Below, piece by piece: positions 1 through 64,000 of a stretch of 64,000 nucleotides of DNA; positions within the stretch are counted from its first letter, which is position 1, and every line of letters starts with the position of its first letter. The translations under genes were made by a program, and so were the position numbers. The DNA is taken from assembly GCF_030540775.2 (NCBI RefSeq), contig NZ_CP141266.1, positions 461,501 to 525,500 of the forward strand. The letters run 5' to 3'. Origin of the DNA: Flavivirga abyssicola (GTDB lineage Bacteria > Bacteroidota > Bacteroidia > Flavobacteriales > Flavobacteriaceae). The notes beneath the pieces are model-generated. The model worked only from the letters and a program-made list of their open reading frames with translations. It had not been told where the DNA came from and ran no database searches.

Positions 1-542
1 AAAAGGCTTTGTGTATTGGCATCAATAAAATTACCACCTTCAATCTTTCGAACTACACCTTCAATTGGTGTTTTTGAAACTAGCTTTCCATTGGCATCTA
101 ATTCATATAATTGATAATCATTACCTCCTGCAAAAATTTGAACTTTACCATCATTCTTTATCACTGCTACTTCAGAAAATCGCACTTTATGTTTTGGTTG
201 AAACTTCCATAATAACTTGCCTATACTATTATAACAAGAAATATATCCGTTAGCATGTGCTGTTATTAATTCATCATTACCATCACCATTAATATCTGAA
301 GCTTCTATTTCAAATAATACCGCTGGTTCATCTGTTTTTTTGTGCCATAATTCCTTGCCTTCAATTGTGTGGCTTGATAAGCTACCATCTAACTCTCCCA
401 AAAACAATATGCTTTCACCATTAACTTCAGCGATAACAGAATGTCTTATTGCATTTCCTTTTGTAGAAAAATTTTGAGCTAAACCTATTTGAACTAAAAA
501 GGAGGTAAGTAATAATATTATAGTTTGTTTTATTTTATTCAT
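1..542 (-). CDS. FG-GAP/PQQ-like beta-propeller secreted protein (3' end missing)
   Basis: The 5' part of a minus-strand gene that runs off the left edge; about 180 codons are visible, starting at the ATG at 542-540. The N-terminus is a signal peptide (MNKIKQTIILLLTSFLVQ, then a likely cleavage after IGLAQ). Propeller-type repeats follow, including the FG-GAP-like calcium-loop motif SDINGDGNDELITAHANGY and the phrase GKLLWKF. The two GH150-like proteins at 19837-22662 and 22672-25488 carry almost the same phrases (DINGDGIDEIVTANADGY, GDLLWKF), so all three share the N-terminal propeller. The catalytic part, if any, lies outside the window. It could be a third GH150 paralogue or a propeller-only binding protein; this cannot be decided here. 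Confidence 0.8.
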   Translation of the reverse strand, partial: MNKIKQTIILLLTSFLVQIGLAQNFSTKGNAIRHSVIAEVNGESILFLGELDGSLSSHTIEGKELWHKKTDEPAVLFEIEASDINGDGNDELITAHANGYISCYNSIGKLLWKFQPKHKVRFSEVAVIKNDGKVQIFAGGNDYQLYELDANGKLVSKTPIEGVVRKIEGGNFIDANTQSL

Positions 543-1058
543 AATTATTAGAATTTCGCTTTTTAGACTCTAAAAAAGAAAAAAGGCTTAATCTAAAAAA
601 ATAAAGAATTTCGGTTTTTGACCTTTTGGGTCAAAAACCGAAATTCTGTTATTTAGATTCCCGTTTACACGAGAATAACAACTTCAACGGAAACCCCGAG
701 GCAGAACCTCGAGGAATTATTTTCGATTAAATTAAGCCTACACTTTAATTTCTATTATTTCTAGAATTAAAACTTACAAATCATTAAAACTAAATCTTTA
801 ATTTTTCTATTCATTTTTAAACAGATTGTAGTATTAATTTAATTTCATCTCTCCAAAATGAGGACAATCTTCCTTAAATCACGAGTCAACTTCAACGATG
901 TTGCGACTTCCGAGCATTAGAACGTTATTCACTGATTATCTGATAGTTAGTTAAAATATTTTTTAGATACATTTTATTTACTCTAGAATACATTTAACAA
1001 TTTATATATCTCCAATTTTATATAATCAATAAAAATTTAACAATTAAACTAAGAAATT
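543..1058. other. Gene-free divergent intergenic region upstream of the GH82 gene
   Basis: This 516-base AT-rich region separates the minus-strand propeller gene (start 542) from the plus-strand GH82 gene (start 1059), so it should hold both promoters. Its left part is a dispersed repeat (605-735). I found no convincing Bacteroidota promoter consensus (TTG then TAnnTTTG) at the expected distance, and no RNA gene. Confidence 0.6.
605..735. repeat. Dispersed intergenic REP-like repeat, copy 1
   Basis: It starts with a perfect 19-bp stem (AGAATTTCGGTTTTTGACC at 605-623, its reverse complement at 629-647, loop TTTTG). Then come ATTTAGATTCCCGT, a GAGAATAACAACTTC block, CAACGGAAACC and a small hairpin CGAGG-CAGAA-CCTCG. 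The same order of blocks recurs at 25740-25855 and in part at 27105-27262 and 27690-27780. It sits between divergent genes, so it is not a simple terminator. Confidence 0.75.
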
Positions 1059-2648
1059 ATGAAATTAAAACTATTTATTTTGCTCTTATGCTTAAATGCA
1101 ACGATAATGTTTGCACAAAACGAAAGCAACTTTTACAATCCAAACAAAAATGGAAATGCAACTGTAACTATTAACAATTTAACAGGTGTTAAAAGTAATG
1201 CTGACAGTAATAGGCTTAACAATGCCATAGCATCACTTTCTAATACTGTTTCACCAAATGGTAAAAAGGGAGGTACACTAACCTTATTACCTAATGGAGG
1301 GATTAAAACGTTCTATCTAGAAAGAGTTAATATTTTAAGTAATGTTCATCTTAAAATAGACCCTTCGATAACTATTGAATCTGTAACCAATTCTACTATG
1401 ATTTTTAGGATAGGAGAATCTGCTTTTGCAGAAAATGTAGCACTAACTAATATTGATGAAAATTCTAATGATAGAAGTAAGGCTTTTAAGGTTAGACTTA
1501 GAGCCGCAGTAAATACAAAAGAGTTTGTTGTTAAAGTTGGGCATGTTACAAACTTTAAAATATCCGGAATCGATATTACTGACAATTATACTAAAATAGC
1601 TGGAATTGGAATGTCCACGCAAGCGCAATCTTCAGATAAGAATAAAATACCAAGAAATGGTGTGGTAAAAAACTTAAGAATTAGAAATGCACATGTAGGC
1701 TATGGCTTAATTCAAGCACAAGCTTCTAAAAATGTGTACTTTAGAAACTTAAATGGTAAGGGCGGGATTACGTTACGTTTAGAATCAGGTGACGACCCAT
1801 TGTTAAAAACGACAGGATCTTCTATAGATCGAGTTTTTGGAAGAAACATTGTTGTAACAAATGGAGATGCTGCTGTAAATTTATCTCCACATAGATCAAA
1901 TCAGGGTTCTGTTGATGTTAAAGGTATTAAAGCCTTTGGTTCTACTTGGGCAGTACAGTGTTCTGCTGGTTTTATTGGTAGAGAAGGTACATCAAATGGA
2001 GCTCAGGATAATAAAGGAACATTCAGTAGCGTAAAATTAAGCATCAGTAAAATTGTTGGGAAAGCAAATACAGCCCAAATTAAATCAAAAGATTTCAAAT
2101 ATTTTAAATGTGATACAGGGCAAAGAGATGGCTATGTTGCTGCTTTCACAGATGAAGTTAAAAGGACGTATTCTAGTGTACGAGGAGAATCTATAGGAGG
2201 AGGAAGGACTACTGCTTCAACGGGTTGTACAGGTGGTGCCAATAATGGTTGCTATGCAACTAGCATCACATTCCCTGCTAGTAGTAACATAACAGGAACC
2301 TTTCAATGGTCTGGAAGCGGAACTTACGGAAATACTGTACCATCTTGTTCTAGCAGTAGTAAAATTACTTCTTCTAAAGAAACTTCAAATACAGACTTTG
2401 ACACGGAAACGGAAACTGGCGATAATTTCTCCATATATCCAAATCCTACATCAGGAATTGTAAACATTAATACTGAAAAAGGAAGTGGTATTAATATTTA
2501 CAATTCTATGGGCTCAATTGTAAAAACTATAAAAAATACTGGTAAATCCAATGCTATAAATGTTAATAACCTTGCTAGGGGCTTATACATTGTAAATACA
2601 GTATCGCCAGCTGGAAAAGTAAATACAAGCAAATTAGTTATAAAATAG
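1059..2648 (+). CDS. GH82 family, iota-carrageenase-like, T9SS-secreted
   Basis: A secreted right-handed beta-helix protein of 529 residues, predicted to cut beta-1,4 linkages in iota-carrageenan-type galactan. The signal peptide is MKLKLFILLLCLNATIMFAQ. The core segment from about residue 212 (NAHVGYGLIQ) through GGITLRLES and NLSPH aligns without gaps with what I remember of the Alteromonas fortis enzyme. Its active-site residues Q222, E245, D247 and H281 fall on Q219, E242, G244 and H278 here, with identical spacing. The second acidic position is therefore glycine; D245 and D246 follow directly. A Cys-containing insert (about 385-430) precedes a T9SS type A sorting domain from about residue 455 (NFSIYPNPTSG, ending TSKLVIK). 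It is one of only two enzyme genes on the plus strand. Family confidence is high; activity is uncertain because of G244. Confidence 0.82.
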   Translation: MKLKLFILLLCLNATIMFAQNESNFYNPNKNGNATVTINNLTGVKSNADSNRLNNAIASLSNTVSPNGKKGGTLTLLPNGGIKTFYLERVNILSNVHLKIDPSITIESVTNSTMIFRIGESAFAENVALTNIDENSNDRSKAFKVRLRAAVNTKEFVVKVGHVTNFKISGIDITDNYTKIAGIGMSTQAQSSDKNKIPRNGVVKNLRIRNAHVGYGLIQAQASKNVYFRNLNGKGGITLRLESGDDPLLKTTGSSIDRVFGRNIVVTNGDAAVNLSPHRSNQGSVDVKGIKAFGSTWAVQCSAGFIGREGTSNGAQDNKGTFSSVKLSISKIVGKANTAQIKSKDFKYFKCDTGQRDGYVAAFTDEVKRTYSSVRGESIGGGRTTASTGCTGGANNGCYATSITFPASSNITGTFQWSGSGTYGNTVPSCSSSSKITSSKETSNTDFDTETETGDNFSIYPNPTSGIVNINTEKGSGINIYNSMGSIVKTIKNTGKSNAINVNNLARGLYIVNTVSPAGKVNTSKLVIK

Positions 2649-2671
2649 GTATTATTTATTGTTGGTATGAT

Positions 2672-2813
2672 AAAAAAGAGGGGGGCTAAAAAGTGCCATT
2701 CTGAATGAAATGAAGAATCTCAATAAATAATAATTCATTGATTTTTAAATAAATAAGATTTTTCGCTTTGCTCTGAATGACAAAACAAATTACTTTTTAG
2801 CCCCCTCTTTTTA
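2672..2813. terminator. Long inverted-repeat element between convergent genes, probable bidirectional terminator
   Basis: The left arm AAAAAGAGGGGGGCTAAAAAGT-type sequence (2673-2694) is matched by its reverse complement at 2792-2813, with one extra G in the left arm. Between the arms lies a second imperfect inverted repeat (TGCCATTCTGAATGAAATGA at 2694 against TTTCGCTTTGCTCTGAATGA near 2761). It sits between the stops of GH82 (+) and a sulfatase (-). This fits a terminator built from an inserted repeat element. Confidence 0.6.
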
Positions 2814-2851
2814 ATGAGACTTTTAAACGATATATAGATTTAAAATAATTT

Positions 2852-4300
2852 TTAATGCTTTGCATCTTCAAAGTAAGCCTCTAATTTTTCTATAATTTCT
2901 GGGTGTTGAGATGCTAAGTTTGTTGATTCTGCTTTATCGTTCTCTAAATCGTAAAGCTCATAAAACCATTCATCAGATTTAATAGATGTTATTTTAAAAA
3001 GTTTCCATTTGCCACTCCGAACGACTTCATATTTAGGTTTCTTGCTATACTGCCATTCCCAATATAAATAATCATGTTTTTCCTGTTTTTTTGTGTCTCC
3101 CAAAATTGTGGGAAGCAAGCTTAAGCCATCTATGTCCTTTGGAGTTTTTACACCTGCTAAATCACAAATTGTAGGTAATACATCCCAAAAGGCACTGGGG
3201 TGATTTGATACAGAACCTGATTTTACTTTACCTTTCCAATGCACTATAAAAGGAATTCGTATGCCTCCTTCATATAAATCTCTTTTATGCCCTCTTAATC
3301 CTCCTGAGCTATCAAAAAATGACATATCCTGACCGCCTTCCCCAGATGGTCCATTATCACTTGCAAACATGATTATTGTATTTTCTTCGAGATTCAATTC
3401 TTTTAATACCTCCAAAATACGCCCAATATTACTATCCATTTTGGTTATCATCGCTGCATAGGTTAGATTGGGTTCTTTTTGAGCACAATATCCATCAACA
3501 TATTGACTTCCGTAGCCTTCTCCCTTTTTAGCTCCCCCTCCTACTTCTTTTGGGGTTTCTGGCCAATTAAACCCTCTATACATTTTTTTTGCTTCTTCTT
3601 GTATAGTCAATTCTGCATGAGGAATGGCAAAAGGTAAATACAGAAAAAAGGGATGCTCTTTATTTTCTCTTATAAATTGAAGTGCTTCTTTTGCAAACTC
3701 ATCATGGCTGTATGTCCCTTTACCTTCTATATAATGTCCTTTTTCATCGCGTATCCCAATATTTTCCGTATATTTTACCTTGGTATGATTACGCCACAAA
3801 TACTCTGGGTAATAGAAATGCGCAAACCCTTGATTATCAAAACCAAAATAATGATCAAAACCTTGTTGGTTAGGACTATTCTCTGAAGTTGCTCCTTTGG
3901 ATAAGCCCCATTTTCCGATAATTCCAGTTTTATACCCTCTGGGTTTTAATAGCTCGGCAATGGTCACATCATCGGGGTCAAGCAATTGCCCGTTTCGTGT
4001 TACAGAAGCATTTCCCATATGTTTGCCCGTCATTAAAGCACATCTGGATGGAGAACAAACCGTTTGCCCTGAATAATGGTCAGTAAATCTTAACCCTCCT
4101 TTCGCCAATTCATCTATTATGGGTGTTTTAATTTTTGTTTGTCCATAAATGCCAACATCTCCGTATCCTAAATCGTCTGCTAAGATGTAAATAATATTCG
4201 GCTTTTTATTTTTATGAAGTGAATCTGCCTTCGGTGTATTTTTATGCTTTGAGCAGCTCAAAATTGTAATAAACACAAATAAAACATAGGTCTTTGGCAT
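2852..4300 (-). CDS. S1 family sulfatase, lipoprotein
   Basis: A formylglycine-dependent sulfatase that removes sulfate esters from sugars, probably at the periplasmic face. I start it at the ATG at 4300; the longer frame to 4339 begins with GTG and puts 13 residues before the signal peptide. From 4300 the N-terminus MPKTYVLFVFITILSCSK is a lipoprotein signal with the lipobox ending at Cys. The metal-binding ADDLGYGDVGIYG block and the maturation motif CSPSR (Cys about residue 82) with the downstream LMTGKHMGN are intact. A GKWGL motif and HDEF/ASDNGPS blocks follow. It is the last gene of the left minus-strand block, 77 bases after the esterase-GH42 gene. CSPSR with NGPSGEGG resembles arylsulfatase A-type subfamilies; the exact S1 subfamily and the sulfate position cannot be read. 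Confidence 0.9.
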   Translation of the reverse strand: MPKTYVLFVFITILSCSKHKNTPKADSLHKNKKPNIIYILADDLGYGDVGIYGQTKIKTPIIDELAKGGLRFTDHYSGQTVCSPSRCALMTGKHMGNASVTRNGQLLDPDDVTIAELLKPRGYKTGIIGKWGLSKGATSENSPNQQGFDHYFGFDNQGFAHFYYPEYLWRNHTKVKYTENIGIRDEKGHYIEGKGTYSHDEFAKEALQFIRENKEHPFFLYLPFAIPHAELTIQEEAKKMYRGFNWPETPKEVGGGAKKGEGYGSQYVDGYCAQKEPNLTYAAMITKMDSNIGRILEVLKELNLEENTIIMFASDNGPSGEGGQDMSFFDSSGGLRGHKRDLYEGGIRIPFIVHWKGKVKSGSVSNHPSAFWDVLPTICDLAGVKTPKDIDGLSLLPTILGDTKKQEKHDYLYWEWQYSKKPKYEVVRSGKWKLFKITSIKSDEWFYELYDLENDKAESTNLASQHPEIIEKLEAYFEDAKH

Positions 4301-4377
4301 CTTTAATTCTGTTTGTTTTGTTAGACCAAAATATGACACTTAGCATGACACTTAGTTTAATTTGGAATTGTTAAATT

Positions 4378-7300
4378 TTAATTTTTTGAGATAACTTCTA
4401 CAAAAAAAACATCATTTGGCTTCAAGGTGGGTTTATTATTAACCGGAATACCTTTTATTAAATCTTTACAGATAATCTCATCACTTCCATTTAAAGAAAT
4501 GGATAAAGTAGCATCTGATTTTCCGACATTGACAACAGATAATACGTTATTTCCAAATTTATTCTTCACTACTTTCCAAATACAACCTTTTGGTCCTATT
4601 TTGTTTTCTTCAGAAACTGAAACCTCTGGTAAGAGTTTATTACTTTTTAAAATAGAAAGCGCTTTTTCTTTAACTTCTAAAACTGAATCTAAATTAATTA
4701 AAGTGCCTTTTCCCTTTGATAATTTTTGAATGGCCTGTCCATATTCATTTTTCAATATACTTTCATCATCTATGATAATAGTACCCCCTTTATTTAAATA
4801 AGATTGGAGTGCATTCAATTCATCTATAGTTACATAAGGTGTTTTATGAATTAATATAACATCCCATGCTTCATTATTTTGTTTATTGATAATATCTTTG
4901 GTTACAAAACCTAAGGATGTCCCTTCAAAGTGTAATGCTTCGTATAGTTCAAACAGATCATCCATGTATGCCTTCTTATTTATGGCTGATGTTTTAGAAT
5001 AAAATATACGTAACGGTTTTCTTTGACGCTGCATGGCCATAATTTCTTCAGAATATGAATTCAAATCAATTAGGGTGGTTGCAACTTCATTAGTCACTCT
5101 TGGTTGTTGGTTATTTGACCCCGCATATCCTTTATCATTTATAGCCTTTTTGGAAATAGAACCATCAGCTTCTCTTGGCCAATACCAAATTTGACTTGCT
5201 GTCATGCCATAACTATGCGCCAGCCAAAATGAAGCTCTAGCAAACTTAGGGTCTAGATATAAATTTCTTGATCTAACCGTTGATAGATAGTGTAACTCCG
5301 AATTAAAATTGATTTTATTTGGGCTTACCGATTTCATAAAATCGTAACCCATACATAATTCTCGCCACTCAAAAGCGTAATGTGCTTCCCATTCATGTGG
5401 TTTTCCCCATATTCTTGTGTGGTCTGCTCCAGAATCGTTACCAACAATACCACTTAAATCTGTTAAAGCTTCTAAATCTATTCCGTGAACTCTTTTATTC
5501 TCTGTCCAAAGACTTGGCATAATTTTTAAATGCACTTTAGCTTCGGGGTCATGTTTAGTAATTTCAGATTTTAAGAACGTGTACCAATCTGTAACTCGAT
5601 CCATATTAAATGAAGCCCAGTCGTACCATATTGGTGTCCCCTTGTATGTAGTACTTAACGGGATATCTATAAACACATCGTTAAAACTTGAATAGTTTGT
5701 TTTCCAAACATCATTTAATGCATTTATATCTTTATGTTTATTTTCTAACCATGATTTAAATTTCTGAATTGTAAACTGAGAAACACCTCCTGATGCCCAA
5801 GGTAATTTTTCTTTATTTGGAAATTTATATGTGTAAAAGTGTGGCTCGTTACATAACATATACCCCAATTTGGTATACCTTTTTCCAGCCATTTCTGGAA
5901 CAATATAACTTAATAGTTTTTTTTGAAGTTCCTTTGCACCAGGATTGTCAATATCATAGGCTGTATATGTATCTTCACGCATACTAAAATTTGGTCCATA
6001 GCTATCTTTTGCCCATTTCGGAATGTTCTTATGATTCATAAAAATAAAACCTAGAGAGCCATCAGGTTTTGTTTCCAAATTATCACGAATTCGTTTGCTT
6101 ATAGCTCCATCTTCACTTACGACCTGTGTTGGGGTTATAAAAAATCCATCTAAATCACCATGGTATTCTGTTAGTTCTTTCGTATTAGGTTTCCAAGTAT
6201 AATCTGTTATAAAAATCGGACGATTATTAAAGGTTAGCTGGTCTTTATCTAGAGTAATTTTTGTCCAATCTACTTTTGGACTTGGTTTTCTAAATTCTTT
6301 TTTTTCAATTAATAAATTTAGAGTTTTGGTTGCATCATCTAACATTAGAATAACATCTTCTCTTTCAAAATTTGGAAGATTATTAGCCATTTTAACAGCA
6401 TCTTTTTTGAATGACTGCACTTTTTTAAACAACTTCAAATTTGCCTCAATATTTTTTTCATCCCAATCAGCAAATTTTAAAAAGATCTCAGCAGTTCTAA
6501 CCGTGGTTTTTTCCTTTAAAACGTCAATATTCTTTTTTTCTGCCTTTTTAATAAGGTTTTTTAAGGTTTTAATCTTCTCTTTTGCTTGACTTTTTAAGGA
6601 TGTTTTTTTTGTTGGTCTTACAAATGATGTATTTTGCTTTTTTGTATTGTTAAGAAGTCCTTTTCCAAAAGCAATACCCAAACGTTTTTGTCCTTCTGCA
6701 TTATAATGAACATTATCAGGATGCTTTGGAAAATCCTCCCATGATTTGTCTGTAGAGGTTTTTATAAGTATAGATTTTGAATCCTCTTGTGCAAACTGTA
6801 CCATATTATCCCGTACCATTTTTGCACCACCTTTAACACCATATCTAGAATTTATTTGCCCAAAAACGAATGGCATTTCTGGAACATTAAATTCAGATCT
6901 GTAAGCAGTAACCAAATTTTTTAAATTCTGCTTGTAACCTTTCGCAGCAACTTCTAAGGTGGCATCATTTTCACCTTGCATCCATGCTAAACCAATGATT
7001 TTATATGTTTTGTTTTGGCTTTTTAATGCTTCTAAGTTTGTCTTTATATCAGAAATATGGAGTTCATATAATTTTAAGCTTTGCTTAAACTTCGCTTTTT
7101 CAACAGCTTTTGCTTTTGCTTGCGACCAATTTGGATTCCATGCACCATAAAGCGCTGTACCACCTTGTGAGCGTTTTATAAGTAAAAACTCTTGATTTGG
7201 ATTAGACTCTGCTAATGTTAGCCCCAATAATAGCTCTGGACCAAAACGTTTTGTGAAATTGTATTTCTCACTAGGCTTATTATTGTAATAAGATAAAGGG

Positions 7301-7542
7301 TTTGCAGGTTTTCCATTAAAGCTTAGAAGCACTCTATGGGATATTTTTTCAATTCGTTGTTTAACGTCTTCACTTAATTCATCATAGTTCCCTGCTCCTG
7401 CCATATTAGACTGACCTGCTAAAAGCACAACTTGGACAGGTTCAACCTGAGGTTCTAAAATTGTTGTTGCTTGAAGCTTATAAGAGCTATTGAGCAACAC
7501 TAAAGTCGTTAATAATATAAAAATACACCCTTTTTTCAACAT
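4378..7542 (-). CDS. Fusion of SGNH/SASA carbohydrate esterase and GH42-like beta-galactosidase
   Basis: A secreted 1054-residue bifunctional protein. The signal peptide covers about residues 1-26. Residues 36-300 form a SASA/sialate O-acetylesterase-type SGNH hydrolase: the nucleophile is S45 in LLAGQSNMAG, block WMQGEND is at 188-194, and the D276/H279 pair is in HPDNVHYN. A lysine-rich, probably helical linker covers about 310-420. Residues 425-800 form a TIM barrel with the GH42-type acid/base CNEPHFY (E566) and nucleophile NSELHY (E749). A trimerisation-like domain (about 845-960) and a small beta domain complete it. A GH-A neighbour such as GH167 is an alternative to GH42. The next gene (GH110) ends 7 bases upstream, so the two are co-transcribed. 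The likely role is to remove an acyl group and then a terminal beta-galactose; an acylated substrate is inference. Confidence 0.82.
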   Translation of the reverse strand: MLKKGCIFILLTTLVLLNSSYKLQATTILEPQVEPVQVVLLAGQSNMAGAGNYDELSEDVKQRIEKISHRVLLSFNGKPANPLSYYNNKPSEKYNFTKRFGPELLLGLTLAESNPNQEFLLIKRSQGGTALYGAWNPNWSQAKAKAVEKAKFKQSLKLYELHISDIKTNLEALKSQNKTYKIIGLAWMQGENDATLEVAAKGYKQNLKNLVTAYRSEFNVPEMPFVFGQINSRYGVKGGAKMVRDNMVQFAQEDSKSILIKTSTDKSWEDFPKHPDNVHYNAEGQKRLGIAFGKGLLNNTKKQNTSFVRPTKKTSLKSQAKEKIKTLKNLIKKAEKKNIDVLKEKTTVRTAEIFLKFADWDEKNIEANLKLFKKVQSFKKDAVKMANNLPNFEREDVILMLDDATKTLNLLIEKKEFRKPSPKVDWTKITLDKDQLTFNNRPIFITDYTWKPNTKELTEYHGDLDGFFITPTQVVSEDGAISKRIRDNLETKPDGSLGFIFMNHKNIPKWAKDSYGPNFSMREDTYTAYDIDNPGAKELQKKLLSYIVPEMAGKRYTKLGYMLCNEPHFYTYKFPNKEKLPWASGGVSQFTIQKFKSWLENKHKDINALNDVWKTNYSSFNDVFIDIPLSTTYKGTPIWYDWASFNMDRVTDWYTFLKSEITKHDPEAKVHLKIMPSLWTENKRVHGIDLEALTDLSGIVGNDSGADHTRIWGKPHEWEAHYAFEWRELCMGYDFMKSVSPNKINFNSELHYLSTVRSRNLYLDPKFARASFWLAHSYGMTASQIWYWPREADGSISKKAINDKGYAGSNNQQPRVTNEVATTLIDLNSYSEEIMAMQRQRKPLRIFYSKTSAINKKAYMDDLFELYEALHFEGTSLGFVTKDIINKQNNEAWDVILIHKTPYVTIDELNALQSYLNKGGTIIIDDESILKNEYGQAIQKLSKGKGTLINLDSVLEVKEKALSILKSNKLLPEVSVSEENKIGPKGCIWKVVKNKFGNNVLSVVNVGKSDATLSISLNGSDEIICKDLIKGIPVNNKPTLKPNDVFFVEVISKN

Positions 7543-7549
7543 AAATCCA

Positions 7550-9361
7550 CTATTTAAACTTAATTCCCTTATTCCGTTTGATTTTTAAGCTTTTTTTAGA
7601 TGACTCATCTGCTTTAACAAATTTCTTTATATCACCTTTATAAACATTGTTTTCAATAACTACATCTTTACAGTTTTTAAAATCAAACATATGTGCATTT
7701 GGAAACTTTGATTTAAAAGCATCAACTTGTTTTATTGTATTACCTTTAAAAACGAGGCCTTCTAATCGGTCTGCCCAAACAATCCGATTTTGAAACGTTT
7801 CGATAATGTTGTCTTCAAAAATAATATTGCGGTCGTAAATTTCTGTTTTATCAAAACCTTTTCCCAATCTAGGAGACACCCATAAAACAGCATGTTCTGC
7901 ACCACCATGTGCACAATTAATAAAATGATTATTTCGAATTATAACCTCATTTACAGCTCCAGATTCATACCAAAAAAATGTTTCCCCTCTCAAACCTATG
8001 GATGACATTTCGGAAGATAAGATATTATTTTCTATTACAATTTTCTTAGGTGTTTTTATCATTAAATTTCGCGCTCGATGCTTGGTAATACGGCAATTAC
8101 GAATAGTATATGTAGGATTCCATGTTTTATTTTCTAAAATATCATCTTTTGATAGGGTCTTAGGTAATTTGTTTTTAAATGTTAATTCGGTATACTTTTC
8201 GTTGATAAACTTAGCTTTTACAACTTCATTGACTTCTCCTCGTTCTGGACTTGGTTTTTGAATAAACCAGACCTCATCACCAACATCTGCAAACTTAAAC
8301 CCTAGCTGTTCGAAATGCTGAAGCTTAATTCTAACTGTATATTCGTCCAAAATAGCGTCTACTGTCACATAGGTACCATGAACATTAGTACCATCGTCTA
8401 GCATACCCTCAAATCGGCAATTTTCCACCAGAATATCGCCTTTACAATTGGCAAAATGTGTAGCATCTGCCGTACTTGAAATATATCTATTTGAACCTTC
8501 TCTAGTATAGGTACCCGAGTTTAAAATCTTTATATCCTCTGTACGTTCAAATAAAAAAGCCATACCTAAGGCATGATGCACAATTATGTTATCGTAAGTT
8601 ACATTTTTGCTTTCTTGAGTTTGAAATGCAGGTGCGTATCTATTAAATTCATTCCCGCCTTTTGCTGCTATTACAGATCCTTTTGGTGGATAATGACGCA
8701 TAGACTGATGGATTCTATAAATTCCATTTTCAAGTTTTTCAACTTTTTTCGGCGTTAAGTGCTGCCCGTATGCTCCATAGAATGTCGATTTGGTTTTAGG
8801 GTCGAAACAATGTGCATGACCAAGTTCACGAAACGAGAACCCATCAATGTTGGGAAAGGATATTTCGTTATCCTTAAAAGACCACGAATGTCCATCGATT
8901 ATAGGTTTAACATCAAACCATTTTTCTTCTTTATTAACACTTAAAACTTCGGCTTCAAAAGTGAAGGGAATATCCCAATCTATAACCACATTTTTCACAT
9001 CAATTTTATTGCAATTTTCAAATTGAAATGGTGCCATACGGCCATGAAAAATAAACTCTGATCCATTACCTTCAACTTCTACGGAATTAAAGTTTTCAAA
9101 TCTGAATCCTACATATTTATAGCCATTACCATGATTGGTAATAAATGAGAATTTGCTAAATGCATATTCAGGTAGAAATTTATATATCCCTTTTTCAAAA
9201 ACAAGTTTGATATCCTTATCCTTTGCATTTTGTATGGCTTCTCTAACTCTAGTAGTAATATCGTCTTTACTGTGCTTTATATGTATAATCTCAGTAGCAT
9301 TTACTTCTACGACTGTACAAAATAGGGTTAAGAAAAAGAGAATTAAAAGTTTACTATTCAT
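7550..9361 (-). CDS. GH110 alpha-1,3-galactosidase
   Basis: An exo-enzyme that releases alpha-1,3-linked galactose, the linkage joining the repeat units of carrageenans. It is a 603-residue right-handed beta-helix with a signal peptide (MNSKLLILFFLTLFCTVVEVNA). The family signature is clear: STADATHFANCKG around 296-308 and FEGMLDDGTNVHGTY around 317-331. D299, D322 and D323 have the same spacing as the catalytic aspartates D321, D344 and D345 that I recall from a marine Pseudoalteromonas GH110. Repeated beta-helix phrases such as VIENN and IRNNHF support the fold. It lies 7 bases upstream of the esterase-GH42 gene and 15 bases after a sulfatase. Together they suggest sequential alpha- and beta-galactose removal from desulfated ends. 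Confidence 0.88.
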   Translation of the reverse strand: MNSKLLILFFLTLFCTVVEVNATEIIHIKHSKDDITTRVREAIQNAKDKDIKLVFEKGIYKFLPEYAFSKFSFITNHGNGYKYVGFRFENFNSVEVEGNGSEFIFHGRMAPFQFENCNKIDVKNVVIDWDIPFTFEAEVLSVNKEEKWFDVKPIIDGHSWSFKDNEISFPNIDGFSFRELGHAHCFDPKTKSTFYGAYGQHLTPKKVEKLENGIYRIHQSMRHYPPKGSVIAAKGGNEFNRYAPAFQTQESKNVTYDNIIVHHALGMAFLFERTEDIKILNSGTYTREGSNRYISSTADATHFANCKGDILVENCRFEGMLDDGTNVHGTYVTVDAILDEYTVRIKLQHFEQLGFKFADVGDEVWFIQKPSPERGEVNEVVKAKFINEKYTELTFKNKLPKTLSKDDILENKTWNPTYTIRNCRITKHRARNLMIKTPKKIVIENNILSSEMSSIGLRGETFFWYESGAVNEVIIRNNHFINCAHGGAEHAVLWVSPRLGKGFDKTEIYDRNIIFEDNIIETFQNRIVWADRLEGLVFKGNTIKQVDAFKSKFPNAHMFDFKNCKDVVIENNVYKGDIKKFVKADESSKKSLKIKRNKGIKFK

Positions 9362-9376
9362 TTTACAAGTTTTTAA

Positions 9377-10840
9377 TTATAAATTAACTCCTGATCCTTG
9401 TAAGGACGCATCGTGCTCCCACATAATCATCCAAGGATCTGAGGTTCTTTTTTGAAATGTTTTTAATTTGGCCTTCATTGACTCTAGTAGCTCAGCATAA
9501 TTTTCATCTTCAGCTAAATTATTGGTTTCCCATGGATCATTTTCTAAATTGAACAGTTCAAACTCAGGTCTAAATAGGTAATCTTTAACCTTACGGGGGC
9601 CAAATTTTTCTATATCATTTCTATAAATAGACTGCCAGGTTGAAGCTGCCCATAAATCTGAGGCAAACGGGTATTCCAAACGCCATGCTACGTTCCAAAT
9701 TAGTTTATAGTTTTTATCAATAGCCACACGCATGGGGTAATACATGGTAATTTCATGAAACGTATGCGATGCATAAATATTATCCCATCCTTTAGGGTTT
9801 TCATTTTCTAATATATTTCTAAATGATTTCCCATGAAATTCCTTGACTTCATAGTTTATTTTCGCAAAGTCTAAAATGGTTGGCGTCAAATCTACCCATG
9901 AAATTTTTGCAGAATTAGTAATTCCCTTTTTATTGGAAGCTGGATTTTTAATAATGCAAGGTAATTTTATTCCTGGTTCGTAAACAGTTGTTTTTGCTCC
10001 AGGAAAAGCCATACCGTTGTCTGAAATATAAATGACAACAGTCGTTTCTAATTTACCAGCATCTTTTAAATGTGCCATAAGCCTACCAAATCCTTGGTCA
10101 ATTCTTGAAATACTTTGATAGTATTGTGCAATCTCTTCTCGAGATTGCTTCGTATCAGGCAAAAATTCAGGAACCAAAACTTCGTCTGGACTGTAAGTTA
10201 CCTGCTTTACGCCTTGATATCCTTCTTTTTTATTTCCAAAGCTATTAGGTATATCCCACTCCTCTGGTGTGAATGGATGTCCTCTATGTGGGTCATCGGT
10301 ACAAAAATATAAGAAGAATGGCTTTTCTGAATTTAGAACACCTTTTGATGCATCGGCCATTTCAACCGTATTTCTAGGGTCAGCCTCTAGTACTTCATCA
10401 AACTGATAAACGGTTTCTGGTGCTACATGATATTTACCAATTCTCGCTGTAATATACCCTGCCTGGGTTAACCTATTGGACAAAGATTTTATATTATCAT
10501 ATGTACTAAAATGGTGGTAATCGTGTACATGACCGTATGAGCCTGTTGCATGACCATATAAACCGGAAAGAATTACAGACCTACTAGCTGCGCAGCTAGC
10601 ACTGGTGCAATAAGCATTTGTAAATTTAACGCCTTCAGATGCCAATTTATCTAAATTTGGTGTTTTAATAATTGGGTTACCATAACAACCCAAAGCATCT
10701 AAACCATGATCATCTGAAACAAATAAAATTATGTTTGGCCTCGAAATTTTGGATGCTTCTGGTTTAGCTTCTTTTGAGTTCGAACAAGCAAACATAACAA
10801 ATAATAACAATAAATACGCGACCCTTAATAACTTATTCAT
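9377..10840 (-). CDS. S1 family sulfatase (CAASR type), lipoprotein
   Basis: A sulfatase of 487 residues. The N-terminus MNKLLRVAYLLLLFVMFACS is a lipoprotein signal with Cys at about 19. Metal residues D43/D44 are in FVSDDHGLDALGCYG, and the formylglycine motif is C83-A-A-S-R followed by SVILSGLYGHATG. A second metal site is in YISDNGMAF. Alanine at position 3 of the motif instead of proline is typical of the heparan N-sulfatase-like side of the S1 family, but the subfamily is not certain. It lies 15 bases upstream of the GH110 gene, which suggests that it desulfates the substrate of that enzyme. A periplasmic location is inferred because the residues after the lipid Cys (SNSKEAK) lack an acidic surface-export signal. 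Confidence 0.9.
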   Translation of the reverse strand: MNKLLRVAYLLLLFVMFACSNSKEAKPEASKISRPNIILFVSDDHGLDALGCYGNPIIKTPNLDKLASEGVKFTNAYCTSASCAASRSVILSGLYGHATGSYGHVHDYHHFSTYDNIKSLSNRLTQAGYITARIGKYHVAPETVYQFDEVLEADPRNTVEMADASKGVLNSEKPFFLYFCTDDPHRGHPFTPEEWDIPNSFGNKKEGYQGVKQVTYSPDEVLVPEFLPDTKQSREEIAQYYQSISRIDQGFGRLMAHLKDAGKLETTVVIYISDNGMAFPGAKTTVYEPGIKLPCIIKNPASNKKGITNSAKISWVDLTPTILDFAKINYEVKEFHGKSFRNILENENPKGWDNIYASHTFHEITMYYPMRVAIDKNYKLIWNVAWRLEYPFASDLWAASTWQSIYRNDIEKFGPRKVKDYLFRPEFELFNLENDPWETNNLAEDENYAELLESMKAKLKTFQKRTSDPWMIMWEHDASLQGSGVNL

Positions 10841-10911
10841 AATGATTTTAAAATTTTCTTAAAGATATAATTAATGACTAAAACTTGCAGTTATATTATT
10901 TTGATATTATG

Positions 10912-12468
10912 TCACTCCAATTTATTAAAATCTCTTGTTTTTTTAATTGTCGTATCCTGATCTGCATCAACATAATTTGAAGGTTTTTTATAACGCTCTT
11001 TTTTTGGAGCTACTCTTTTCTTAGGAATCCACTTTTTTAATTTCTTTATTTCTTGCCTGTATTCTGATTCATGTATTAAATTATTCCATTCCATTGAGTC
11101 ATTAGTTACATCATAAAACTCTTCTGCACCAGAAACATAATTAATATAGTGCCATTTCTCTGTTAATACCGAAGTTCCTTCATTTGAAACTGTAATACCG
11201 GGACGCTCCCAATCTGAATCCACATTCTTTAATAAGGCTGAAAAGTCATGTCCTTCAATATTTGCTTTTTTAGGTAAATTACAGAGATTAACTAAGGTTG
11301 GATACAAATCCAATAAACTCACTGTTTTTTCACAATACACTGCTTGATCCATTTCCGGTAGCTTTACAAATAAAGGGGTTTTAACAACTTCTAACCAAAG
11401 TGTACTTTTTAAGTAACGTAATTTTTCACCCAAATGCCAACCATGATCTCCCCAAAGAACCACAATGGTATCATCAGCATGGCCGCTCTTTTCTAAAGCA
11501 TCCATTACAATACCTAAACAGGCATCTACATAACTTATATTTGCTAAATAAGCTCTTGTTGCCTCTTTACCTAGATTGTGTTTTCTAATCCAATTGTATT
11601 CTCCTGTTGGTTTAAAAAGAGGTTTTCCATTAGGTTTTACAATATCCTCTAAATCATCTTCTTTTGTAATAATATCCTCGATAGCATCCACATCATACAT
11701 ATCAAAATATTCCTGAGGTACAAACCAAGGCAAGTGTGGTTTTATAAAACCAACTGCCATAAAAAAGGGTTTGTCAAAATCTTTACTTAACTGTGTCCTA
11801 GCCCAGTCTGCAACTTTATAATCTACTGTTTCCTCAAATGCATCTTTTGTTGGCCCCCAACTTAACTTGGATTTTTTGTCTATAAACCCTGGGTTATGCT
11901 CACCATGTATCACACCTGCTTTGGAAGCGGTATAAAACTTCTTCTTAGCAGCGTCTTTATTATACCTTCTTGCCCGGGCAAATTCATCAAATGCCCATGC
12001 ACCAAAATCCACACCATTTGCAGTGGCATGTTTGTGAAAAATTTTACCATTCGCCATGGTATGGTAACCATTTTTTGAAAAGTATTCGGGTAACGTGGCA
12101 TTGGCTTTAACAACATCAGAATATATCAGGTTTTGTCCATTATTGTAAATACCCGAAGTGCTTGGATAAAAGCCGGATAAAATAGCGGATCGTGACGGCC
12201 CACATACAGGAGCTGCACACACATTGTTTTTGAATATAACCGCACCGTTATCTACAAACCTATCCATATTAGGTGTAATAGCTTGCTTGTTACCACCTAA
12301 TGGTGCTACCCAATCGTTAATATCGTCTATGGCAATAAAAAGAACATTAGGCTTCTCCTGCTGTGCAAAAAATGATACACTAAAAAGTAAAGCGAAATAT
12401 GTTAGATTTATTTTAAACCTATATTTTATTTGGTTTATTCGAAGCGGACTAATTATTCTGTATTTCAT
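10912..12468 (-). CDS. S1_7-like sulfatase (iduronate-2-sulfatase type)
   Basis: A sulfatase of 518 residues with a normal signal peptide: a basic N-region, then TYFALLFSVSFFAQ, cleaved near residue 36. It has no lipobox, unlike its neighbours. The active-site block is NVLFIAIDDIN with D48/D49, and the maturation motif is C89-G-P-S-R followed by SAILSGFYPSTSG. The later block WGDHGWHLGEK holds metal-binding and substrate residues. CGPSR together with IKPHLPWFVP and GDHGWHLGE is characteristic of iduronate-2-sulfatase-like S1_7, a subfamily known in carrageenan loci of marine flavobacteria. The C-terminal 50 residues are lysine-rich (KKRVAPKKERYKK). It follows another sulfatase by 47 bases, and the next starts 71 bases downstream. 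Confidence 0.9.
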   Translation of the reverse strand: MKYRIISPLRINQIKYRFKINLTYFALLFSVSFFAQQEKPNVLFIAIDDINDWVAPLGGNKQAITPNMDRFVDNGAVIFKNNVCAAPVCGPSRSAILSGFYPSTSGIYNNGQNLIYSDVVKANATLPEYFSKNGYHTMANGKIFHKHATANGVDFGAWAFDEFARARRYNKDAAKKKFYTASKAGVIHGEHNPGFIDKKSKLSWGPTKDAFEETVDYKVADWARTQLSKDFDKPFFMAVGFIKPHLPWFVPQEYFDMYDVDAIEDIITKEDDLEDIVKPNGKPLFKPTGEYNWIRKHNLGKEATRAYLANISYVDACLGIVMDALEKSGHADDTIVVLWGDHGWHLGEKLRYLKSTLWLEVVKTPLFVKLPEMDQAVYCEKTVSLLDLYPTLVNLCNLPKKANIEGHDFSALLKNVDSDWERPGITVSNEGTSVLTEKWHYINYVSGAEEFYDVTNDSMEWNNLIHESEYRQEIKKLKKWIPKKRVAPKKERYKKPSNYVDADQDTTIKKTRDFNKLE

Positions 12469-12515
12469 TTTGAATAAAACATTTTTAATTATGTATTTAA
12501 AAATGAAAGCTCTTC

Positions 12516-14045
12516 TTATTTAGCTATTTGTTCTTTAAACTGGTCGTATTCAGAGTTTATCTTCGCATTTTTAAAGCGAGGGCGGTTTTTCCATAAATCA
12601 TAGGTGGCTTTGAGTTGTATTGCTGCCTCTGGATACTGCCCTTTATCATCTGTTTCCTTAATCCAGTTTTCCAGTACTTCACGATGTTCTTTAAGGATTT
12701 TATCATATTCAGAATTAACTGCAAGGTTATTCATTTGGTGCGGATCTGCTTTTAAATCGTATAACTCTTCAACAGGACGTACTCCAAACCAGTGTTCTGC
12801 TTGATACTCCGTTAATTCCCCCTCTTTGAATGCCTTTTTTAAATTTTTGACAATGGGCTTGTTGTCTCTATAACCTGCTTGCATCATTGGCCTGCCTGGG
12901 AAATAGTTTCTTATATATCTATAATCCTTCGATACTACTGTTCTAATTCTATCAATAGTATAATCACATCTATCTCTTGCTCCAATGGCATAATCAACTT
13001 CTTCATAATTATCTCCAAATACATTTTGACCATCTAAATATTCAGGTAATTCTACCCCTCCCATAGCTAGTGTCGTTGCAGAAACATCCAGCAAAGTCAC
13101 TAAATCGTTTCTAACTTTACCAGCTTCTAAAGCAGGATGATTCCCTTTTACCATAAGCGGTATCAACATACCTCCTTCATAACAAAATTGTTTGTGGCGT
13201 AATGATGTATTACTTCCATGATCTGAAAAGAAGAATATTATGGTGTTGTCTAATTCTCCGTCTGCTTCCAATTGTTTTAGAATTTTCTCTACGGTAACAT
13301 CAGAACCTCTATTGGCATTATAGTGTTGTGTCCATGCTTCTCGTTGTGACGGAATATCTGGGAAATACGGTGGTAATGGTACATCATTAGTTCCTAATTG
13401 CTCTCCCTCTCTTACATATTTATAATCCTTTTTCCCTCCCATTATTTGTACTTGTCCAAACCAAGGTTGGTTTTTATCTGGTCTTGCATTCCATACATAA
13501 TCCTTTACTGTCATATAATCAATAGCCCTATTTCCTTGCCAACCATTCATTCCTGTTTTATAATTTTCTTCGGTTCCAACATCATACAATGCACGTCTAT
13601 CGTAATGAAAATTATAGTCATCTTTACCACTATTGAATGTAAAATACCCTGCTTTTTTCATTAACTCAGGAATCGTTTTCATGTCTTTAGGCAATTGAAT
13701 TCTTAAATCATTAGGGACCACACTACCATCTGTAAATCTGCTAGATCTATGATTATGAGTACCCGTAGTAGTCTGGTAGACACCGGTTATTAGGGCAGAA
13801 CGTGCAGCAGAACAAACCGGAGCACTTGCATATGCACGCTTAAATAGCACGCCTTCACTTGCCAACTTATCAATTACGGGGGTATGTCCTGTATTTATTG
13901 AATCTCCATAGCATCCCATAAAAGGGGATAGATCTTCTGCAATAATCCAGAGGATATTTGGCTTCTTGACTTCTTGAACTTTATTTGAACAAGAGAATAA
14001 GATGCAGCCAAATACAAGAAATAATGTTGTTTTTAATTTATTCAT
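12516..14045 (-). CDS. S1_8-like sulfatase (CSAAR type), lipoprotein
   Basis: A sulfatase of 509 residues. The signal MNKLKTTLFLVFGCILFSCS gives a lipid Cys at 19. The metal block is ILWIIAEDLSPFMGCYG, with Glu-Asp (E37/D38) where most S1 enzymes have Asp-Asp. The maturation motif is C78-S-A-A-R, followed by SALITGVYQTTTGTHNHRS. The second metal site is FFFSDHGSNTSLRHKQ. The ED pair, CSAAR and the TGTHNHR phrase place it with the sulfamidase-like S1_8 group, as does the paralogue at 32075-33544. A candidate MITE separates it from the preceding sulfatase gene. The sulfate position it attacks cannot be read from the sequence. Confidence 0.9.
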   Translation of the reverse strand: MNKLKTTLFLVFGCILFSCSNKVQEVKKPNILWIIAEDLSPFMGCYGDSINTGHTPVIDKLASEGVLFKRAYASAPVCSAARSALITGVYQTTTGTHNHRSSRFTDGSVVPNDLRIQLPKDMKTIPELMKKAGYFTFNSGKDDYNFHYDRRALYDVGTEENYKTGMNGWQGNRAIDYMTVKDYVWNARPDKNQPWFGQVQIMGGKKDYKYVREGEQLGTNDVPLPPYFPDIPSQREAWTQHYNANRGSDVTVEKILKQLEADGELDNTIIFFFSDHGSNTSLRHKQFCYEGGMLIPLMVKGNHPALEAGKVRNDLVTLLDVSATTLAMGGVELPEYLDGQNVFGDNYEEVDYAIGARDRCDYTIDRIRTVVSKDYRYIRNYFPGRPMMQAGYRDNKPIVKNLKKAFKEGELTEYQAEHWFGVRPVEELYDLKADPHQMNNLAVNSEYDKILKEHREVLENWIKETDDKGQYPEAAIQLKATYDLWKNRPRFKNAKINSEYDQFKEQIAK

Positions 14046-14118
14046 TTTTTAAATTATAATGTATATTGATTATATCAACTAAAGGTGTTTATTCTGGCAA
14101 ATTTATATGTTATTACTA

Positions 14119-14280
14119 AGAACTCATTTAGACTTTTTCAATTTGCTAAAAAATTGCTGTTTTCAGCTCTGTTTTTGTCTTTTTTTCCTTCCGTAGCTCT
14201 GCTATACAACTCAAAAAAGTCTTCAACACAGCCAAAAACTTCTAATTTTCGCTTAAATCCAAAAAGTCTAAATGAGTTCT
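14119..14280. mobile_element. MITE-like element with perfect 20-bp terminal inverted repeats
   Basis: The left end AGAACTCATTTAGACTTTTT (14119-14138) is exactly the reverse complement of the right end at 14261-14280. The similarity continues inward imperfectly (ATTTGCTAAAAAATT against ATTTAAGCGAAAATT in the inverted orientation). The whole is 162 bases, has no transposase, and lies in the 269-base gap between two co-oriented sulfatase genes. No clear target-site duplication is seen: TATTACTA on the left, AATAAAAT on the right. A long cruciform or RNA hairpin acting on transcription is the alternative. Confidence 0.6.
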
Positions 14281-14314
14281 AATAAAATAATTGTAGATAT
14301 TAGTTCTTTCATCT

Positions 14315-15829
14315 TTATTTTACAATGTAAGGCTTCTTGTTTTTTAATCCAGGTTCATCATATCTTTCTAACTGTTTAAACAATTCGGTTTGCATTGATC
14401 TGGCTATTTCTCCATAAGCTGGGTCTTTATAGAAATTTATCAGCTCATTTGGATCCTCTTTCAAGTCAAATAAATAAGGGGGTTCATTTTTATCGATAAC
14501 CAATTTATACCTGTCGTTTACAGCAGTAACCCACCAACCTCCAGATTTGGCATAATAAGTAATTCTATCACTATTTACTACCTTCTTGTCATTTAGAAAG
14601 TCCTTAGATGTATCTAAACCATGAAACTCGGCATCTGTTTCCACTCCCATTATGCTTAATATAGTTGGTGTAAAGTCTACATTAGTGTAAGCTGTATTAA
14701 TGACTTTTCCAGAAGGAATCCTATCTGGATATCTAATTACAAAAGGAATTCTTGCTGATGCTTCATAAGGCACTCCTTTGTTTCTGCGGTTATGTTCAAA
14801 AAACATATCTCCATGGTCTGAAGTAAACACTACAATTGTATTTTCGGCCAAACGATTATCTTCTAAAAATTTAAGGATACGTCCTACGCTATCGTCTATA
14901 TGACTAACCATACCAAAATATTGCTTTAAGGCTTCTTTTTCTCTTGTAAATGCCTTTTTCCCAATCGCCTCATTATTGTCTGGTTTATCGCCACCACCTG
15001 CCCAAGAAGGCTTTATAGCCACGTATTCCGGTGCCATGGTTTTAGGCGCTTTAATATTCAAATCCTTGTACATGGTATTGTATGGCGGCTTTGCATAATC
15101 TGGAGTATGTGGGTCTGGAATGGACAACATAATTGCAAATGGCTTGTCTTTATCACGCTCAATAATTTCCAGTGTTTTATCTGTAAAATAATCGGTTAAA
15201 TGGATAATTTCATCTTTAGGTAATCTTGCTGCCGCCCTATCACCTATTCCCTTAATCTTTCCATCTTTTATATGAAAATATGGTGCATGCCCACCACGCA
15301 TCATGAAGCGGTTATCTTCAAATCCCGCTTTATATTTTACTCCAAAAGTATATTTTTCTTCTCCGGCTAAATGCCATTTGCCCACATAAGATGTGGAGTA
15401 GCCATTATCTCTTAAAATGGTAGCAAATGTAGGAACGTCCTCACTAATGTGAAGCCCGTTTTTTGGAGCGCCGGTTGCCTGTGGATACAACCCTGTTATC
15501 AGCGAAGCTCTAGAAGGTGTACATACAGGTGAAGCACAATAATAGCTTGTACTTATTGCCCCTCCATTTGCTAGCTTATCAATATTTGGCGTTTTAGAAT
15601 TATTACCTTTTCCCCACACAAAAGCTTGTTCTTCCGATAAAATGTTTTGATAACAACTTAAGGTTCTAAAGTTATGTTCGTCTGTATGAATAACAATTAA
15701 ATTGGGTTTATTCTGTGAGGTAGCGCTTAGCTTTTGTTTTTCTTTTGGCGTAGAGGCAGACTTTGTTTTACAACCCAAAATCAGAGCGACACAAATAAAG
15801 ATGCTTGCTAATAAAGTTTTCGTATTCAT
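14315..15829 (-). CDS. S1 family sulfatase (CTPSR type), lipoprotein
   Basis: A sulfatase of 504 residues. The lipoprotein signal MNTKTLLASIFICVALILGC ends with Cys20. The active-site block LIVIHTDEHNFRTLSCYQ has a Thr-Asp pair in the first metal position. The formylglycine motif is C103-T-P-S-R, followed by ASLITGLYPQATGAPKNG. Later come GKWHLAGEE and the metal site FTSDHGDMFFEHN. The motif and the HGDMF block resemble choline-sulfatase/arylsulfatase-like subfamilies. It is 67 bases downstream of the GH36-like gene and 269 bases upstream of the next sulfatase, with a MITE-like element between. The substrate position is unknown. Confidence 0.9.
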   Translation of the reverse strand: MNTKTLLASIFICVALILGCKTKSASTPKEKQKLSATSQNKPNLIVIHTDEHNFRTLSCYQNILSEEQAFVWGKGNNSKTPNIDKLANGGAISTSYYCASPVCTPSRASLITGLYPQATGAPKNGLHISEDVPTFATILRDNGYSTSYVGKWHLAGEEKYTFGVKYKAGFEDNRFMMRGGHAPYFHIKDGKIKGIGDRAAARLPKDEIIHLTDYFTDKTLEIIERDKDKPFAIMLSIPDPHTPDYAKPPYNTMYKDLNIKAPKTMAPEYVAIKPSWAGGGDKPDNNEAIGKKAFTREKEALKQYFGMVSHIDDSVGRILKFLEDNRLAENTIVVFTSDHGDMFFEHNRRNKGVPYEASARIPFVIRYPDRIPSGKVINTAYTNVDFTPTILSIMGVETDAEFHGLDTSKDFLNDKKVVNSDRITYYAKSGGWWVTAVNDRYKLVIDKNEPPYLFDLKEDPNELINFYKDPAYGEIARSMQTELFKQLERYDEPGLKNKKPYIVK

Positions 15830-15896
15830 AATTATTTTTAAGTGTTATTTTTTAATTGAATATATGACCAAAAAACACATATTAAGTTTAAATAGT

Positions 15897-17321
15897 TTAG
15901 AAAAAATCTGAAATTATATGTTTAGGACCTTTTTCATACGCCCATAAATACTCTCCTGTTTTATCTACACATTTTTGTCCGTAGTGGTGTGGCAAGACCG
16001 AAACCAAGGGATATCCTGTTTTTGTTTTATACATGGCTAAATGCTTTAAAAATTTCTCTTCAGTTATAGCCTTTGTATCATTACCGCCTATATGATCTAA
16101 ATTTATTCCTCTTCCAGGAGAAGAATTATGTGTAACTTTATAATGGGTTTTAACCCTTGCTGGCCAATCGTATTTATCATTCAGCCAAACATCATTTGTT
16201 CTTGTAACATCCGTATATTTCGTAAAAAAGATATCGGGTACATGAAACTCCATTTCGATATGTTTATCAATTGCTTTTGCAGCCCGATATAATTCTTTAT
16301 GAATGTGAAGCATATCAGACTTTGTATTATAAGACATGTCAATTTTAAACTTCATAACACCCATGTCGTAGAACCTGGATATCACTTCGGAAGCATATTC
16401 AAAAATATCTGCCTTTGGATTCAACCATTGTATATCATCTTTCCTTGAAGCATTTGTACCTTGTTTAAAAGCTCCTAATAACTCTGGATATTTTTCAGCT
16501 TTTATACTATCCTTATGAATTTTAGGAAAGCCTATCCACAATCCCGGTGTAAAACCTTTGTTTACTATCATTTCCATAGTCTTCCTAAAATCCGGAAATT
16601 TTTTAGGGTCTGGAAACCAAGAACCAAAACCTGAATTGATGGTACCAGCAGGGAACATGCCCCAGCCATGATCTAGCGTCATTTTCCCTTTAGGATAGCC
16701 GTATGCTATGATTTTATCTAAATAATCTTCTACAAATTTATGGTTTAACAAGTGGAAATGTTCATGACGCTTAGTGGCCATATATTTTTGTTCAGACCAT
16801 GTGCAATATTCCACATCGGCCCAAAAACTGGGATGTTGTATAATCGGTTCAAAATTCAAACGTTGCATCATCATCCTGTTATAGGCCTTCCAAGCTTCAT
16901 CACCTGCTCCAGTTTCATCAATAAAAAGTTCTTGTCCTTCAGGTACACCTACTGTTAAGGTCTCTTTTCCATCAAAACTAAACACAGCATTTTCGAACCC
17001 CCTGGTTGTTGTAAATCCAATAAACTTACCTTCAGCATCTATTATGATTGGAGACCCAGACATACCCGATGCTTCTATTGTAAACGGATTATGAGTAAAT
17101 GCTTCAGATTGATAATAATATGCATCGCCTCCCTTTTGAGTGGGTAACCCTATACTATTATATGGGCAAAATAATGGCGTTTTCACCTTGAAAGCCACTT
17201 GTTCTCCAGCATTAGTGAGTATATTTTGACTTTTAGATGAAGTCATTTGGGCACTAAGAGGGAAACTAGCCATTGCTAACCCTCCTAACCCTACGGTTTT
17301 AAAAAATTCGTTTCTTTTCAT
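15897..17321 (-). CDS. GH36/GH27-like alpha-galactosidase candidate (clan GH-D type)
   Basis: A secreted TIM-barrel protein of 474 residues. The N-terminus MKRNEFFKTVGLGGLAMASF looks like a Tat-like or Sec signal with a GLGG core; cleavage is probably after SAQ (about 25). A beta-rich N-domain (about 40-140) precedes the barrel. MTLDHGWGMFPAG and WFPDPKKFPDF resemble the GH36/GH31 pattern of a tryptophan-aspartate strand followed by a page-position loop. The candidate nucleophile is D328 in KFKIDMSYN, and the acid/base is D377 in TRTNDVWLND. The gene starts 7 bases after the sulfatase stop at 17329, so the two are coupled. Alpha-galactosidase activity would fit the galactan context, but the sequence departs from classical GH36 and may be a distinct family. 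Confidence 0.62.
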   Translation of the reverse strand: MKRNEFFKTVGLGGLAMASFPLSAQMTSSKSQNILTNAGEQVAFKVKTPLFCPYNSIGLPTQKGGDAYYYQSEAFTHNPFTIEASGMSGSPIIIDAEGKFIGFTTTRGFENAVFSFDGKETLTVGVPEGQELFIDETGAGDEAWKAYNRMMMQRLNFEPIIQHPSFWADVEYCTWSEQKYMATKRHEHFHLLNHKFVEDYLDKIIAYGYPKGKMTLDHGWGMFPAGTINSGFGSWFPDPKKFPDFRKTMEMIVNKGFTPGLWIGFPKIHKDSIKAEKYPELLGAFKQGTNASRKDDIQWLNPKADIFEYASEVISRFYDMGVMKFKIDMSYNTKSDMLHIHKELYRAAKAIDKHIEMEFHVPDIFFTKYTDVTRTNDVWLNDKYDWPARVKTHYKVTHNSSPGRGINLDHIGGNDTKAITEEKFLKHLAMYKTKTGYPLVSVLPHHYGQKCVDKTGEYLWAYEKGPKHIISDFF

Positions 17322-17328
17322 TCACTTC

Positions 17329-18870
17329 TTAAATTTCAAGTACTGAATTTGGTGGTAATGGTACATTATTCTCTTTTCGCCATTTTACTAATTCTAATCG
17401 CATTTTTTCAGCAATTCCTGATTTTTCCTCTATCAAATTATTACTTTCGGCTGGGTCATTCTTTAGGTCATATAATTCTATTTTGCCACTGGCCAAAAAC
17501 TGAATAAGCTTGTAATTGCCTTTGCGAATAACAGAACAAGTTCCATGTTTCCATTGGCTTGCCAAATGCCAAAATAAAGGCCTATTGGTAAATAATTCTG
17601 TATCGTTTTGAAATAGTTCTGAAACCGAATTCCCATCCAAAATACCATTATAATCTATATCCGCCAAATCCATAAAAGTCGGAAATATATCTAAACAGGT
17701 TACCGCAGATTCAGAACGCCTTGGTTTCACTTTTTCTGGCCAATTAATCAGCATTGGTACTTTTATTCCTCCTTCATAAATATGCCCTTTTGCGCCCCTT
17801 AATTGTTTGTTGGCACTAGCAATGCTATGGTAGCCATTATCTGAAGTGAGGATGATTATGGTATTTTCTCGAAGTCCACTTTTATCTAAATAATCTAAAA
17901 TACGCTGAATATTATCATCAACAGATTCTACCATTGTAGCATATTTCGCCGTAAGTTCCTTTGATTTTGCATTTTTCACTATTCCTTGGCCCAGTATTGA
18001 ATCCGCAGGTTTATTCATGTATTTTTGAAACCCTTCCTCACTTCTTGCTCGAATAGGCCGATGTACCGCATAATAATTCAAGTTGATTAAAAACGGTTCT
18101 TTTTTATGGGTATCCATAAATTCTATGGCTTCATCAGTTAATCTATCGGTTAACCAATCATCAGTGGGTTTATGCTCAATAAAGGGGTTACTGAATGGTG
18201 CCCAATAGCCCCCTGCCACACTTTTATACCCGCCTTCTTCAAGGGCAGGATCACCTCTAAATGTACCACCAACATTTTTTATAAACCCTCTGCCTTCGGG
18301 ATAGTACTGCATTACTTCCGACTCTTTATGTGTTTCCACCCATGTAAAATCACCCGGATTTGGTTGGGTCAACTTTTGTTGGATTGGAAACTGCATTTTT
18401 AGTTCTTCTTTAGGATAGGGCCCGACTATGTGATATTTTCCTATGTGAATGGATTTATAACCTGCATTAGCTAAAGGTTCAGTGTAAATGGGATGCTCTT
18501 TGCCTACTGTCCAACGAGAGAAAATATTCTCTTCCGCAGTACCTTTTTCCAAAACAGGAACTGTATAAACTCCTGTTCTAAACGATTGTTTTCCAGTAAA
18601 AATAGCTGTTCTTGATGGTGAGCAAGTTGGATACATATAGGCATTATCCAAAACCAAGCTCTCTTTTGCCAAGGCATCTAAATTTGGTGTTTCATAGTAG
18701 GTCGAACCATTAAAACCAACATCAGCATAACCTAAATCGTCCACCAAAACGAAGATGATATTTGGTAAAGAAGTGCTATTTACATTTCCTTTTTTAACTG
18801 CTTTGGAATTATTACACCCTAAACATAAAACAAGTAATACTATGAAAGGGGTTGTTTTTAAACTTATCAT
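17329..18870 (-). CDS. S1 family sulfatase (CSPSR type), lipoprotein
   Basis: A sulfatase of 513 residues. MISLKTTPFIVLLVLCLGCN is a lipoprotein signal with Cys19. The metal block is FVLVDDLGYADVGFNG. The maturation motif is C83-S-P-S-R, followed by TAIFTGKQSFRTGVY. HIGKYHIVGP carries the conserved Lys-His, and LTSDNGYHS the second metal site. LRGAKGHIYEGGIKVP is the usual downstream S1 sequence. It resembles arylsulfatase A/B-like enzymes of marine PULs. It is 7 bases upstream of the GH36-like gene, suggesting stepwise desulfation followed by galactose release. The upstream gap of 297 bases carries a dispersed repeat and the terminator of the EF-hand gene, so this gene probably starts a new transcript. 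Confidence 0.9.
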   Translation of the reverse strand: MISLKTTPFIVLLVLCLGCNNSKAVKKGNVNSTSLPNIIFVLVDDLGYADVGFNGSTYYETPNLDALAKESLVLDNAYMYPTCSPSRTAIFTGKQSFRTGVYTVPVLEKGTAEENIFSRWTVGKEHPIYTEPLANAGYKSIHIGKYHIVGPYPKEELKMQFPIQQKLTQPNPGDFTWVETHKESEVMQYYPEGRGFIKNVGGTFRGDPALEEGGYKSVAGGYWAPFSNPFIEHKPTDDWLTDRLTDEAIEFMDTHKKEPFLINLNYYAVHRPIRARSEEGFQKYMNKPADSILGQGIVKNAKSKELTAKYATMVESVDDNIQRILDYLDKSGLRENTIIILTSDNGYHSIASANKQLRGAKGHIYEGGIKVPMLINWPEKVKPRRSESAVTCLDIFPTFMDLADIDYNGILDGNSVSELFQNDTELFTNRPLFWHLASQWKHGTCSVIRKGNYKLIQFLASGKIELYDLKNDPAESNNLIEEKSGIAEKMRLELVKWRKENNVPLPPNSVLEI

Positions 18871-18930
18871 TCTTAAAGTAATTTTATTGAATCATTAAAT
18901 TGGGTTTAAACATGAAATTTGTTTAAAGAC

Positions 18931-19010
18931 ATAAAGCGAAGCTTACGAGGAGAAACCTCATCCTTCTAAGATTTCTCGTCATTCATACTTCGCTCTGTCA
19001 ACATGACAAA
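18931..19010. repeat. Dispersed repeat, family 2 (short copy)
   Basis: It contains AAGCGAAGCTTACGAGGAG, AAACCTCATCCTTCTAAG, ATTTCTCGTCATTCATACTT and CGCTCTGTCAACATGACAAA. The same order of blocks recurs at 60341-60476, where the block after GAGGAG carries an extra CAGG tandem, and in part at 27561-27646. It lies in the gap between the EF-hand gene and a sulfatase. Confidence 0.7.
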
Positions 19011-19111
19011 TAGCTAAAAATCAAATATTTTTTTAATACATATTGCTTACTGAATTTTATACCGAACAGACATTAATTATAGTTAACCTGATTGATTTTA
19101 TGTTTTTGAGC

Positions 19112-19147
19112 AAAAAACCGAAACAGTTATATATTTCGGCTTTTTTT
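19112..19147 (-). terminator. Rho-independent terminator of the EF-hand gene
   Basis: CCGAAA (19118-19123) pairs with TTTCGG (19134-19139). The stem is extended by A and T runs on either side and, read leftwards, is followed by a T run. It lies 20 bases past the stop of the EF-hand gene at 19168. Confidence 0.75.
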
Positions 19148-19167
19148 ACTCAATTCACTAAAACTAA

Positions 19168-19731
19168 CTACTGTATCTTTTGTCTTTGTTTTGCCAATTT
19201 CCAATCTACGTCTAGTAATAGTTCTTGGATGGTAATCTTACCGTCATTATCCTTATCTGTTCCCAAAAATTTCAAATTCACATTTTTAGCAGGTTTTCCT
19301 AGTTTTTTTGCTTTAGCCTCTTGATATTTAACCCATTCTGACTTAGAAATAACATTATCTCCATTCGTATTCATCAATCCAAATAGCTTCTCTGTTTTTG
19401 CTAATGATACTTGTTTTATGGCAACCTTTTTAATATTTTTTGACTTTTCTGAAGCTTTTTTCCTATTAACAGGTTTAATAAATTCTTTGAGAACAAGTTT
19501 ACCATCATCATTTGAATCTAGACCTAGAAACATAGCTTTGGCATCGACCGGGGTACCTTTTTTGGTTTTCTTTCCTTTATAAAATGTTATCATTTCCTCC
19601 AAGGAAATCTTATTGTTGTTATCAGTGTCTACCATACCAAACTTCTTTTTCATTTTCCCTCCATTCTGTGCGCTACTTAGTATGGTAAAGAAAAATATTG
19701 AAAGCAATATCATACGCTTTAAGACCTTCAT
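19168..19731 (-). CDS. Secreted EF-hand protein with four calcium-binding loops
   Basis: A 187-residue secreted protein with a signal peptide (MKVLKRMILLSIFFFTILSS, then AQ). Four EF-hand loops are seen: D35-E46 (DTDNNNKISLEE), D72-E83 (DSNDDGKLVLKE), N121-E132 (NTNGDNVISKSE) and D159-E170 (DKDNDGKITIQE). The first, second and fourth match the canonical 12-residue loop; the third starts with Asn and may bind weakly. Lysine-rich linkers separate two pairs of loops. It lies 105 bases after the second GH150 gene and ends at a strong terminator, so it probably closes the GH150 transcript. The role is unknown: a calcium buffer, a calcium-dependent partner of the propeller enzymes or the sulfatases, or an anchor to the anionic polysaccharide. 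Confidence 0.85.
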   Translation of the reverse strand: MKVLKRMILLSIFFFTILSSAQNGGKMKKKFGMVDTDNNNKISLEEMITFYKGKKTKKGTPVDAKAMFLGLDSNDDGKLVLKEFIKPVNRKKASEKSKNIKKVAIKQVSLAKTEKLFGLMNTNGDNVISKSEWVKYQEAKAKKLGKPAKNVNLKFLGTDKDNDGKITIQELLLDVDWKLAKQRQKIQ

Positions 19732-19836
19732 AATATTTTATTAAATTAATTATCTATCGTAAATTTCCGATAAAATAAAACTAGTATTGCACTTCTGAGT
19801 AAACCAAATGTATCTCTCAATAATAAATCCAGGCTT

Positions 19837-22662
19837 TTATAACTTTTCTTTTAGCTCAATATCAATAAAAAGAAATCCTCCTAATGGAATTTTGATATCT
19901 ACAGTATTTTCCTTAGTCTTAAATACTTCTTTACTTAAAATATCCGCAATGTTTTTTATAATTATACCATTGAACCTAACCTTGGCTGTGCTTTTTTCAG
20001 GGTTTATATAGCCGTTATCTATTAAAGTAAGCCTTAAATGTTTTGGAGATATTTGGGAAACAACCCAAGCGACATCTCCCGTAACGGTTACTGGCAAATG
20101 GTTAGCCTTTTCCTTAATCTCTTTTTCAATAATTTTATAGTATTCATCGGCTTTGTAAGTTTGTTTTCCATCGGCCGAATAATAATTGCGACCGTCTGTA
20201 ATATACTCGGTCATCTTACCTTTGTAAATAGGATGCAAATTATCTTGCAGGCTGCCTCTTTTGCTATTCTTATCTGCAAAAACACCATCTTGTGGGGGTG
20301 TAATTAACACTAAACCATTTTCATAGGGTGCTAAAAAGTTTAATCGTCTATCTTTTACTCCAGCAGCATATTTAGAAAAATCCCATTGGGTGACTGGAGC
20401 ACCCAACCAAGAGCCATTCAATCTGCTAAACACAAAGGGGTTATTCTTTTCAAATTTCTCATTGTAAAAGGTCGTCCATTTTACATTGACACCGTCTTCA
20501 ATAAAATGATGATCTGGTTCTTTAATACTAAGATGAACAGGTGAAAAACTTAAAACTTCAGACCGTTTGGGTACGTACAAGGCTCCTTTTGCGATAAGTT
20601 CCCAGTACATACTCATATAGTCTTGATCTACCGAAAAATTATTAATGAACTGTGCCCCATAAGCTGTATGAAAAATTAGCATTCTTAAAAAATGGTTTGG
20701 CAATCTTTGATACCCCAACTGCCTAGATCGGTCAAAAGAAGTGTTGTCTGGTACAGCCCTAGTCCCCCAGCCATTAACAGCACCACTAGCCCATATTCCT
20801 GTTCTACCAGCTAAACTTAACTCCATAGACTTATCGGTGGTCTCTTCCATTGAGGGAACAAATACATCTGCGAACTCCCCCGACATTAATCTAGACCATG
20901 GCTTAAGATGATTTGATCCTAACCAAAAAATATTCTTATTACGTAAAAAGATATTTGCATTTTTACCTTTTGCATAACTTGCTAACGGATAGGTTAAATC
21001 ATTTACTAAAAAATCTAGATTCTCAGAATGATCTTCCATTTCAGGGTAAATAAGTACTACTTTCTTACCCTTTGCCTTATCTATAACTTTTTTAGTAGTT
21101 TTTAGACTGAACATATAAGGATCGTTACCATGACCAGCCCAATAAGCAATTCCTGGCTCACCTTCAAGGCCTTTTACAATCTGATTTAGAGCTTCTTCAT
21201 GATTAAGTGTATAACGCTTTCTGCGATCGCGTCCTTTTCTGTACTTTTCATTAGCCATACCCGATCTATCCCAGTTCTCTACATTACGCATAAACATAGA
21301 GTTTAAAAATACCGGACTACTGTAATTACTGGTTATTTCACTTTTTAAACCTTGAAGGTTACCAGGAACAGATTCTGTCATAAAATAAACAGTTTGAGAA
21401 CTGTTTTGATATTCAGGTTTTTTAAAAGCTTCTAAATCTTTTCTTATATTTTTGGTATTTTTTAAAATAGTTTCAATTTTACCAATAGGTTCTAATTTTT
21501 CGAAAGTTTTTTTCCAGCTTTTATTTTCTGTATCAATAATATGTATGCCACTTCCTCCACTTTGTGCGCTGGCAAGAATGACTTTATTTGTTATGGGGTC
21601 TTTCCATAAATCATTATATGCGTAATTTCCATGAAGCCTTTCTTCTTTGGTATCTTTACCTGGTTTATACAGTCTAATTTGACTACCTAATCTAGACAGA
21701 TACAAAACTTCTCCTTTTTCTTTAATTGAAGTATTGTGCACAATATCATATCCAAATTTAACTTTCCCTATACGCTTGTATGTAAAATTAGCATTAGTCA
21801 CATCGTACGTAGTAACAAGCAAATCGTTTGCATGTGCTGAAGCTCCCAAAATTATTTCATCTGCTCCATCATTATTTATATCTAATGTATTTAAGTGTCC
21901 TATGGGCCTAATTCTAATTTTTTTTCTTAGTTCTTTAGGTGCTTGAATTTTTACTTTCTTAAAAGGAATGTCTTCCATTATATCAAAGAAATATAATGTT
22001 CCTGGGGTTTGCATATGATTATTGGTTCCTAAAACCACAAGAGACTGTGTTCCATCTGCCTTCGTAACTGTTCTTATAAAGTTTGAAGTACTAACATGTT
22101 TTTCAGGCAAGTTTTTATTGCTTTTGTGCCTAGGATCTTCTATTGAAAAGGTTGATGATTTTATTTCCTTAATCAATTCACCATTTGGAGAGATATAGTA
22201 AATACTTTTATCAAATCCACCTGCCACTACATAGGCTTTGTTATCTTTAATAACAGTACATAATGCATACATGGGTGCGCTATTTTTGCCGAATTTCCAA
22301 AGTAAATCTCCTTTGTTGTCTAAACAGTATACATAACCATCTGCATTTGCCGTAACAATTTCATCAATGCCATCCCCATTAATATCTCCACACCATATAT
22401 CATGGTTCATATAACCAGATAACTGATTTTTAAAAAGAACCTCTCCACTATAAGAAACACCTAAAACGGTTCCCTCAAAGCTATTGGCAACTATATACGG
22501 CTCTCCATTATTTTGAGCTGTTCGTACACTTAAAATAGTATAGCCTGTATCGATACTTGTGATACCTTTTAAATTTACTTTGCTTTGAATTCCGTATGTG
22601 ATATTCGAAAAAGAAAGAAGTGCTAATACTAGAAATTTTGAAAAATATATGTATTTATTCAT
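19837..22662 (-). CDS. GH150-like lambda-carrageenase, copy 2
   Basis: A secreted 941-residue protein with a signal peptide (MNKYIYFSKFLVLALLSFSN, cleaved near YG). The N-terminal half is a propeller with FG-GAP and PQQ-like repeats (DINGDGIDEIVTANADGY, DNKGDLLWKF, DINNDGADEIILG). The second half, from about residue 490, begins GIAYWAGHGNDPYMFSL. It carries strongly conserved acidic motifs shared with the neighbouring copy: YPEMEDHSEN, SMEETTDKSM and FDRSRQ. The known lambda-carrageenase of Pseudoalteromonas carrageenovora is 942 residues with a predicted N-terminal propeller, and length and architecture match. I could not check a sequence alignment. No T9SS domain is present. It starts 10 bases after copy 1. 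Identity between the copies looks like 60-65% in the catalytic half. Confidence 0.68.
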   Translation of the reverse strand: MNKYIYFSKFLVLALLSFSNITYGIQSKVNLKGITSIDTGYTILSVRTAQNNGEPYIVANSFEGTVLGVSYSGEVLFKNQLSGYMNHDIWCGDINGDGIDEIVTANADGYVYCLDNKGDLLWKFGKNSAPMYALCTVIKDNKAYVVAGGFDKSIYYISPNGELIKEIKSSTFSIEDPRHKSNKNLPEKHVSTSNFIRTVTKADGTQSLVVLGTNNHMQTPGTLYFFDIMEDIPFKKVKIQAPKELRKKIRIRPIGHLNTLDINNDGADEIILGASAHANDLLVTTYDVTNANFTYKRIGKVKFGYDIVHNTSIKEKGEVLYLSRLGSQIRLYKPGKDTKEERLHGNYAYNDLWKDPITNKVILASAQSGGSGIHIIDTENKSWKKTFEKLEPIGKIETILKNTKNIRKDLEAFKKPEYQNSSQTVYFMTESVPGNLQGLKSEITSNYSSPVFLNSMFMRNVENWDRSGMANEKYRKGRDRRKRYTLNHEEALNQIVKGLEGEPGIAYWAGHGNDPYMFSLKTTKKVIDKAKGKKVVLIYPEMEDHSENLDFLVNDLTYPLASYAKGKNANIFLRNKNIFWLGSNHLKPWSRLMSGEFADVFVPSMEETTDKSMELSLAGRTGIWASGAVNGWGTRAVPDNTSFDRSRQLGYQRLPNHFLRMLIFHTAYGAQFINNFSVDQDYMSMYWELIAKGALYVPKRSEVLSFSPVHLSIKEPDHHFIEDGVNVKWTTFYNEKFEKNNPFVFSRLNGSWLGAPVTQWDFSKYAAGVKDRRLNFLAPYENGLVLITPPQDGVFADKNSKRGSLQDNLHPIYKGKMTEYITDGRNYYSADGKQTYKADEYYKIIEKEIKEKANHLPVTVTGDVAWVVSQISPKHLRLTLIDNGYINPEKSTAKVRFNGIIIKNIADILSKEVFKTKENTVDIKIPLGGFLFIDIELKEKL

Positions 22663-22671
22663 ACTGTTGTG

Positions 22672-25488
22672 TTATAATGGCTTTGCCAATTCTATATCTA
22701 TAAATTTAAATGCTCCTAAAGGAATATTAATGGTTACTTTTCCGTTGGTAACATCAAATGTCTCATGGCTCAAAACATCAGTTACTTTTATTGGAGATAT
22801 TGTATTAAAACTAACGGTAGCTGCTTTATTAGAAGGATTTAGATAGCCGTTTTCAACTAAAGTTAGCCGTAAATGTTTTGGAGAAGTATGGGCAACCACC
22901 CAACCTACTTCACCTGTAACCGTAATGGGTAATAATTTCCTAGAAGATTCAATATCCTTTTTAATGACTTTATAATACGTTTCTGGGCTATAACTTTGTT
23001 TACCATCTTTTGAATAATAGTTTCGCCCATTAGTATAATACTCTTTCATAATGTTTTTATAAATGGGATGTAAATTTTGAACTAAAGGCTTTCTTTTAGC
23101 ATCCTTATCGGCAAATTTTCCTTTTTGCGGTGGCGTTATCAATACCAATCCGTTGTTGTAGGGTGCGATAAAATTTGTTCTTCTATCCTTAACACCTGAG
23201 GCATAATTTGAAAAATCCCACTCGGTAACAGGTGCTCCTGGCCATGAGCCATTTAATCGACTAAAAACTCTGGGGTTATTTTTTATGTGTTCTTCGTTGT
23301 AAAAGGTGGTCCATTTGGAATTACTACTCTCTTCCATATAGTACTCGTCTGGATTCAACATGCTTAAGTGTACAGGTGAAAAGCTTAAAATCTCAGAACG
23401 TTTTGGCACATAAAGCGCTCCTTTTGCTACAAGTTCCCAAAGTAAACTCATGTGTTTTTGATCTACTGGAAAATTATGTAAATATTGCGCTCCGTAAGCC
23501 ACGTGAAAAACCATATTTCTTAAAAAATGATTTGGCAACATTTGGTGGGAGTGCTGCCTTAAACGGTCTAGACTCGGATTATCCCTTGCACATCTTGTCC
23601 CCCAACTGTCTGTAGCTCCACTAGTCCATATTCCTAAACGCCCAGCTAAACTCAAATCCATAGATTTATCTGTAGTTTCTTCCATTGCGGGTATAAACAC
23701 ATCTGAATACTCTCCTGATAATAACTTAGACCACATAGGTAAGTACACATTGCCTTGCCAAAAACAATGTTTAGTTCTTACAAAAATTTGTCCATTCTTT
23801 TTTTGTGCATGTTCAGCAAGTGGATAGAAATAATCATCCATAACATAAGCAAAGTTTTCAGAATGATCCTCTAGTTCAGGAAATATCATAACTGTTTTTT
23901 TACCATTGGCTTGATCTAAAATCTTTTTATTAGTGCTTAATTGATACATATAAGGATCGTTACCATGTCCTCCCCAATAAGCTATACCTGGCGCATTTTT
24001 AAATCTAGACGAAATTTTATCCACTATTTCATCTTGACTCAATATGTATTTCATTCTCCCATCTCTTCTTTTTCGATATCTTTCGTTTTTAATTCCAGAT
24101 CGATCCCAATCTTCTTTGTCACTACCCGCCGAATTCAGAAACACAGGGTTACCATAATTAGCTTGAAGGTTTTGTACCCAACTCTTCATACTTTTTGGAA
24201 TGTTTTCAGCCATTAAATAAACATGTTGGGACTCTTTTTGAGACTCAGGAGCTTTATAGTTGTTTAAACTATTTCTAATCTTTTTAGTATTTGAAAGTAT
24301 CGTGGAAATTTTACCTTTTGGTTCTAAATGCTCATAGGCTTTTTTCCAATTACTTTTTTTGGGGTTTATTATATGAATATTACTTCCTCCACTTTGTGCA
24401 CTCGCTAAAATAATATGTCCTGTAACTGAATCTTTCCACATATCGTTATAGGAATATTTTGTGGACAAAATTTGCAGTTCACTTTTATCAAAATCCAAAG
24501 GAAGAATTAAAATTCTGGCTCCTAATAACACAAAATATTTAGATTCACCTTGTTCTACAATGAGTTCGGGTTGTACTACACGGTATCCAAATTTATCAAT
24601 GCCCTTATCAATATCACTTATTTTAAAAAGCCCTTGTTTTTCAGTGTCTAAATCTACTTTTAAAAAACTGGTATCATGAATCATAGAACTTGAACCTGCC
24701 AAAATCTCATCATTGCCATCGTTGTCAATATCAACACATCTCAGCTCTCCCAGAGGTCTTCTACCTTTCAAATCAATAATTTTAAATGGTTTTTCTTCTA
24801 AAGGATTGAATAAATATAATGAGCCCCTAGCCTGAACAGCCATAGTATGCACAACTCCCTGCACCGCTAAAACTTCTTCTCCATTTGCTTTTTTAACCTT
24901 ACGAATAAAATTTGAAAGATGACAATTATAATCCGGAATTGGTTTAGAGTATGGTTGCCATGGGCTATCAACTGAATAGGTGTATGAAGACATTTCCTTT
25001 ACTAAATCTCCTGAAGCCGATAGATAATACATACTCTTATCATATCCTCCAGCCACTACATAGGTATCTTTTCCTTTTTTAATAGCTGTTATGGCATACA
25101 TTGGTGCATCATTTTTTTTGAACTCCCAAAGCAATACGCCTTTATTATCTAAACAATAGACGCTACCATTTGCATTGGCTACCAAAATCTCATCCTTACC
25201 ATTACCAGTAATATCTTCACACCATATATCATGGTTCATAAAACCAGACAATGCGTTTTTCCATAAGACATCGCCTGTATACGATACTCCTAAAATTGTC
25301 CCCTCATAACTACTTGCAACAATATAAGTTTCCTTGTAGCTTTTAGCTATTCTAACTTTTGAGATGGTATAACCAACGTCAATACTTTTTATAACTGATG
25401 GATCATTCTCTTGACAATTTATAGTATGGAATCCTAATGGCAGTAATAAAACGACCAATAGGAGAAGGTATTTTTTTATGGAATGCAT
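22672..25488 (-). CDS. GH150-like lambda-carrageenase, copy 1
   Basis: A 938-residue tandem paralogue of the next gene. The signal peptide is MHSIKKYLLLLVVLLLPLGF, ending before the NCQEN region. The propeller repeats include EDITGNGKDEILVANANGS, DNKGVLLWEF and DIDNDGNDEILAG. The C-terminal half repeats the paralogue's GIAYWGGHGNDPYM, ELEDHSEN, AMEETTDKSM and LDRLRQ motifs and the PVTEWDFSNYASGVKDRR block. The predicted role is endo-hydrolysis of beta-1,4 linkages in lambda-carrageenan. The 10-base spacing to copy 2 indicates one transcript. Differences between copies in the loop near residue 560 (HCFWQGNVYLP against NIFWLGSNHLK) may reflect different sulfation preference. A TAATTTTG element (minus strand, 25536-25529) about 40 bases upstream of the start resembles a Bacteroidota -7 box, but no matching -33 TTG is seen. 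Confidence 0.68.
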   Translation of the reverse strand: MHSIKKYLLLLVVLLLPLGFHTINCQENDPSVIKSIDVGYTISKVRIAKSYKETYIVASSYEGTILGVSYTGDVLWKNALSGFMNHDIWCEDITGNGKDEILVANANGSVYCLDNKGVLLWEFKKNDAPMYAITAIKKGKDTYVVAGGYDKSMYYLSASGDLVKEMSSYTYSVDSPWQPYSKPIPDYNCHLSNFIRKVKKANGEEVLAVQGVVHTMAVQARGSLYLFNPLEEKPFKIIDLKGRRPLGELRCVDIDNDGNDEILAGSSSMIHDTSFLKVDLDTEKQGLFKISDIDKGIDKFGYRVVQPELIVEQGESKYFVLLGARILILPLDFDKSELQILSTKYSYNDMWKDSVTGHIILASAQSGGSNIHIINPKKSNWKKAYEHLEPKGKISTILSNTKKIRNSLNNYKAPESQKESQHVYLMAENIPKSMKSWVQNLQANYGNPVFLNSAGSDKEDWDRSGIKNERYRKRRDGRMKYILSQDEIVDKISSRFKNAPGIAYWGGHGNDPYMYQLSTNKKILDQANGKKTVMIFPELEDHSENFAYVMDDYFYPLAEHAQKKNGQIFVRTKHCFWQGNVYLPMWSKLLSGEYSDVFIPAMEETTDKSMDLSLAGRLGIWTSGATDSWGTRCARDNPSLDRLRQHSHQMLPNHFLRNMVFHVAYGAQYLHNFPVDQKHMSLLWELVAKGALYVPKRSEILSFSPVHLSMLNPDEYYMEESSNSKWTTFYNEEHIKNNPRVFSRLNGSWPGAPVTEWDFSNYASGVKDRRTNFIAPYNNGLVLITPPQKGKFADKDAKRKPLVQNLHPIYKNIMKEYYTNGRNYYSKDGKQSYSPETYYKVIKKDIESSRKLLPITVTGEVGWVVAHTSPKHLRLTLVENGYLNPSNKAATVSFNTISPIKVTDVLSHETFDVTNGKVTINIPLGAFKFIDIELAKPL

Positions 25489-25639
25489 ATCTAAATTAAT
25501 ATTTTTATGTGTTATGCTATTTAAGTCACAAAATTAAATTAGGGAATAAAAAAGGTGAAGCGTGTAACACTGCTGATCTTTTTAATATTTTCTCTAATAA
25601 ATCAAAGATGTGGACTATAATAATTTTTACTGGAATTAA

Positions 25640-25855
25640 ATAAAGAATTTCTTGAAATGAACTATTCTCAAGGCAGAGCCATATTTCGACTACGCTTAGT
25701 ACAGATTTCACTCATTTCATACCTAATCAAGTTAAGCACAGCTTTGACCTTTCGGTTAAAAAATCGAAATTCTTTTATTTAGATTCCCGTTTTCACGGGA
25801 ATGACAATTTCAACGGAAACCACGAGGCTAAGCCTCGAAGAATTTTTTTTTGATT
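25640..25855. repeat. Dispersed intergenic repeat, copy 2 (longest)
   Basis: The left half (AAAGAATTTCTTGAAATGAA, GGCAGAGCCATA, TTCGACTACGCTTAGTACAG) matches 27105-27200. The right half (TTTAGATTCCCGTTTTCACG, GGGAATGACAATTTCAACGG, then CGAGGCTAAGCCTCG) matches 650-735. The hairpin ATTCCCGT-TTTC-ACGGGAAT is perfect here and has one mismatch in copy 1. Confidence 0.75.
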
Positions 25856-25864
25856 AAAAATCAA

Positions 25865-25896
25865 AAAAAACCATTTATTAATTTAAATGGTTTTTT
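25865..25896 (-). terminator. Rho-independent terminator of the small T9SS gene
   Basis: AAAAAACCATTTA (25865-25877) and TAAATGGTTTTTT (25884-25896) form a perfect 13-bp stem with a 6-base loop. It lies 23 bases past the stop at 25920 and, read leftwards, is followed by a T run. Confidence 0.85.
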
Positions 25897-25919
25897 CTTT
25901 CTGCTAAAAACTTTATTTA

Positions 25920-26636
25920 CTACTGCACCAGAACTTTCTTCGTTAAAGTTGCTCTATCTGCTGATACTTTTACTACGTATATGCCAGAAGCCAAGTTAGC
26001 CTTATCTACAGACTGACCAATCATATTGTATACTTCAATCTTACTGTTTTCTGGTGTGTTTTTTACTACAATTTCTCTATTCTTTACAGTTACTATTGTG
26101 TTTGCCTTAGCAAATACATCATCCAAACTAAGCGTCCCTTGATTATCAACTTCTAAGGAAGTAATAAGTACATTACCTACTATAGGGTCTCCAGCTTTGT
26201 TTACAAATCTTGATCTTAATTGAATTTTACCTCCAGTAGCACCTCCACCACCATCAGGATCTGTAAAACCTGGATCCGAAAATTCATACACTACAGATGA
26301 GGGCCCTAAATCTACTACAGTAGCACCTTGCAAATCTACTCCACCCCCTGCTCTAAAAAAAATGCCATCAGCATTAGAATTATTGGTATAATTAATGATC
26401 ACTCTATTTTGACCATCTGTTTTTGTATTACTAATTCTAAATTCGAAAAAGGACTTACTACCAGAAGGAGTCAATGTAAAACCAGTATTATCACAGGTAA
26501 GTGTAGCTTCAGTTGCAGTATATTTACTCGCATTACAGTCTAAAGCGGTAAAATCAAAATTTTGTTGGGCAGACATTGACATAGATACAACTAAAGCCAG
26601 AACCAAGGTTAAATTTTTAAGTAATTGTGTTTTCAT
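25920..26636 (-). CDS. Small T9SS-secreted beta-sandwich protein, possible carbohydrate-binding
   Basis: A 238-residue protein with a signal peptide (MKTQLLKNLTLVLALVVSMS, cleaved at SAQ). Residues about 25-155 form a beta-rich domain with two cysteines (ALDCNASKY, LTCDNTGF), the phrase FEFRISNTKTDGQNRVIINY and a glycine run DPDGGGGATGGK. The C-terminal 75 residues are a T9SS type A sorting domain (KIEVYNMIGQSV, ASGIYVVKVS, TKKVLVQ). There are no obvious catalytic motifs. Its position upstream of the GH150 pair, and its size, suggest a surface or released binding domain for the polysaccharide. It has its own terminator, so it can be expressed apart from GH150. The domain does not match a family I recognise. 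Confidence 0.8.
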   Translation of the reverse strand: MKTQLLKNLTLVLALVVSMSMSAQQNFDFTALDCNASKYTATEATLTCDNTGFTLTPSGSKSFFEFRISNTKTDGQNRVIINYTNNSNADGIFFRAGGGVDLQGATVVDLGPSSVVYEFSDPGFTDPDGGGGATGGKIQLRSRFVNKAGDPIVGNVLITSLEVDNQGTLSLDDVFAKANTIVTVKNREIVVKNTPENSKIEVYNMIGQSVDKANLASGIYVVKVSADRATLTKKVLVQ

Positions 26637-27104
26637 AATTTTTATTTTTATTTAGTTAATTTTCGTAAATTCTTAAGTAAGAATGGAATGCAATTAATTT
26701 CTCTAAATTGAGGATATATGAACTATTAAATGTCTCTTGAGGTAAATAAAATGTATCTTTGTGTTTATTGTTCGGATCTGCAATTAAAAGAATATCAACT
26801 AACTACAATTTTATAGTCTGAAATATCGATATTCGAAGCTATTTGGACAATATAATATGTAACTCATCACTAACTAGATTAGAGTATACTTTTCATAGTC
26901 CAAATTTTATTGACTGAAACTTCAAACTGGAAGTGCTTGATATTATATCTACTGGGGTTTTATTAGATTTTATAACACTTGATTTTTCTGTAATCGGATT
27001 AGTTTTTTTGGTTTTGTAGTACTCCAACTTTCACTTGAATCTTCAAAAACTATACTCTATTTGGGTGTTAACATAAGATATGGTTCTCCAAAAAACAAAT
27101 AATA

Positions 27105-27262
27105 AAGAATTTTCTTGAAACGAACTATCCTCGGCAGAGTCATAGAGGTATGCTTCGACTACGCTCAGCACAGGTTTCGCTCGTTTCATTCCCAATCAAT
27201 TTGCCCGCAAGGCTTTACCTTTGGGTCAAAGCCCGAAATTCTGTTATTTAGATTCCTGTTCT
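27105..27262. repeat. Dispersed intergenic repeat, copy 3
   Basis: AAAGAATTTTCTTGAAACGA, GGCAGAGTCATAGAGG and TTCGACTACGCTCAGCACAG match the left half of the copy at 25640. GTCAAAGCCCGAAATTCTG and TTATTTAGATTCCTGTTC match copy 1. Confidence 0.7.
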
Positions 27263-27330
27263 TGTCTGCCATGCCTTTGGCTTGATAGACCGACAGCTAC
27301 AGTGCACCCTCATCTTAAAAAAATCATTAT

Positions 27331-27362
27331 TTACTTTTCTTTGCCCGTCCAAAGAAAAGTAA
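27331..27362. repeat. Perfect 13-bp hairpin in conserved intergenic element
   Basis: TTACTTTTCTTTG (27331-27343) and its exact reverse complement (27350-27362) flank a 6-base loop, CCCGTC. I recall this hairpin as a common intergenic element in flavobacterial genomes. It is inside frames that could be mistaken for genes. Confidence 0.75.
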
Positions 27363-27560
27363 CAAAAGAAAAGACGCCCCTTCGATAGGAATTTCTTCTT
27401 TTGCTTAAGCTCAAGAAGAACCAAGCACAAAACTTCGACGTCTCGCCAATGCAAATCCAATACTGTGCTCCTGGGTTTCGAAGCTTTTGTCCTTTATTCT
27501 TACGAAGGGTCGGGGCTTGCCTAATGGCCATTTCTTAACGAGCACCTTAACCTCTTTTTT

Positions 27561-27646
27561 TCATGATGAAATGTCTCGTTATTTATGCTTCGCTCTGTCG
27601 ACATTGACACACCTATATTTCAAATAATTAACTTAGTTCTTTTGAT
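27561..27646. repeat. Dispersed repeat, family 2 (partial copy)
   Basis: TCATGATGAAATGTCTCG, TATGCTTCGCTCTGTCGACA and CCTATATTTCAAATAATTAA are found, slightly varied and in the same order, at 60391-60476. Confidence 0.7.
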
Positions 27647-27689
27647 TGTTATTACATTACTGTTTAGGAGTCAATATTTGTGGTAGACC

Positions 27690-27780
27690 TTAGCTGCCTT
27701 TCGGCAGCTCCACGAGAATGACAACTTCTACGGAAACCCCTAGGGTTCTTCCTCGGGAATTCTTTTCGATTAAAACGAAC
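27690..27780. repeat. Dispersed intergenic repeat, copy 4 (right half only)
   Basis: CACGAGAATGACAACTTCTA, CGGAAACCCCTAGGGTTC and CTCGGGAATTCTTTTCGATT match the right end of copy 1 (670-735). Confidence 0.65.
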
Positions 27781-27903
27781 GTTTATTTTCCTAATCAAAA
27801 CTTTATATTTTTATACAAAGCTTAGTATTAAAGGCAAAAAATACCTAGGGGCATACATAAAATATAGCCCATAATAAATTTCATCCTTAGTGGAAATAGG
27901 GAT

Positions 27904-30900
27904 TTAGTTATTATCGCATTCGCTTTTGCTGGTTTTGGCGATATACTTTCCAGGAGTCACACCAAACTTTTCTTTAAAGACTTTGGTAAAGTGTGTACGG
28001 CTTTTAAATCCCGTCATTTCAAAAGCTTCGTTAACGGATAATCGTTTTTGAGCTAAGAAATTTGCAGCTTTTTTTAATCTGTAATTTTTTAATAGTTCAA
28101 ATGGCGTTTGGTTTGTCAAAACCTTAACTTTTTGATAAAAATGTGTGCGGTTTAAGTATAGTTCTTTTGCTAGATGATTGAGATCTAAATCTTGATTATC
28201 TAGGTGTTCCTCCATTAAGCTGTACAATTTTTCCAAAAAGGCATTATCATTCCTATTATTTTTATTGTTTTCTCTGGTTAGCGGGATACCAACTTGATAA
28301 CGTTCTCTTAATTGTTTACGATTTCTAAGCAATGCTTCAACGTTTGTTACTAAACGCTGTATATTAAATGGTTTTTTGATATATGCGTCTGCTCCATCGC
28401 GAATCCCCTTAAGGTGATCTTCTATATTTGCCAATGCCGTAAGCAAAATAACCGGAATATGACTGGTTTTTAAATCCGATTTTATTTTAAGGCATAAATC
28501 CAAACCATTCATCTCTGGCATCTGAACATCACTTATCACTACATCTGGCCACTCCTTTTCGAAAGCTTCAAAACATTCATGGCCGTTTCTAAAACTCTTA
28601 ACTTTGAAAAACCCCGAAAGGATTTCTGAAACAAAAGTCCTCATTTCTGGATTGTCCTCAGCATAAAAAATCAATGTATCTGAAAACTCACCAGAAACTT
28701 CAACATTTGATATGGTATCTTTTTTAAATAAATGATTATCAATCTTCACCTCTTTTTCATCCGGCAAATTAATACTCTTATGCTTTTCCTCTTCCAAAAG
28801 TTCTTTAACTATTGGTAAACGAACATTTATGGTAGTACCTTCTTTTAATTGGCTTTCGGCATCTATAAAACCATAATGCATTTCGACCAATCTTTTGGAA
28901 AACGCAAGACCAATTCCCGAACCACTTCCCTGAATATTTTCTTTTTTATGCGACCTGTAAAATCGTTCAAAAATATGTTCTAGGTCAATGGCATCTATAC
29001 CCTTTCCTGTGTCAATTACTGATACAACTAAATCTTTATCATTCGTTTTATATACAACTTTAATTGTATCGTCTGTTTTAGTATATTTAAAGGCATTGCT
29101 TAAGAGATTATTAAAAATTTTTTCCAACTTATCTCTATCTGCAGATACCATTATTACTTTGTTCTCGCCTTCAACCTCTAACTTTTTATTATCATTTTTT
29201 GCCAACATATTAAAGTCTCCTATAAGCTCATCCATAAATGAGTTAAAGCTAAACCTAGTATAGTTCATTTTCAAGGCATTTGCATCGGTTTTCCTAAAAT
29301 CATGTACCTGCTCAATAAGCTGATGTATTTTTTTAGATTGTCTTTGCATTAAACCAAGTTTCTCACCAACATCTGGGTTACCCTTAAAACGCTCTAATAA
29401 TATATTCATAGGGCCTGAAATTAATGCTAATGGTGTTTTTATTTCATGAGAAATATTTGAAAAAAACGTTAATTTTGCCTCGTTTATTTCCTTAACATTG
29501 TTAATCTCCATCTGTTCGATTTCTACTTTATGATTTAAAGTCTGAATCTTCAAAATAACCCGAATAACCAAATAAATTAGCAGAAAGCCTAAAAGGGTAT
29601 ATAAAAAGTATGCCAAATGGGTATTCCATATAGATGGCATTATCTCTATTTTTAGTTTTTTTGATGATGTCCATTCATTTAACGAATTTGATGCCATAAC
29701 GGTTAATTCGTAATCGCCAGGCTGAAGTCCACTATAATAAATGGTTTTTTGACTTGATGGTAGTACAATCCAGTCGTTGTTTATCTGAGATAATTTATAC
29801 TTTATTAAATGGTTTTTGTCATTAGAAAAATGCAAACTTGTTAAATCTAATGAAAACACATTTTCATTATGCTTTAACTCGATTTTATCCAGTACTCCAA
29901 TACTTTTTTGCAATACAACCCTGCCATTTAATGTATCCCCCGGCATTATTTCCTTATCAAAAATCTTAAAGTTCTCAAATTGTAATTTTGGTAATTGCTC
30001 TTTAGTATTTACATCTTTAGGGTTAAAATAACAAAAGCCATCTAAACCTGATAATATCATGGTGCCATTATCTAATGTTTCACTTGCAAACCAAAAATCC
30101 TCGAAAGGCAAACCATCAGATTTGTTAAATTTTCTAAACTCATTAGTCTTGGTATCAAATTTATTTAAACCAATATTAGTAGGGATCCATAGATTAAAGT
30201 TTTCATCATATAGGATATTTTTAACCACATTATTAGACAATCCGTCCTTTTCAGTAAAGGGTATAAACCTAGGAATCGAATCACTATTAAGCACCTTGCA
30301 AATACCACTACCTTCTGTCCCTATCCATAAATCATCATTTGGCAATCTAATTATTGAAGACACAAAATTACTAGGTAATGAATGCTCATCTTTTTTATCA
30401 TTAACAAAGTTATGGATGATAAGTTCTTCAATGGGTGTATCTTTTTTGTTAGCTATTCTAAATAACCCATCTGTATCTGCGCCAATCCACATAAAGCCGT
30501 ATATGGAATCTGAGTATACCCGCCTTGGCAACTCTATTTTATTGTTTTTAAAAAAAGGATTGTCACTTAAATATTCAACGTTGGTAACGGTATTGCCTGC
30601 ATCTATTAAAACCTTATAGACTTGATCACTTCCAACAACCCAAACATTACCATATTTATCCTCAGAACATGAGCGTATCCTAGGCCCAGTTGTCTCACTT
30701 AGGTTATTAAGTTCAATCTTTTCATAGCCTCTATATCCTTTCCTTAATCTATACAGGTTAGATTCACCAGAAATGTATATCCAAGTATTCTTTCTAGAAT
30801 CTACAAATACACCACCAACATTTTGTTCTTTTTCGATAGGGAAGTTAAAAGGAAGCCGTTCAAATTTCTTGAGTACGCTGTTGAAAAGTGACAAACCACC

Positions 30901-32037
30901 ATAACTAGCAGATATAAAGGCGTGGTCTTTACCAAATGGGGCTATGTGAGTAACACTATTGGAACCGAGCCCAAAATCATAATCCATACTTACATTATAA
31001 CTTCCAAAAGGCCTCTCAACCATATCAAATTTATAGACACCTTCATTAAAAGTTGCATACCAGCAAATATTCTGAGATGTCAACATAAATCTACTTGAAC
31101 GTAATATTTTCAGGTTATCTTTAAAACCCCTAGCTTCTATTGGAAGTCCTTTCCTAATTATATCTATGTTGTCTATTTGAATAATGCCTTCGTTTAATTC
31201 TCCCAACCACAACTTGCCAGAATCATTTAGCATGATGCTATTAAACCTAAAATCCTGTAATGCCTCTTGATCTATTTCAAAATTATTAGGGTTAAGCGTG
31301 TTATTGTGCTTTACCAGTACTATCCCTCTTGAAATAGTTGCTAAAAAGGAATGGTTTGAAGCTTTTACAATGGCATTTGCATAAAGGACCTTGTCCTTTA
31401 ATATTTGCTTGAATTTCTTTTCAGAAAAATCGAAGAGTATTAGTCCCTTAGACGTTGCAAACACAAGTGCGTTTTTACCAAATGGCATGACATCGAAAAA
31501 AATCATATCATCTCCAAATTTTTCAACTGGTGGTAAATACCGCTTCAAAAAATTAGAATCTTTATCAAAAACCAATACACCATCGCCTTCTGTCAAACAA
31601 AATATATGATCTAAAAATTTGTTTCCAAAAATTTTTCTAATTACGGGGCCTTTAACCGCATTACCATTTTGTTTATTTGAATATATTTTTGTGAACTTTT
31701 CATTGATGAAGTTATATCCCGTTACACCTTCATCAGTTCCAATCCAAAGGTTATGGTTGTTATCCTCATAAAGCGACCTCACCCTATTACTGGTTAATAT
31801 TTCTTTATCAATTGTGTTTTTGAAGGTTTGAAAATTATATCCGTCAAACTTATTAAGTCCGTCATAAGTGCCAAACCACAAAAAGCCTCTAGAATCTTCA
31901 TACATTGTAGTAACGCCATTATGTGCTAAGCCCTCTGAAATTGTATATTTCTGGGAATATTTAATTATTTCATCTTGAGCAATAGCACTAATGCAATAAA
32001 AAAATGACAAAAAAACGATAAGAAACATTCTAGGCAT
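27904..32037 (-). CDS. Hybrid two-component system (HTCS) regulator of the PUL
   Basis: A 1377-residue one-protein sensor and transcription activator. The signal peptide covers about residues 1-20. Two periplasmic Reg_prop propellers (about 25-720; repeats such as FLWFGTYDGLNKFD, NLWIGTDEGV, DLWIGTEGSGI) and a Y_Y_Y domain (about 725-800) should bind oligosaccharide. A transmembrane helix lies at about 808-830. The histidine kinase has the phospho-acceptor H864 in FFSNISHEIKTPLALI, and its ATP lid is GSGSGIGLAF. The receiver domain has D1170 in VVISDVQMPEMNG. An AraC-type DNA-binding domain ends the protein (about 1270-1370, FKSRTHFTKVFKEKFGVTPG). It is the last gene of the operon led by the symporter, 38 bases after a sulfatase, so it is likely under feedback from its own locus. 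All signature residues appear intact. Confidence 0.95.
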   Translation of the reverse strand: MPRMFLIVFLSFFYCISAIAQDEIIKYSQKYTISEGLAHNGVTTMYEDSRGFLWFGTYDGLNKFDGYNFQTFKNTIDKEILTSNRVRSLYEDNNHNLWIGTDEGVTGYNFINEKFTKIYSNKQNGNAVKGPVIRKIFGNKFLDHIFCLTEGDGVLVFDKDSNFLKRYLPPVEKFGDDMIFFDVMPFGKNALVFATSKGLILFDFSEKKFKQILKDKVLYANAIVKASNHSFLATISRGIVLVKHNNTLNPNNFEIDQEALQDFRFNSIMLNDSGKLWLGELNEGIIQIDNIDIIRKGLPIEARGFKDNLKILRSSRFMLTSQNICWYATFNEGVYKFDMVERPFGSYNVSMDYDFGLGSNSVTHIAPFGKDHAFISASYGGLSLFNSVLKKFERLPFNFPIEKEQNVGGVFVDSRKNTWIYISGESNLYRLRKGYRGYEKIELNNLSETTGPRIRSCSEDKYGNVWVVGSDQVYKVLIDAGNTVTNVEYLSDNPFFKNNKIELPRRVYSDSIYGFMWIGADTDGLFRIANKKDTPIEELIIHNFVNDKKDEHSLPSNFVSSIIRLPNDDLWIGTEGSGICKVLNSDSIPRFIPFTEKDGLSNNVVKNILYDENFNLWIPTNIGLNKFDTKTNEFRKFNKSDGLPFEDFWFASETLDNGTMILSGLDGFCYFNPKDVNTKEQLPKLQFENFKIFDKEIMPGDTLNGRVVLQKSIGVLDKIELKHNENVFSLDLTSLHFSNDKNHLIKYKLSQINNDWIVLPSSQKTIYYSGLQPGDYELTVMASNSLNEWTSSKKLKIEIMPSIWNTHLAYFLYTLLGFLLIYLVIRVILKIQTLNHKVEIEQMEINNVKEINEAKLTFFSNISHEIKTPLALISGPMNILLERFKGNPDVGEKLGLMQRQSKKIHQLIEQVHDFRKTDANALKMNYTRFSFNSFMDELIGDFNMLAKNDNKKLEVEGENKVIMVSADRDKLEKIFNNLLSNAFKYTKTDDTIKVVYKTNDKDLVVSVIDTGKGIDAIDLEHIFERFYRSHKKENIQGSGSGIGLAFSKRLVEMHYGFIDAESQLKEGTTINVRLPIVKELLEEEKHKSINLPDEKEVKIDNHLFKKDTISNVEVSGEFSDTLIFYAEDNPEMRTFVSEILSGFFKVKSFRNGHECFEAFEKEWPDVVISDVQMPEMNGLDLCLKIKSDLKTSHIPVILLTALANIEDHLKGIRDGADAYIKKPFNIQRLVTNVEALLRNRKQLRERYQVGIPLTRENNKNNRNDNAFLEKLYSLMEEHLDNQDLDLNHLAKELYLNRTHFYQKVKVLTNQTPFELLKNYRLKKAANFLAQKRLSVNEAFEMTGFKSRTHFTKVFKEKFGVTPGKYIAKTSKSECDNN

Positions 32038-32074
32038 AAAACTCTCTATTCTTTAAAACTTAAACTAAGTTAAT

Positions 32075-33544
32075 TTATTTTTTTAAAAGACGCTCTTCCC
32101 AATCTTTTAAAACTTCCTCGTCTGTAGCTTCAGGCGAAAGCTCTGGTTTTTCATTTTTAAGAGATTTCACATAGTATTTATAAGATCCTCTCTTAGCTTT
32201 TTCAATAGTCGCATTATCTTCATGAATCATGTTCTTCTCAAAATCTACCAAATTTGTTTTTAAAGTTGTAAACAACTTAGATTTAATGTCTTTAAACTTT
32301 TCATCATTTGCTAAATTATTAAACTCCGAAGGGTCTTCATAGATATCATATAGCTCAATCTCCGGTTTTGTATCTGCCATAAATTGATTGTATGGTTCTC
32401 CTAATTCTCCTCTTTTATGCAATATTTTATATAATGCAAAAGCAGGGTATTGCAACTTTTTATAGCTACTTAATTGCATCCATGGTCTATCTGCCGTTCT
32501 ATTCCAAATTAGTTTATAACGGTTATCTCTAATACTTCTCATATCTTCGTGAGCATCACCAGCACGTTGGCGGAAACCATAAATATAGTCTCGTGTTTCT
32601 TTATCTTCTCCTAAAAACACTTTTCCATGCATATACTCTGGAACGTCTATACCTGCAATATCTAGTGATGTTGCTGCAACATCAATTAAACTAATAAGTG
32701 CATCGTTGGTTGTTCCTTTTTTTACATGTTTAGGGTATCTTACAATAAGTGGTATTTGTAACCCGCCTTCATATAGAAATTGTTTATCTCTTAAATGAGG
32801 ACGTCCATGATCTCCAAATAAAATAATGACCGTGTTCTCTAAATCCCCATCTTTTTCCAATTGATCTAAAATTCTTCCAACATGTCTATCGCATTCTTGA
32901 ACACTCTCAATGTATGCTGCCCAATCTGCTCGGATTATAGGATGATCTGGGTAACATTTTGGTATGGTGACTTTATCGGGGTCTACTGGGTTTATTGTAT
33001 CTTTTACAAACAATCTATGCGGATTATAAATTTGAACCTGTGCAAAAAATGGTTGTCCTTCTTTACGTTCTGTCCAATTAAATGCATCAAAAAGGTCTTC
33101 ATGTATAAAATTAAAATCTTGCTTCCCCTCTGTATTGAAGTCTTTAGAGTCACAATTTGTTACAAAATACCCTGCTTTCTGAAATAATTTTGTTATCGGC
33201 TGAATTCCTTTTGGGAGTTCTGTCATATTAGAAGTTCTATGGTCATGACTGTTCACCGCAGTAGGATACATTCCTGTTATTAAGGAAGAACGACTTGTGG
33301 AACAAATTGGAGCCGTTGAAAATGCATTGGTATATAAAACACCTTCTTTAGCGATCCTGTCCATATTTGGCGTTTTCACATCAGGATTTCCGTAACATGC
33401 TAACTCTCTGCCTAGGTCATCGCCATTAATCCAAAGGATATTTAATGGTGTTTCATTTAAACTTTTCTCTTTTGGCTTTCCACAATTGAAAAAACAAAAA
33501 ATAAATACTAGTAAAACCACTAGCTTGTTTATTACTAATCTCAT
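32075..33544 (-). CDS. S1_8-like sulfatase (CSTSR type), lipoprotein
   Basis: A sulfatase of 489 residues. MRLVINKLVVLLVFIFCFFN precedes Cys21, a lipoprotein signal. The metal block is ILWINGDDLGRELACYG. The maturation motif is C81-S-T-S-R, with Thr in place of Pro, followed by SSLITGMYPTAVNSHDHRT. The second metal site is ILFGDHGRPHLRDKQ. The layout parallels the sulfatase at 12516-14045 (HNHRS against HDHRT; both have a HKQF or DKQF loop and an EGG), so both belong to the sulfamidase-like group and may be distant paralogues. It ends 38 bases before the HTCS gene and begins 3 bases after the GH2 stop, so it is part of the symporter operon. Confidence 0.9.
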   Translation of the reverse strand: MRLVINKLVVLLVFIFCFFNCGKPKEKSLNETPLNILWINGDDLGRELACYGNPDVKTPNMDRIAKEGVLYTNAFSTAPICSTSRSSLITGMYPTAVNSHDHRTSNMTELPKGIQPITKLFQKAGYFVTNCDSKDFNTEGKQDFNFIHEDLFDAFNWTERKEGQPFFAQVQIYNPHRLFVKDTINPVDPDKVTIPKCYPDHPIIRADWAAYIESVQECDRHVGRILDQLEKDGDLENTVIILFGDHGRPHLRDKQFLYEGGLQIPLIVRYPKHVKKGTTNDALISLIDVAATSLDIAGIDVPEYMHGKVFLGEDKETRDYIYGFRQRAGDAHEDMRSIRDNRYKLIWNRTADRPWMQLSSYKKLQYPAFALYKILHKRGELGEPYNQFMADTKPEIELYDIYEDPSEFNNLANDEKFKDIKSKLFTTLKTNLVDFEKNMIHEDNATIEKAKRGSYKYYVKSLKNEKPELSPEATDEEVLKDWEERLLKK

Positions 33545-33546
33545 AA

Positions 33547-36120
33547 TTAAATTTTAGTTTTTTTTGATGCCCCATTTTTATTGATAGCAGCAACATATTC
33601 ACTATCCTTAGGCACAATTATCAAGCCTGGATTTACTTGTTCTATTTTAACGGTTTTACCTGAAACTAAAGTCACCTCATACCCTATTATCTTTTCAGGA
33701 ACCATTAATCTAATAGCTATATTGTTATCGCCTTTAACCGCTCCTAAAATTTGTAATGGTTCAGGAACTTGCCCTTCGGTAAGTGTAACATTAAATTCTT
33801 CTGACCATGGGCTATAGCCTTCTGAAAGTATTCTGCGTACTCGTCCGTAATAGGTGGTTTCATTTTTTAAATCCCTTACTCGTATCGCTCCCATTACTGG
33901 CGCACTTAATGTTTCATTGTACACGCCTGCTTTGGTACCATACGCTACCTCTAAGCCTTTATCGCCTTCTAAGCTTGTAACGCCTACCATAAAACTTCTA
34001 TCCAACGGTAACACTTTTCTCACTTCTGGGTTTTTAGCCTCTGGGAATGTGGGTAGCGGTAACTTCTCTCCTGTTAACACATTAAATCTGGACTCTGCTA
34101 CTGTATAACCATTATTAGAAATTAATGAGACTACTAGCAGTTTAAAATTTGAAGCAGTCCATTTTACGGTTCTCGTAATGGCTTCGCTATCTGGTTCTAT
34201 ATCTCCAAGTTTATAAATACTACCATCTAAAACCTTACCATGAGCATCTATAAGCTCGTAAACCCACGAATAGCCTCTAAGTGTAAATGATGGTAATTCC
34301 AATTTACCTCTAGGTTGGATGGTTATTTCTGCTTGTTGTTCTTTAATTTTAGCGTCAATAGATTTAACTGGTTGCTGGATTTTGGACATCTGATAGTAAA
34401 AGGTCTTCGGATTTCGCCATATATCAACAATACCCCAGTCTCTATTTTGACTTGCCGGTGTTTGCTTGTGATAACTACGGTAGTCATTAAATGTCCAATG
34501 CGCTGCACCAATCAGGTAAGGTTCTTTCCCAAGCTGTTCCCAAAGGGCGGTAAAATCTACCGTATGATTTAAAGATTCATCTCGATCCTGACCGAATTCA
34601 GTAAAAAATACAGGCATATCCGGAATGCTATCATGAATCATTTTTAGTTGTTTAACTTTAGCACCATCTTTACCGTATTTATTGGTAAAAAGAATGTCTA
34701 CACTTTTATTGTCTAAAAATTTAAATCCCTTAACAGGATTATTACCAAAGGCTTGATCGTGGATATTAGCATAAAAACGTGTTGGATCCAATTTTTTTGA
34801 AAGTGGACGCATGGCTCTAACGTAATCATCAGCTGCATGCCTTAATTCGTTTCCTGGAGACCATCCGATTATAGATGGGTGATTCCAATCGCGATGTACC
34901 ATTTCTGTAAATATTCTTCCTGGATATAGGGATTTCGCCTTTTCTGCATCTTCCTTATTATTCATTGGAGTCCGATACACTGTTTGCCAAATAGGAATTT
35001 CAGACCAAATCATGTACCCTACCTTATCGCAATAATCTAACAGGTCTGGAGCCGATGGGGCATGCATAATTCTAGAGAAATTTGCTCCAGAACGTTTCAT
35101 TTGATCAATATCTGCTTTTACTAAATGAAGGGGTTCTGTATTTCCATAAGCACGGTGATCGTGTACCCGATTATACCCAAATAAACGCACTTTTTCTCCA
35201 TTCAAGTACATGCCATCAGGTTGTATGTCTACATGCCTCAACCCAAAATGTTCCTTTAAAACAGCAACAGACTCACCTTTTAATAACAATTTTGTTTCTA
35301 AATGGTACAATTGCGGATCATCAAAATGCCACATTCTAGTTTGTTGTGTATTTAGAAAAATATCCGTTGCAAAAGTAGTTATGCCCTCTGCTTTTGCTTT
35401 TCCCGAAGCTAAAAACGCCACATCATCTAGTTCCTTAATAGTTCCAACTATTGTTATATTTTTTGCTTCACTCGAACTATTTTCTACAGTAATATATAAT
35501 TTAACATATCCTGTTTTGGTAATTACATCTAGTGTTGGTTCTATTTTTTGACGAACAATTCGTAGCTCATGGTGGGCTTCTAAATAAACATCCCTGTTAA
35601 TACCTCCCCATTGATACCAAGCTCCTAGCTTATGTTCATTGTTTACTTTTAATTTTATTGTTCCTGTTTCTCCAGCGGAAATATACTGACTAACATCAAA
35701 CTCAAAGGGGGTATAACCACCAACATGCTGTCCTAAATAATGATTATTTAGCCATACATCGGTAACATCATAAACAGCATCAAATTTTAAGAAAATACGT
35801 TTGCCATTCCACCTTTTTGGTACTGAAACTTCTTTTTGATACCACGCATCCCCTATATAATCGGCATATTCTGTAAATGTGTTCCAGCTAGCTGGTACTG
35901 GTAAAGTTTTCCAATTATTATGCTTTATTTGGGTACTATCGGCAAATTGCCAGTCGCCGTTTAAAGACATTCTGTTTGCTGAATTATTATACTCTAAGTT
36001 TGTATTACTTTTCGAACATCCTGCAAATGAATACGTCATTAACAAAACAATAATTATACTAGTTAATGATTTAATTTGTTCTTTAAACATGGTTTTAAGT
36101 TTCCTTATTATTTGTTCCAT
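33547..36120 (-). CDS. GH2 beta-galactosidase-like enzyme, lipoprotein
   Basis: An 857-residue GH2 enzyme predicted to release terminal beta-linked galactose. The ATG at 36120 overlaps the previous gene by 13 bases. A second ATG at 36090 removes the overlap and leaves a normal lipoprotein signal (SIIIVLLMTYSFAGCSK), so it is equally likely. The jelly-roll domain (DVWLNNHYLGQHVGGYTPFE), the Ig-like domain and the TIM barrel follow in order. The acid/base is E425 in WSPGNELRH, and the nucleophile is E508 in FFTEFGQDRD. After about residue 640 there are extra Ig/Fn3-like segments (TYYGRVRRILSEGYSPWSE). It is a tandem relative of the shorter GH2 upstream. Specificity (galactose against glucuronate) cannot be told from sequence. 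Confidence 0.9.
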   Translation of the reverse strand: MEQIIRKLKTMFKEQIKSLTSIIIVLLMTYSFAGCSKSNTNLEYNNSANRMSLNGDWQFADSTQIKHNNWKTLPVPASWNTFTEYADYIGDAWYQKEVSVPKRWNGKRIFLKFDAVYDVTDVWLNNHYLGQHVGGYTPFEFDVSQYISAGETGTIKLKVNNEHKLGAWYQWGGINRDVYLEAHHELRIVRQKIEPTLDVITKTGYVKLYITVENSSSEAKNITIVGTIKELDDVAFLASGKAKAEGITTFATDIFLNTQQTRMWHFDDPQLYHLETKLLLKGESVAVLKEHFGLRHVDIQPDGMYLNGEKVRLFGYNRVHDHRAYGNTEPLHLVKADIDQMKRSGANFSRIMHAPSAPDLLDYCDKVGYMIWSEIPIWQTVYRTPMNNKEDAEKAKSLYPGRIFTEMVHRDWNHPSIIGWSPGNELRHAADDYVRAMRPLSKKLDPTRFYANIHDQAFGNNPVKGFKFLDNKSVDILFTNKYGKDGAKVKQLKMIHDSIPDMPVFFTEFGQDRDESLNHTVDFTALWEQLGKEPYLIGAAHWTFNDYRSYHKQTPASQNRDWGIVDIWRNPKTFYYQMSKIQQPVKSIDAKIKEQQAEITIQPRGKLELPSFTLRGYSWVYELIDAHGKVLDGSIYKLGDIEPDSEAITRTVKWTASNFKLLVVSLISNNGYTVAESRFNVLTGEKLPLPTFPEAKNPEVRKVLPLDRSFMVGVTSLEGDKGLEVAYGTKAGVYNETLSAPVMGAIRVRDLKNETTYYGRVRRILSEGYSPWSEEFNVTLTEGQVPEPLQILGAVKGDNNIAIRLMVPEKIIGYEVTLVSGKTVKIEQVNPGLIIVPKDSEYVAAINKNGASKKTKI

Positions 36121-37829
36121 TTTTCATATACTTCTTTTAATTGATAGTAAGCTGCCTTTTTATTGCGATCCTTATCTACAATCCCCCATTCTCTATAACC
36201 TGATTTCGGGGTACCTTTATATTTACTTCTATAATCATTATAACTCCAAAGCGATACACCTGTAATAAATGGCAAATCCTTTAATTTTTCTATATACGCT
36301 ACCATTTCATCATTCAATCTAGCGTCTGATGCTGCTCCAATTTGTTTTCTTCCTATTTCAGAGATAAAAATAGGCTTGCCTGGAAATTTCTCATGTGTAA
36401 GTGTTGCAAGTTCCACAGCTTTACCATAGGTATTCATAGATATAAAATCTACTTTTTCATAGGGTTCTTTTCCTATTTCACCTTTTCTATAGGCCGTAAT
36501 TGTTACGTACGTTTTTAATCGCGTGGTATCCAACTCCTTTAAATAATCGAGCATGGAGTTAACGTAACCATATTGTGCTTTTGTTAATTCTTTATCTTTC
36601 CAAGCTAATTCTGGATCTCTTAATTCATTACCTACACTCCAAGCTACAACACTAGGATGATTAAAGTCTCTTTCAACCATATCTTTTAGCCATTTTTTTG
36701 TAACTGGATTATTTGGAAATGATTGTGGGTCATCTGCTCCCCAAACAGGAATTTCTTCAACCAATAAAAAACCAATACTATCACAAAATTTTAATATGTT
36801 TTTTGAAAGTGGTGCATGCATCAATCTTGAAAAATTACATCCCAGGGATTTAATGTCAAGCATATCCTTTTTAATTAAATGATCTGGTTCGGTGTTTCCA
36901 TAAATTGGATGATCATGAACCCGATTAATCCCATTCATTCGCACGGGCTTATTATTAAGATAAAATTGTTCTCCACGTACTTCAAATTTTCTAATACCAA
37001 ATTTATCTGAAGTCGTTTTATAAGCTTCCCCATTCACTTTAAGTTTACTGGAGATTTTATACAGGTTAGGGGTATCAAAATGCCAAAGCTTATAATCAGA
37101 ACGTTTTCTTTCAAACGAAACGTTTGCTATGGTAGTGGTTTTCCCTTCTATTTTAAAAAGCGTAGAGTCAATTAATACATTTTCAATTTCTGGTTTAAGA
37201 GTAACATGCACCTGTTTATTGCTATTATTTTGAACCTTATATTTTATATTAAAATTTACTTTATTGGTATCAAAATCAGGTACTGCTGTAATGTGTTGGT
37301 ATATTAAGCGTACATCTTTTTCTGCTTTTAGCGTTACGTCCCGACTTATACCTCCCCAAGGCCACCAGGCGCCTCTTTGATAGGTGTTATCTGCCATAAC
37401 GATAACTTTATTAGTCTTTTGGTAATCTACTTGGTCTGTAATATTAAATTCAAAAGGCAAGTACCCCCCAAAATGTTCTCCCAGCAAAGTTCCGTTTAAC
37501 CAAACTTTAGATGTTTGATATACCCCTTCAAATTTTAAAAGTATTTGGTTTCCATTCCAATTTCTGGGAATTTCAAACTCTTTTTGATAATAGCCTTTAC
37601 CTACATATTTTGAATAGCGTTTTCGGGTATCCCAATTTCCAGGTACAGCAATCGTATCCCATTTTGAAATATTATAACTGAAAAGCTCTTGTTCGTCTAT
37701 GTCGTTAGACGCTAAAAAATGCCAAATACCATTTAAGGGTAATGTATCACTATCTAATTTACGAGTAGAATTTTTGTTAATACATGACACCAATAACAAC
37801 GAAACAATTACAATCCCAAGTCCTTTCAT
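36108..37829 (-). CDS. GH2 enzyme, short three-domain type, lipoprotein
   Basis: A 573-residue GH2 enzyme with the lipoprotein signal MKGLGIVIVSLLLVSCINK. It has only the minimal three domains: jelly-roll (KVWLNGTLLGEHFGGYLPFE), Ig-like and TIM barrel. It lacks the C-terminal extensions of the other two GH2 enzymes here. The acid/base is E402 in WSVGNELRDPEL, and the nucleophile is E491 in FISEIGRKQ. This size is usual for beta-glucuronidase-like GH2 and for short exo-beta-galactosidases of marine PULs. It overlaps the downstream GH2 gene by 13 bases unless the later start of that gene is used. It follows GH97 by 53 bases. The two GH2 probably arose by duplication (shared phrases RVHDH, YGNTEP and LMHAP or IMHAP). 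Confidence 0.88.
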   Translation of the reverse strand: MKGLGIVIVSLLLVSCINKNSTRKLDSDTLPLNGIWHFLASNDIDEQELFSYNISKWDTIAVPGNWDTRKRYSKYVGKGYYQKEFEIPRNWNGNQILLKFEGVYQTSKVWLNGTLLGEHFGGYLPFEFNITDQVDYQKTNKVIVMADNTYQRGAWWPWGGISRDVTLKAEKDVRLIYQHITAVPDFDTNKVNFNIKYKVQNNSNKQVHVTLKPEIENVLIDSTLFKIEGKTTTIANVSFERKRSDYKLWHFDTPNLYKISSKLKVNGEAYKTTSDKFGIRKFEVRGEQFYLNNKPVRMNGINRVHDHPIYGNTEPDHLIKKDMLDIKSLGCNFSRLMHAPLSKNILKFCDSIGFLLVEEIPVWGADDPQSFPNNPVTKKWLKDMVERDFNHPSVVAWSVGNELRDPELAWKDKELTKAQYGYVNSMLDYLKELDTTRLKTYVTITAYRKGEIGKEPYEKVDFISMNTYGKAVELATLTHEKFPGKPIFISEIGRKQIGAASDARLNDEMVAYIEKLKDLPFITGVSLWSYNDYRSKYKGTPKSGYREWGIVDKDRNKKAAYYQLKEVYEKWNK

Positions 37830-37882
37830 TTAAATGGTCTTAAACATTACAAACACTTTTATATTTTGATTTAAACCATAAT

Positions 37883-39856
37883 CTACTGTGCTTTAAAGCA
37901 AATTACAGCGCCCCCATTTTTAGCTAAATCTATGTTTAGCTTTGTATTTTTATTGGCTTTAGAAGCCTCTTTGCTATACATAGTTACTAGATTGTGTTCT
38001 GGCTCAAACTGTCTTGGATGCAACCCTGTAACATCAAATTTATCAGACTCTAAATCATCCTTAAAAATTTCGGCAGTATAATCCTTATCTTCTAAAAAAT
38101 TGCAATCAATAGTAATTTGTTTTGTAGCACCACTACTTAAAACACCCAGATACCAATCTTTACCACTTCGTCTAGCTATAATTGCCATTTCTCCAATTTT
38201 ACTTTGAGGGAGCACAATAGACTCATCCCAAACTGACGGCATCTCATCCAATAATGGCAATGCTGTTTTTACTTCTTTTGCTGTTAATAAATAATCCGTA
38301 TTCTCTGCTATACAGTTAAAAGGGCTATAGAAACAAACTAGTGTAGCTAATTGATGTGCCCATGTGGTTTCTCCTGGATTAGTAAACCCAATTGGTGTAT
38401 AGTCTGCATGCCCTGTTATGTACCTTGTAAATGGTAAGGCTGCATTATGAGACGCTGTTAGGTTTCTTTCGTTTTTAATGCCATTAATTTCCAATCCACG
38501 AATTCCTTCTCTTGTTACCTCATTAGGATAGGTTCTATACTCACCCGAACTTTGTTGGCAACCATGAAAATTCACCATTAGTTTTCTTTCTGCAGATTTT
38601 TTCAATAAGTGTTCATCAAAATCTATTAAGCCTTTGGTTTGTCCGTTCATAAAATCTACTTTAATACCTTTAGCTCCTGTAGCAGCTATACTATCAAGAA
38701 AAAGCCTCATAACTTCATAGTCATTTTCAGGGAAATTCAATTCTTTAGAGTGTTTCCAAAGAAAAACACCAACTCCTTTACTTGTGGCGTCTTCGCATAA
38801 TTTAGTGGTGGCTTCCCACTTATTTTCCCAACGCTCCCAGCCTTCATCAACCATAGAATACTCAAAACCCAATGCCTTGGCATCATCAATCATATCTCGT
38901 TCTGCCTGATAATTAGCAAATTTTTTTGACCACCAGTGCCAAACGGCTGTTCCTGGTTTAATCCAACTTTTATCAGCAAATAACTTAGGGTCTGGTTCTG
39001 GGTTTAATGCAGGCACCATAACATTGTTTACAAGTGCATTTAAATCATCTGCCAGCAACACACAGCGCCATGGCGAAGTAATATTACCATCAACCTTAAA
39101 ACCATTTTTCCCTTCAGTAAAATTAGATTTAAATGTATTATTACCAATAGCTTCTAATCGTGTTCCGCTATAATTGTATAATGCTGCTTCAGCAAGCAGT
39201 GCATAACCACCCTGGGGCAGTTCTAAAGTAAGCGTAAGCCCTTGAACAGGTCCCATTTTTGAAACTTTAGGCATTTCTGAAATATCAGCAGCAAACCATT
39301 CTCCTGCATGCGATTTTAACTTCCAGTTATTATTACGCTCAAAATACCAAACTTTAGTTTTATTAGGAAACTTGTAAGAAGTCGATTCTCCATTTACCAC
39401 CTGAACGGTTTTCCCTGGCACTCTGTATCTGTAGGCGACACCTTGATTTGAAACCTGTACATCTAAATACCATTTAACACCATCGTTTTCAGTCAACTCA
39501 AAAGTTGTTTGATGCGCTTCATAACGTCCTTTGTTTTTTACGCCTAACAACGGAAACTCCTGCTTGATATTAGAAGTTTCTAATTGTTTAATTTGGGTAT
39601 TAGATCCTAGTTCTTTTCCTCCCACTATTATACCAAAGGCAGAAGAATCTATAACAACGTTTTCTTTTGAAACTATTTTATAGCCAAGTTGATTATCTTG
39701 AAATTTGAAGATATATGCTGTATTTGTACCTCCTGTTAACTCAAATTGATCTTTTGGCGCTTTATCACAAGATATAAAGGTAACACCAAATATTACAGAC
39801 CATAAGAATGACAAAATACAGTGCTTTGAAGTTAGATTTTTAAATTTACGAACCAT
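37883..39856 (-). CDS. GH97, retaining alpha-galactosidase type, lipoprotein
   Basis: A 657-residue GH97 enzyme with a lipoprotein signal (lipid Cys30 in GVTFISCDK). The N-terminal super-sandwich domain runs to about 285. The TIM barrel follows (TAVWHWWS, YSMVDEGWERW, GVGVFLWKHS). The barrel motif GAKGIKVDFM gives D401, and E456 lies 55 residues later in GIRGLEING. The retaining alpha-galactosidase BtGH97b, as I recall, has nucleophile D415 and acid/base E470, also 55 apart. The inverting glucosidase branch (SusB) lacks the Asp. A C-terminal beta domain closes the protein. The predicted reaction is release of alpha-galactose, matching the galactan theme. It lies between the FAD oxidoreductase (33-base gap) and the GH2 pair. 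Confidence 0.9.
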   Translation of the reverse strand: MVRKFKNLTSKHCILSFLWSVIFGVTFISCDKAPKDQFELTGGTNTAYIFKFQDNQLGYKIVSKENVVIDSSAFGIIVGGKELGSNTQIKQLETSNIKQEFPLLGVKNKGRYEAHQTTFELTENDGVKWYLDVQVSNQGVAYRYRVPGKTVQVVNGESTSYKFPNKTKVWYFERNNNWKLKSHAGEWFAADISEMPKVSKMGPVQGLTLTLELPQGGYALLAEAALYNYSGTRLEAIGNNTFKSNFTEGKNGFKVDGNITSPWRCVLLADDLNALVNNVMVPALNPEPDPKLFADKSWIKPGTAVWHWWSKKFANYQAERDMIDDAKALGFEYSMVDEGWERWENKWEATTKLCEDATSKGVGVFLWKHSKELNFPENDYEVMRLFLDSIAATGAKGIKVDFMNGQTKGLIDFDEHLLKKSAERKLMVNFHGCQQSSGEYRTYPNEVTREGIRGLEINGIKNERNLTASHNAALPFTRYITGHADYTPIGFTNPGETTWAHQLATLVCFYSPFNCIAENTDYLLTAKEVKTALPLLDEMPSVWDESIVLPQSKIGEMAIIARRSGKDWYLGVLSSGATKQITIDCNFLEDKDYTAEIFKDDLESDKFDVTGLHPRQFEPEHNLVTMYSKEASKANKNTKLNIDLAKNGGAVICFKAQ

Positions 39857-39889
39857 TTTTAAATTTATTTAGTTTACGATATTTAATTG

Positions 39890-42172
39890 TTAATTACAAA
39901 CCACTTCAAAAATTGATGCTGGTACATGCTCTGAAGGGTGTTTAGCTTCAATAATTAACCCTTTAGTTTTTAGGGGTTTTTCTAGTGAAAATGTATTAAT
40001 TGTTTGATAGTTATCTACTGTTTTAAAAAGCACAACTCCATTACTATCTTTAATGGTGTAGTCTCTCAAACAGAAAGGAACAACCGCTTCTGGATGCCCC
40101 ATTAATGTAGATTCCATTGGATGATCGTAATCTGGGTCTAAAAATAATTTTATCTCTGAAATCTCTTTTTCCTCAGACCAGTCAATCTTAAGCATAGGTT
40201 TTTCATCACTTAAATCTGAAACCCAAGCATTAATTTCGGTATTAGGTCTTACAAAACCATTACCAATGTTTGAGCTTTCAAAAGCTTTAATTGCCGGAGA
40301 AATTTCCATGGCAATATTATGCCCTTTGGGGCGACGCTGTGGAATCCAGAATTCAAATTCATCTACACCAATATGTTTAGGGGGTATTTGTTTACCAGTA
40401 TTAGAAACTGCTTTATTAACACCATTAAACACAGATAACACTCCTGTATATCGTTTATTACTATTTTTAAAGCTCACCTTGGAATTCGATAAGAATGTTA
40501 CAAAAGCATATTGATTTTGAGTCGTTGATACATTGAATTCGATGGTAATAAATTGCACGCCTTTTTCTAGATGAAACGTTTTGGTTTCTAAAATAACTTC
40601 TGGCGTGTAGTTTTTAGCTTTTTCAGATGTTCTTAACTGTACTTGAATACTAGTAGCTTCATCAGCTTTCAACTGTACTTTAAACGTGTAGTTTTGATTA
40701 GCATTAAACGGTAATAACTGCGCAGCTGAGACGGCTAAATTTGTCCACGTTCCATCAAAAGGAATTTTTAATAGCTTCAGTGATGATGAAGCTTCAATTT
40801 TGGCTTGATTTACTAGGTTTGATGACTTCTGAATAGGGATGTTTGGAATACTTTGTCCAATTAAATTCAACTCATTTTGTAACATTTTAATCTCGCCGTT
40901 TTTTAAAATATCGGCAGGTTTAATATGTTTCTCTTTGCATATGTAAGCAGCCATACCTAAAGCCTGAGCACAAAACCCTGTGGTTGCCATAACTCGTGTA
41001 GAACCAAAGGCTACGTGTGTAGCACTTATAATTCTTCCTGCCAATAACAGGTTATCTATATCCTTACTTACAAACGAGCGAAAAGGAATGTCATAAATAC
41101 CTTTAGAATGCCATTGTGTACAGCCTGAAAGCTCACTATAAATCCCATCTGCTGGATGCAAATCTATAGCCCAACCCCCATGAGCTATGGCATCATCAAA
41201 CTCACTTTGGTTGATAACATCTTGCTGTTTCATCATATACAGCCCTTCAAAACGTCTACTTTCTCGTTTTCCCGGAACTGTTCCTACCCACTCCAGGGTC
41301 ATATTTTCTACATCTTCAAATTCACCTGAATTTTTAATATAATCCCAAACACCATAAATCACTTTCCATAGTTCATATTTAATCTCTTCTGTTTCATGAA
41401 TGGTATCATGACGTCCTCCATATTCAAACCACCAAAAGCGACAACCTTTATCATCTTTTCCTATAGATTTATATCTTGGAATTGCGGTTTTAATATCTTT
41501 TAAAGCATATGATGGTGCCGTATATTTTACCGGTTTACCTGCATCTTTACTATAGAAATACATAGAGTGTCCTAAAAGCTCGCCATACGACTTATCTGGA
41601 GCAAATAGCTCTCCAAATTCTTCTTTGGATTCTGCACCTATTCTAAAGCTTGCTCCAGCCTTAAACGACACAATACCATCACCAGATGCATCACAAAACA
41701 GTGGAGACTTAATGTTATACTCCGTTGAATTTTGAGCGTTAAACGCCTTAACGGATTCTATTGTGTTATCATTTTTCTTTGCAACATCGTAAACACTAGT
41801 GTTTAAAAGCAGGGTAATATTCTTCTCGTTTAAAACCTTTTCTAAGAGAACCGTATCAAAAATCACTGCATTACCTTCTTTGTTTCTATACAAATTCTCT
41901 ACAAGTATTTCATCCATAACACCTCCTTCACGAGACCAACGGTTATTGTTTCCCATATGAGATGTTGCTCCTAAAATCCAAAGGCGAACTTCGGAAGACG
42001 CATTCCCTCCTAAAACAGGTCTGTCTTGAACCAATACGGTTTTCACTCCTTTTCTTGCAGCCGTTATGGAAGCACAAACTCCTGCGGTTCCTCCTCCTAC
42101 AACAACAAATTCTGCATTTATTAATTTAGACTTGTTAGCTCTTATACTTTTATTAAATGATTCTTTAATCAT
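39890..42172 (-). CDS. FAD-dependent oxidoreductase with C-terminal beta-sandwich, cytoplasmic
   Basis: A 760-residue protein with no signal peptide. The dinucleotide-binding motif VVVGGGTAGVCAS (about 24-35) and the downstream RPVLGGNASSEVR place it in the FAD_oxidored group of Rossmann flavoproteins. The FAD domain extends to about residue 445 (LLAGRIISATHVAFGSTRVM is the usual second FAD-contact region). Two beta-rich segments follow, about 465-600 and 605-760; the last resembles a discoidin (F5/8 C)-like fold. Its position 23 bases after a sugar symporter suggests that it oxidises an imported sugar. The substrate is unknown. Related genes are seen in PULs, often without known activity. 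Secretion by another route cannot be excluded. Confidence 0.82.
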   Translation of the reverse strand: MIKESFNKSIRANKSKLINAEFVVVGGGTAGVCASITAARKGVKTVLVQDRPVLGGNASSEVRLWILGATSHMGNNNRWSREGGVMDEILVENLYRNKEGNAVIFDTVLLEKVLNEKNITLLLNTSVYDVAKKNDNTIESVKAFNAQNSTEYNIKSPLFCDASGDGIVSFKAGASFRIGAESKEEFGELFAPDKSYGELLGHSMYFYSKDAGKPVKYTAPSYALKDIKTAIPRYKSIGKDDKGCRFWWFEYGGRHDTIHETEEIKYELWKVIYGVWDYIKNSGEFEDVENMTLEWVGTVPGKRESRRFEGLYMMKQQDVINQSEFDDAIAHGGWAIDLHPADGIYSELSGCTQWHSKGIYDIPFRSFVSKDIDNLLLAGRIISATHVAFGSTRVMATTGFCAQALGMAAYICKEKHIKPADILKNGEIKMLQNELNLIGQSIPNIPIQKSSNLVNQAKIEASSSLKLLKIPFDGTWTNLAVSAAQLLPFNANQNYTFKVQLKADEATSIQVQLRTSEKAKNYTPEVILETKTFHLEKGVQFITIEFNVSTTQNQYAFVTFLSNSKVSFKNSNKRYTGVLSVFNGVNKAVSNTGKQIPPKHIGVDEFEFWIPQRRPKGHNIAMEISPAIKAFESSNIGNGFVRPNTEINAWVSDLSDEKPMLKIDWSEEKEISEIKLFLDPDYDHPMESTLMGHPEAVVPFCLRDYTIKDSNGVVLFKTVDNYQTINTFSLEKPLKTKGLIIEAKHPSEHVPASIFEVVCN

Positions 42173-42195
42173 GTATTTTTTACGCTATTAAAATT

Positions 42196-43842
42196 TTAAT
42201 TTCTTGTTTTATTTACTACATAAAGTCCCAACAATAAAACCCCAATCCCCATACCTCCTACAAGCATTTGGGCTGACTGACCAATGAAAGACAATATTAG
42301 GATTAGCAAACCTGTTGATGCAACACCAATACCAATAACTCGTGTTCCTTTTTTATTGCTACCATCAGATGCTTCTTTAGGTTCTCCTTGTTTCTTTAAT
42401 CTTAATACTTCATACGCATCATAATCGGAAGTATTATTAGCAGTATACTTTAAAACCAGCTCTAAAATCATTAAAAACAGTATTGGTATTCCCATACCAA
42501 CAACCATTTCCATAGCCCTGCCTAAGGTTATCCCTAATAATTCCGGTGCAAAAAATTTAAAAAAGGCATTGATTACCAACGACACTATGGTTACTGTTAA
42601 AACAGTTTTTCCTGTTTGCCTTTTCGAAAACAATGCCCATAATGGCGGTAAAAACATAGCACCTCCTGTTAGAGCGGCTAAACTCATAACCACTTCAACA
42701 ATACCTCCCAATAAGGGTACTAATAAGGCAATAATAATAGTTATTACACCCAACGAAATAGTAGCTATTCTGGCTATCCTCACTAATTTTTTATCACTTG
42801 TTTTTGGAAATAAATTTTTATAAATATCATTGGTCAATACTCCTGCTGAGATATTTAATGTTGTGTTAACCGAACTTGAGGTAGCAAATACCATACCTCC
42901 TAGCATTAAACCAAGCATCCCCAAAGGAAGCACTTCTTTACACATTAATAAATATGCACCTTCATCGGCTAACTCACCAAGATCAGGGTTTAACACTCTG
43001 TAAATCATAGGTGGTATCATCCAAATTAAAGGACTTATGGTATAAAGTGCTCCGAATAACCAGCCTACTTTTTTAGCATCTTTTGGAGTAGCAACACTTG
43101 TGTAACGTTGTACATAGGCCCAGTTTCCTGCAATGAAAAACAAATTATAGAGGCCAAAGGCTATCATAAACACCCAAGAATATTCTTCGTTTGTAAATTC
43201 AAAAAAACGTTCAGGAGCTTGAGTAATGAAATTATCTAATCCTCCTATTTTATCGAAGGATAAAGGCACTACAATTAAGACAGCTGCTGTTAATACTATA
43301 AACTGTAAAACATCGGTTACAATTACTGCCCATAAACCACCAACTGCGGTATATATTAAAATAAGTACTCCTAATACAATAACACTTGTAGATATTGGAA
43401 TACCTGTAGAAACCTCAACAATTTTAGCAACTGGATACAAAAACGCACCAGTAGTAAAAATGGATATCAATAAAAAGATATAGGTATAGGTTTTTTGAGT
43501 TGATTTCCCAAGTCTATCTGTTATAAACTCTGCTGCCGTCAACGCTTTCGTTTTTTGCCATTTAGGTGCAATAAAGAAGCCTATAATGACGCCAGCAATA
43601 CACATGGTCCATTGAATGGTAACCGCCACCCAGCCACTAGAATATGCAATGGAGCCCCACACGACGAAAGTACCTGCGGAAAAGAAACTCATAAACAAAG
43701 AAAGACCACTCATCCACCATGGCAAAGCACCTCCTGCAGCAAAATAAGATTTCATATTCTTACCTGCTTTAGAGAAACTCATTCCACAGATAAAAACCAA
43801 CAGTGTGAAGACTATGATTACGGTAATATCAATATTTGACAT
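42196..43842 (-). CDS. Sodium:solute symporter (SSS/SGLT family)
   Basis: A 548-residue integral membrane protein of the SSS family that imports a sugar or sugar acid with Na+. About 13-14 hydrophobic segments are visible, beginning IDITVIIVFTLLVFICGMSF. The family signatures include WWMSGLSLFMSFFSAGTFV near residue 42 and YTAVGGLWAVIVTDVLQFIV near residue 165. A hydrophilic loop, rich in Lys and Asp, lies at about 460-500. It is the first gene of the operon running down to the HTCS gene, with a 168-base divergent region to the LacI gene that holds two LacI-type palindromes. Repression or activation by that regulator is therefore likely. The substrate is probably galactose or a derivative released by the periplasmic enzymes. 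Confidence 0.92.
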   Translation of the reverse strand: MSNIDITVIIVFTLLVFICGMSFSKAGKNMKSYFAAGGALPWWMSGLSLFMSFFSAGTFVVWGSIAYSSGWVAVTIQWTMCIAGVIIGFFIAPKWQKTKALTAAEFITDRLGKSTQKTYTYIFLLISIFTTGAFLYPVAKIVEVSTGIPISTSVIVLGVLILIYTAVGGLWAVIVTDVLQFIVLTAAVLIVVPLSFDKIGGLDNFITQAPERFFEFTNEEYSWVFMIAFGLYNLFFIAGNWAYVQRYTSVATPKDAKKVGWLFGALYTISPLIWMIPPMIYRVLNPDLGELADEGAYLLMCKEVLPLGMLGLMLGGMVFATSSSVNTTLNISAGVLTNDIYKNLFPKTSDKKLVRIARIATISLGVITIIIALLVPLLGGIVEVVMSLAALTGGAMFLPPLWALFSKRQTGKTVLTVTIVSLVINAFFKFFAPELLGITLGRAMEMVVGMGIPILFLMILELVLKYTANNTSDYDAYEVLRLKKQGEPKEASDGSNKKGTRVIGIGVASTGLLILILSFIGQSAQMLVGGMGIGVLLLGLYVVNKTRN

Positions 43843-43919
43843 AGAAGCTTAATTTAGTAAGTTCTAGCAAGTAACTTGAAATATCTTAAATGGACAACTA
43901 AATGCCCAAATACAACTTC

Positions 43920-43931
43920 GGAAACGTTTCC
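43920..43931. promoter_or_regulatory. LacI-type operator 1
   Basis: Perfect 12-bp palindrome GGAAACGTTTCC with the central CG typical of LacI/GalR-family sites. It lies in the 168-base region between the symporter (-) and LacI (+) genes, with its centre 20 bases from operator 2. Confidence 0.85.
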
Positions 43932-43937
43932 ATTTTT

Positions 43938-43953
43938 CCGGAAACGTTTCCGG
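43938..43953. promoter_or_regulatory. LacI-type operator 2
   Basis: Perfect 16-bp palindrome CCGGAAACGTTTCCGG sharing the core of operator 1. The 20-base centre-to-centre spacing puts both on nearly the same helix face, allowing cooperative binding of two dimers. It is about 58 bases upstream of the LacI start and 95 from the symporter start. Confidence 0.88.
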
Positions 43954-44010
43954 AAATAGCAATATAAATTGTATTTTGGTCCATGTTTTTAAAATTTTAG
44001 CCACTTACAA

Positions 44011-45036
44011 ATGAAACATGTTACCATTAAGGATGTTGCAAAAAAGTTAAATGTTTCTATTTCTTCAGTATCTAGAGCTCTAAATAATAAGCCCGATATA
44101 AAAAAGGAAACTCGTGAGTTAATATTAAAAACTGCGGAAGACATGGGTTATACCCCAAACCCAATCGCAAAACATTTGAGTGAAAGGAAATCTTATATTA
44201 TTGGGGCAGTAGTTCCAGAATTAATGAGTGAATATTTTTCACAGGTTGTTATAGCACTTCAAGATTTTTTATCATCTAATGGCTATCAGTTGATTGTCAT
44301 GCATTCTGACGAAAATCCAGAGTTGGAATTAAAAAATGTGAAGACCTTAATACGCAATATGGTTGACGGGCTAATTATTGCACCAGTAGTAGGCAACATG
44401 AACAAGTCTTTTTATTTAGAAAAACAAAAGCAAGATTTCCCTATAGTTTTTATGAGCCGAGTAAGCAGCTCTTACCCTGCTTCAAAAGTAATCTTCAACA
44501 ATACAAAATGGAGCTTTTTTGCTACCGAACACCTCATCCGACAGAATTACAAAAAAATTTATCACTTGTCCGGTTACAAAGGGATGAGCGTTACAAAAGA
44601 AAGAGTTTACGGCTTTGAAAAGGCGTTAAAAAAACATAAAATTCCTAAAGAAAGGTATAAAATTATTGAAACAGGATTAAATGCTGAGGAAGGTATGGAA
44701 GCTATTGAAGATTTAATTTTTAATCATGATTTGCCTGATGCCTTTTTTTGTGTAAACGATATGGTAGCTCTCGGTGCGATAAAAAAATTAAAAGAAAACG
44801 GTTATAAGGTTCCAGAGGATGTTGCTTTTATAGGCTTCACCGAAACTCTAATGGCAGAGTTAGTAACGCCACAATTAAGTAGTGTTAAACAACCCACTTA
44901 TAAAATGGCAGAAACAGCTGGTAAACTCTTGTTGGAAATCATAAATGATAATACCACCGAAGTAAAAACGGTTGTTTTAAATGGTGAACTAAATATTAGA
45001 AACTCTTCTATAAATCCAAAAAGCAACATCCTCTAA
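44011..45036 (+). CDS. LacI/GalR-family transcriptional regulator
   Basis: A 341-residue cytoplasmic repressor or activator. The N-terminal helix-turn-helix is VTIKDVAKKLNVSISSVSRAL with the hinge NPIAKHLSERKS (about 2-57). A periplasmic-binding-protein-like effector domain follows (IIGAVVPELMSEYFSQVV to the C-terminus). It includes the usual AEEGMEAIEDL and DAFFCVNDMVALGAIKKLKENG blocks. It is divergent from the symporter operon and convergent with GH3. The two palindromes upstream are almost certainly its own sites, so it likely controls itself and the symporter operon. The effector is probably a galactose-type monosaccharide or its product. It gives the locus a second, cytoplasmic control beside the HTCS. 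Confidence 0.93.
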   Translation: MKHVTIKDVAKKLNVSISSVSRALNNKPDIKKETRELILKTAEDMGYTPNPIAKHLSERKSYIIGAVVPELMSEYFSQVVIALQDFLSSNGYQLIVMHSDENPELELKNVKTLIRNMVDGLIIAPVVGNMNKSFYLEKQKQDFPIVFMSRVSSSYPASKVIFNNTKWSFFATEHLIRQNYKKIYHLSGYKGMSVTKERVYGFEKALKKHKIPKERYKIIETGLNAEEGMEAIEDLIFNHDLPDAFFCVNDMVALGAIKKLKENGYKVPEDVAFIGFTETLMAELVTPQLSSVKQPTYKMAETAGKLLLEIINDNTTEVKTVVLNGELNIRNSSINPKSNIL

Positions 45037-45094
45037 GCTGTTTATGGCAACTAAACATAGAGGGCATAAGTAAACAAAATTTTATTTGACTAAA

Positions 45095-47260
45095 CTATTT
45101 GACTTTTAGCAAAGTAGAAACTGGTTTTGATGCTCCCAAATCTATGCTTCGTTGAGAGGGTAATGCATCTCCAACATAAATGGTGTATTTCCCTTTTCTT
45201 AAAACCGTTTTACCTGCTTCATTAAACTGATTGAAGGTTGCTTTATTTAATTCAAAACGTATTGTTTTAGTTTCCCCAGATTTTAAATACACTCTTTTAA
45301 ATGCTTTTAAATCGAAAATAGGATCTTGTGTTCCTGCTAATGGTGAACTTATATAAAGTTGTACCACATTTTCAGCATCGTAATCTCCTGTATTAGTAAC
45401 CTCAACTGAAACATTATACGTTTTGTCAACAGTCAAGTTTTTATATTCAAATGTTGTGTATGATAACCCAAAACCAAAAGGGTATAGTGGTTCCTCAGTC
45501 ATATATTTATACGTTCTTCCCTTCATATTATAGTCTTCATAGGCCGGCAATTGTTCAACTGATTTTGGGAATGTTATAGGTAATTTTCCTGATGGTGATA
45601 TATCTCCAAAAAGAATATTGGCTAAAGCTGTACCTCCTTCTTCTCCAGGATACCATGCAAAAACAACAGCATCAACTAGGTCATGAAGTTCGGGAATAGC
45701 AATAGGGCTTCCTCCTGTTAATACTAAAACAAGTGGTTTTTTAGATTTTTTTCGCATCTTCTTAATAAAGTTGATTTGATTTTCTGGAAGTTTCAAATCT
45801 TTCTTATCGCCTTTAAAGGTTGATGCTAAAGCTTCTCCTTCTTCACCTTCAAATAAACCAGAAATACCCATAACAGCAATGGTCACATCGGCTTTTGCGG
45901 CATTGCCAGTTGCCCAATCAATTGGGTTTAAATTTTCTCTAAACGGTAAAACGCCATATTTATAATTAATACTAGTTCCTGCACTTACCTTGCTTACTAT
46001 ACCATCTAAAATGGTTTGAGAACTGCCTGTTAAACCGTAATAATTACCTAATAAAACTTCTTCGCTAGATGCATTAGGCCCCACGACATAAACTGTTCTA
46101 GTGTCCTTTTTAAGCGGGAGTAAATTATTTTTATTTTTTAGCAGAACAATAGACTTTTCTGCCACTTCTTTTGCTAAAGCTCTGTGTTTTTCAGAATTTA
46201 CAACCTCGGCTGTTATATTGTCATAAGGATTGGTTCCAATAGGATCAAACATTCCTAATTTAAAACGGGTTAAAAGACTTTCCTTTAGTCTTAAATCGAT
46301 TAATTCTTCTGTTATTAATTTCTGTTCTAAAGATTTTTTTAAAACTTTATATACATTTCCGCAGTTAATATTTGTACCATTTATTAGCGCTAAAGCTGCC
46401 GATTCTTCTGGTGTTTTTGTGACTTTATGAAACTTATGGAAATCACTTATAGCACCGCAATCAGATACAATGTAGCCTTTAAAACCCCATTGGTCTCTTA
46501 AAATATCTTGTAATAAATATGGGCTTCCGCTACAAACTTCTCCCAAAGTACGGTTATACGCTCCCATTACCCCCTCAACATTTGCGTCCTGTACCAAAGC
46601 TTTAAACGCTGGTAAATAGGTTTCAAAAAGGTCTTTTTTATTAACCACGGCATTAAATTCGTGTCTCAACTCCTCTGGTCCCGAATGTACCGCATAATGC
46701 TTTGCGCAAGCTGCTGCTTTCATATAATCAGGATTGTTACCTTGTAAGCCTTTTACAAAACTCACACCTATTTTACTGGTTAAAAAAGGGTCTTCTCCAT
46801 AGGTTTCTTGACCACGCCCCCAACGCGCATCCCTAAAAATATTAACATTAGGAGACCAAAAAGTTAGGCCAGCATACCTACTACGATTATTAAGTTTAAT
46901 AGCTTCGTTATATTTCGCTCTAGCTTCATCTGAAATAGCGGTACCAACTTTAAGAATAAGTGCTTCATCAAAAGTTGCTCCAAAAGCAATAGCTTGGGGA
47001 AACACTGTGGCTCTTCCATTTCTGGCAACACCATGTAAGGCTTCATTCCACCAATTGTATTCTGGTATATTTAAGCGTTCTATAGGCGGACAAACATCTA
47101 ACAATTGTGATGTTTTTTCTTCTAAAGTCATCGCTTCTATTAGATAATCTATGCGCTCATTATGGCTTAAAGAGGTATCAAGCCATTTTTGCGTAGCGCT
47201 TTGACTAAAACTAAAAACGGGTAATAAAACGAGTGTTAATATGAACTTAAATATTTTCAT
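45095..47260 (-). CDS. GH3 beta-glycosidase (xylosidase/glucosidase-like)
   Basis: A 721-residue secreted GH3 enzyme with a signal peptide (MKIFKFILTLVLLPVFSFSQ). The N-terminal barrel carries the catalytic nucleophile D267 in YIVSDCGAI. The (alpha/beta)6 domain has the expected KKSKKPLVLVLTGGSP and the acid/base region GLFEGEEGE. A C-terminal Fn3-like domain ends the protein (YPFGFGLSYTTFEYKNL and following). WWNEALHGVARNG and ETYGEDPFL are typical of the bacterial xylosidase-arabinosidase branch. Its natural substrate here may be beta-xylose side chains, known in some red-algal galactans, or a beta-linked galactose. It is the last gene of the minus-strand block that starts with the sulfatase at 57942, and converges with LacI. 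Confidence 0.9.
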   Translation of the reverse strand: MKIFKFILTLVLLPVFSFSQSATQKWLDTSLSHNERIDYLIEAMTLEEKTSQLLDVCPPIERLNIPEYNWWNEALHGVARNGRATVFPQAIAFGATFDEALILKVGTAISDEARAKYNEAIKLNNRSRYAGLTFWSPNVNIFRDARWGRGQETYGEDPFLTSKIGVSFVKGLQGNNPDYMKAAACAKHYAVHSGPEELRHEFNAVVNKKDLFETYLPAFKALVQDANVEGVMGAYNRTLGEVCSGSPYLLQDILRDQWGFKGYIVSDCGAISDFHKFHKVTKTPEESAALALINGTNINCGNVYKVLKKSLEQKLITEELIDLRLKESLLTRFKLGMFDPIGTNPYDNITAEVVNSEKHRALAKEVAEKSIVLLKNKNNLLPLKKDTRTVYVVGPNASSEEVLLGNYYGLTGSSQTILDGIVSKVSAGTSINYKYGVLPFRENLNPIDWATGNAAKADVTIAVMGISGLFEGEEGEALASTFKGDKKDLKLPENQINFIKKMRKKSKKPLVLVLTGGSPIAIPELHDLVDAVVFAWYPGEEGGTALANILFGDISPSGKLPITFPKSVEQLPAYEDYNMKGRTYKYMTEEPLYPFGFGLSYTTFEYKNLTVDKTYNVSVEVTNTGDYDAENVVQLYISSPLAGTQDPIFDLKAFKRVYLKSGETKTIRFELNKATFNQFNEAGKTVLRKGKYTIYVGDALPSQRSIDLGASKPVSTLLKVK

Positions 47261-47322
47261 TTAATTTTTAAAATTATTATTTGTTAGCTGTTTAATTTTT
47301 AGGCTGATGGAGTTTACCTGCT

Positions 47323-48738
47323 TTATTTTGATGAGCGTTCTCCTTTTTGAGCCTTATCTATATAATATTGTCTATTTTTCTCTTCTTTTATAACATTTTT
47401 AATATGCGGATCTGACCATAGGGGCACTATATTATTTGCATCCCAAGCATCATACTGCCTTTTTAAGTCATCTACAATTTCTGGATGATTTGCGGCTATA
47501 TTATTATGCTCATATGGGTCTTTTTCAATATCAAAAAGTAAATACTGCTTCTTATAATATGAATAAATCAATTTATAATTTGTACTTCTAATTGCATAGC
47601 CCTTACCTCCTGAATATCGCCAAAACATCGGTCGATCTTCGATTTTCTTATTTTCTGATTCTAAATATGGAAGTAAATTTATACCATCTAATTTTTTATT
47701 CTTTGGTTTTTTAATATTAGCTGCCGCCAAAATAGTAGGGTAAATATCCAAGGCAATAATAGGCTGTTTAAATGTTCTATTTCCCTTTATTTTATCTGGC
47801 CAAGAAATTACAAACGGTTCACGAATCCCGCCTTCAAACAACATGCCCTTATGTCCTCTAAATGGCGCACTACTTGCGCCATGTACATGGCCACCGTTAT
47901 CGCTGTAAAAAAAGATGATCGTATTTTCATACTCGCCCGTATCTTTTAGTTTTTGAATTACTTTTCCAATTCCAGCATCCATTCCAACCACCATTGCTGC
48001 ATATGCAGCACGTTTACCATCTTCTATATGCTTTACTTTCTTGGTATATGCTTTAGTAGCTTGTATTGGTGCATGTGGTGCATTATAAGCTAAATACATA
48101 AAGAAAGGTTTTTTGCTTTTGGAGTAGGTATCAATGTATTTTACAGCTTCATTGGAAAAATCGTCTGTAAGATATGATAACTCGTTAGCTGGAACAGGAA
48201 CGCCATCGCGTAATACTCCTAACATCTCATTCTTACCATTTAAATTGCCCCAATAATCAAATCCTCCATCTGTAAATCCATACCAATCATCAAATCCTCT
48301 ATTTGAAGGCCAATACTTCTTAGCATTTCCCAGATGCCACTTTCCTATAGCACAAGTTCTATATTTATGTTTTTGCAATAACTCAGATATGATCAACTCA
48401 TTTAAAGGTAAACCCAATGAACTATTTTCATTATCATCTATTGGATTATTTTCATGACCAAATTGCTGTTGATAGCGACCTGACACCAATCCTGCTCTAC
48501 TCGGGCTACAGTATGGATGTGTTGAATAACCTTGGCTAAATACAACACCATCTTCGGCCAAAAGGTTTAAATTTGGTGTTGGTATATCTGTACCTCCATT
48601 AAAACCAACATCACCCCATCCTTGATCATCTGAAAGAATGATGATAATGTTAGGTTGTTTACCGTTCGCATCTTGTGCTTGAACAGATATATAGATAAAA
48701 CAAGCTAAAAAAATTAATAGTCCCTTCACAAGTTTCAT
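47323..48738 (-). CDS. S1 family sulfatase (S1_19-like), secreted
   Basis: A sulfatase of 471 residues with a standard signal peptide (MKLVKGLLIFLACFIYISVQ, cleaved after AQ) and no lipobox. The metal block is IIIILSDDQGWGDVGFNG. The maturation motif is C77-S-P-S-R, followed by AGLVSGRYQQQFGHENNP. GKWHLGNAKKYWPSNRGF is the downstream substrate-binding region, and FFYSDNGGHVHG a metal site. The FGHENNP phrase recalls S1_19, a subfamily with carrageenan and alpha-carrageenan sulfatases in marine bacteria; this assignment is tentative. It follows the GH2 gene by 44 bases and precedes GH3 by 62. Confidence 0.88.
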   Translation of the reverse strand: MKLVKGLLIFLACFIYISVQAQDANGKQPNIIIILSDDQGWGDVGFNGGTDIPTPNLNLLAEDGVVFSQGYSTHPYCSPSRAGLVSGRYQQQFGHENNPIDDNENSSLGLPLNELIISELLQKHKYRTCAIGKWHLGNAKKYWPSNRGFDDWYGFTDGGFDYWGNLNGKNEMLGVLRDGVPVPANELSYLTDDFSNEAVKYIDTYSKSKKPFFMYLAYNAPHAPIQATKAYTKKVKHIEDGKRAAYAAMVVGMDAGIGKVIQKLKDTGEYENTIIFFYSDNGGHVHGASSAPFRGHKGMLFEGGIREPFVISWPDKIKGNRTFKQPIIALDIYPTILAAANIKKPKNKKLDGINLLPYLESENKKIEDRPMFWRYSGGKGYAIRSTNYKLIYSYYKKQYLLFDIEKDPYEHNNIAANHPEIVDDLKRQYDAWDANNIVPLWSDPHIKNVIKEEKNRQYYIDKAQKGERSSK

Positions 48739-48782
48739 ATTCTCTATTTTATTAATACTTATGGTTTTTAACTGAATATTCT

Positions 48783-51242
48783 TTATTTAGTTGTAATAGT
48801 TATTTTACTTGATTTTAAAGACTTAGACTTAGCTGTTAAAGTGATTTGTCCTGCTTTCTTAGATGATTTTATAATAGCTAAACACATACCGCTAAACGCT
48901 TTTCTATGATTCGCTTGAAACGACTCTACACTTGTTTGGTTTCCATTATCTACTGCAATTAACTTACCGGCACCACTTACTGAAAAATTAACCAAATTAT
49001 CAGCCATTGGACATAAATTCCCGTTTTTATCTTCTATTCTAACCGTTACATAAGCTAAATCTTCTCCATCGGCATTGATTTCTTTTCGGTCAACAGACAC
49101 ACTTACTTTAGCTGGTTTACCTGCTGTATATATTTGTTCTTCTTGTACTGGTTTTCCATCTTTATATCCCACTACTTTAATATTTCCAGCTTTGTAAGGC
49201 ACATTCCATGACAGTCTGTATTTAGATTGAAACGTAGTACCCTCATAATCATTAAAACTAACCAAAAGCTCTGTTAAGTCTTTACCCTTAACCTTTTTCC
49301 CCATAGATTTTCCATTCACAAAAAGTTCCGCAGAATCACAATTTGTATAGCAATACACAGGAATATCTTCGCCTTCCATACCTTTCCAATTCCAATGAGG
49401 TAATAAGTGTATCATGGGCTCTGTTGTCCATTGACTTTGATATAAAAAGAATCTATCTTTAGGAAACCCACATAAATCTACTGCCCCAAAATAAGAACTA
49501 TGAGATGGCCAATCGTCATTCCAATAGCCATTAGTAGAATTATCTCTTCCTCCGTAAGGTGTTGGTTCTCCTAAATAATCGAATCCTGTCCAAATAAATT
49601 CGCCCATAACATGCGGATTTTGTTCTTGAAAATGAAACTCAACATCTGGTGGATATGCCCAAACAGGACCTATCAAATCATAACTGGTTACATGCTTTGA
49701 TTCATGCGTTTTATATTTTTCTATTGGTAAGTGATAAACACCACGACTACTCGTACAACTAGAAGTTTCGGTAGCTACAATTGGCATTTCTGGATAATTA
49801 TTTCTTACATCAACATAATGTGTTGGTTTGTAATTCATACCAGCAATATCAACTTGTTGCGCCATATTATTATCATAAGGCCCAGAATAATGGTTAAACC
49901 CAGCCGAAGTTGGTCTTGTTGGATCTGTTTCTTTGCAATATTCATTTAATCGTTTTGCTACTCTCCAACCATTTTTCTTATCCTTCTGTTCTATGATTTC
50001 GTTACCTATACTCCACATTACTATGGATGGATGATTTCTGTCTCTTTTAATCATATCCTTTAAATCTCGCTCTCCCCATTCATCAAAAAACAAGTTATAT
50101 CCGTTAGGTACTTTTTCCATTTTCCAAACATCAAAAGCCTCATCTTGAACCATCAGCCCTAATTCATCGCAAAGCTCTAAAAGTTCTCTTGATGGTGGAT
50201 TATGACTAGTACGAATGGCATTAACCCCCATACTTTTCATAATTTGTAATTTTCTTTCATCTGCTCGACGGTAAACCGCAGCTCCTAATGCGCCATTATC
50301 GTGATGTAGACAAACGCCATTGAAGCGTACTGGTTTATCATTTAAGAAAAAACCATCTTTAGTATATCTAATAGACCTTAACCCAATACGACTTTTATAA
50401 GTATCTACTACATTACCATCTGTTGTTACTGTAGTAATAACATGGTATAGATTAGGTGTTTCAGTGTCCCAGCGTTGTGGGTTTTTTATGCTACAAAACA
50501 AAGCTGATTTAGCGGAATTGTTTGCTGGAATTGAAATTATTTCATCAATGGAAGCCACTAATTTTCCTTCTGGCGAAACGTATTCATGCTTTACTTTTGC
50601 ATCAACTGGCACATTACTTTTATTAACTACCGTAGTTTCATTTTGCACTACAGCCAAATCTTTAGTTACCGTAGGTGTTGTAATATAGGTTCCCCATTGT
50701 CCTACATGCACTTTGTTATCAATTTTTAACCAAACAGAACGGTATATGCCTGCACCGGGATACCAACGTGTAGATAAGTCTTCTGGACGTAATCTAACGG
50801 CTATAACATTATCAGATCCATCATATTTTAAATGTTTACTGATGTCATATTCAAAACCAATATATCCAAAGGGTCTATTACCAATAAATTGCCCATTTAC
50901 CCAAACGTGAGCATTGTACATAGCGCCTTCAAACTCAATACGCACTACCTTACCTTGTGCTTCTGCATCCACTTTAAAATGTTTACGGTACCAGCCTGTT
51001 CCATGAAATGGCAACCCTCCTGAACGCGCATTGTATTTAACATCAAAAGGCCCTTCTATCGCCCAATCATGGGGAAGGTTTAAATTCCTCCAATTTGAGT
51101 CATTAAATTTAGGTGCTTCTGCCCCTTCTGCTTCAGCATTGTAGAATTTCCAAGATGCATTAAAATTTATGTCTTGGGCCTGGGTTTCTGAATAGCTCAA
51201 AATAAAAATGGCTAGACATAGAAAAATATTAAATTTCTTCAT
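48783..51242 (-). CDS. GH2 beta-galactosidase with C-terminal Ig-like domains
   Basis: An 819-residue secreted GH2 enzyme with a signal peptide (MKKFNIFLCLAIFILSYSET, cleaved after QAQ). Order of domains: jelly-roll sugar-binding (NLPHDWAIEGPF, YNAHVWVNGQFIGNRPFGY), Ig-like, TIM barrel, a DUF4982-like domain (about 600-690) and a big_1/Ig-like domain (about 700-819, VSVSVDRKEINADGEDLAY). The acid/base is E415 in WSIGNEIIEQ, and the nucleophile is E492 in VATETSSCTSS. This is the architecture of true beta-galactosidases of the Bacteroidota; it is the most typical of the three GH2 enzymes here. It lies 20 bases after one sulfatase gene and 44 before another. Confidence 0.93.
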   Translation of the reverse strand: MKKFNIFLCLAIFILSYSETQAQDINFNASWKFYNAEAEGAEAPKFNDSNWRNLNLPHDWAIEGPFDVKYNARSGGLPFHGTGWYRKHFKVDAEAQGKVVRIEFEGAMYNAHVWVNGQFIGNRPFGYIGFEYDISKHLKYDGSDNVIAVRLRPEDLSTRWYPGAGIYRSVWLKIDNKVHVGQWGTYITTPTVTKDLAVVQNETTVVNKSNVPVDAKVKHEYVSPEGKLVASIDEIISIPANNSAKSALFCSIKNPQRWDTETPNLYHVITTVTTDGNVVDTYKSRIGLRSIRYTKDGFFLNDKPVRFNGVCLHHDNGALGAAVYRRADERKLQIMKSMGVNAIRTSHNPPSRELLELCDELGLMVQDEAFDVWKMEKVPNGYNLFFDEWGERDLKDMIKRDRNHPSIVMWSIGNEIIEQKDKKNGWRVAKRLNEYCKETDPTRPTSAGFNHYSGPYDNNMAQQVDIAGMNYKPTHYVDVRNNYPEMPIVATETSSCTSSRGVYHLPIEKYKTHESKHVTSYDLIGPVWAYPPDVEFHFQEQNPHVMGEFIWTGFDYLGEPTPYGGRDNSTNGYWNDDWPSHSSYFGAVDLCGFPKDRFFLYQSQWTTEPMIHLLPHWNWKGMEGEDIPVYCYTNCDSAELFVNGKSMGKKVKGKDLTELLVSFNDYEGTTFQSKYRLSWNVPYKAGNIKVVGYKDGKPVQEEQIYTAGKPAKVSVSVDRKEINADGEDLAYVTVRIEDKNGNLCPMADNLVNFSVSGAGKLIAVDNGNQTSVESFQANHRKAFSGMCLAIIKSSKKAGQITLTAKSKSLKSSKITITTK

Positions 51243-51262
51243 ATTGATTTTATACTATTAAT

Positions 51263-52822
51263 TTAGTTATGGTTACCTATAGGTGTTTTGTTATCTCTTG
51301 TTTGGTTATATTTTTTTAACAACGATGCTACTTTATCTTTATATTTCGCATCATTTATAAAGTTAAATTCCTCATTTTCTGAGATATTGTCTTTTAAATT
51401 GAATAATGCAACAGGTGTTCTTACTGTATCGGTTTTATCTTTCTTATCAAATTGAATAATGAGCTTCCATTCGTTTTCAATAATCATGGCTTCTCTTTCA
51501 GCACCTCCCTGAATCATAAGATATGGATGCGGATTTGCATTTGTATCGCCTTTTAAAACGGATAATAAATTAGACGAATCTTCGGCTTGTCCTTTAGGGA
51601 TTTCCTGTTCTGTTATTCCCGCTAAGGTAGCCAGAATATCTAAGCCTAATATAGGTTTAGAAGATATTTGATTGGACTCTATTTTACCTGGCCAAACAGC
51701 AATGAATGGTACTCTTTGTCCGCCTTCATAAGGGTCGTTTTTCTTCCCCCTATAAATATCACTTGGTTTATGACCTGATTGTCTTGTTTTCTTATTACCG
51801 TATAGACCACCATTATCTGAAGTAAAAATAAACACCGTGTTCTCATAAACACCTTGCTTTTTCAACTCTTGGATCATCATACCTATTTGCACATCTAATT
51901 CCTTAATCATATCCATATGGCTGGACGGTGTAGTACCTGCAATTTGTATACCATTCAGTTCTTTAGGTGGGTTATGGGGCAAATGCACCGCTTGCGAACA
52001 GTAATAAATAAAGAATGGTTTTTCTTTTTTGGAAAGCTCTGCAATATGATTTGTTGTTTTATTGATTAATAATGGCCCTATTAAGCTAGGATGCCAATTA
52101 GAGTCACCTAGCCCTTCTTTTTTATTCAAAACAACTCCTTTCTTTAACATTTCTGCCTTCGTAATGTGTGTTACTTCAGAATCTTTTCCTAAAGGAAACC
52201 ACTTACTATTTTCATAAACAGCATATGGTACATTTTGAATCCCTGATGGTAATGAAAAACTGTAATCAAATCCATTTTGTTGAGGGCCTCCTGCTACAAT
52301 TTTAGTAATATCGACATTTAAACTTAACTTACCCTTTTCAACAAATATTGCATTTGGATCATCTAGCTTTTTAAAACTGGTTCCCATGTGCCATTTTCCA
52401 AAAAATGCTGTGTTGTAATTAGCATTTTTCATGAGTTTTCCTAAAGTTATCTGCTCTGGTGTAAAGACCGATTTTGCGTAACCCGACCAAACACCCCATG
52501 GTACAGGACTTCTATAATTACAATTGCCTGTCATAATACCATACCTAGATGTGGCACATAAAGCAGCAGGTGCGTGTGCATTTGTAAAAATCATACCTTG
52601 CTCTGCTAGGTTATCAATATGTGGGGTTTCTAAAATTACCTTCCCTTTACTCAAATTTCGATAAAAAGATATATCACCTACACCAATATCATCTGCCAGA
52701 ACTACAATAACATTGGGTTTATCTGTTTTGTTTTTTCTGATTTGCGAATACGACATAGTGATCATTCCGCAAATCATAAAAACTAATAATGTTTTAACTT
52801 TATGTATGGTTTTCATTGTCAT
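51263..52822 (-). CDS. S1 family sulfatase (CATSR type), secreted
   Basis: A sulfatase of about 519 residues. An ATG further upstream at 52894 would make it overlap the previous gene by 47 bases and adds 24 residues before the signal. I take the ATG at 52822 (or the next at 52816), giving MTMKTIHKVKTLLVFMICGM as signal start, with cleavage near SYSQ. The metal block is VIVVLADDIGVGDISFY. The motif is Cys about 89-A-T-S-R, followed by YGIMTGNCNYRSPVPWG. GKWHMGTSFKK and FTSDNGGLYGN follow. CATSR with the NYRSPVPWGVWSGY loop is characteristic of one arylsulfatase branch common in marine PULs. It follows the Asp-box propeller gene by 25 bases. Confidence 0.88.
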   Translation of the reverse strand: MTMKTIHKVKTLLVFMICGMITMSYSQIRKNKTDKPNVIVVLADDIGVGDISFYRNLSKGKVILETPHIDNLAEQGMIFTNAHAPAALCATSRYGIMTGNCNYRSPVPWGVWSGYAKSVFTPEQITLGKLMKNANYNTAFFGKWHMGTSFKKLDDPNAIFVEKGKLSLNVDITKIVAGGPQQNGFDYSFSLPSGIQNVPYAVYENSKWFPLGKDSEVTHITKAEMLKKGVVLNKKEGLGDSNWHPSLIGPLLINKTTNHIAELSKKEKPFFIYYCSQAVHLPHNPPKELNGIQIAGTTPSSHMDMIKELDVQIGMMIQELKKQGVYENTVFIFTSDNGGLYGNKKTRQSGHKPSDIYRGKKNDPYEGGQRVPFIAVWPGKIESNQISSKPILGLDILATLAGITEQEIPKGQAEDSSNLLSVLKGDTNANPHPYLMIQGGAEREAMIIENEWKLIIQFDKKDKTDTVRTPVALFNLKDNISENEEFNFINDAKYKDKVASLLKKYNQTRDNKTPIGNHN

Positions 52823-52847
52823 CTTTAAAAAAAATAAAATGATTCGT

Positions 52848-55800
52848 TTAATACTTTGCCAATTTTCCTGTTTTAAATAAAGACTTATCAGCATTGGTTA
52901 CCTTATACAAATATATTCCTTGATTTAGAGACGATATAGAATATTTATCTGTTGACAGTCCTTTATATTCTTTTACTAATTGACCTTGTAATGAATAAAT
53001 TTTTAATTCAATCTTACCATGTAACCCTTTAATATTTATAGTCTTTTTTGCTGGGTTTGGGTATACTCTAATGTCGTCTTTTGGGTGTGAGTTATCTCCA
53101 ACACTTAAATTAGGGTTAGGATCTACGGCTACATACCAACCACTTCCTCTTGTTGAAGCATAATATTTTCCTGGTATAAAATAATCTATGGCAATATCAT
53201 TAACCCTATCAGATTGTCCGTTACCTTTGTTTATCTTAATCCAAGTAGCACCTGCATCTTTAGATAAATAAGTTCCTGCATTTTTAAAGTTTATAGTAGC
53301 ATTGGCTAAGGTAGAAACCAAAATGGTTCTTGTATCATATTTTGCGACTTCTACACGATTTGTCCATGGATGATCAAAAACTTTAGTCCAGGATGCCATA
53401 CCGTCATTACTTACCCAAAGGCCACCATCGTTAGCACTTACATTTTTATAACCAGCAGTAATATATACTTTACCACTACCATCAAAGTGAATATCGTTAA
53501 TTCCAGATGATTTGGATATTGATGTTGTTGAAGCTACTTCTGACCAAGTTTCGCCTTTATCAATAGATTTATATAACCCTCCATTATTACCAATTACTGT
53601 TGCATATAAAATACTGGTAGAACTGGGGTCAAAAACCAATCTAGACACATCTAATGAAGCCGGTAAGCCTGTATTAGGTTGTGTCCAAGTGACACCGCCA
53701 TCTGTAGATTTATGTATGCCCCATCCGGTAACACTATCTCCTACCCATTCTAAATCTAAAGTTGATCTAGGTACACAGAAATACATTGTATCAGGGGTAT
53801 CTTTATCAATCATAAAACTCAATTGATGTACTGATTTATCGCCTCCGCCAGCTGGTTCTGGCCAAGGTTGTGGCAACGGTGTCCCGATACTGCTCCATGT
53901 TTCTCCGCTATCTGTAGATTTCAGCACTTGTCCTTGTTTTGCCTGCCTGAAAAAAGTAGCATACCAAATTGTAGGGTCGTTAGGATGAACCACTACGGAG
54001 CTTACAGAATGCTCCGAATCTACCAATTCTACAACCCGAGCACCTTGAGCTCCAGCACGAACATTGTCACCTTCATCATTTGTAATCCACAAACTGTTTT
54101 CTCCCGATGGACAAAACACCGCATTTGGAATACTCATGGTTTGATAAAATCCATGCCCTGGTACATTGCTATTTCCTGCACCTACCCAGCTTTCAGAATT
54201 TGCTGTGGTTTCTTCATCGTCTATATCAATCCAGTTTGCACCTTTATCATAAGACACAAATCCAATTTTTGCCATTTGGGTATATAATACGGTACCATCT
54301 GCATTAAACTTTATAAAGTTTGACCCTTTTCGTTCGTACACATCTCTATTTAACCAATCACTCTTATATTTAAACGACACATTAGTACCCATAGGATTGC
54401 TTCTTAATGCCCAATATGCATTATCTGTACCATTATTCCAGTTTTTACCATTTCGTAATGTCACAAACCAATTTGTTCCGCCATTTGTAGTACGCCATAT
54501 TTGTCCCGGCATAAAATTGTTTTTTGAAGCATTGGAGTAATTATTGATAAGATAAATATTATTAACATCGTTAGGGTCAACCGTTATCATATTGAAACGC
54601 TGAGTGATACTTGTTGGTAGGTTTGGATATGTTGTTTCTGCTTCAGCATTTGAACTTAACCCAAAATAATGCGCTATAGTTGTATAATAGCTTTTTTTAA
54701 TTTGTGCGTTGTTTTTAAAGTAATCTAGATTAATAGCTAGATTGCCACTAATATCTGTCCAGGTTTCACCTTTATCGGTACTTTTAAATATGCCTCCTGC
54801 ATCATCTTCAACAGTGGTTCCGTTAGCTTTCCATGTAATATTACTTAAAGCATAAAGCGTTATGGCATTTGTATTTTTATCATGATGCATGGCCATAGAA
54901 CGAATCATATCATGATCGATACCATTAGACTTTAACGTCCATGTTGCTCCTCCATCTGTACTTTTATAAAATCCATAATTACTACCTGCATATACGATGT
55001 TACTCTCAACAGGATCAACAAGTATGGTTTCAAACTCTGCATTTGCATTTATACCTGTATTAGACAAACTCCAAGTATTACCCTTGTCTGTACTTTTCCA
55101 AATTCTTCCATTGGCATTAGGGTCTATATGAGTCCCTTTAGGAGCAGACTGCGGATATAGTATACGGCTGTAATCCCGCATTCTACCAGCTGACAAAAAC
55201 CAGATATTATCATCAGACGGATCTACAGCAACACATGATAGGAAATTGTTTCCAATAACACCACTAGTTGATAATTGTGGGGTCCATGTTTTTCCTTTGT
55301 CTGTTGTTACATATAACTCGCCTTTACGTTTTCCTGTAGAAAAACCATAATTTGGGTTTTGTCTGGAAAAATCCAGTACATACATCTCTACGGCTCCACG
55401 TAACCCAGATTTATGATTAGGTCCGTCTTCATTTAAAATAGCTTCATAGGTAAATCCGCGGTCTGTTGATCTATAACTGTTTCCCATGTTAGGGCTCGTA
55501 TAAACAACATCAGGATCTGTTGGATGTGTATACAATGAATTATTATTACCACTCATCCCAGGACCAAATTGCACCCATTTAATAGATGCATCTGAAGCTA
55601 CATCGGTGGTTTTTATTAAATCAAAAAAATCTGGCACGACTTTCTCTATTGAAAAATCATCAAAATAAAATTCTCCCGTACCAGTACTGGATGGACGCAT
55701 AGAAAATAATACATACCCCGATGTATCATCAATATTTGATGTAAAATCGAATGAAACTTCTTGCCATGATGTATTAGATAGCGAGAAATTATATTGCATG

Positions 55801-56147
55801 ATTTTTACACCATTACCATCAAACACTTTAATATTTGGTGTATTATTATCTCCAGGAACAATAGCTCTATATTGGAAGGATATTTTATAAGTTTCCCCGT
55901 TTTCCCAGGCTATATTTTTTGATATAAGGTTTCCCTTGTGATCTGTATTAGAAAAACTCATTTGAAACCCATAATCCCCAGTGTTTTTAGAAACGGTATT
56001 ACGCTGAAAAACAGGTAAACCATTTTCAAAAGTAGAACCCCATTCAGTGTCTACAGGAGCTTCAAACCCAGCACTAAAATTTTGTGCATTACCAATAAAG
56101 GGCAACATTATTATTGCTAAGGATATTTTTAGTAAATACATAGTCAT
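52848..56147 (-). CDS. Asp-box (BNR) double propeller protein with N-terminal CBM-like domain and T9SS signal
   Basis: A secreted protein of 1099 residues (a second ATG two codons in may be the start). The signal peptide ends at NAQ (about 22). Residues 25-170 form a CBM-like jelly-roll (GETYKISFQYRA, GEFYFDDFSIEKV). Residues 180-1010 carry twelve Asp-box repeats of the type STDKGETW (for example TTDKGKTW, STDGGATW, STDSGETW, SIDKGETW), suggesting two seven-bladed propellers as in GH74 and sortilin-like proteins. Residues 1025-1099 form a T9SS sorting domain (DIRVYPNPAKKTINI, QGIYLYKVTN). The sialidase catalytic Arg triad and Tyr/Glu are not evident to me. Catalysis or binding of galactan by this protein is therefore open. 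It lies between two sulfatase genes. Confidence 0.75.
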   Translation of the reverse strand: MTMYLLKISLAIIMLPFIGNAQNFSAGFEAPVDTEWGSTFENGLPVFQRNTVSKNTGDYGFQMSFSNTDHKGNLISKNIAWENGETYKISFQYRAIVPGDNNTPNIKVFDGNGVKIMQYNFSLSNTSWQEVSFDFTSNIDDTSGYVLFSMRPSSTGTGEFYFDDFSIEKVVPDFFDLIKTTDVASDASIKWVQFGPGMSGNNNSLYTHPTDPDVVYTSPNMGNSYRSTDRGFTYEAILNEDGPNHKSGLRGAVEMYVLDFSRQNPNYGFSTGKRKGELYVTTDKGKTWTPQLSTSGVIGNNFLSCVAVDPSDDNIWFLSAGRMRDYSRILYPQSAPKGTHIDPNANGRIWKSTDKGNTWSLSNTGINANAEFETILVDPVESNIVYAGSNYGFYKSTDGGATWTLKSNGIDHDMIRSMAMHHDKNTNAITLYALSNITWKANGTTVEDDAGGIFKSTDKGETWTDISGNLAINLDYFKNNAQIKKSYYTTIAHYFGLSSNAEAETTYPNLPTSITQRFNMITVDPNDVNNIYLINNYSNASKNNFMPGQIWRTTNGGTNWFVTLRNGKNWNNGTDNAYWALRSNPMGTNVSFKYKSDWLNRDVYERKGSNFIKFNADGTVLYTQMAKIGFVSYDKGANWIDIDDEETTANSESWVGAGNSNVPGHGFYQTMSIPNAVFCPSGENSLWITNDEGDNVRAGAQGARVVELVDSEHSVSSVVVHPNDPTIWYATFFRQAKQGQVLKSTDSGETWSSIGTPLPQPWPEPAGGGDKSVHQLSFMIDKDTPDTMYFCVPRSTLDLEWVGDSVTGWGIHKSTDGGVTWTQPNTGLPASLDVSRLVFDPSSTSILYATVIGNNGGLYKSIDKGETWSEVASTTSISKSSGINDIHFDGSGKVYITAGYKNVSANDGGLWVSNDGMASWTKVFDHPWTNRVEVAKYDTRTILVSTLANATINFKNAGTYLSKDAGATWIKINKGNGQSDRVNDIAIDYFIPGKYYASTRGSGWYVAVDPNPNLSVGDNSHPKDDIRVYPNPAKKTINIKGLHGKIELKIYSLQGQLVKEYKGLSTDKYSISSLNQGIYLYKVTNADKSLFKTGKLAKY

Positions 56148-56271
56148 TTTTTTAATAAAGTTAAGTTATGTTTAAATCGTAAAGGTCATTTCAGAAACAT
56201 GGATACCACTATATCAAATTCAGCGAAAAGCAGATATGTTCACAACCATTTATTTTTCTTTTTTTATGTTT

Positions 56272-57942
56272 TTAATGCCCTCCTTTAGGGTGGCTATCAT
56301 TTGTGTACCTTAAAACTTTTGGTGCTTCGGTGCCCCTAGCCATGGTTATTTTCTCTTTCCACGCCTTTTTTAAAGTATTTAATACCCTCTCATAATCTTT
56401 ATTATCTACAAGATTCTTTAGCTCATTCGGATCTTCCTTTAAGTTATATAATTCTTCATATACAGGTTCTTCTCCTTGTAAAGGCGACTCGATATAATCT
56501 CTATAAACAGCTATAGCAGGATCGTGAACTGCGTATAACATTTTCGTCACATCAATACCAAGGGTTTTAGCTGCTTTAATATTTTTTGATGCAGGAAACG
56601 TTGTATTTTTATAGTAACGTATATATTTCCATTCTTTATCTTGAACCGCTTCGCATCTAGGGTTACCAAACTGTGTAGACCATAGGTTTTCTGTAAAAAG
56701 ATAGTCTCTAACATTTTCATCCCCTCCTTCTACTAAATGAGATATATTTTGCCCTTGGAAACTTGAAGGCTGATCAATCCCAGCATAGGCCAACATTGTA
56801 GGCGCAACATCTATACTTTGCACCAAAGCATCAGATGTAACGCCTCTATATTTTCGTTTTACTTTAGGATTCATAATAATCATAGGGACATGAGTTGTTT
56901 TCTCGTAGCATAATGACTTTCCTCCAAGACCTTGTTCTCCCATAAACAATCCATGATCTGAAGTAAATATGATAATGGTATTCTTATCTATTTTTAAATC
57001 TTTTAATTTCTTTCTTAAATTTCCTACTAAACGATCAATGCCTGTCATAGCCTGAAGTTGACGCGTGTAACGTTCTCTAAAGCTTTCTGGAGTATCTACA
57101 TAATTATAAATATTTTGTCTATCTTCTACTCGCAGCAAATCTGCTGGTAATTTAGGCATTTTAATATCGGCTTTCGCTATATAGTTTTCCGGCAATGGCA
57201 TCTCTAAATCCCGATACAGGGTTTTGTAAATATCCTCATCTGTTTCCCGCATTTCCATAGATCTTGTACCTGCTCCATGTGGTAAATTAAAATTAATGGA
57301 CAACATGAATGGTTTATCTTCTGGACGTTCATCTAAAAAGTGAACAGCACCTTTTAATCGTCTTTCATTATTATCGATAAAATCGTTAACTCCTTCATTT
57401 ATTACTTCAACTTGGGTGCTTGCTTTGGCATCTTTAAAAATCTCGTGTCTTTCCTTTGGATAAAAACCAATATGGCCATGACCAGCGTACCAATAGTCAA
57501 AACTTTTTTCCATAACGCCACTAATATATCCTCCATTACCAATTGGTGCATGGTTTTTACCAATCCAACCCGTATAATAACCCGCTTTTCTCATAACCAT
57601 GGGATACGATTGTTCCCATGCTTCATCCGAAACACTTGTGCCCGAATTAAAATTCACACCATGTTTACGTTCGTATTGACTTAACAAAATAGAAATTCTA
57701 CTGGGCGTACAAATGGCACTGGTAATATGTGCATTTGTAAAACGGATCCCATCTGTCGCCAATCTATCTATATTTGGTGTTTGAACAATAGGATTTCCTT
57801 CACACCCCAACATACCAAAAGATTGGTCGTCGGTAAGAATAAAAATAATATTAGGACGTTCTTGCGAATGCAATTTTAAAATCGACAACCCAAAAATAAC
57901 GATTGCCAAAGACGCAAATGCAGCTGCCTTAATTTTTTTCAT
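56272..57942 (-). CDS. S1 family sulfatase (CTPSR type), secreted
   Basis: A sulfatase of 556 residues, the longest of the ten. The signal peptide is MKKIKAAAFASLAIVIFGLS, with cleavage after ILKLHSQ. The metal block is IIFILTDDQSFGMLGCEG. The maturation motif is C78-T-P-S-R, followed by ISILLSQYERKHGVNF. GWIGKNHAPIGNGG is a variant of the usual GKWH block: Lys-Asn-His. FTSDHGLFMGEQGLGGKS completes the metal site. It starts the minus-strand block that ends with GH3, opposite the GH29 gene across a 445-base divergent region. The variant blocks suggest a subfamily with an unusual substrate; I cannot name it safely. Confidence 0.88.
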   Translation of the reverse strand: MKKIKAAAFASLAIVIFGLSILKLHSQERPNIIFILTDDQSFGMLGCEGNPIVQTPNIDRLATDGIRFTNAHITSAICTPSRISILLSQYERKHGVNFNSGTSVSDEAWEQSYPMVMRKAGYYTGWIGKNHAPIGNGGYISGVMEKSFDYWYAGHGHIGFYPKERHEIFKDAKASTQVEVINEGVNDFIDNNERRLKGAVHFLDERPEDKPFMLSINFNLPHGAGTRSMEMRETDEDIYKTLYRDLEMPLPENYIAKADIKMPKLPADLLRVEDRQNIYNYVDTPESFRERYTRQLQAMTGIDRLVGNLRKKLKDLKIDKNTIIIFTSDHGLFMGEQGLGGKSLCYEKTTHVPMIIMNPKVKRKYRGVTSDALVQSIDVAPTMLAYAGIDQPSSFQGQNISHLVEGGDENVRDYLFTENLWSTQFGNPRCEAVQDKEWKYIRYYKNTTFPASKNIKAAKTLGIDVTKMLYAVHDPAIAVYRDYIESPLQGEEPVYEELYNLKEDPNELKNLVDNKDYERVLNTLKKAWKEKITMARGTEAPKVLRYTNDSHPKGGH

Positions 57943-58387
57943 AATCTAAGTTCCGTATTAAGAGTTTTAAAACTGATTTTTTTACACAACTTCTTGTGGA
58001 GATATTTCAGCATATCAAAAATATCCAAAATTGCCAGGCTATTTTATACCGTACGTTTTTATTATTATAACATATGTTCTAAAATCACTTCCAAACCGTG
58101 TTTTACTAACAATATTTTAAGTGTATGTTACTTAAATTACTTCATTAGGCATCCTTATTTATTGTTTTTGAATCTGGCATATAAGTAGGTGAAATAGAAT
58201 GTATAATGGCATTTAGTTAAATTGTTTTGTTCTAAACGACTCGTTCAAATCTGTTACGCAATATCAAAAAATAAATCATTTGTAGCCTTAATGAAAACAT
58301 TTAACACATAAAAACAATAGTTAAAAATCGAAATTTGTGTAACAGAATTATTCAATTTTTATAAATACTAAAAATACTATCTATAAT
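57943..58387. other. Divergent promoter region between sulfatase and GH29
   Basis: 445 AT-rich bases with starts diverging on each side. No LacI-type palindrome, repeat family member or RNA gene is seen, and no clear promoter consensus. Control by the HTCS is possible but unproven. Confidence 0.5.
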
Positions 58388-59917
58388 ATGTCCTCAAAAA
58401 CACAGGTTCTTTTTTTATCAATTGCTTTATTGCTAATGGTTTCATGTAAATCTAAAGATGAACAAGAGCAAACTGGAACTCCTAATGATAAAGAACAAGT
58501 GTTTGACCCTAATTGGGAGTCCATAAAGAAACACTACAAAGATCCTGAATGGTTTAATAATCAAAAATTTGGAATTTTCATCCATTGGGGAGCTTATTCA
58601 GTGCCAGCATATGGTTCAGAATGGTATCCAAGGCAAATGTATATGGACACTGCTACTTTTACTGCAAGACTTGACTTAAAAAAGGAAGGTCCTAATGATA
58701 CTTACTTACATCATAAAAAAACTTGGGGAGACCAGAAAGAGTTTGGCTATAAAGACCTTATCCCCATGTTTAAAGGTGAAAAATTCAATGCTTCAGAATG
58801 GATTGATTTATTTAAAAAATCTGGAGCAAAGTATGTAGTGCCTGTTGCTGACCACCATGATGGATTTGCTATGTACAAATCTAACACCACACGGTGGAAT
58901 GCCTTCGATATGGGACCAAAACGCGATGTTTTAGGAGAACTATTCAAAGAAGGAAGATCACAAGGGTTAATTATGGGAGCTTCATCTCATTTTGCCTTCA
59001 ACTGGTCTTTTTACAATAAGAAAGACCATTTTGATACCACAGACCCAGAGTATGCTGATTTATATTCCTCCAAAGGAAAAGATTTGAGAGAACCTGTTTC
59101 TGAAAAATTCAAACAGCGTTGGCTAGAGCGAACTATTGACTTAATTGACAACTACCAACCCGATATTCTTTGGTTCGACTTTTATGTAGATATCCCTGAT
59201 TTTGCTGAGGTAAGACCAAAAATTGCAGCATATTATTATAATAAAGGCATTGAATGGGGTAAAGAAGTGGTTATTAATGATAAAAATTTTAGCCATGAAG
59301 CGTTTCCTGAAGGCACTGTTATTTATGATTTAGAAAGAGGCAAATTACCGGGGATTAGAAAATTACCTTGGCAAACAGATACTTCAATAGGCAAAAACTC
59401 ATGGAGCCATGTTACCAACTGGAAATCTAAAACTACCAATGAGATTATTGATGATTTAGTAGACATTGTTTCAAAAAACGGGAACCTGTTATTAAATGTA
59501 GGTCCTAAATCTGATGGTACCATTCCAGATGGTCAACAAAAAATATTACTGCAAATTGGAGATTGGTTAAAAGTTAACGGAGACGCTATTTACGACACAA
59601 AGTATTGGAGAGTTTTTGGAGAAGGTCCTACCAAAGTAAAAAACGGTCATCATTCTGAAGGAAAAAACAAGGCGTTTACAGGTCAAGATATTCGCTTTAC
59701 CCAAAAAGGAAACAAACTGTATGCCGTGCTTATGGCCTGGCCTAAGAACGGTAGTGTGCTCATAAAATCCATTACACATGACGACCACGTAAGCGGCATA
59801 AAAATGCTAGGAAGTGAAGCAGACATTAATTGGTCTCAAAATGATGTTGGCTTGTTGGTAGAGATGCCTAAAGACAAACCTGGAGAGTATGCTTATGTAC
59901 TTGAGTTAACATTGTAA
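58388..59917 (+). CDS. GH29 alpha-L-fucosidase family, lipoprotein
   Basis: A 509-residue GH29 enzyme with a lipoprotein signal (MSSKTQVLFLSIALLLMVSC, then KSKDEQEQ). The barrel begins with FGIFIHWGAYSVPAYGSEWY. The HH pair is in ADHHDGFAMY. The nucleophile is D264 in ILWFDFYVD. The acid/base candidate is E316 in DLERG, in the position equivalent to the Thermotoga fucosidase Glu266. LLLNVGPKSDGTIPD is the end of the barrel, followed by a small beta-sandwich domain. PWQTDTSIGKNSW replaces the more usual PWETC phrase. In this galactan setting the substrate may be alpha-L-fucose side chains or alpha-L-galactose, which some GH29 accept. It stands alone on the plus strand with its own terminator. 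Confidence 0.92.
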   Translation: MSSKTQVLFLSIALLLMVSCKSKDEQEQTGTPNDKEQVFDPNWESIKKHYKDPEWFNNQKFGIFIHWGAYSVPAYGSEWYPRQMYMDTATFTARLDLKKEGPNDTYLHHKKTWGDQKEFGYKDLIPMFKGEKFNASEWIDLFKKSGAKYVVPVADHHDGFAMYKSNTTRWNAFDMGPKRDVLGELFKEGRSQGLIMGASSHFAFNWSFYNKKDHFDTTDPEYADLYSSKGKDLREPVSEKFKQRWLERTIDLIDNYQPDILWFDFYVDIPDFAEVRPKIAAYYYNKGIEWGKEVVINDKNFSHEAFPEGTVIYDLERGKLPGIRKLPWQTDTSIGKNSWSHVTNWKSKTTNEIIDDLVDIVSKNGNLLLNVGPKSDGTIPDGQQKILLQIGDWLKVNGDAIYDTKYWRVFGEGPTKVKNGHHSEGKNKAFTGQDIRFTQKGNKLYAVLMAWPKNGSVLIKSITHDDHVSGIKMLGSEADINWSQNDVGLLVEMPKDKPGEYAYVLELTL

Positions 59918-59970
59918 AAGTATAAACATTAATGATTAGTAGTTAGTTAATTATTTGAATTAGTTTTTAT

Positions 59971-60008
59971 AAAGGCGTATCCTAAAAAGATACGCCTTTG
60001 TTATTTTT
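59971..60008 (+). terminator. Rho-independent terminator of GH29
   Basis: AAAGGCGTATC (59971-59981) and GATACGCCTTT (59989-59999) form a perfect 11-bp stem with loop CTAAAAA, followed by TGTTATTTTT. It lies 54 bases after the GH29 stop. Confidence 0.92.
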
Positions 60009-60340
60009 AAAAATTAGATTGTTTTTTAGCTAATCAACCATTTCTAAAGTAATCCAACCTATATTAAATAAATGATTTTTCAATCGTTTGTCAATTTCGA
60101 CAGAGTGAAATATGAGCCTTTCGACTTTAGTTTATACTGAGCGTAGCCGAAGTACTCAAGATAAACTTTCGAGAAAGCTCAGAAGGATGGGGTTTCTCCT
60201 CGTTACTCATTCGGAATTGTAAATGTTACCCCATTCGCAGACAAAATAAGTAAGGATTTAATTATCAATATTTTAAAATATTTCAATAAAGAAAGCTAGT
60301 CATTCCAAACGCTATCGAAAACAAAATATATTTTGTTTGA

Positions 60341-60476
60341 AGATATGAAGCGGAGCTTACGAGGAGCAGGCAGGCAGGCAGGAAACCTCATCATGATGAG
60401 ATATCTCATCACTCATGCTTCGTTCTATCGACATGACGAATACCTATATTTCAAATAATTAACTTGGTTCTTTTGA
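60341..60476. repeat. Dispersed repeat, family 2 (long copy with CAGG tandem)
   Basis: GAAGCGGAGCTTACGAGGAG and AAACCTCATCATGATGAG correspond to the copy at 18931. The end (CCTATATTTCAAATAATTAA) matches the copy at 27561. Four tandem CAGG units (60367-60382) are inserted after GAGGAG and are absent from the copy at 18931. Confidence 0.72.
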
Positions 60477-60586
60477 ATATTATTTACATCGAATTGACGT
60501 TAATTTATTGAAACTTATAACTCACATTAAGATTATATTGGTCACTAATATCAACTAGATGTTAAAGTTGAAAGCAAATGATAAAG

Positions 60587-60622
60587 AAAGCCCCCAATTA
60601 AACTAGTTTAATTGGGGGCTTT
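60587..60622. terminator. 36-bp perfect palindromic terminator of the SusE-like gene
   Basis: AAAGCCCCCAATTAAA and its reverse complement flank the central CTAG. It lies 28 bases past the stop at 60650. With pyrimidine-rich sequence on both sides it may work in both directions, insulating the susCD operon from GH29. Confidence 0.85.
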
Positions 60623-60649
60623 TAAATTATTAAAAGCTGAGCCTTAAGC

Positions 60650-62605
60650 TTAAGGTCTTACTTCTTTTTCGGCTATTATGAAATCGTCATAATAAACTCT
60701 ACTTACTCCGGCTGGTACAGGTTGGTATCTTACAATAAAATTACCTGTTGTACTTTGTACAAATTCAGCAATCTGAATATCTTCCCAAACCTCTCTAGCT
60801 TCTCCAACATAATCATCATTTGGAAGTTGGTCACTTGCTATATATGGTTTAGCAAAAGTGGTAGTATGTGCTGTAAAAATGTATCTTTTTGCCGTCCAAA
60901 CATATGTTTTTCCTGCTTCAAATGGATAGGTTCCTGAAGATCTTAAATCAGGCTTATTCCCGTCTGGAGCTTCTACAAAAGCTACAGCACCAGTATCTGG
61001 ATTGTTAGCAGGCACTGCTGGATTAGGAAATGTTATGGAAGATGTACCGTTCCCTGAATTATTATTCCATTTAGAGGAATCATCAAAACTACCATCTCCG
61101 TTTAAAATATCTCCATTATCCATAATTACCGGAACTCCAGTAAACGCTCCGATAGCTCCACCTCCGATAGCTCGTATATCTCCAGAACCATCATGTCCAA
61201 CTGTTATAACATCTGGGCGATAAATAGGATCTGTCAAATTAATATTTAAAACCTTATTATCGGTATTATCTATACTAACAGACGCAATAGAAAAACTTAT
61301 TCCATTAACTAATACTTCAAAACCTTGGGTCGTATCACCTGTAAACGTATCAGGGTCAAAGTCAACATCAAAAGGCACTTGAATCGTTTCATCTCTTAAC
61401 TCTATAATCGTACCTGTTTGTATTACTGGAGTTACAATATAGTTCGCAACTGCTACATTTGAAAAGGCTTGTAGAGGCCTTTCATCTAATGATTGTAAAC
61501 CACCGTTCCCATCATATGATATAGTAACTACGTCGGTTTCTTGGATATCAGTCTCTAGGGTTACGATTAAAGTGTTACCAGCAGTATTACTTTTTATCAC
61601 AGAGTTTATTGTAGCTGGGCTTCCATTCACATTAACTGTAAAAGATGCAACTGGGCTACTACCTATATCTGCAACTATCGAGCTTAATGGAACCTGTATA
61701 GTACCGTCTGGCAATTCTTCTACAGATCCTGTTTGCGTAAAAGATTCATCAAGTGCTGTAACATTAAATACCACAGGTATATCAAAAATTTCACTATCCG
61801 CTTTAATGGTTTCTGTCCTATCTCTATTAGAAGTCAATTTACCTCTAAAACTTCCTATCTGCTTATTAAAAGTAATTGTATCGATTTTTGTAGTTCCATT
61901 AAAAATGTTTATTTCATCATCTTCATTATCCTCTATAGTATGAACTCTCCATCTGGTTGATGTTGGTCTTGCATTATTAGTTGTTTCACTTAAATCTTCA
62001 AAAATTAATTTATCATTAAATTTTAAATCAATAGAACTTAAGTTTCTATAGTCTATAGGGTTTCCATCAATGTCTCTTATTGCCATATCTGGTACAATAG
62101 TATCATAAACATCTATGGTTAAGGTATATTCATAAACCCATTTGCCATTAATAAGTTCTGTGCGTGTCGTATCAATAATTGTACTCCCAGCAACAGGATC
62201 AAATCCAGTATTTAAAATGAATTCAGTATACTCATCAAATTCATTATAAATTGTAATTTTTGCTACTGAATCTGCCTCTTTAAAAAGCACAAGTGCAGTT
62301 CGATCATTTGTAATAGTATCACCAGGATTTATGATAAATTCATCAAGGTTAGTTGCATTACCAGGAATTGGCCCTTTTAAGAAAAAAGCTGTTTTAGGAA
62401 TACGCCATTCGTGGTATGTTGCACCTGAAGATAAATCTAAAAATCCAGAATAATCGTTAACATCTACTTCCTTTGCACCTAGACCTAAGCTACTCGTAAA
62501 CGCAACATCCACAAACTCATTTGGTGGAACAAATTCATCATCGTCACAACTGCTTACTATAAAAAGCAATAATATTACTTTAAAAAGATTTTTTATATTT
62601 TTCAT
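60650..62605 (-). CDS. SusE/F-like surface lipoprotein with tandem Ig-like and CBM-like domains
   Basis: A 651-residue lipoprotein encoded directly after SusD (26-base gap). The signal MKNIKNLFKVILLLFIVSSC is followed by DDDEF, an acidic stretch like the surface-export signals of Bacteroidota, so it is probably exposed on the outer face. An N-terminal domain has the phrases SGFLDLSSGATYHEWRIP and DRTALVLFKE. Two tandem beta-sandwich repeats follow at about 290-395 and 400-490 (GTIQVPLSSI against ETIQVPFDVD; TISYDGNGGLQSL against TVGHDGSGDIRAI). A C-terminal CBM-like jelly-roll starts about 495 (NGDGSFDDSSKWNNNSGNG, ending YYDDFIIAEKE). It likely binds galactan for the SusC-SusD transporter. 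It does not match SusE or SusF closely. Confidence 0.85.
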   Translation of the reverse strand: MKNIKNLFKVILLLFIVSSCDDDEFVPPNEFVDVAFTSSLGLGAKEVDVNDYSGFLDLSSGATYHEWRIPKTAFFLKGPIPGNATNLDEFIINPGDTITNDRTALVLFKEADSVAKITIYNEFDEYTEFILNTGFDPVAGSTIIDTTRTELINGKWVYEYTLTIDVYDTIVPDMAIRDIDGNPIDYRNLSSIDLKFNDKLIFEDLSETTNNARPTSTRWRVHTIEDNEDDEINIFNGTTKIDTITFNKQIGSFRGKLTSNRDRTETIKADSEIFDIPVVFNVTALDESFTQTGSVEELPDGTIQVPLSSIVADIGSSPVASFTVNVNGSPATINSVIKSNTAGNTLIVTLETDIQETDVVTISYDGNGGLQSLDERPLQAFSNVAVANYIVTPVIQTGTIIELRDETIQVPFDVDFDPDTFTGDTTQGFEVLVNGISFSIASVSIDNTDNKVLNINLTDPIYRPDVITVGHDGSGDIRAIGGGAIGAFTGVPVIMDNGDILNGDGSFDDSSKWNNNSGNGTSSITFPNPAVPANNPDTGAVAFVEAPDGNKPDLRSSGTYPFEAGKTYVWTAKRYIFTAHTTTFAKPYIASDQLPNDDYVGEAREVWEDIQIAEFVQSTTGNFIVRYQPVPAGVSRVYYDDFIIAEKEVRP

Positions 62606-62631
62606 TTTTCTTGTTTTATTTTGTTTAAAGA

Positions 62632-64000
62632 TTATTGATCTACAATATCATTCCAGTTTAAATTGGCATCTATTTCACTTTGTGGTATTGGTAAATAATC
62701 ATGGAAATTTGAATTATAATTATTGGCCGCTACAACTTTGTCCTGTATCTCTATTTGCCCCGAAAAGAACTTTACACCCTGCGCATTTGGGTCAAAAGTT
62801 TGAGGTAGTTCTCCTGTACGTGTTAAAAAACACTTAAATCGTACACCGTGTTTTCCATTTGTGTTTTTAGGATAATGCCAATAGTCATATGGAACTGATG
62901 CCATCTCACTTAATACATTTCCAAAAACACCCCATCTTCTTAAATCTGCAGCTCTGTCTCCTTCTAAAGATAATTCCAAAGGAATTTCTTTAAACCTTAA
63001 ATGTTCCATTAAATTACTTACAGTTACGACATCACTTCCTGATAAATCTAAATTTATATCATCTACATAAGTGGTCTCTGCGTTATTAAATTCTGCACCG
63101 GGATCCGTTGCTTTTCCTAAAAGCATAATATGAGAACGTTTTCTTACTCTGTTTATATAACGTAATGCTTCAGATAAGTCTCCTTTCTCTAACATACATT
63201 CGGCATAACTTAAATAGATATCAGCTAACCTAATAACTATTATATTTATATCTGATCTGCCATCAAACTCTGTACTTTCATCTTCTCCAGCACCGCCACC
63301 TATAGTATTCCAATGAGTATATTTTTTAAATGTAGCTGTTAAACCTCTTGAATAAGGACGTACACCAGGCACGTTACCAAATTCGCCACCTGGTACACCG
63401 TAATATAAATGATCTGGATCATCAACCTGTCCCATAAGGTTTCCCATTCTTAAGCTATAAAGTCGTGTTGCTGGAACTGTCCCATCTATTTCTCCCTGTG
63501 CAGTATAAATAGTACGCTCTACATTATTTATAGGATCTGCAGGATCAACCTTCTCTTCTCTATACAATAGTATTAAACGACTACTAGGCATAATTCCACC
63601 ACTACCAATAATGTGTGTTACGCCTTGAGACACAGCTTCTTCACCATCTGCCAATAAATTTACCCCAGTAGTAACGTTTACTTCGAATATAGATTCAGAA
63701 TTAAATTCGTCTATACCTGTAAAACATTTCGTTAAATCATCTACCAATTCATAATTATAATTATCTATAACACTTTTAAAATGTAATTCTGCATTTGTAA
63801 AATCATTTTCGTATAAATAACTTTTTCCAAGTAATGCATCACATGCACCAGCTGTAATTCGCCCAAGATTATTATTTCCTACATCTAACCATTCAGAATA
63901 TGTTTTTGGTAGATTTTCCAACCCAAATTGAAGATCTGCTCTGTAAAAATCTTTTATTTTTTGAGATGTTGAAAAGGCTTTCTGGAAATCATCAAAAGTT
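62632..64000 (-). CDS. susD: SusD/RagB-like glycan-binding lipoprotein (5' end missing)
   Basis: The C-terminal 456 residues of a SusD-type outer-membrane lipoprotein. The frame stays open to the right edge (the visible N-terminus includes FQKAFSTSQKIKDFYRADLQ), so the signal peptide and first part are outside. The TTG at 63921 is internal and not the start. TPR-like helices (ACDALLGKSYLYENDFTNAE) and the RagB/SusD C-terminal pattern (ADIYLSYAECMLEKGDLSEA, INRVRKRS, LSLEGDRAADLRRWG, YLPIPQSEIDAN) are clear. It should form a lid on a SusC TonB-dependent transporter that probably lies just outside the window. It is the first visible gene of the operon with the SusE-like gene. Confidence 0.95.
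   Translation of the reverse strand, partial: TFDDFQKAFSTSQKIKDFYRADLQFGLENLPKTYSEWLDVGNNNLGRITAGACDALLGKSYLYENDFTNAELHFKSVIDNYNYELVDDLTKCFTGIDEFNSESIFEVNVTTGVNLLADGEEAVSQGVTHIIGSGGIMPSSRLILLYREEKVDPADPINNVERTIYTAQGEIDGTVPATRLYSLRMGNLMGQVDDPDHLYYGVPGGEFGNVPGVRPYSRGLTATFKKYTHWNTIGGGAGEDESTEFDGRSDINIIVIRLADIYLSYAECMLEKGDLSEALRYINRVRKRSHIMLLGKATDPGAEFNNAETTYVDDINLDLSGSDVVTVSNLMEHLRFKEIPLELSLEGDRAADLRRWGVFGNVLSEMASVPYDYWHYPKNTNGKHGVRFKCFLTRTGELPQTFDPNAQGVKFFSGQIEIQDKVVAANNYNSNFHDYLPIPQSEIDANLNWNDIVDQ

Follow-up and report, generated by a model that had tools for sequence, protein, structure and literature searches.

A flavobacterial carrageenan super-locus with a predicted lambda-carrageenan part and an esterase that travels with lambda-carrageenases

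The DNA analysed here (the window, 64,000 nucleotides, C1:461501-525500 in coordinates of the single contig, 4,684,200 bases long, that makes up the genome) is very probably, judged from its gene content, mainly the lambda-carrageenan part of a ~200 kb carrageenan super-locus in a flavobacterium. The window would encode the lambda cascade together with an SGSH-like S1_8 sulfatase and a GH167/SASA protein, and its GH82, like the left flank, would serve iota- and kappa-carrageenan. What is novel is an esterase that travels with lambda-carrageenases without a known job there, plus a variant set of sulfatases and GH167. The super-locus extends over approximately C1:342,000-544,000, with carrageenan-type genes on both sides of the window; further left, the stretch C1:320001-340000 gave no match to our reference set among ORFs of 150 aa or longer. 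Profile scans covered 32 of the 42 window ORFs that reach 100 aa; the remaining ten are smaller overlapping frames. The features are listed below in window coordinates unless marked C1.

1..542, minus strand: start (N-terminal propeller) of a GH150B-type gene, predicted lambda-carrageenase; whole gene C1:459388-462042, 884 aa
1059..2648, plus strand: GH82 iota-carrageenase-like protein with T9SS tail (Por_Secre_tail); 1h80 E 8e-28, 3lmw E 9e-28
2852..4339, minus strand: S1 sulfatase (Pfam, catalytic Cys)
4378..7542, minus strand: SASA (SGNH) esterase (residues 36-294) fused to GH167 (residues 314-1052)
7550..9361, minus strand: GH110A-type exo-alpha-galactosidase, predicted to accept 6-sulfated galactose; 9beh (GH110A structure) E 1.4e-213
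9377..10840, minus strand: S1 sulfatase, SGSH-like S1_8 type; 4mhx (SGSH) E 6.5e-87
10912..12468, minus strand: S1 sulfatase, 63% to Fk 24655 of a Flammeovirga GH150 locus, reciprocal best hit
12516..14045, minus strand: S1_8B counterpart (predicted alpha-Gal 2-O-sulfatase), reciprocal best hit of RS20350
14315..15829, minus strand: S1_30-type sulfatase; 9ihk (Sulfatase_S1_30A) E 9e-139
15897..17321, minus strand: weak melibiase-like protein; Pfam E 1.8e-4 (short of the curated threshold) and a single PDB match at E 0.005
17329..18870, minus strand: S1 sulfatase, nearest solved relatives 7stt, 9fo1 (S1_16) and 6ust
19837..22662, minus strand: GH150, predicted lambda-carrageenase, all three CGLA Pfam domains
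22672..25488, minus strand: GH150, predicted lambda-carrageenase, all three CGLA Pfam domains; modelled
27904..32037, minus strand: hybrid two-component sensor/regulator (profile scan)
32075..33544, minus strand: S1_8A counterpart, reciprocal best hit of RS20500
33547..36120, minus strand: GH2 (profile match)
36108..37829, minus strand: GH2 (profile match)
37883..39856, minus strand: GH97 (profile match)
from 45095: GH3, near xylosidase models but below their cut-offs
47323..48738, minus strand: S1 sulfatase (profile match, catalytic Cys)
48783..51242, minus strand: GH2, lambda beta-galactosidase counterpart, reciprocal best hit of RS20355
51263..52894, minus strand: S1 sulfatase (profile match, catalytic Cys)
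56272..57942, minus strand: S1 sulfatase (profile match, catalytic Cys)
from 58388: GH29 (ORF scan)
60650..64000, minus strand: SWM-repeat protein and SusD, the latter running beyond the window edge
within the window: LacI regulator, SSF symporter and FAD oxidoreductase (ORF scan)
C1:352492-354885, left flank: kappa-type GH167
C1:526060, right flank: SusC-like ORF, after SusD
right flank: GH117; 4u6d E 3.8e-202

The sequence-only reading of the window had named two GH150-like proteins of 938-941 residues, a GH82, a GH110, three GH2 and ten S1 sulfatases, and these calls hold. Both GH150 proteins are unambiguous, since each carries the propeller, middle and C-terminal CGLA domains (middle domain E 1.4e-193 for 19837-22662 and 6.4e-202 for 22672-25488), and we could discard the idea that they are mere propeller proteins. 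The result that would have spoken against the earlier reading, proteins of 938-941 residues without a GH150 match, did not occur. The gene at C1:459388 has the same three domains, with a weaker, partial propeller match. The GH82 was identified through the two iota-carrageenase structures, without a GH82 match in Pfam or NCBIfam, and the GH110 and GH2 proteins through profile matches. All ten sulfatase ORFs match Pfam Sulfatase and, by alignment, retain the catalytic Cys (10/10); a narrower motif search had missed several, and the notion that some lack the residue was dropped. Other calls needed revision: the GH97 was found but not the alpha-galactosidase pair said to accompany it, in place of which there is the single weak melibiase-like ORF, and the supposed GH42-like protein is really SASA plus GH167 (9whd E 1.4e-252, 6ptm E 2e-230), matches that exclude a plain GH42. 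Absent from the earlier gene list were the third GH150 at the left edge, the GH3, the GH29 and the SASA domain.

Earlier, complete lambda pathways had been taken as little described, a view that no longer holds: PMC6262041 put forward a gene set in 2018, and the full cascade was published in 2025 (PMC12549532), with GH150A/B, S1_8B, GH110A, S1_15B, GH110B, S1_8C, GH2, S1_15A and S1_8A as its members. We compared 380-564 kb of the chromosome with selected proteins of the Pseudoalteromonas carrageenovora plasmid NZ_CP027525.1, on which S1_8B and S1_15 were labelled by where their catalytic Cys sits (92, 94, 84) and S1_8A and S1_8C from chain length (514 and 651 in the reference, 513 and 652 on the plasmid); the Cys of the latter two (80, 93) differ from the fGly82 and C68 given in PMC12549532. 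Reciprocal best hits within the window are GH150A at 22672 (48%), GH110A at 7550 (53%), S1_8B at 12516 (45%), S1_8A at 32075 (36%) and GH2 at 48783 (53%). The GH150B gene C1:459388, which overlaps the window edge, is a reciprocal best hit of RS20335 (51%), and the flanks contribute S1_8C on the right (C1:535567, 47%) and S1_15 at C1:422202 (47 and 46% to two plasmid copies), beside a second S1_15-like sulfatase at C1:444866 (46%) without a reciprocal best hit. Since the published cascade has these counterparts in the window and its flanks, the pathway is of a known kind with variant features. The window does not comprise the pathway in full: the S1_8C and S1_15 counterparts and the larger part of the GH150B gene fall in the flanks.

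The GH110 at 7550 keeps the equivalents of the catalytic Asp (D324) and of Arg (R460) of GH110A, the latter being the residue that leaves space for the 6-sulfate and so allows 6-sulfated galactose to be accepted, with T498 replaced by Ser. In a second GH110 in the left flank (C1:430590, 33% to GH110B), Pro replaces the Arg of GH110A. Several reciprocal best hits to P. carrageenovora lambda proteins, together with the retained R460, make the lambda assignment well supported, and GH150 is accompanied by GH110, S1_8, GH2 and SusC/D, as in a lambda-carrageenan PUL. By analogy with the counterparts in the biochemically solved cascade, the GH150 enzymes would cut the beta-1,4 bonds of lambda-carrageenan to give oligosaccharides, S1_8B would take the 2-sulfate off the terminal alpha-galactose, GH110A would then release that 6-sulfated galactose, and S1_8-type sulfatases and GH2 would next take the beta-linked galactose, whereupon the cycle would repeat. 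Conservation suggests two additions: the SGSH-like S1_8 at 9377-10840 may be a further 2-O-sulfatase, and the GH167, which lies outside the kappa-type clade, may act with the SASA esterase on lambda-type oligosaccharides.

The surroundings reach beyond lambda-carrageenan. Three strong GH127 matches (C1:359353, 367173, 409884) lie ~50-102 kb left of the window, so that the earlier finding of no recognised anhydrogalactosidase stands for the 32 window ORFs scanned but not for the wider locus; a fourth, weak GH127 match lies at C1:2498830, and a search for GH129 in this genome, run without a positive control, gave no match. The left flank also holds GH16, aldehyde dehydrogenase and MR_MLE proteins, the kappa-type GH167, and a second GH82-like ORF (39% identity to 1059-2648). 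The proposed aim at lambda-type or hybrid carrageenan is well supported for lambda, by the reciprocal best hits and the GH110 Arg, within a locus of wider scope. These genes could be read to mean that the whole is a general hybrid-carrageenan locus with lambda as one target of several and no set that merits the name of lambda module, as the GH82 inside the window and the GH127, GH16 and kappa-type GH167 genes to its left would allow. We consider this unlikely, given that the genes in 4378-25488 and at 48783 have their counterparts in the lambda cascade and that PMC12549532 reports no enzyme common to the lambda and kappa/iota cascades. A predominantly lambda-directed window, with the GH82 and left flank serving iota- and kappa-carrageenan, therefore remains our preferred reading.

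The comparison with the lambda-CarPUL of Pseudoalteromonas distincta U2A and P. carrageenovora, whose GH150A, GH150B, GH110A, S1_8A/B/C, S1_15 and GH2 have counterparts here, also brings out what is extra in the flavobacterium: the SASA esterase, the GH167 outside the kappa-type clade, the SGSH-like S1_8 at 9377, S1_30, more GH150 copies, SusC/D and the hybrid two-component sensor. GH150 matches number six in this genome, of which five fall in the super-locus and one at C1:4239211. Of the 15 genomes in which matches were counted, one other, G237, reaches six, and the remainder have one to four.

To follow the extra genes we used 397 Flavobacteriaceae genomes, our own included, of which 14 have a GH150 match (13 full-length, and a weak, partial one in G246). 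SASA at 50% identity or more occurs in 13 of these 14, including all 13 with a full-length match, and in 0 of the 383 others, where the best match is 39% and the 30-39% matches in eight genomes were left out of the positives. For GH167, at an identity of at least 59%, the figures are 9/14 against 1/383 (G019), and for the 9377 sulfatase, at no less than 66%, 14/14 against 7/383. Fisher tests give p values, which ignore relatedness, of 1.7e-23 for SASA, 3.2e-14 for GH167 and 5.3e-21 for the sulfatase; the identity limits were chosen after gaps had been seen. Absences may be missed in the family samples because few candidates were scored per genome (at most four for GH150, two for GH167, six for SASA and three for the sulfatase). 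The 9377 sulfatase has human SGSH as its nearest match (E 6.5e-87), followed by S1_8A (E 2.1e-43). A search for another lambda-carrageenase in the GH150-negative genomes that keep this sulfatase gave no convincing candidate; a protein of 1120-1127 aa common to L129 and L132 was set aside, as it carries FG-GAP and UnbV repeats.

The GH167 part of 4378-7542 matches 9whd over its whole domain, and the catalytic Glu pair is present in 39/39 aligned rows. In a tree of these 39 rows (37 different), with three long rows and several branches left open, the window GH167 falls in a 15-row clade (97/98), 14 members of which come from genomes with GH150 and the last from G019. It lies outside the seven-row kappa-type clade (100/100) that holds P. 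carrageenovora RS20090 and this genome's own left-flank copy; a third own-genome copy is at C1:49900. The window enzyme may nevertheless be an ordinary kappa/iota GH167 that releases beta-neocarrabiose, a serious contender with slightly less than even chances: both catalytic Glu are conserved, BovGH167 (6ptm) is a close match, and the GH167 enzymes described in PMC6923384 release that product. Against it stands the tree, with the window copy in the clade dominated by GH150 genomes and a separate copy of the same genome already among the kappa-type rows.

The SASA domain (Pfam E 1.9e-31) contains GQSN, QGE and a DxxH-type motif, which we take to be SGNH motifs. Here it is fused to GH167; the relatives examined carry the two as individual genes. 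The genome also has a stand-alone SASA copy at C1:455296-456228. SASA and GH150 lie on one contig within 50 kb in 9 of the 13 genomes and on different contigs in four. In a phylum sample of 335 genomes, SASA at E 1e-30 was found in our own genome and in G565 alone, and G565 turned out to hold four GH150; G043 and G389, with SASA at 37-39%, have no GH150. Among 25 genomes chosen from 71 GH150 loci, Flavobacteriaceae included, SASA reaches at least 47% in 16, 29-32% in three and is missing in six, a count that is not independent because some of these appear to be family-sample genomes again (same contig positions). A tblastn search of the whole P. carrageenovora plasmid (as four stretches) and of a 43-kb stretch of Flammeovirga kamogawensis gave no SASA match; two other Flammeovirga genomes have it elsewhere in the genome.

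Commercial carrageenan is alkali-extracted. We propose, tentatively and as somewhat less probable than its opposite, that native lambda-type carrageenan bears an acyl ester lost on alkaline extraction, and that a dedicated SASA esterase belongs to the regular equipment of the lambda pathway in Flavobacteriaceae, beside a GH167 shifted to lambda-type oligosaccharides. Judged by titles, the openings of abstracts and the available part of PMC11748540, no report of an ester on carrageenan or of an esterase in its pathway was found, which is no proof of absence; in the available main texts of PMC13168452, PMC6923384, PMC6262041 and PMC5698469 the word esterase does not occur, nor does SASA in that of PMC13168452. 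Native lambda-type galactan may carry an unrecognised ester. Two questions become testable: whether the accepted lambda-carrageenan structure misses an ester cleaved off by bacteria, and with which S1_8 and GH167 enzymes Bacteroidota take the steps that Pseudoalteromonas accomplishes with different ones. SASA families have a wider range of substrates. By their Pfam description they include acetylesterases of various glycans, and the window GH3 lies near xylosidase models, both of which would fit an esterase aimed at some other acetylated red-algal polymer occurring with lambda-carrageenan. This is quite conceivable, if not quite an even bet; it sits poorly with the tie to GH150 (13/14 against 0/383 genomes), with the fusion to GH167, and with the 0/8 GH150-negative genomes with GH167 (G001, G019, G119, G138, G145, G169, G213, G320) that have SASA at 50% or more.

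A wider set of loci places these genes in context. GH150 relatives numbered 138, of which the best 80 were kept, giving 71 distinct loci, each taken with flanks of at most 10 kb; some loci are incomplete, so the counts are lower bounds. By best hit at 40% or more, GH110A and the 9377 sulfatase each occur in 28, the sensor in 21, S1_30 in 17, S1_8B in 12, GH150B in 6, S1_15 and S1_8A in 4 each, the P. carrageenovora-type GH2 in 2 and S1_8C in 1; at 47% or more within 10 kb, SASA occurs in 16 and GH167 in 12. The GH150 locus of Flavivirga rizhaonensis shares the sensor, GH150, S1_8B, 9377 sulfatase and GH110A at 89-96% and four further genes at 45-79%. A thioredoxin-reductase-like ORF at C1:561277 has 98% identity to an ORF of that species, so that the host is probably a Flavivirga. 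The carrageenan regulon of Zobellia galactanivorans (PMC5698469) has three GH127 and kappa/iota genes, like the left flank here, but, unlike this genome, is without GH150 in the available account of PMC6262041; its GH129-like gene had no match here in a search without positive control. Bovine Bacteroides CarPULs combine GH150, GH82 and GH167 in one PUL, with GH110 named and S1_8, S1_16 and S1_30 as here, and have GH16_17 as keystone family (PMC13168452), so the co-occurrence of GH150, GH167, GH110, S1_8, S1_16 and S1_30 is not new.

AlphaFold2 models and a conserved cleft of GH150 are already in PMC12549532, where the catalytic residues are placed no closer than a conserved patch. Our models of 22672-25488 reached pLDDT 91.3 for the whole protein and 91.4 for residues 405-938. 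Foldseek with the whole model returned predominantly beta-propellers, with one GH98 at rank 2; with the trimmed model, GH98 made up 25 of the first 28 matches and 26 among the 50 matches listed (4d6i E 4.4e-10; TMq up to 0.48; rmsd ~10-14 A), the remainder being mostly GH13- and GH29-type barrels. The modelled GH150 barrel thus appears most like GH98, as a resemblance of fold. GH98 and GH150 are both inverting. When GH150 was compared by hhalign with a single, weak GH98-like protein encoded by this genome, no sequence link emerged. GH98 goes unmentioned in PMC12549532, and no paper naming both families was found in the literature searched. After residue 404, the acids D476, D511, E538, E603, D636, D758 and D931 are invariant in 34/34 sequences (GH150B included) and in 45/45 sequences, and the first six, which belong to the middle domain, form together with the GH98-like barrel model a short list for the catalytic residues.

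Genes of this locus also occur together where GH150, the lambda-carrageenase family, is absent. Four genomes negative for GH150 retain a block comprising GH110, the 9377-type sulfatase (SGSH-like, S1_8-type) and other sulfatases of this locus, as does the GH150-positive genome G388 at a second site (stretches L126, L128, L129, L130 and L132, the four genomes and the G388 site together). According to PMC6262041, Z. galactanivorans grows on lambda-carrageenan without GH150.

Further features of the chromosome (C1, NZ_CP141266.1) and of two compared stretches, L102 and L123, are as follows.

C1:4239211 (L014): sixth GH150, ORF of ~1047 aa, far from the carrageenan locus
Window 39890-42172: FAD-dependent oxidoreductase (Pfam PF12831)
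C1:405556-407478: FAD-dependent oxidoreductase (Pfam PF12831)
L102:2041-4107 and L123:14698-16983: 688-aa and 761-aa members of one protein family
Within C1:446422-452652 (L010): 1397-aa protein that combines PKD and Big_5 with parts weakly resembling cytochrome peroxidase; its neighbour is a fusion of an esterase and a 3-keto-disaccharide hydrolase domain
Window 52848-56147: 1099-aa T9SS-exported protein with CBM_4_9 and a sortilin/BNR-type propeller

Apart from one at 24%, comparison with the carrageenan reference set gave no further match in the 20-kb stretch of the sixth GH150. The two oxidoreductases share 37% identity, and relatives of the C1:405556-407478 enzyme are found no more than 10 kb from GH150 in at least 8 of 71 distinct loci (from the best 80 of 138 GH150 relatives).

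The 688-aa and 761-aa proteins are 51% identical; a Pfam scan of the former, the only member scanned, returned zero matches, and relatives occur in GH150 loci L087 and L103. The 1099-aa exported protein is possibly a so far unrecognised surface enzyme or binder.
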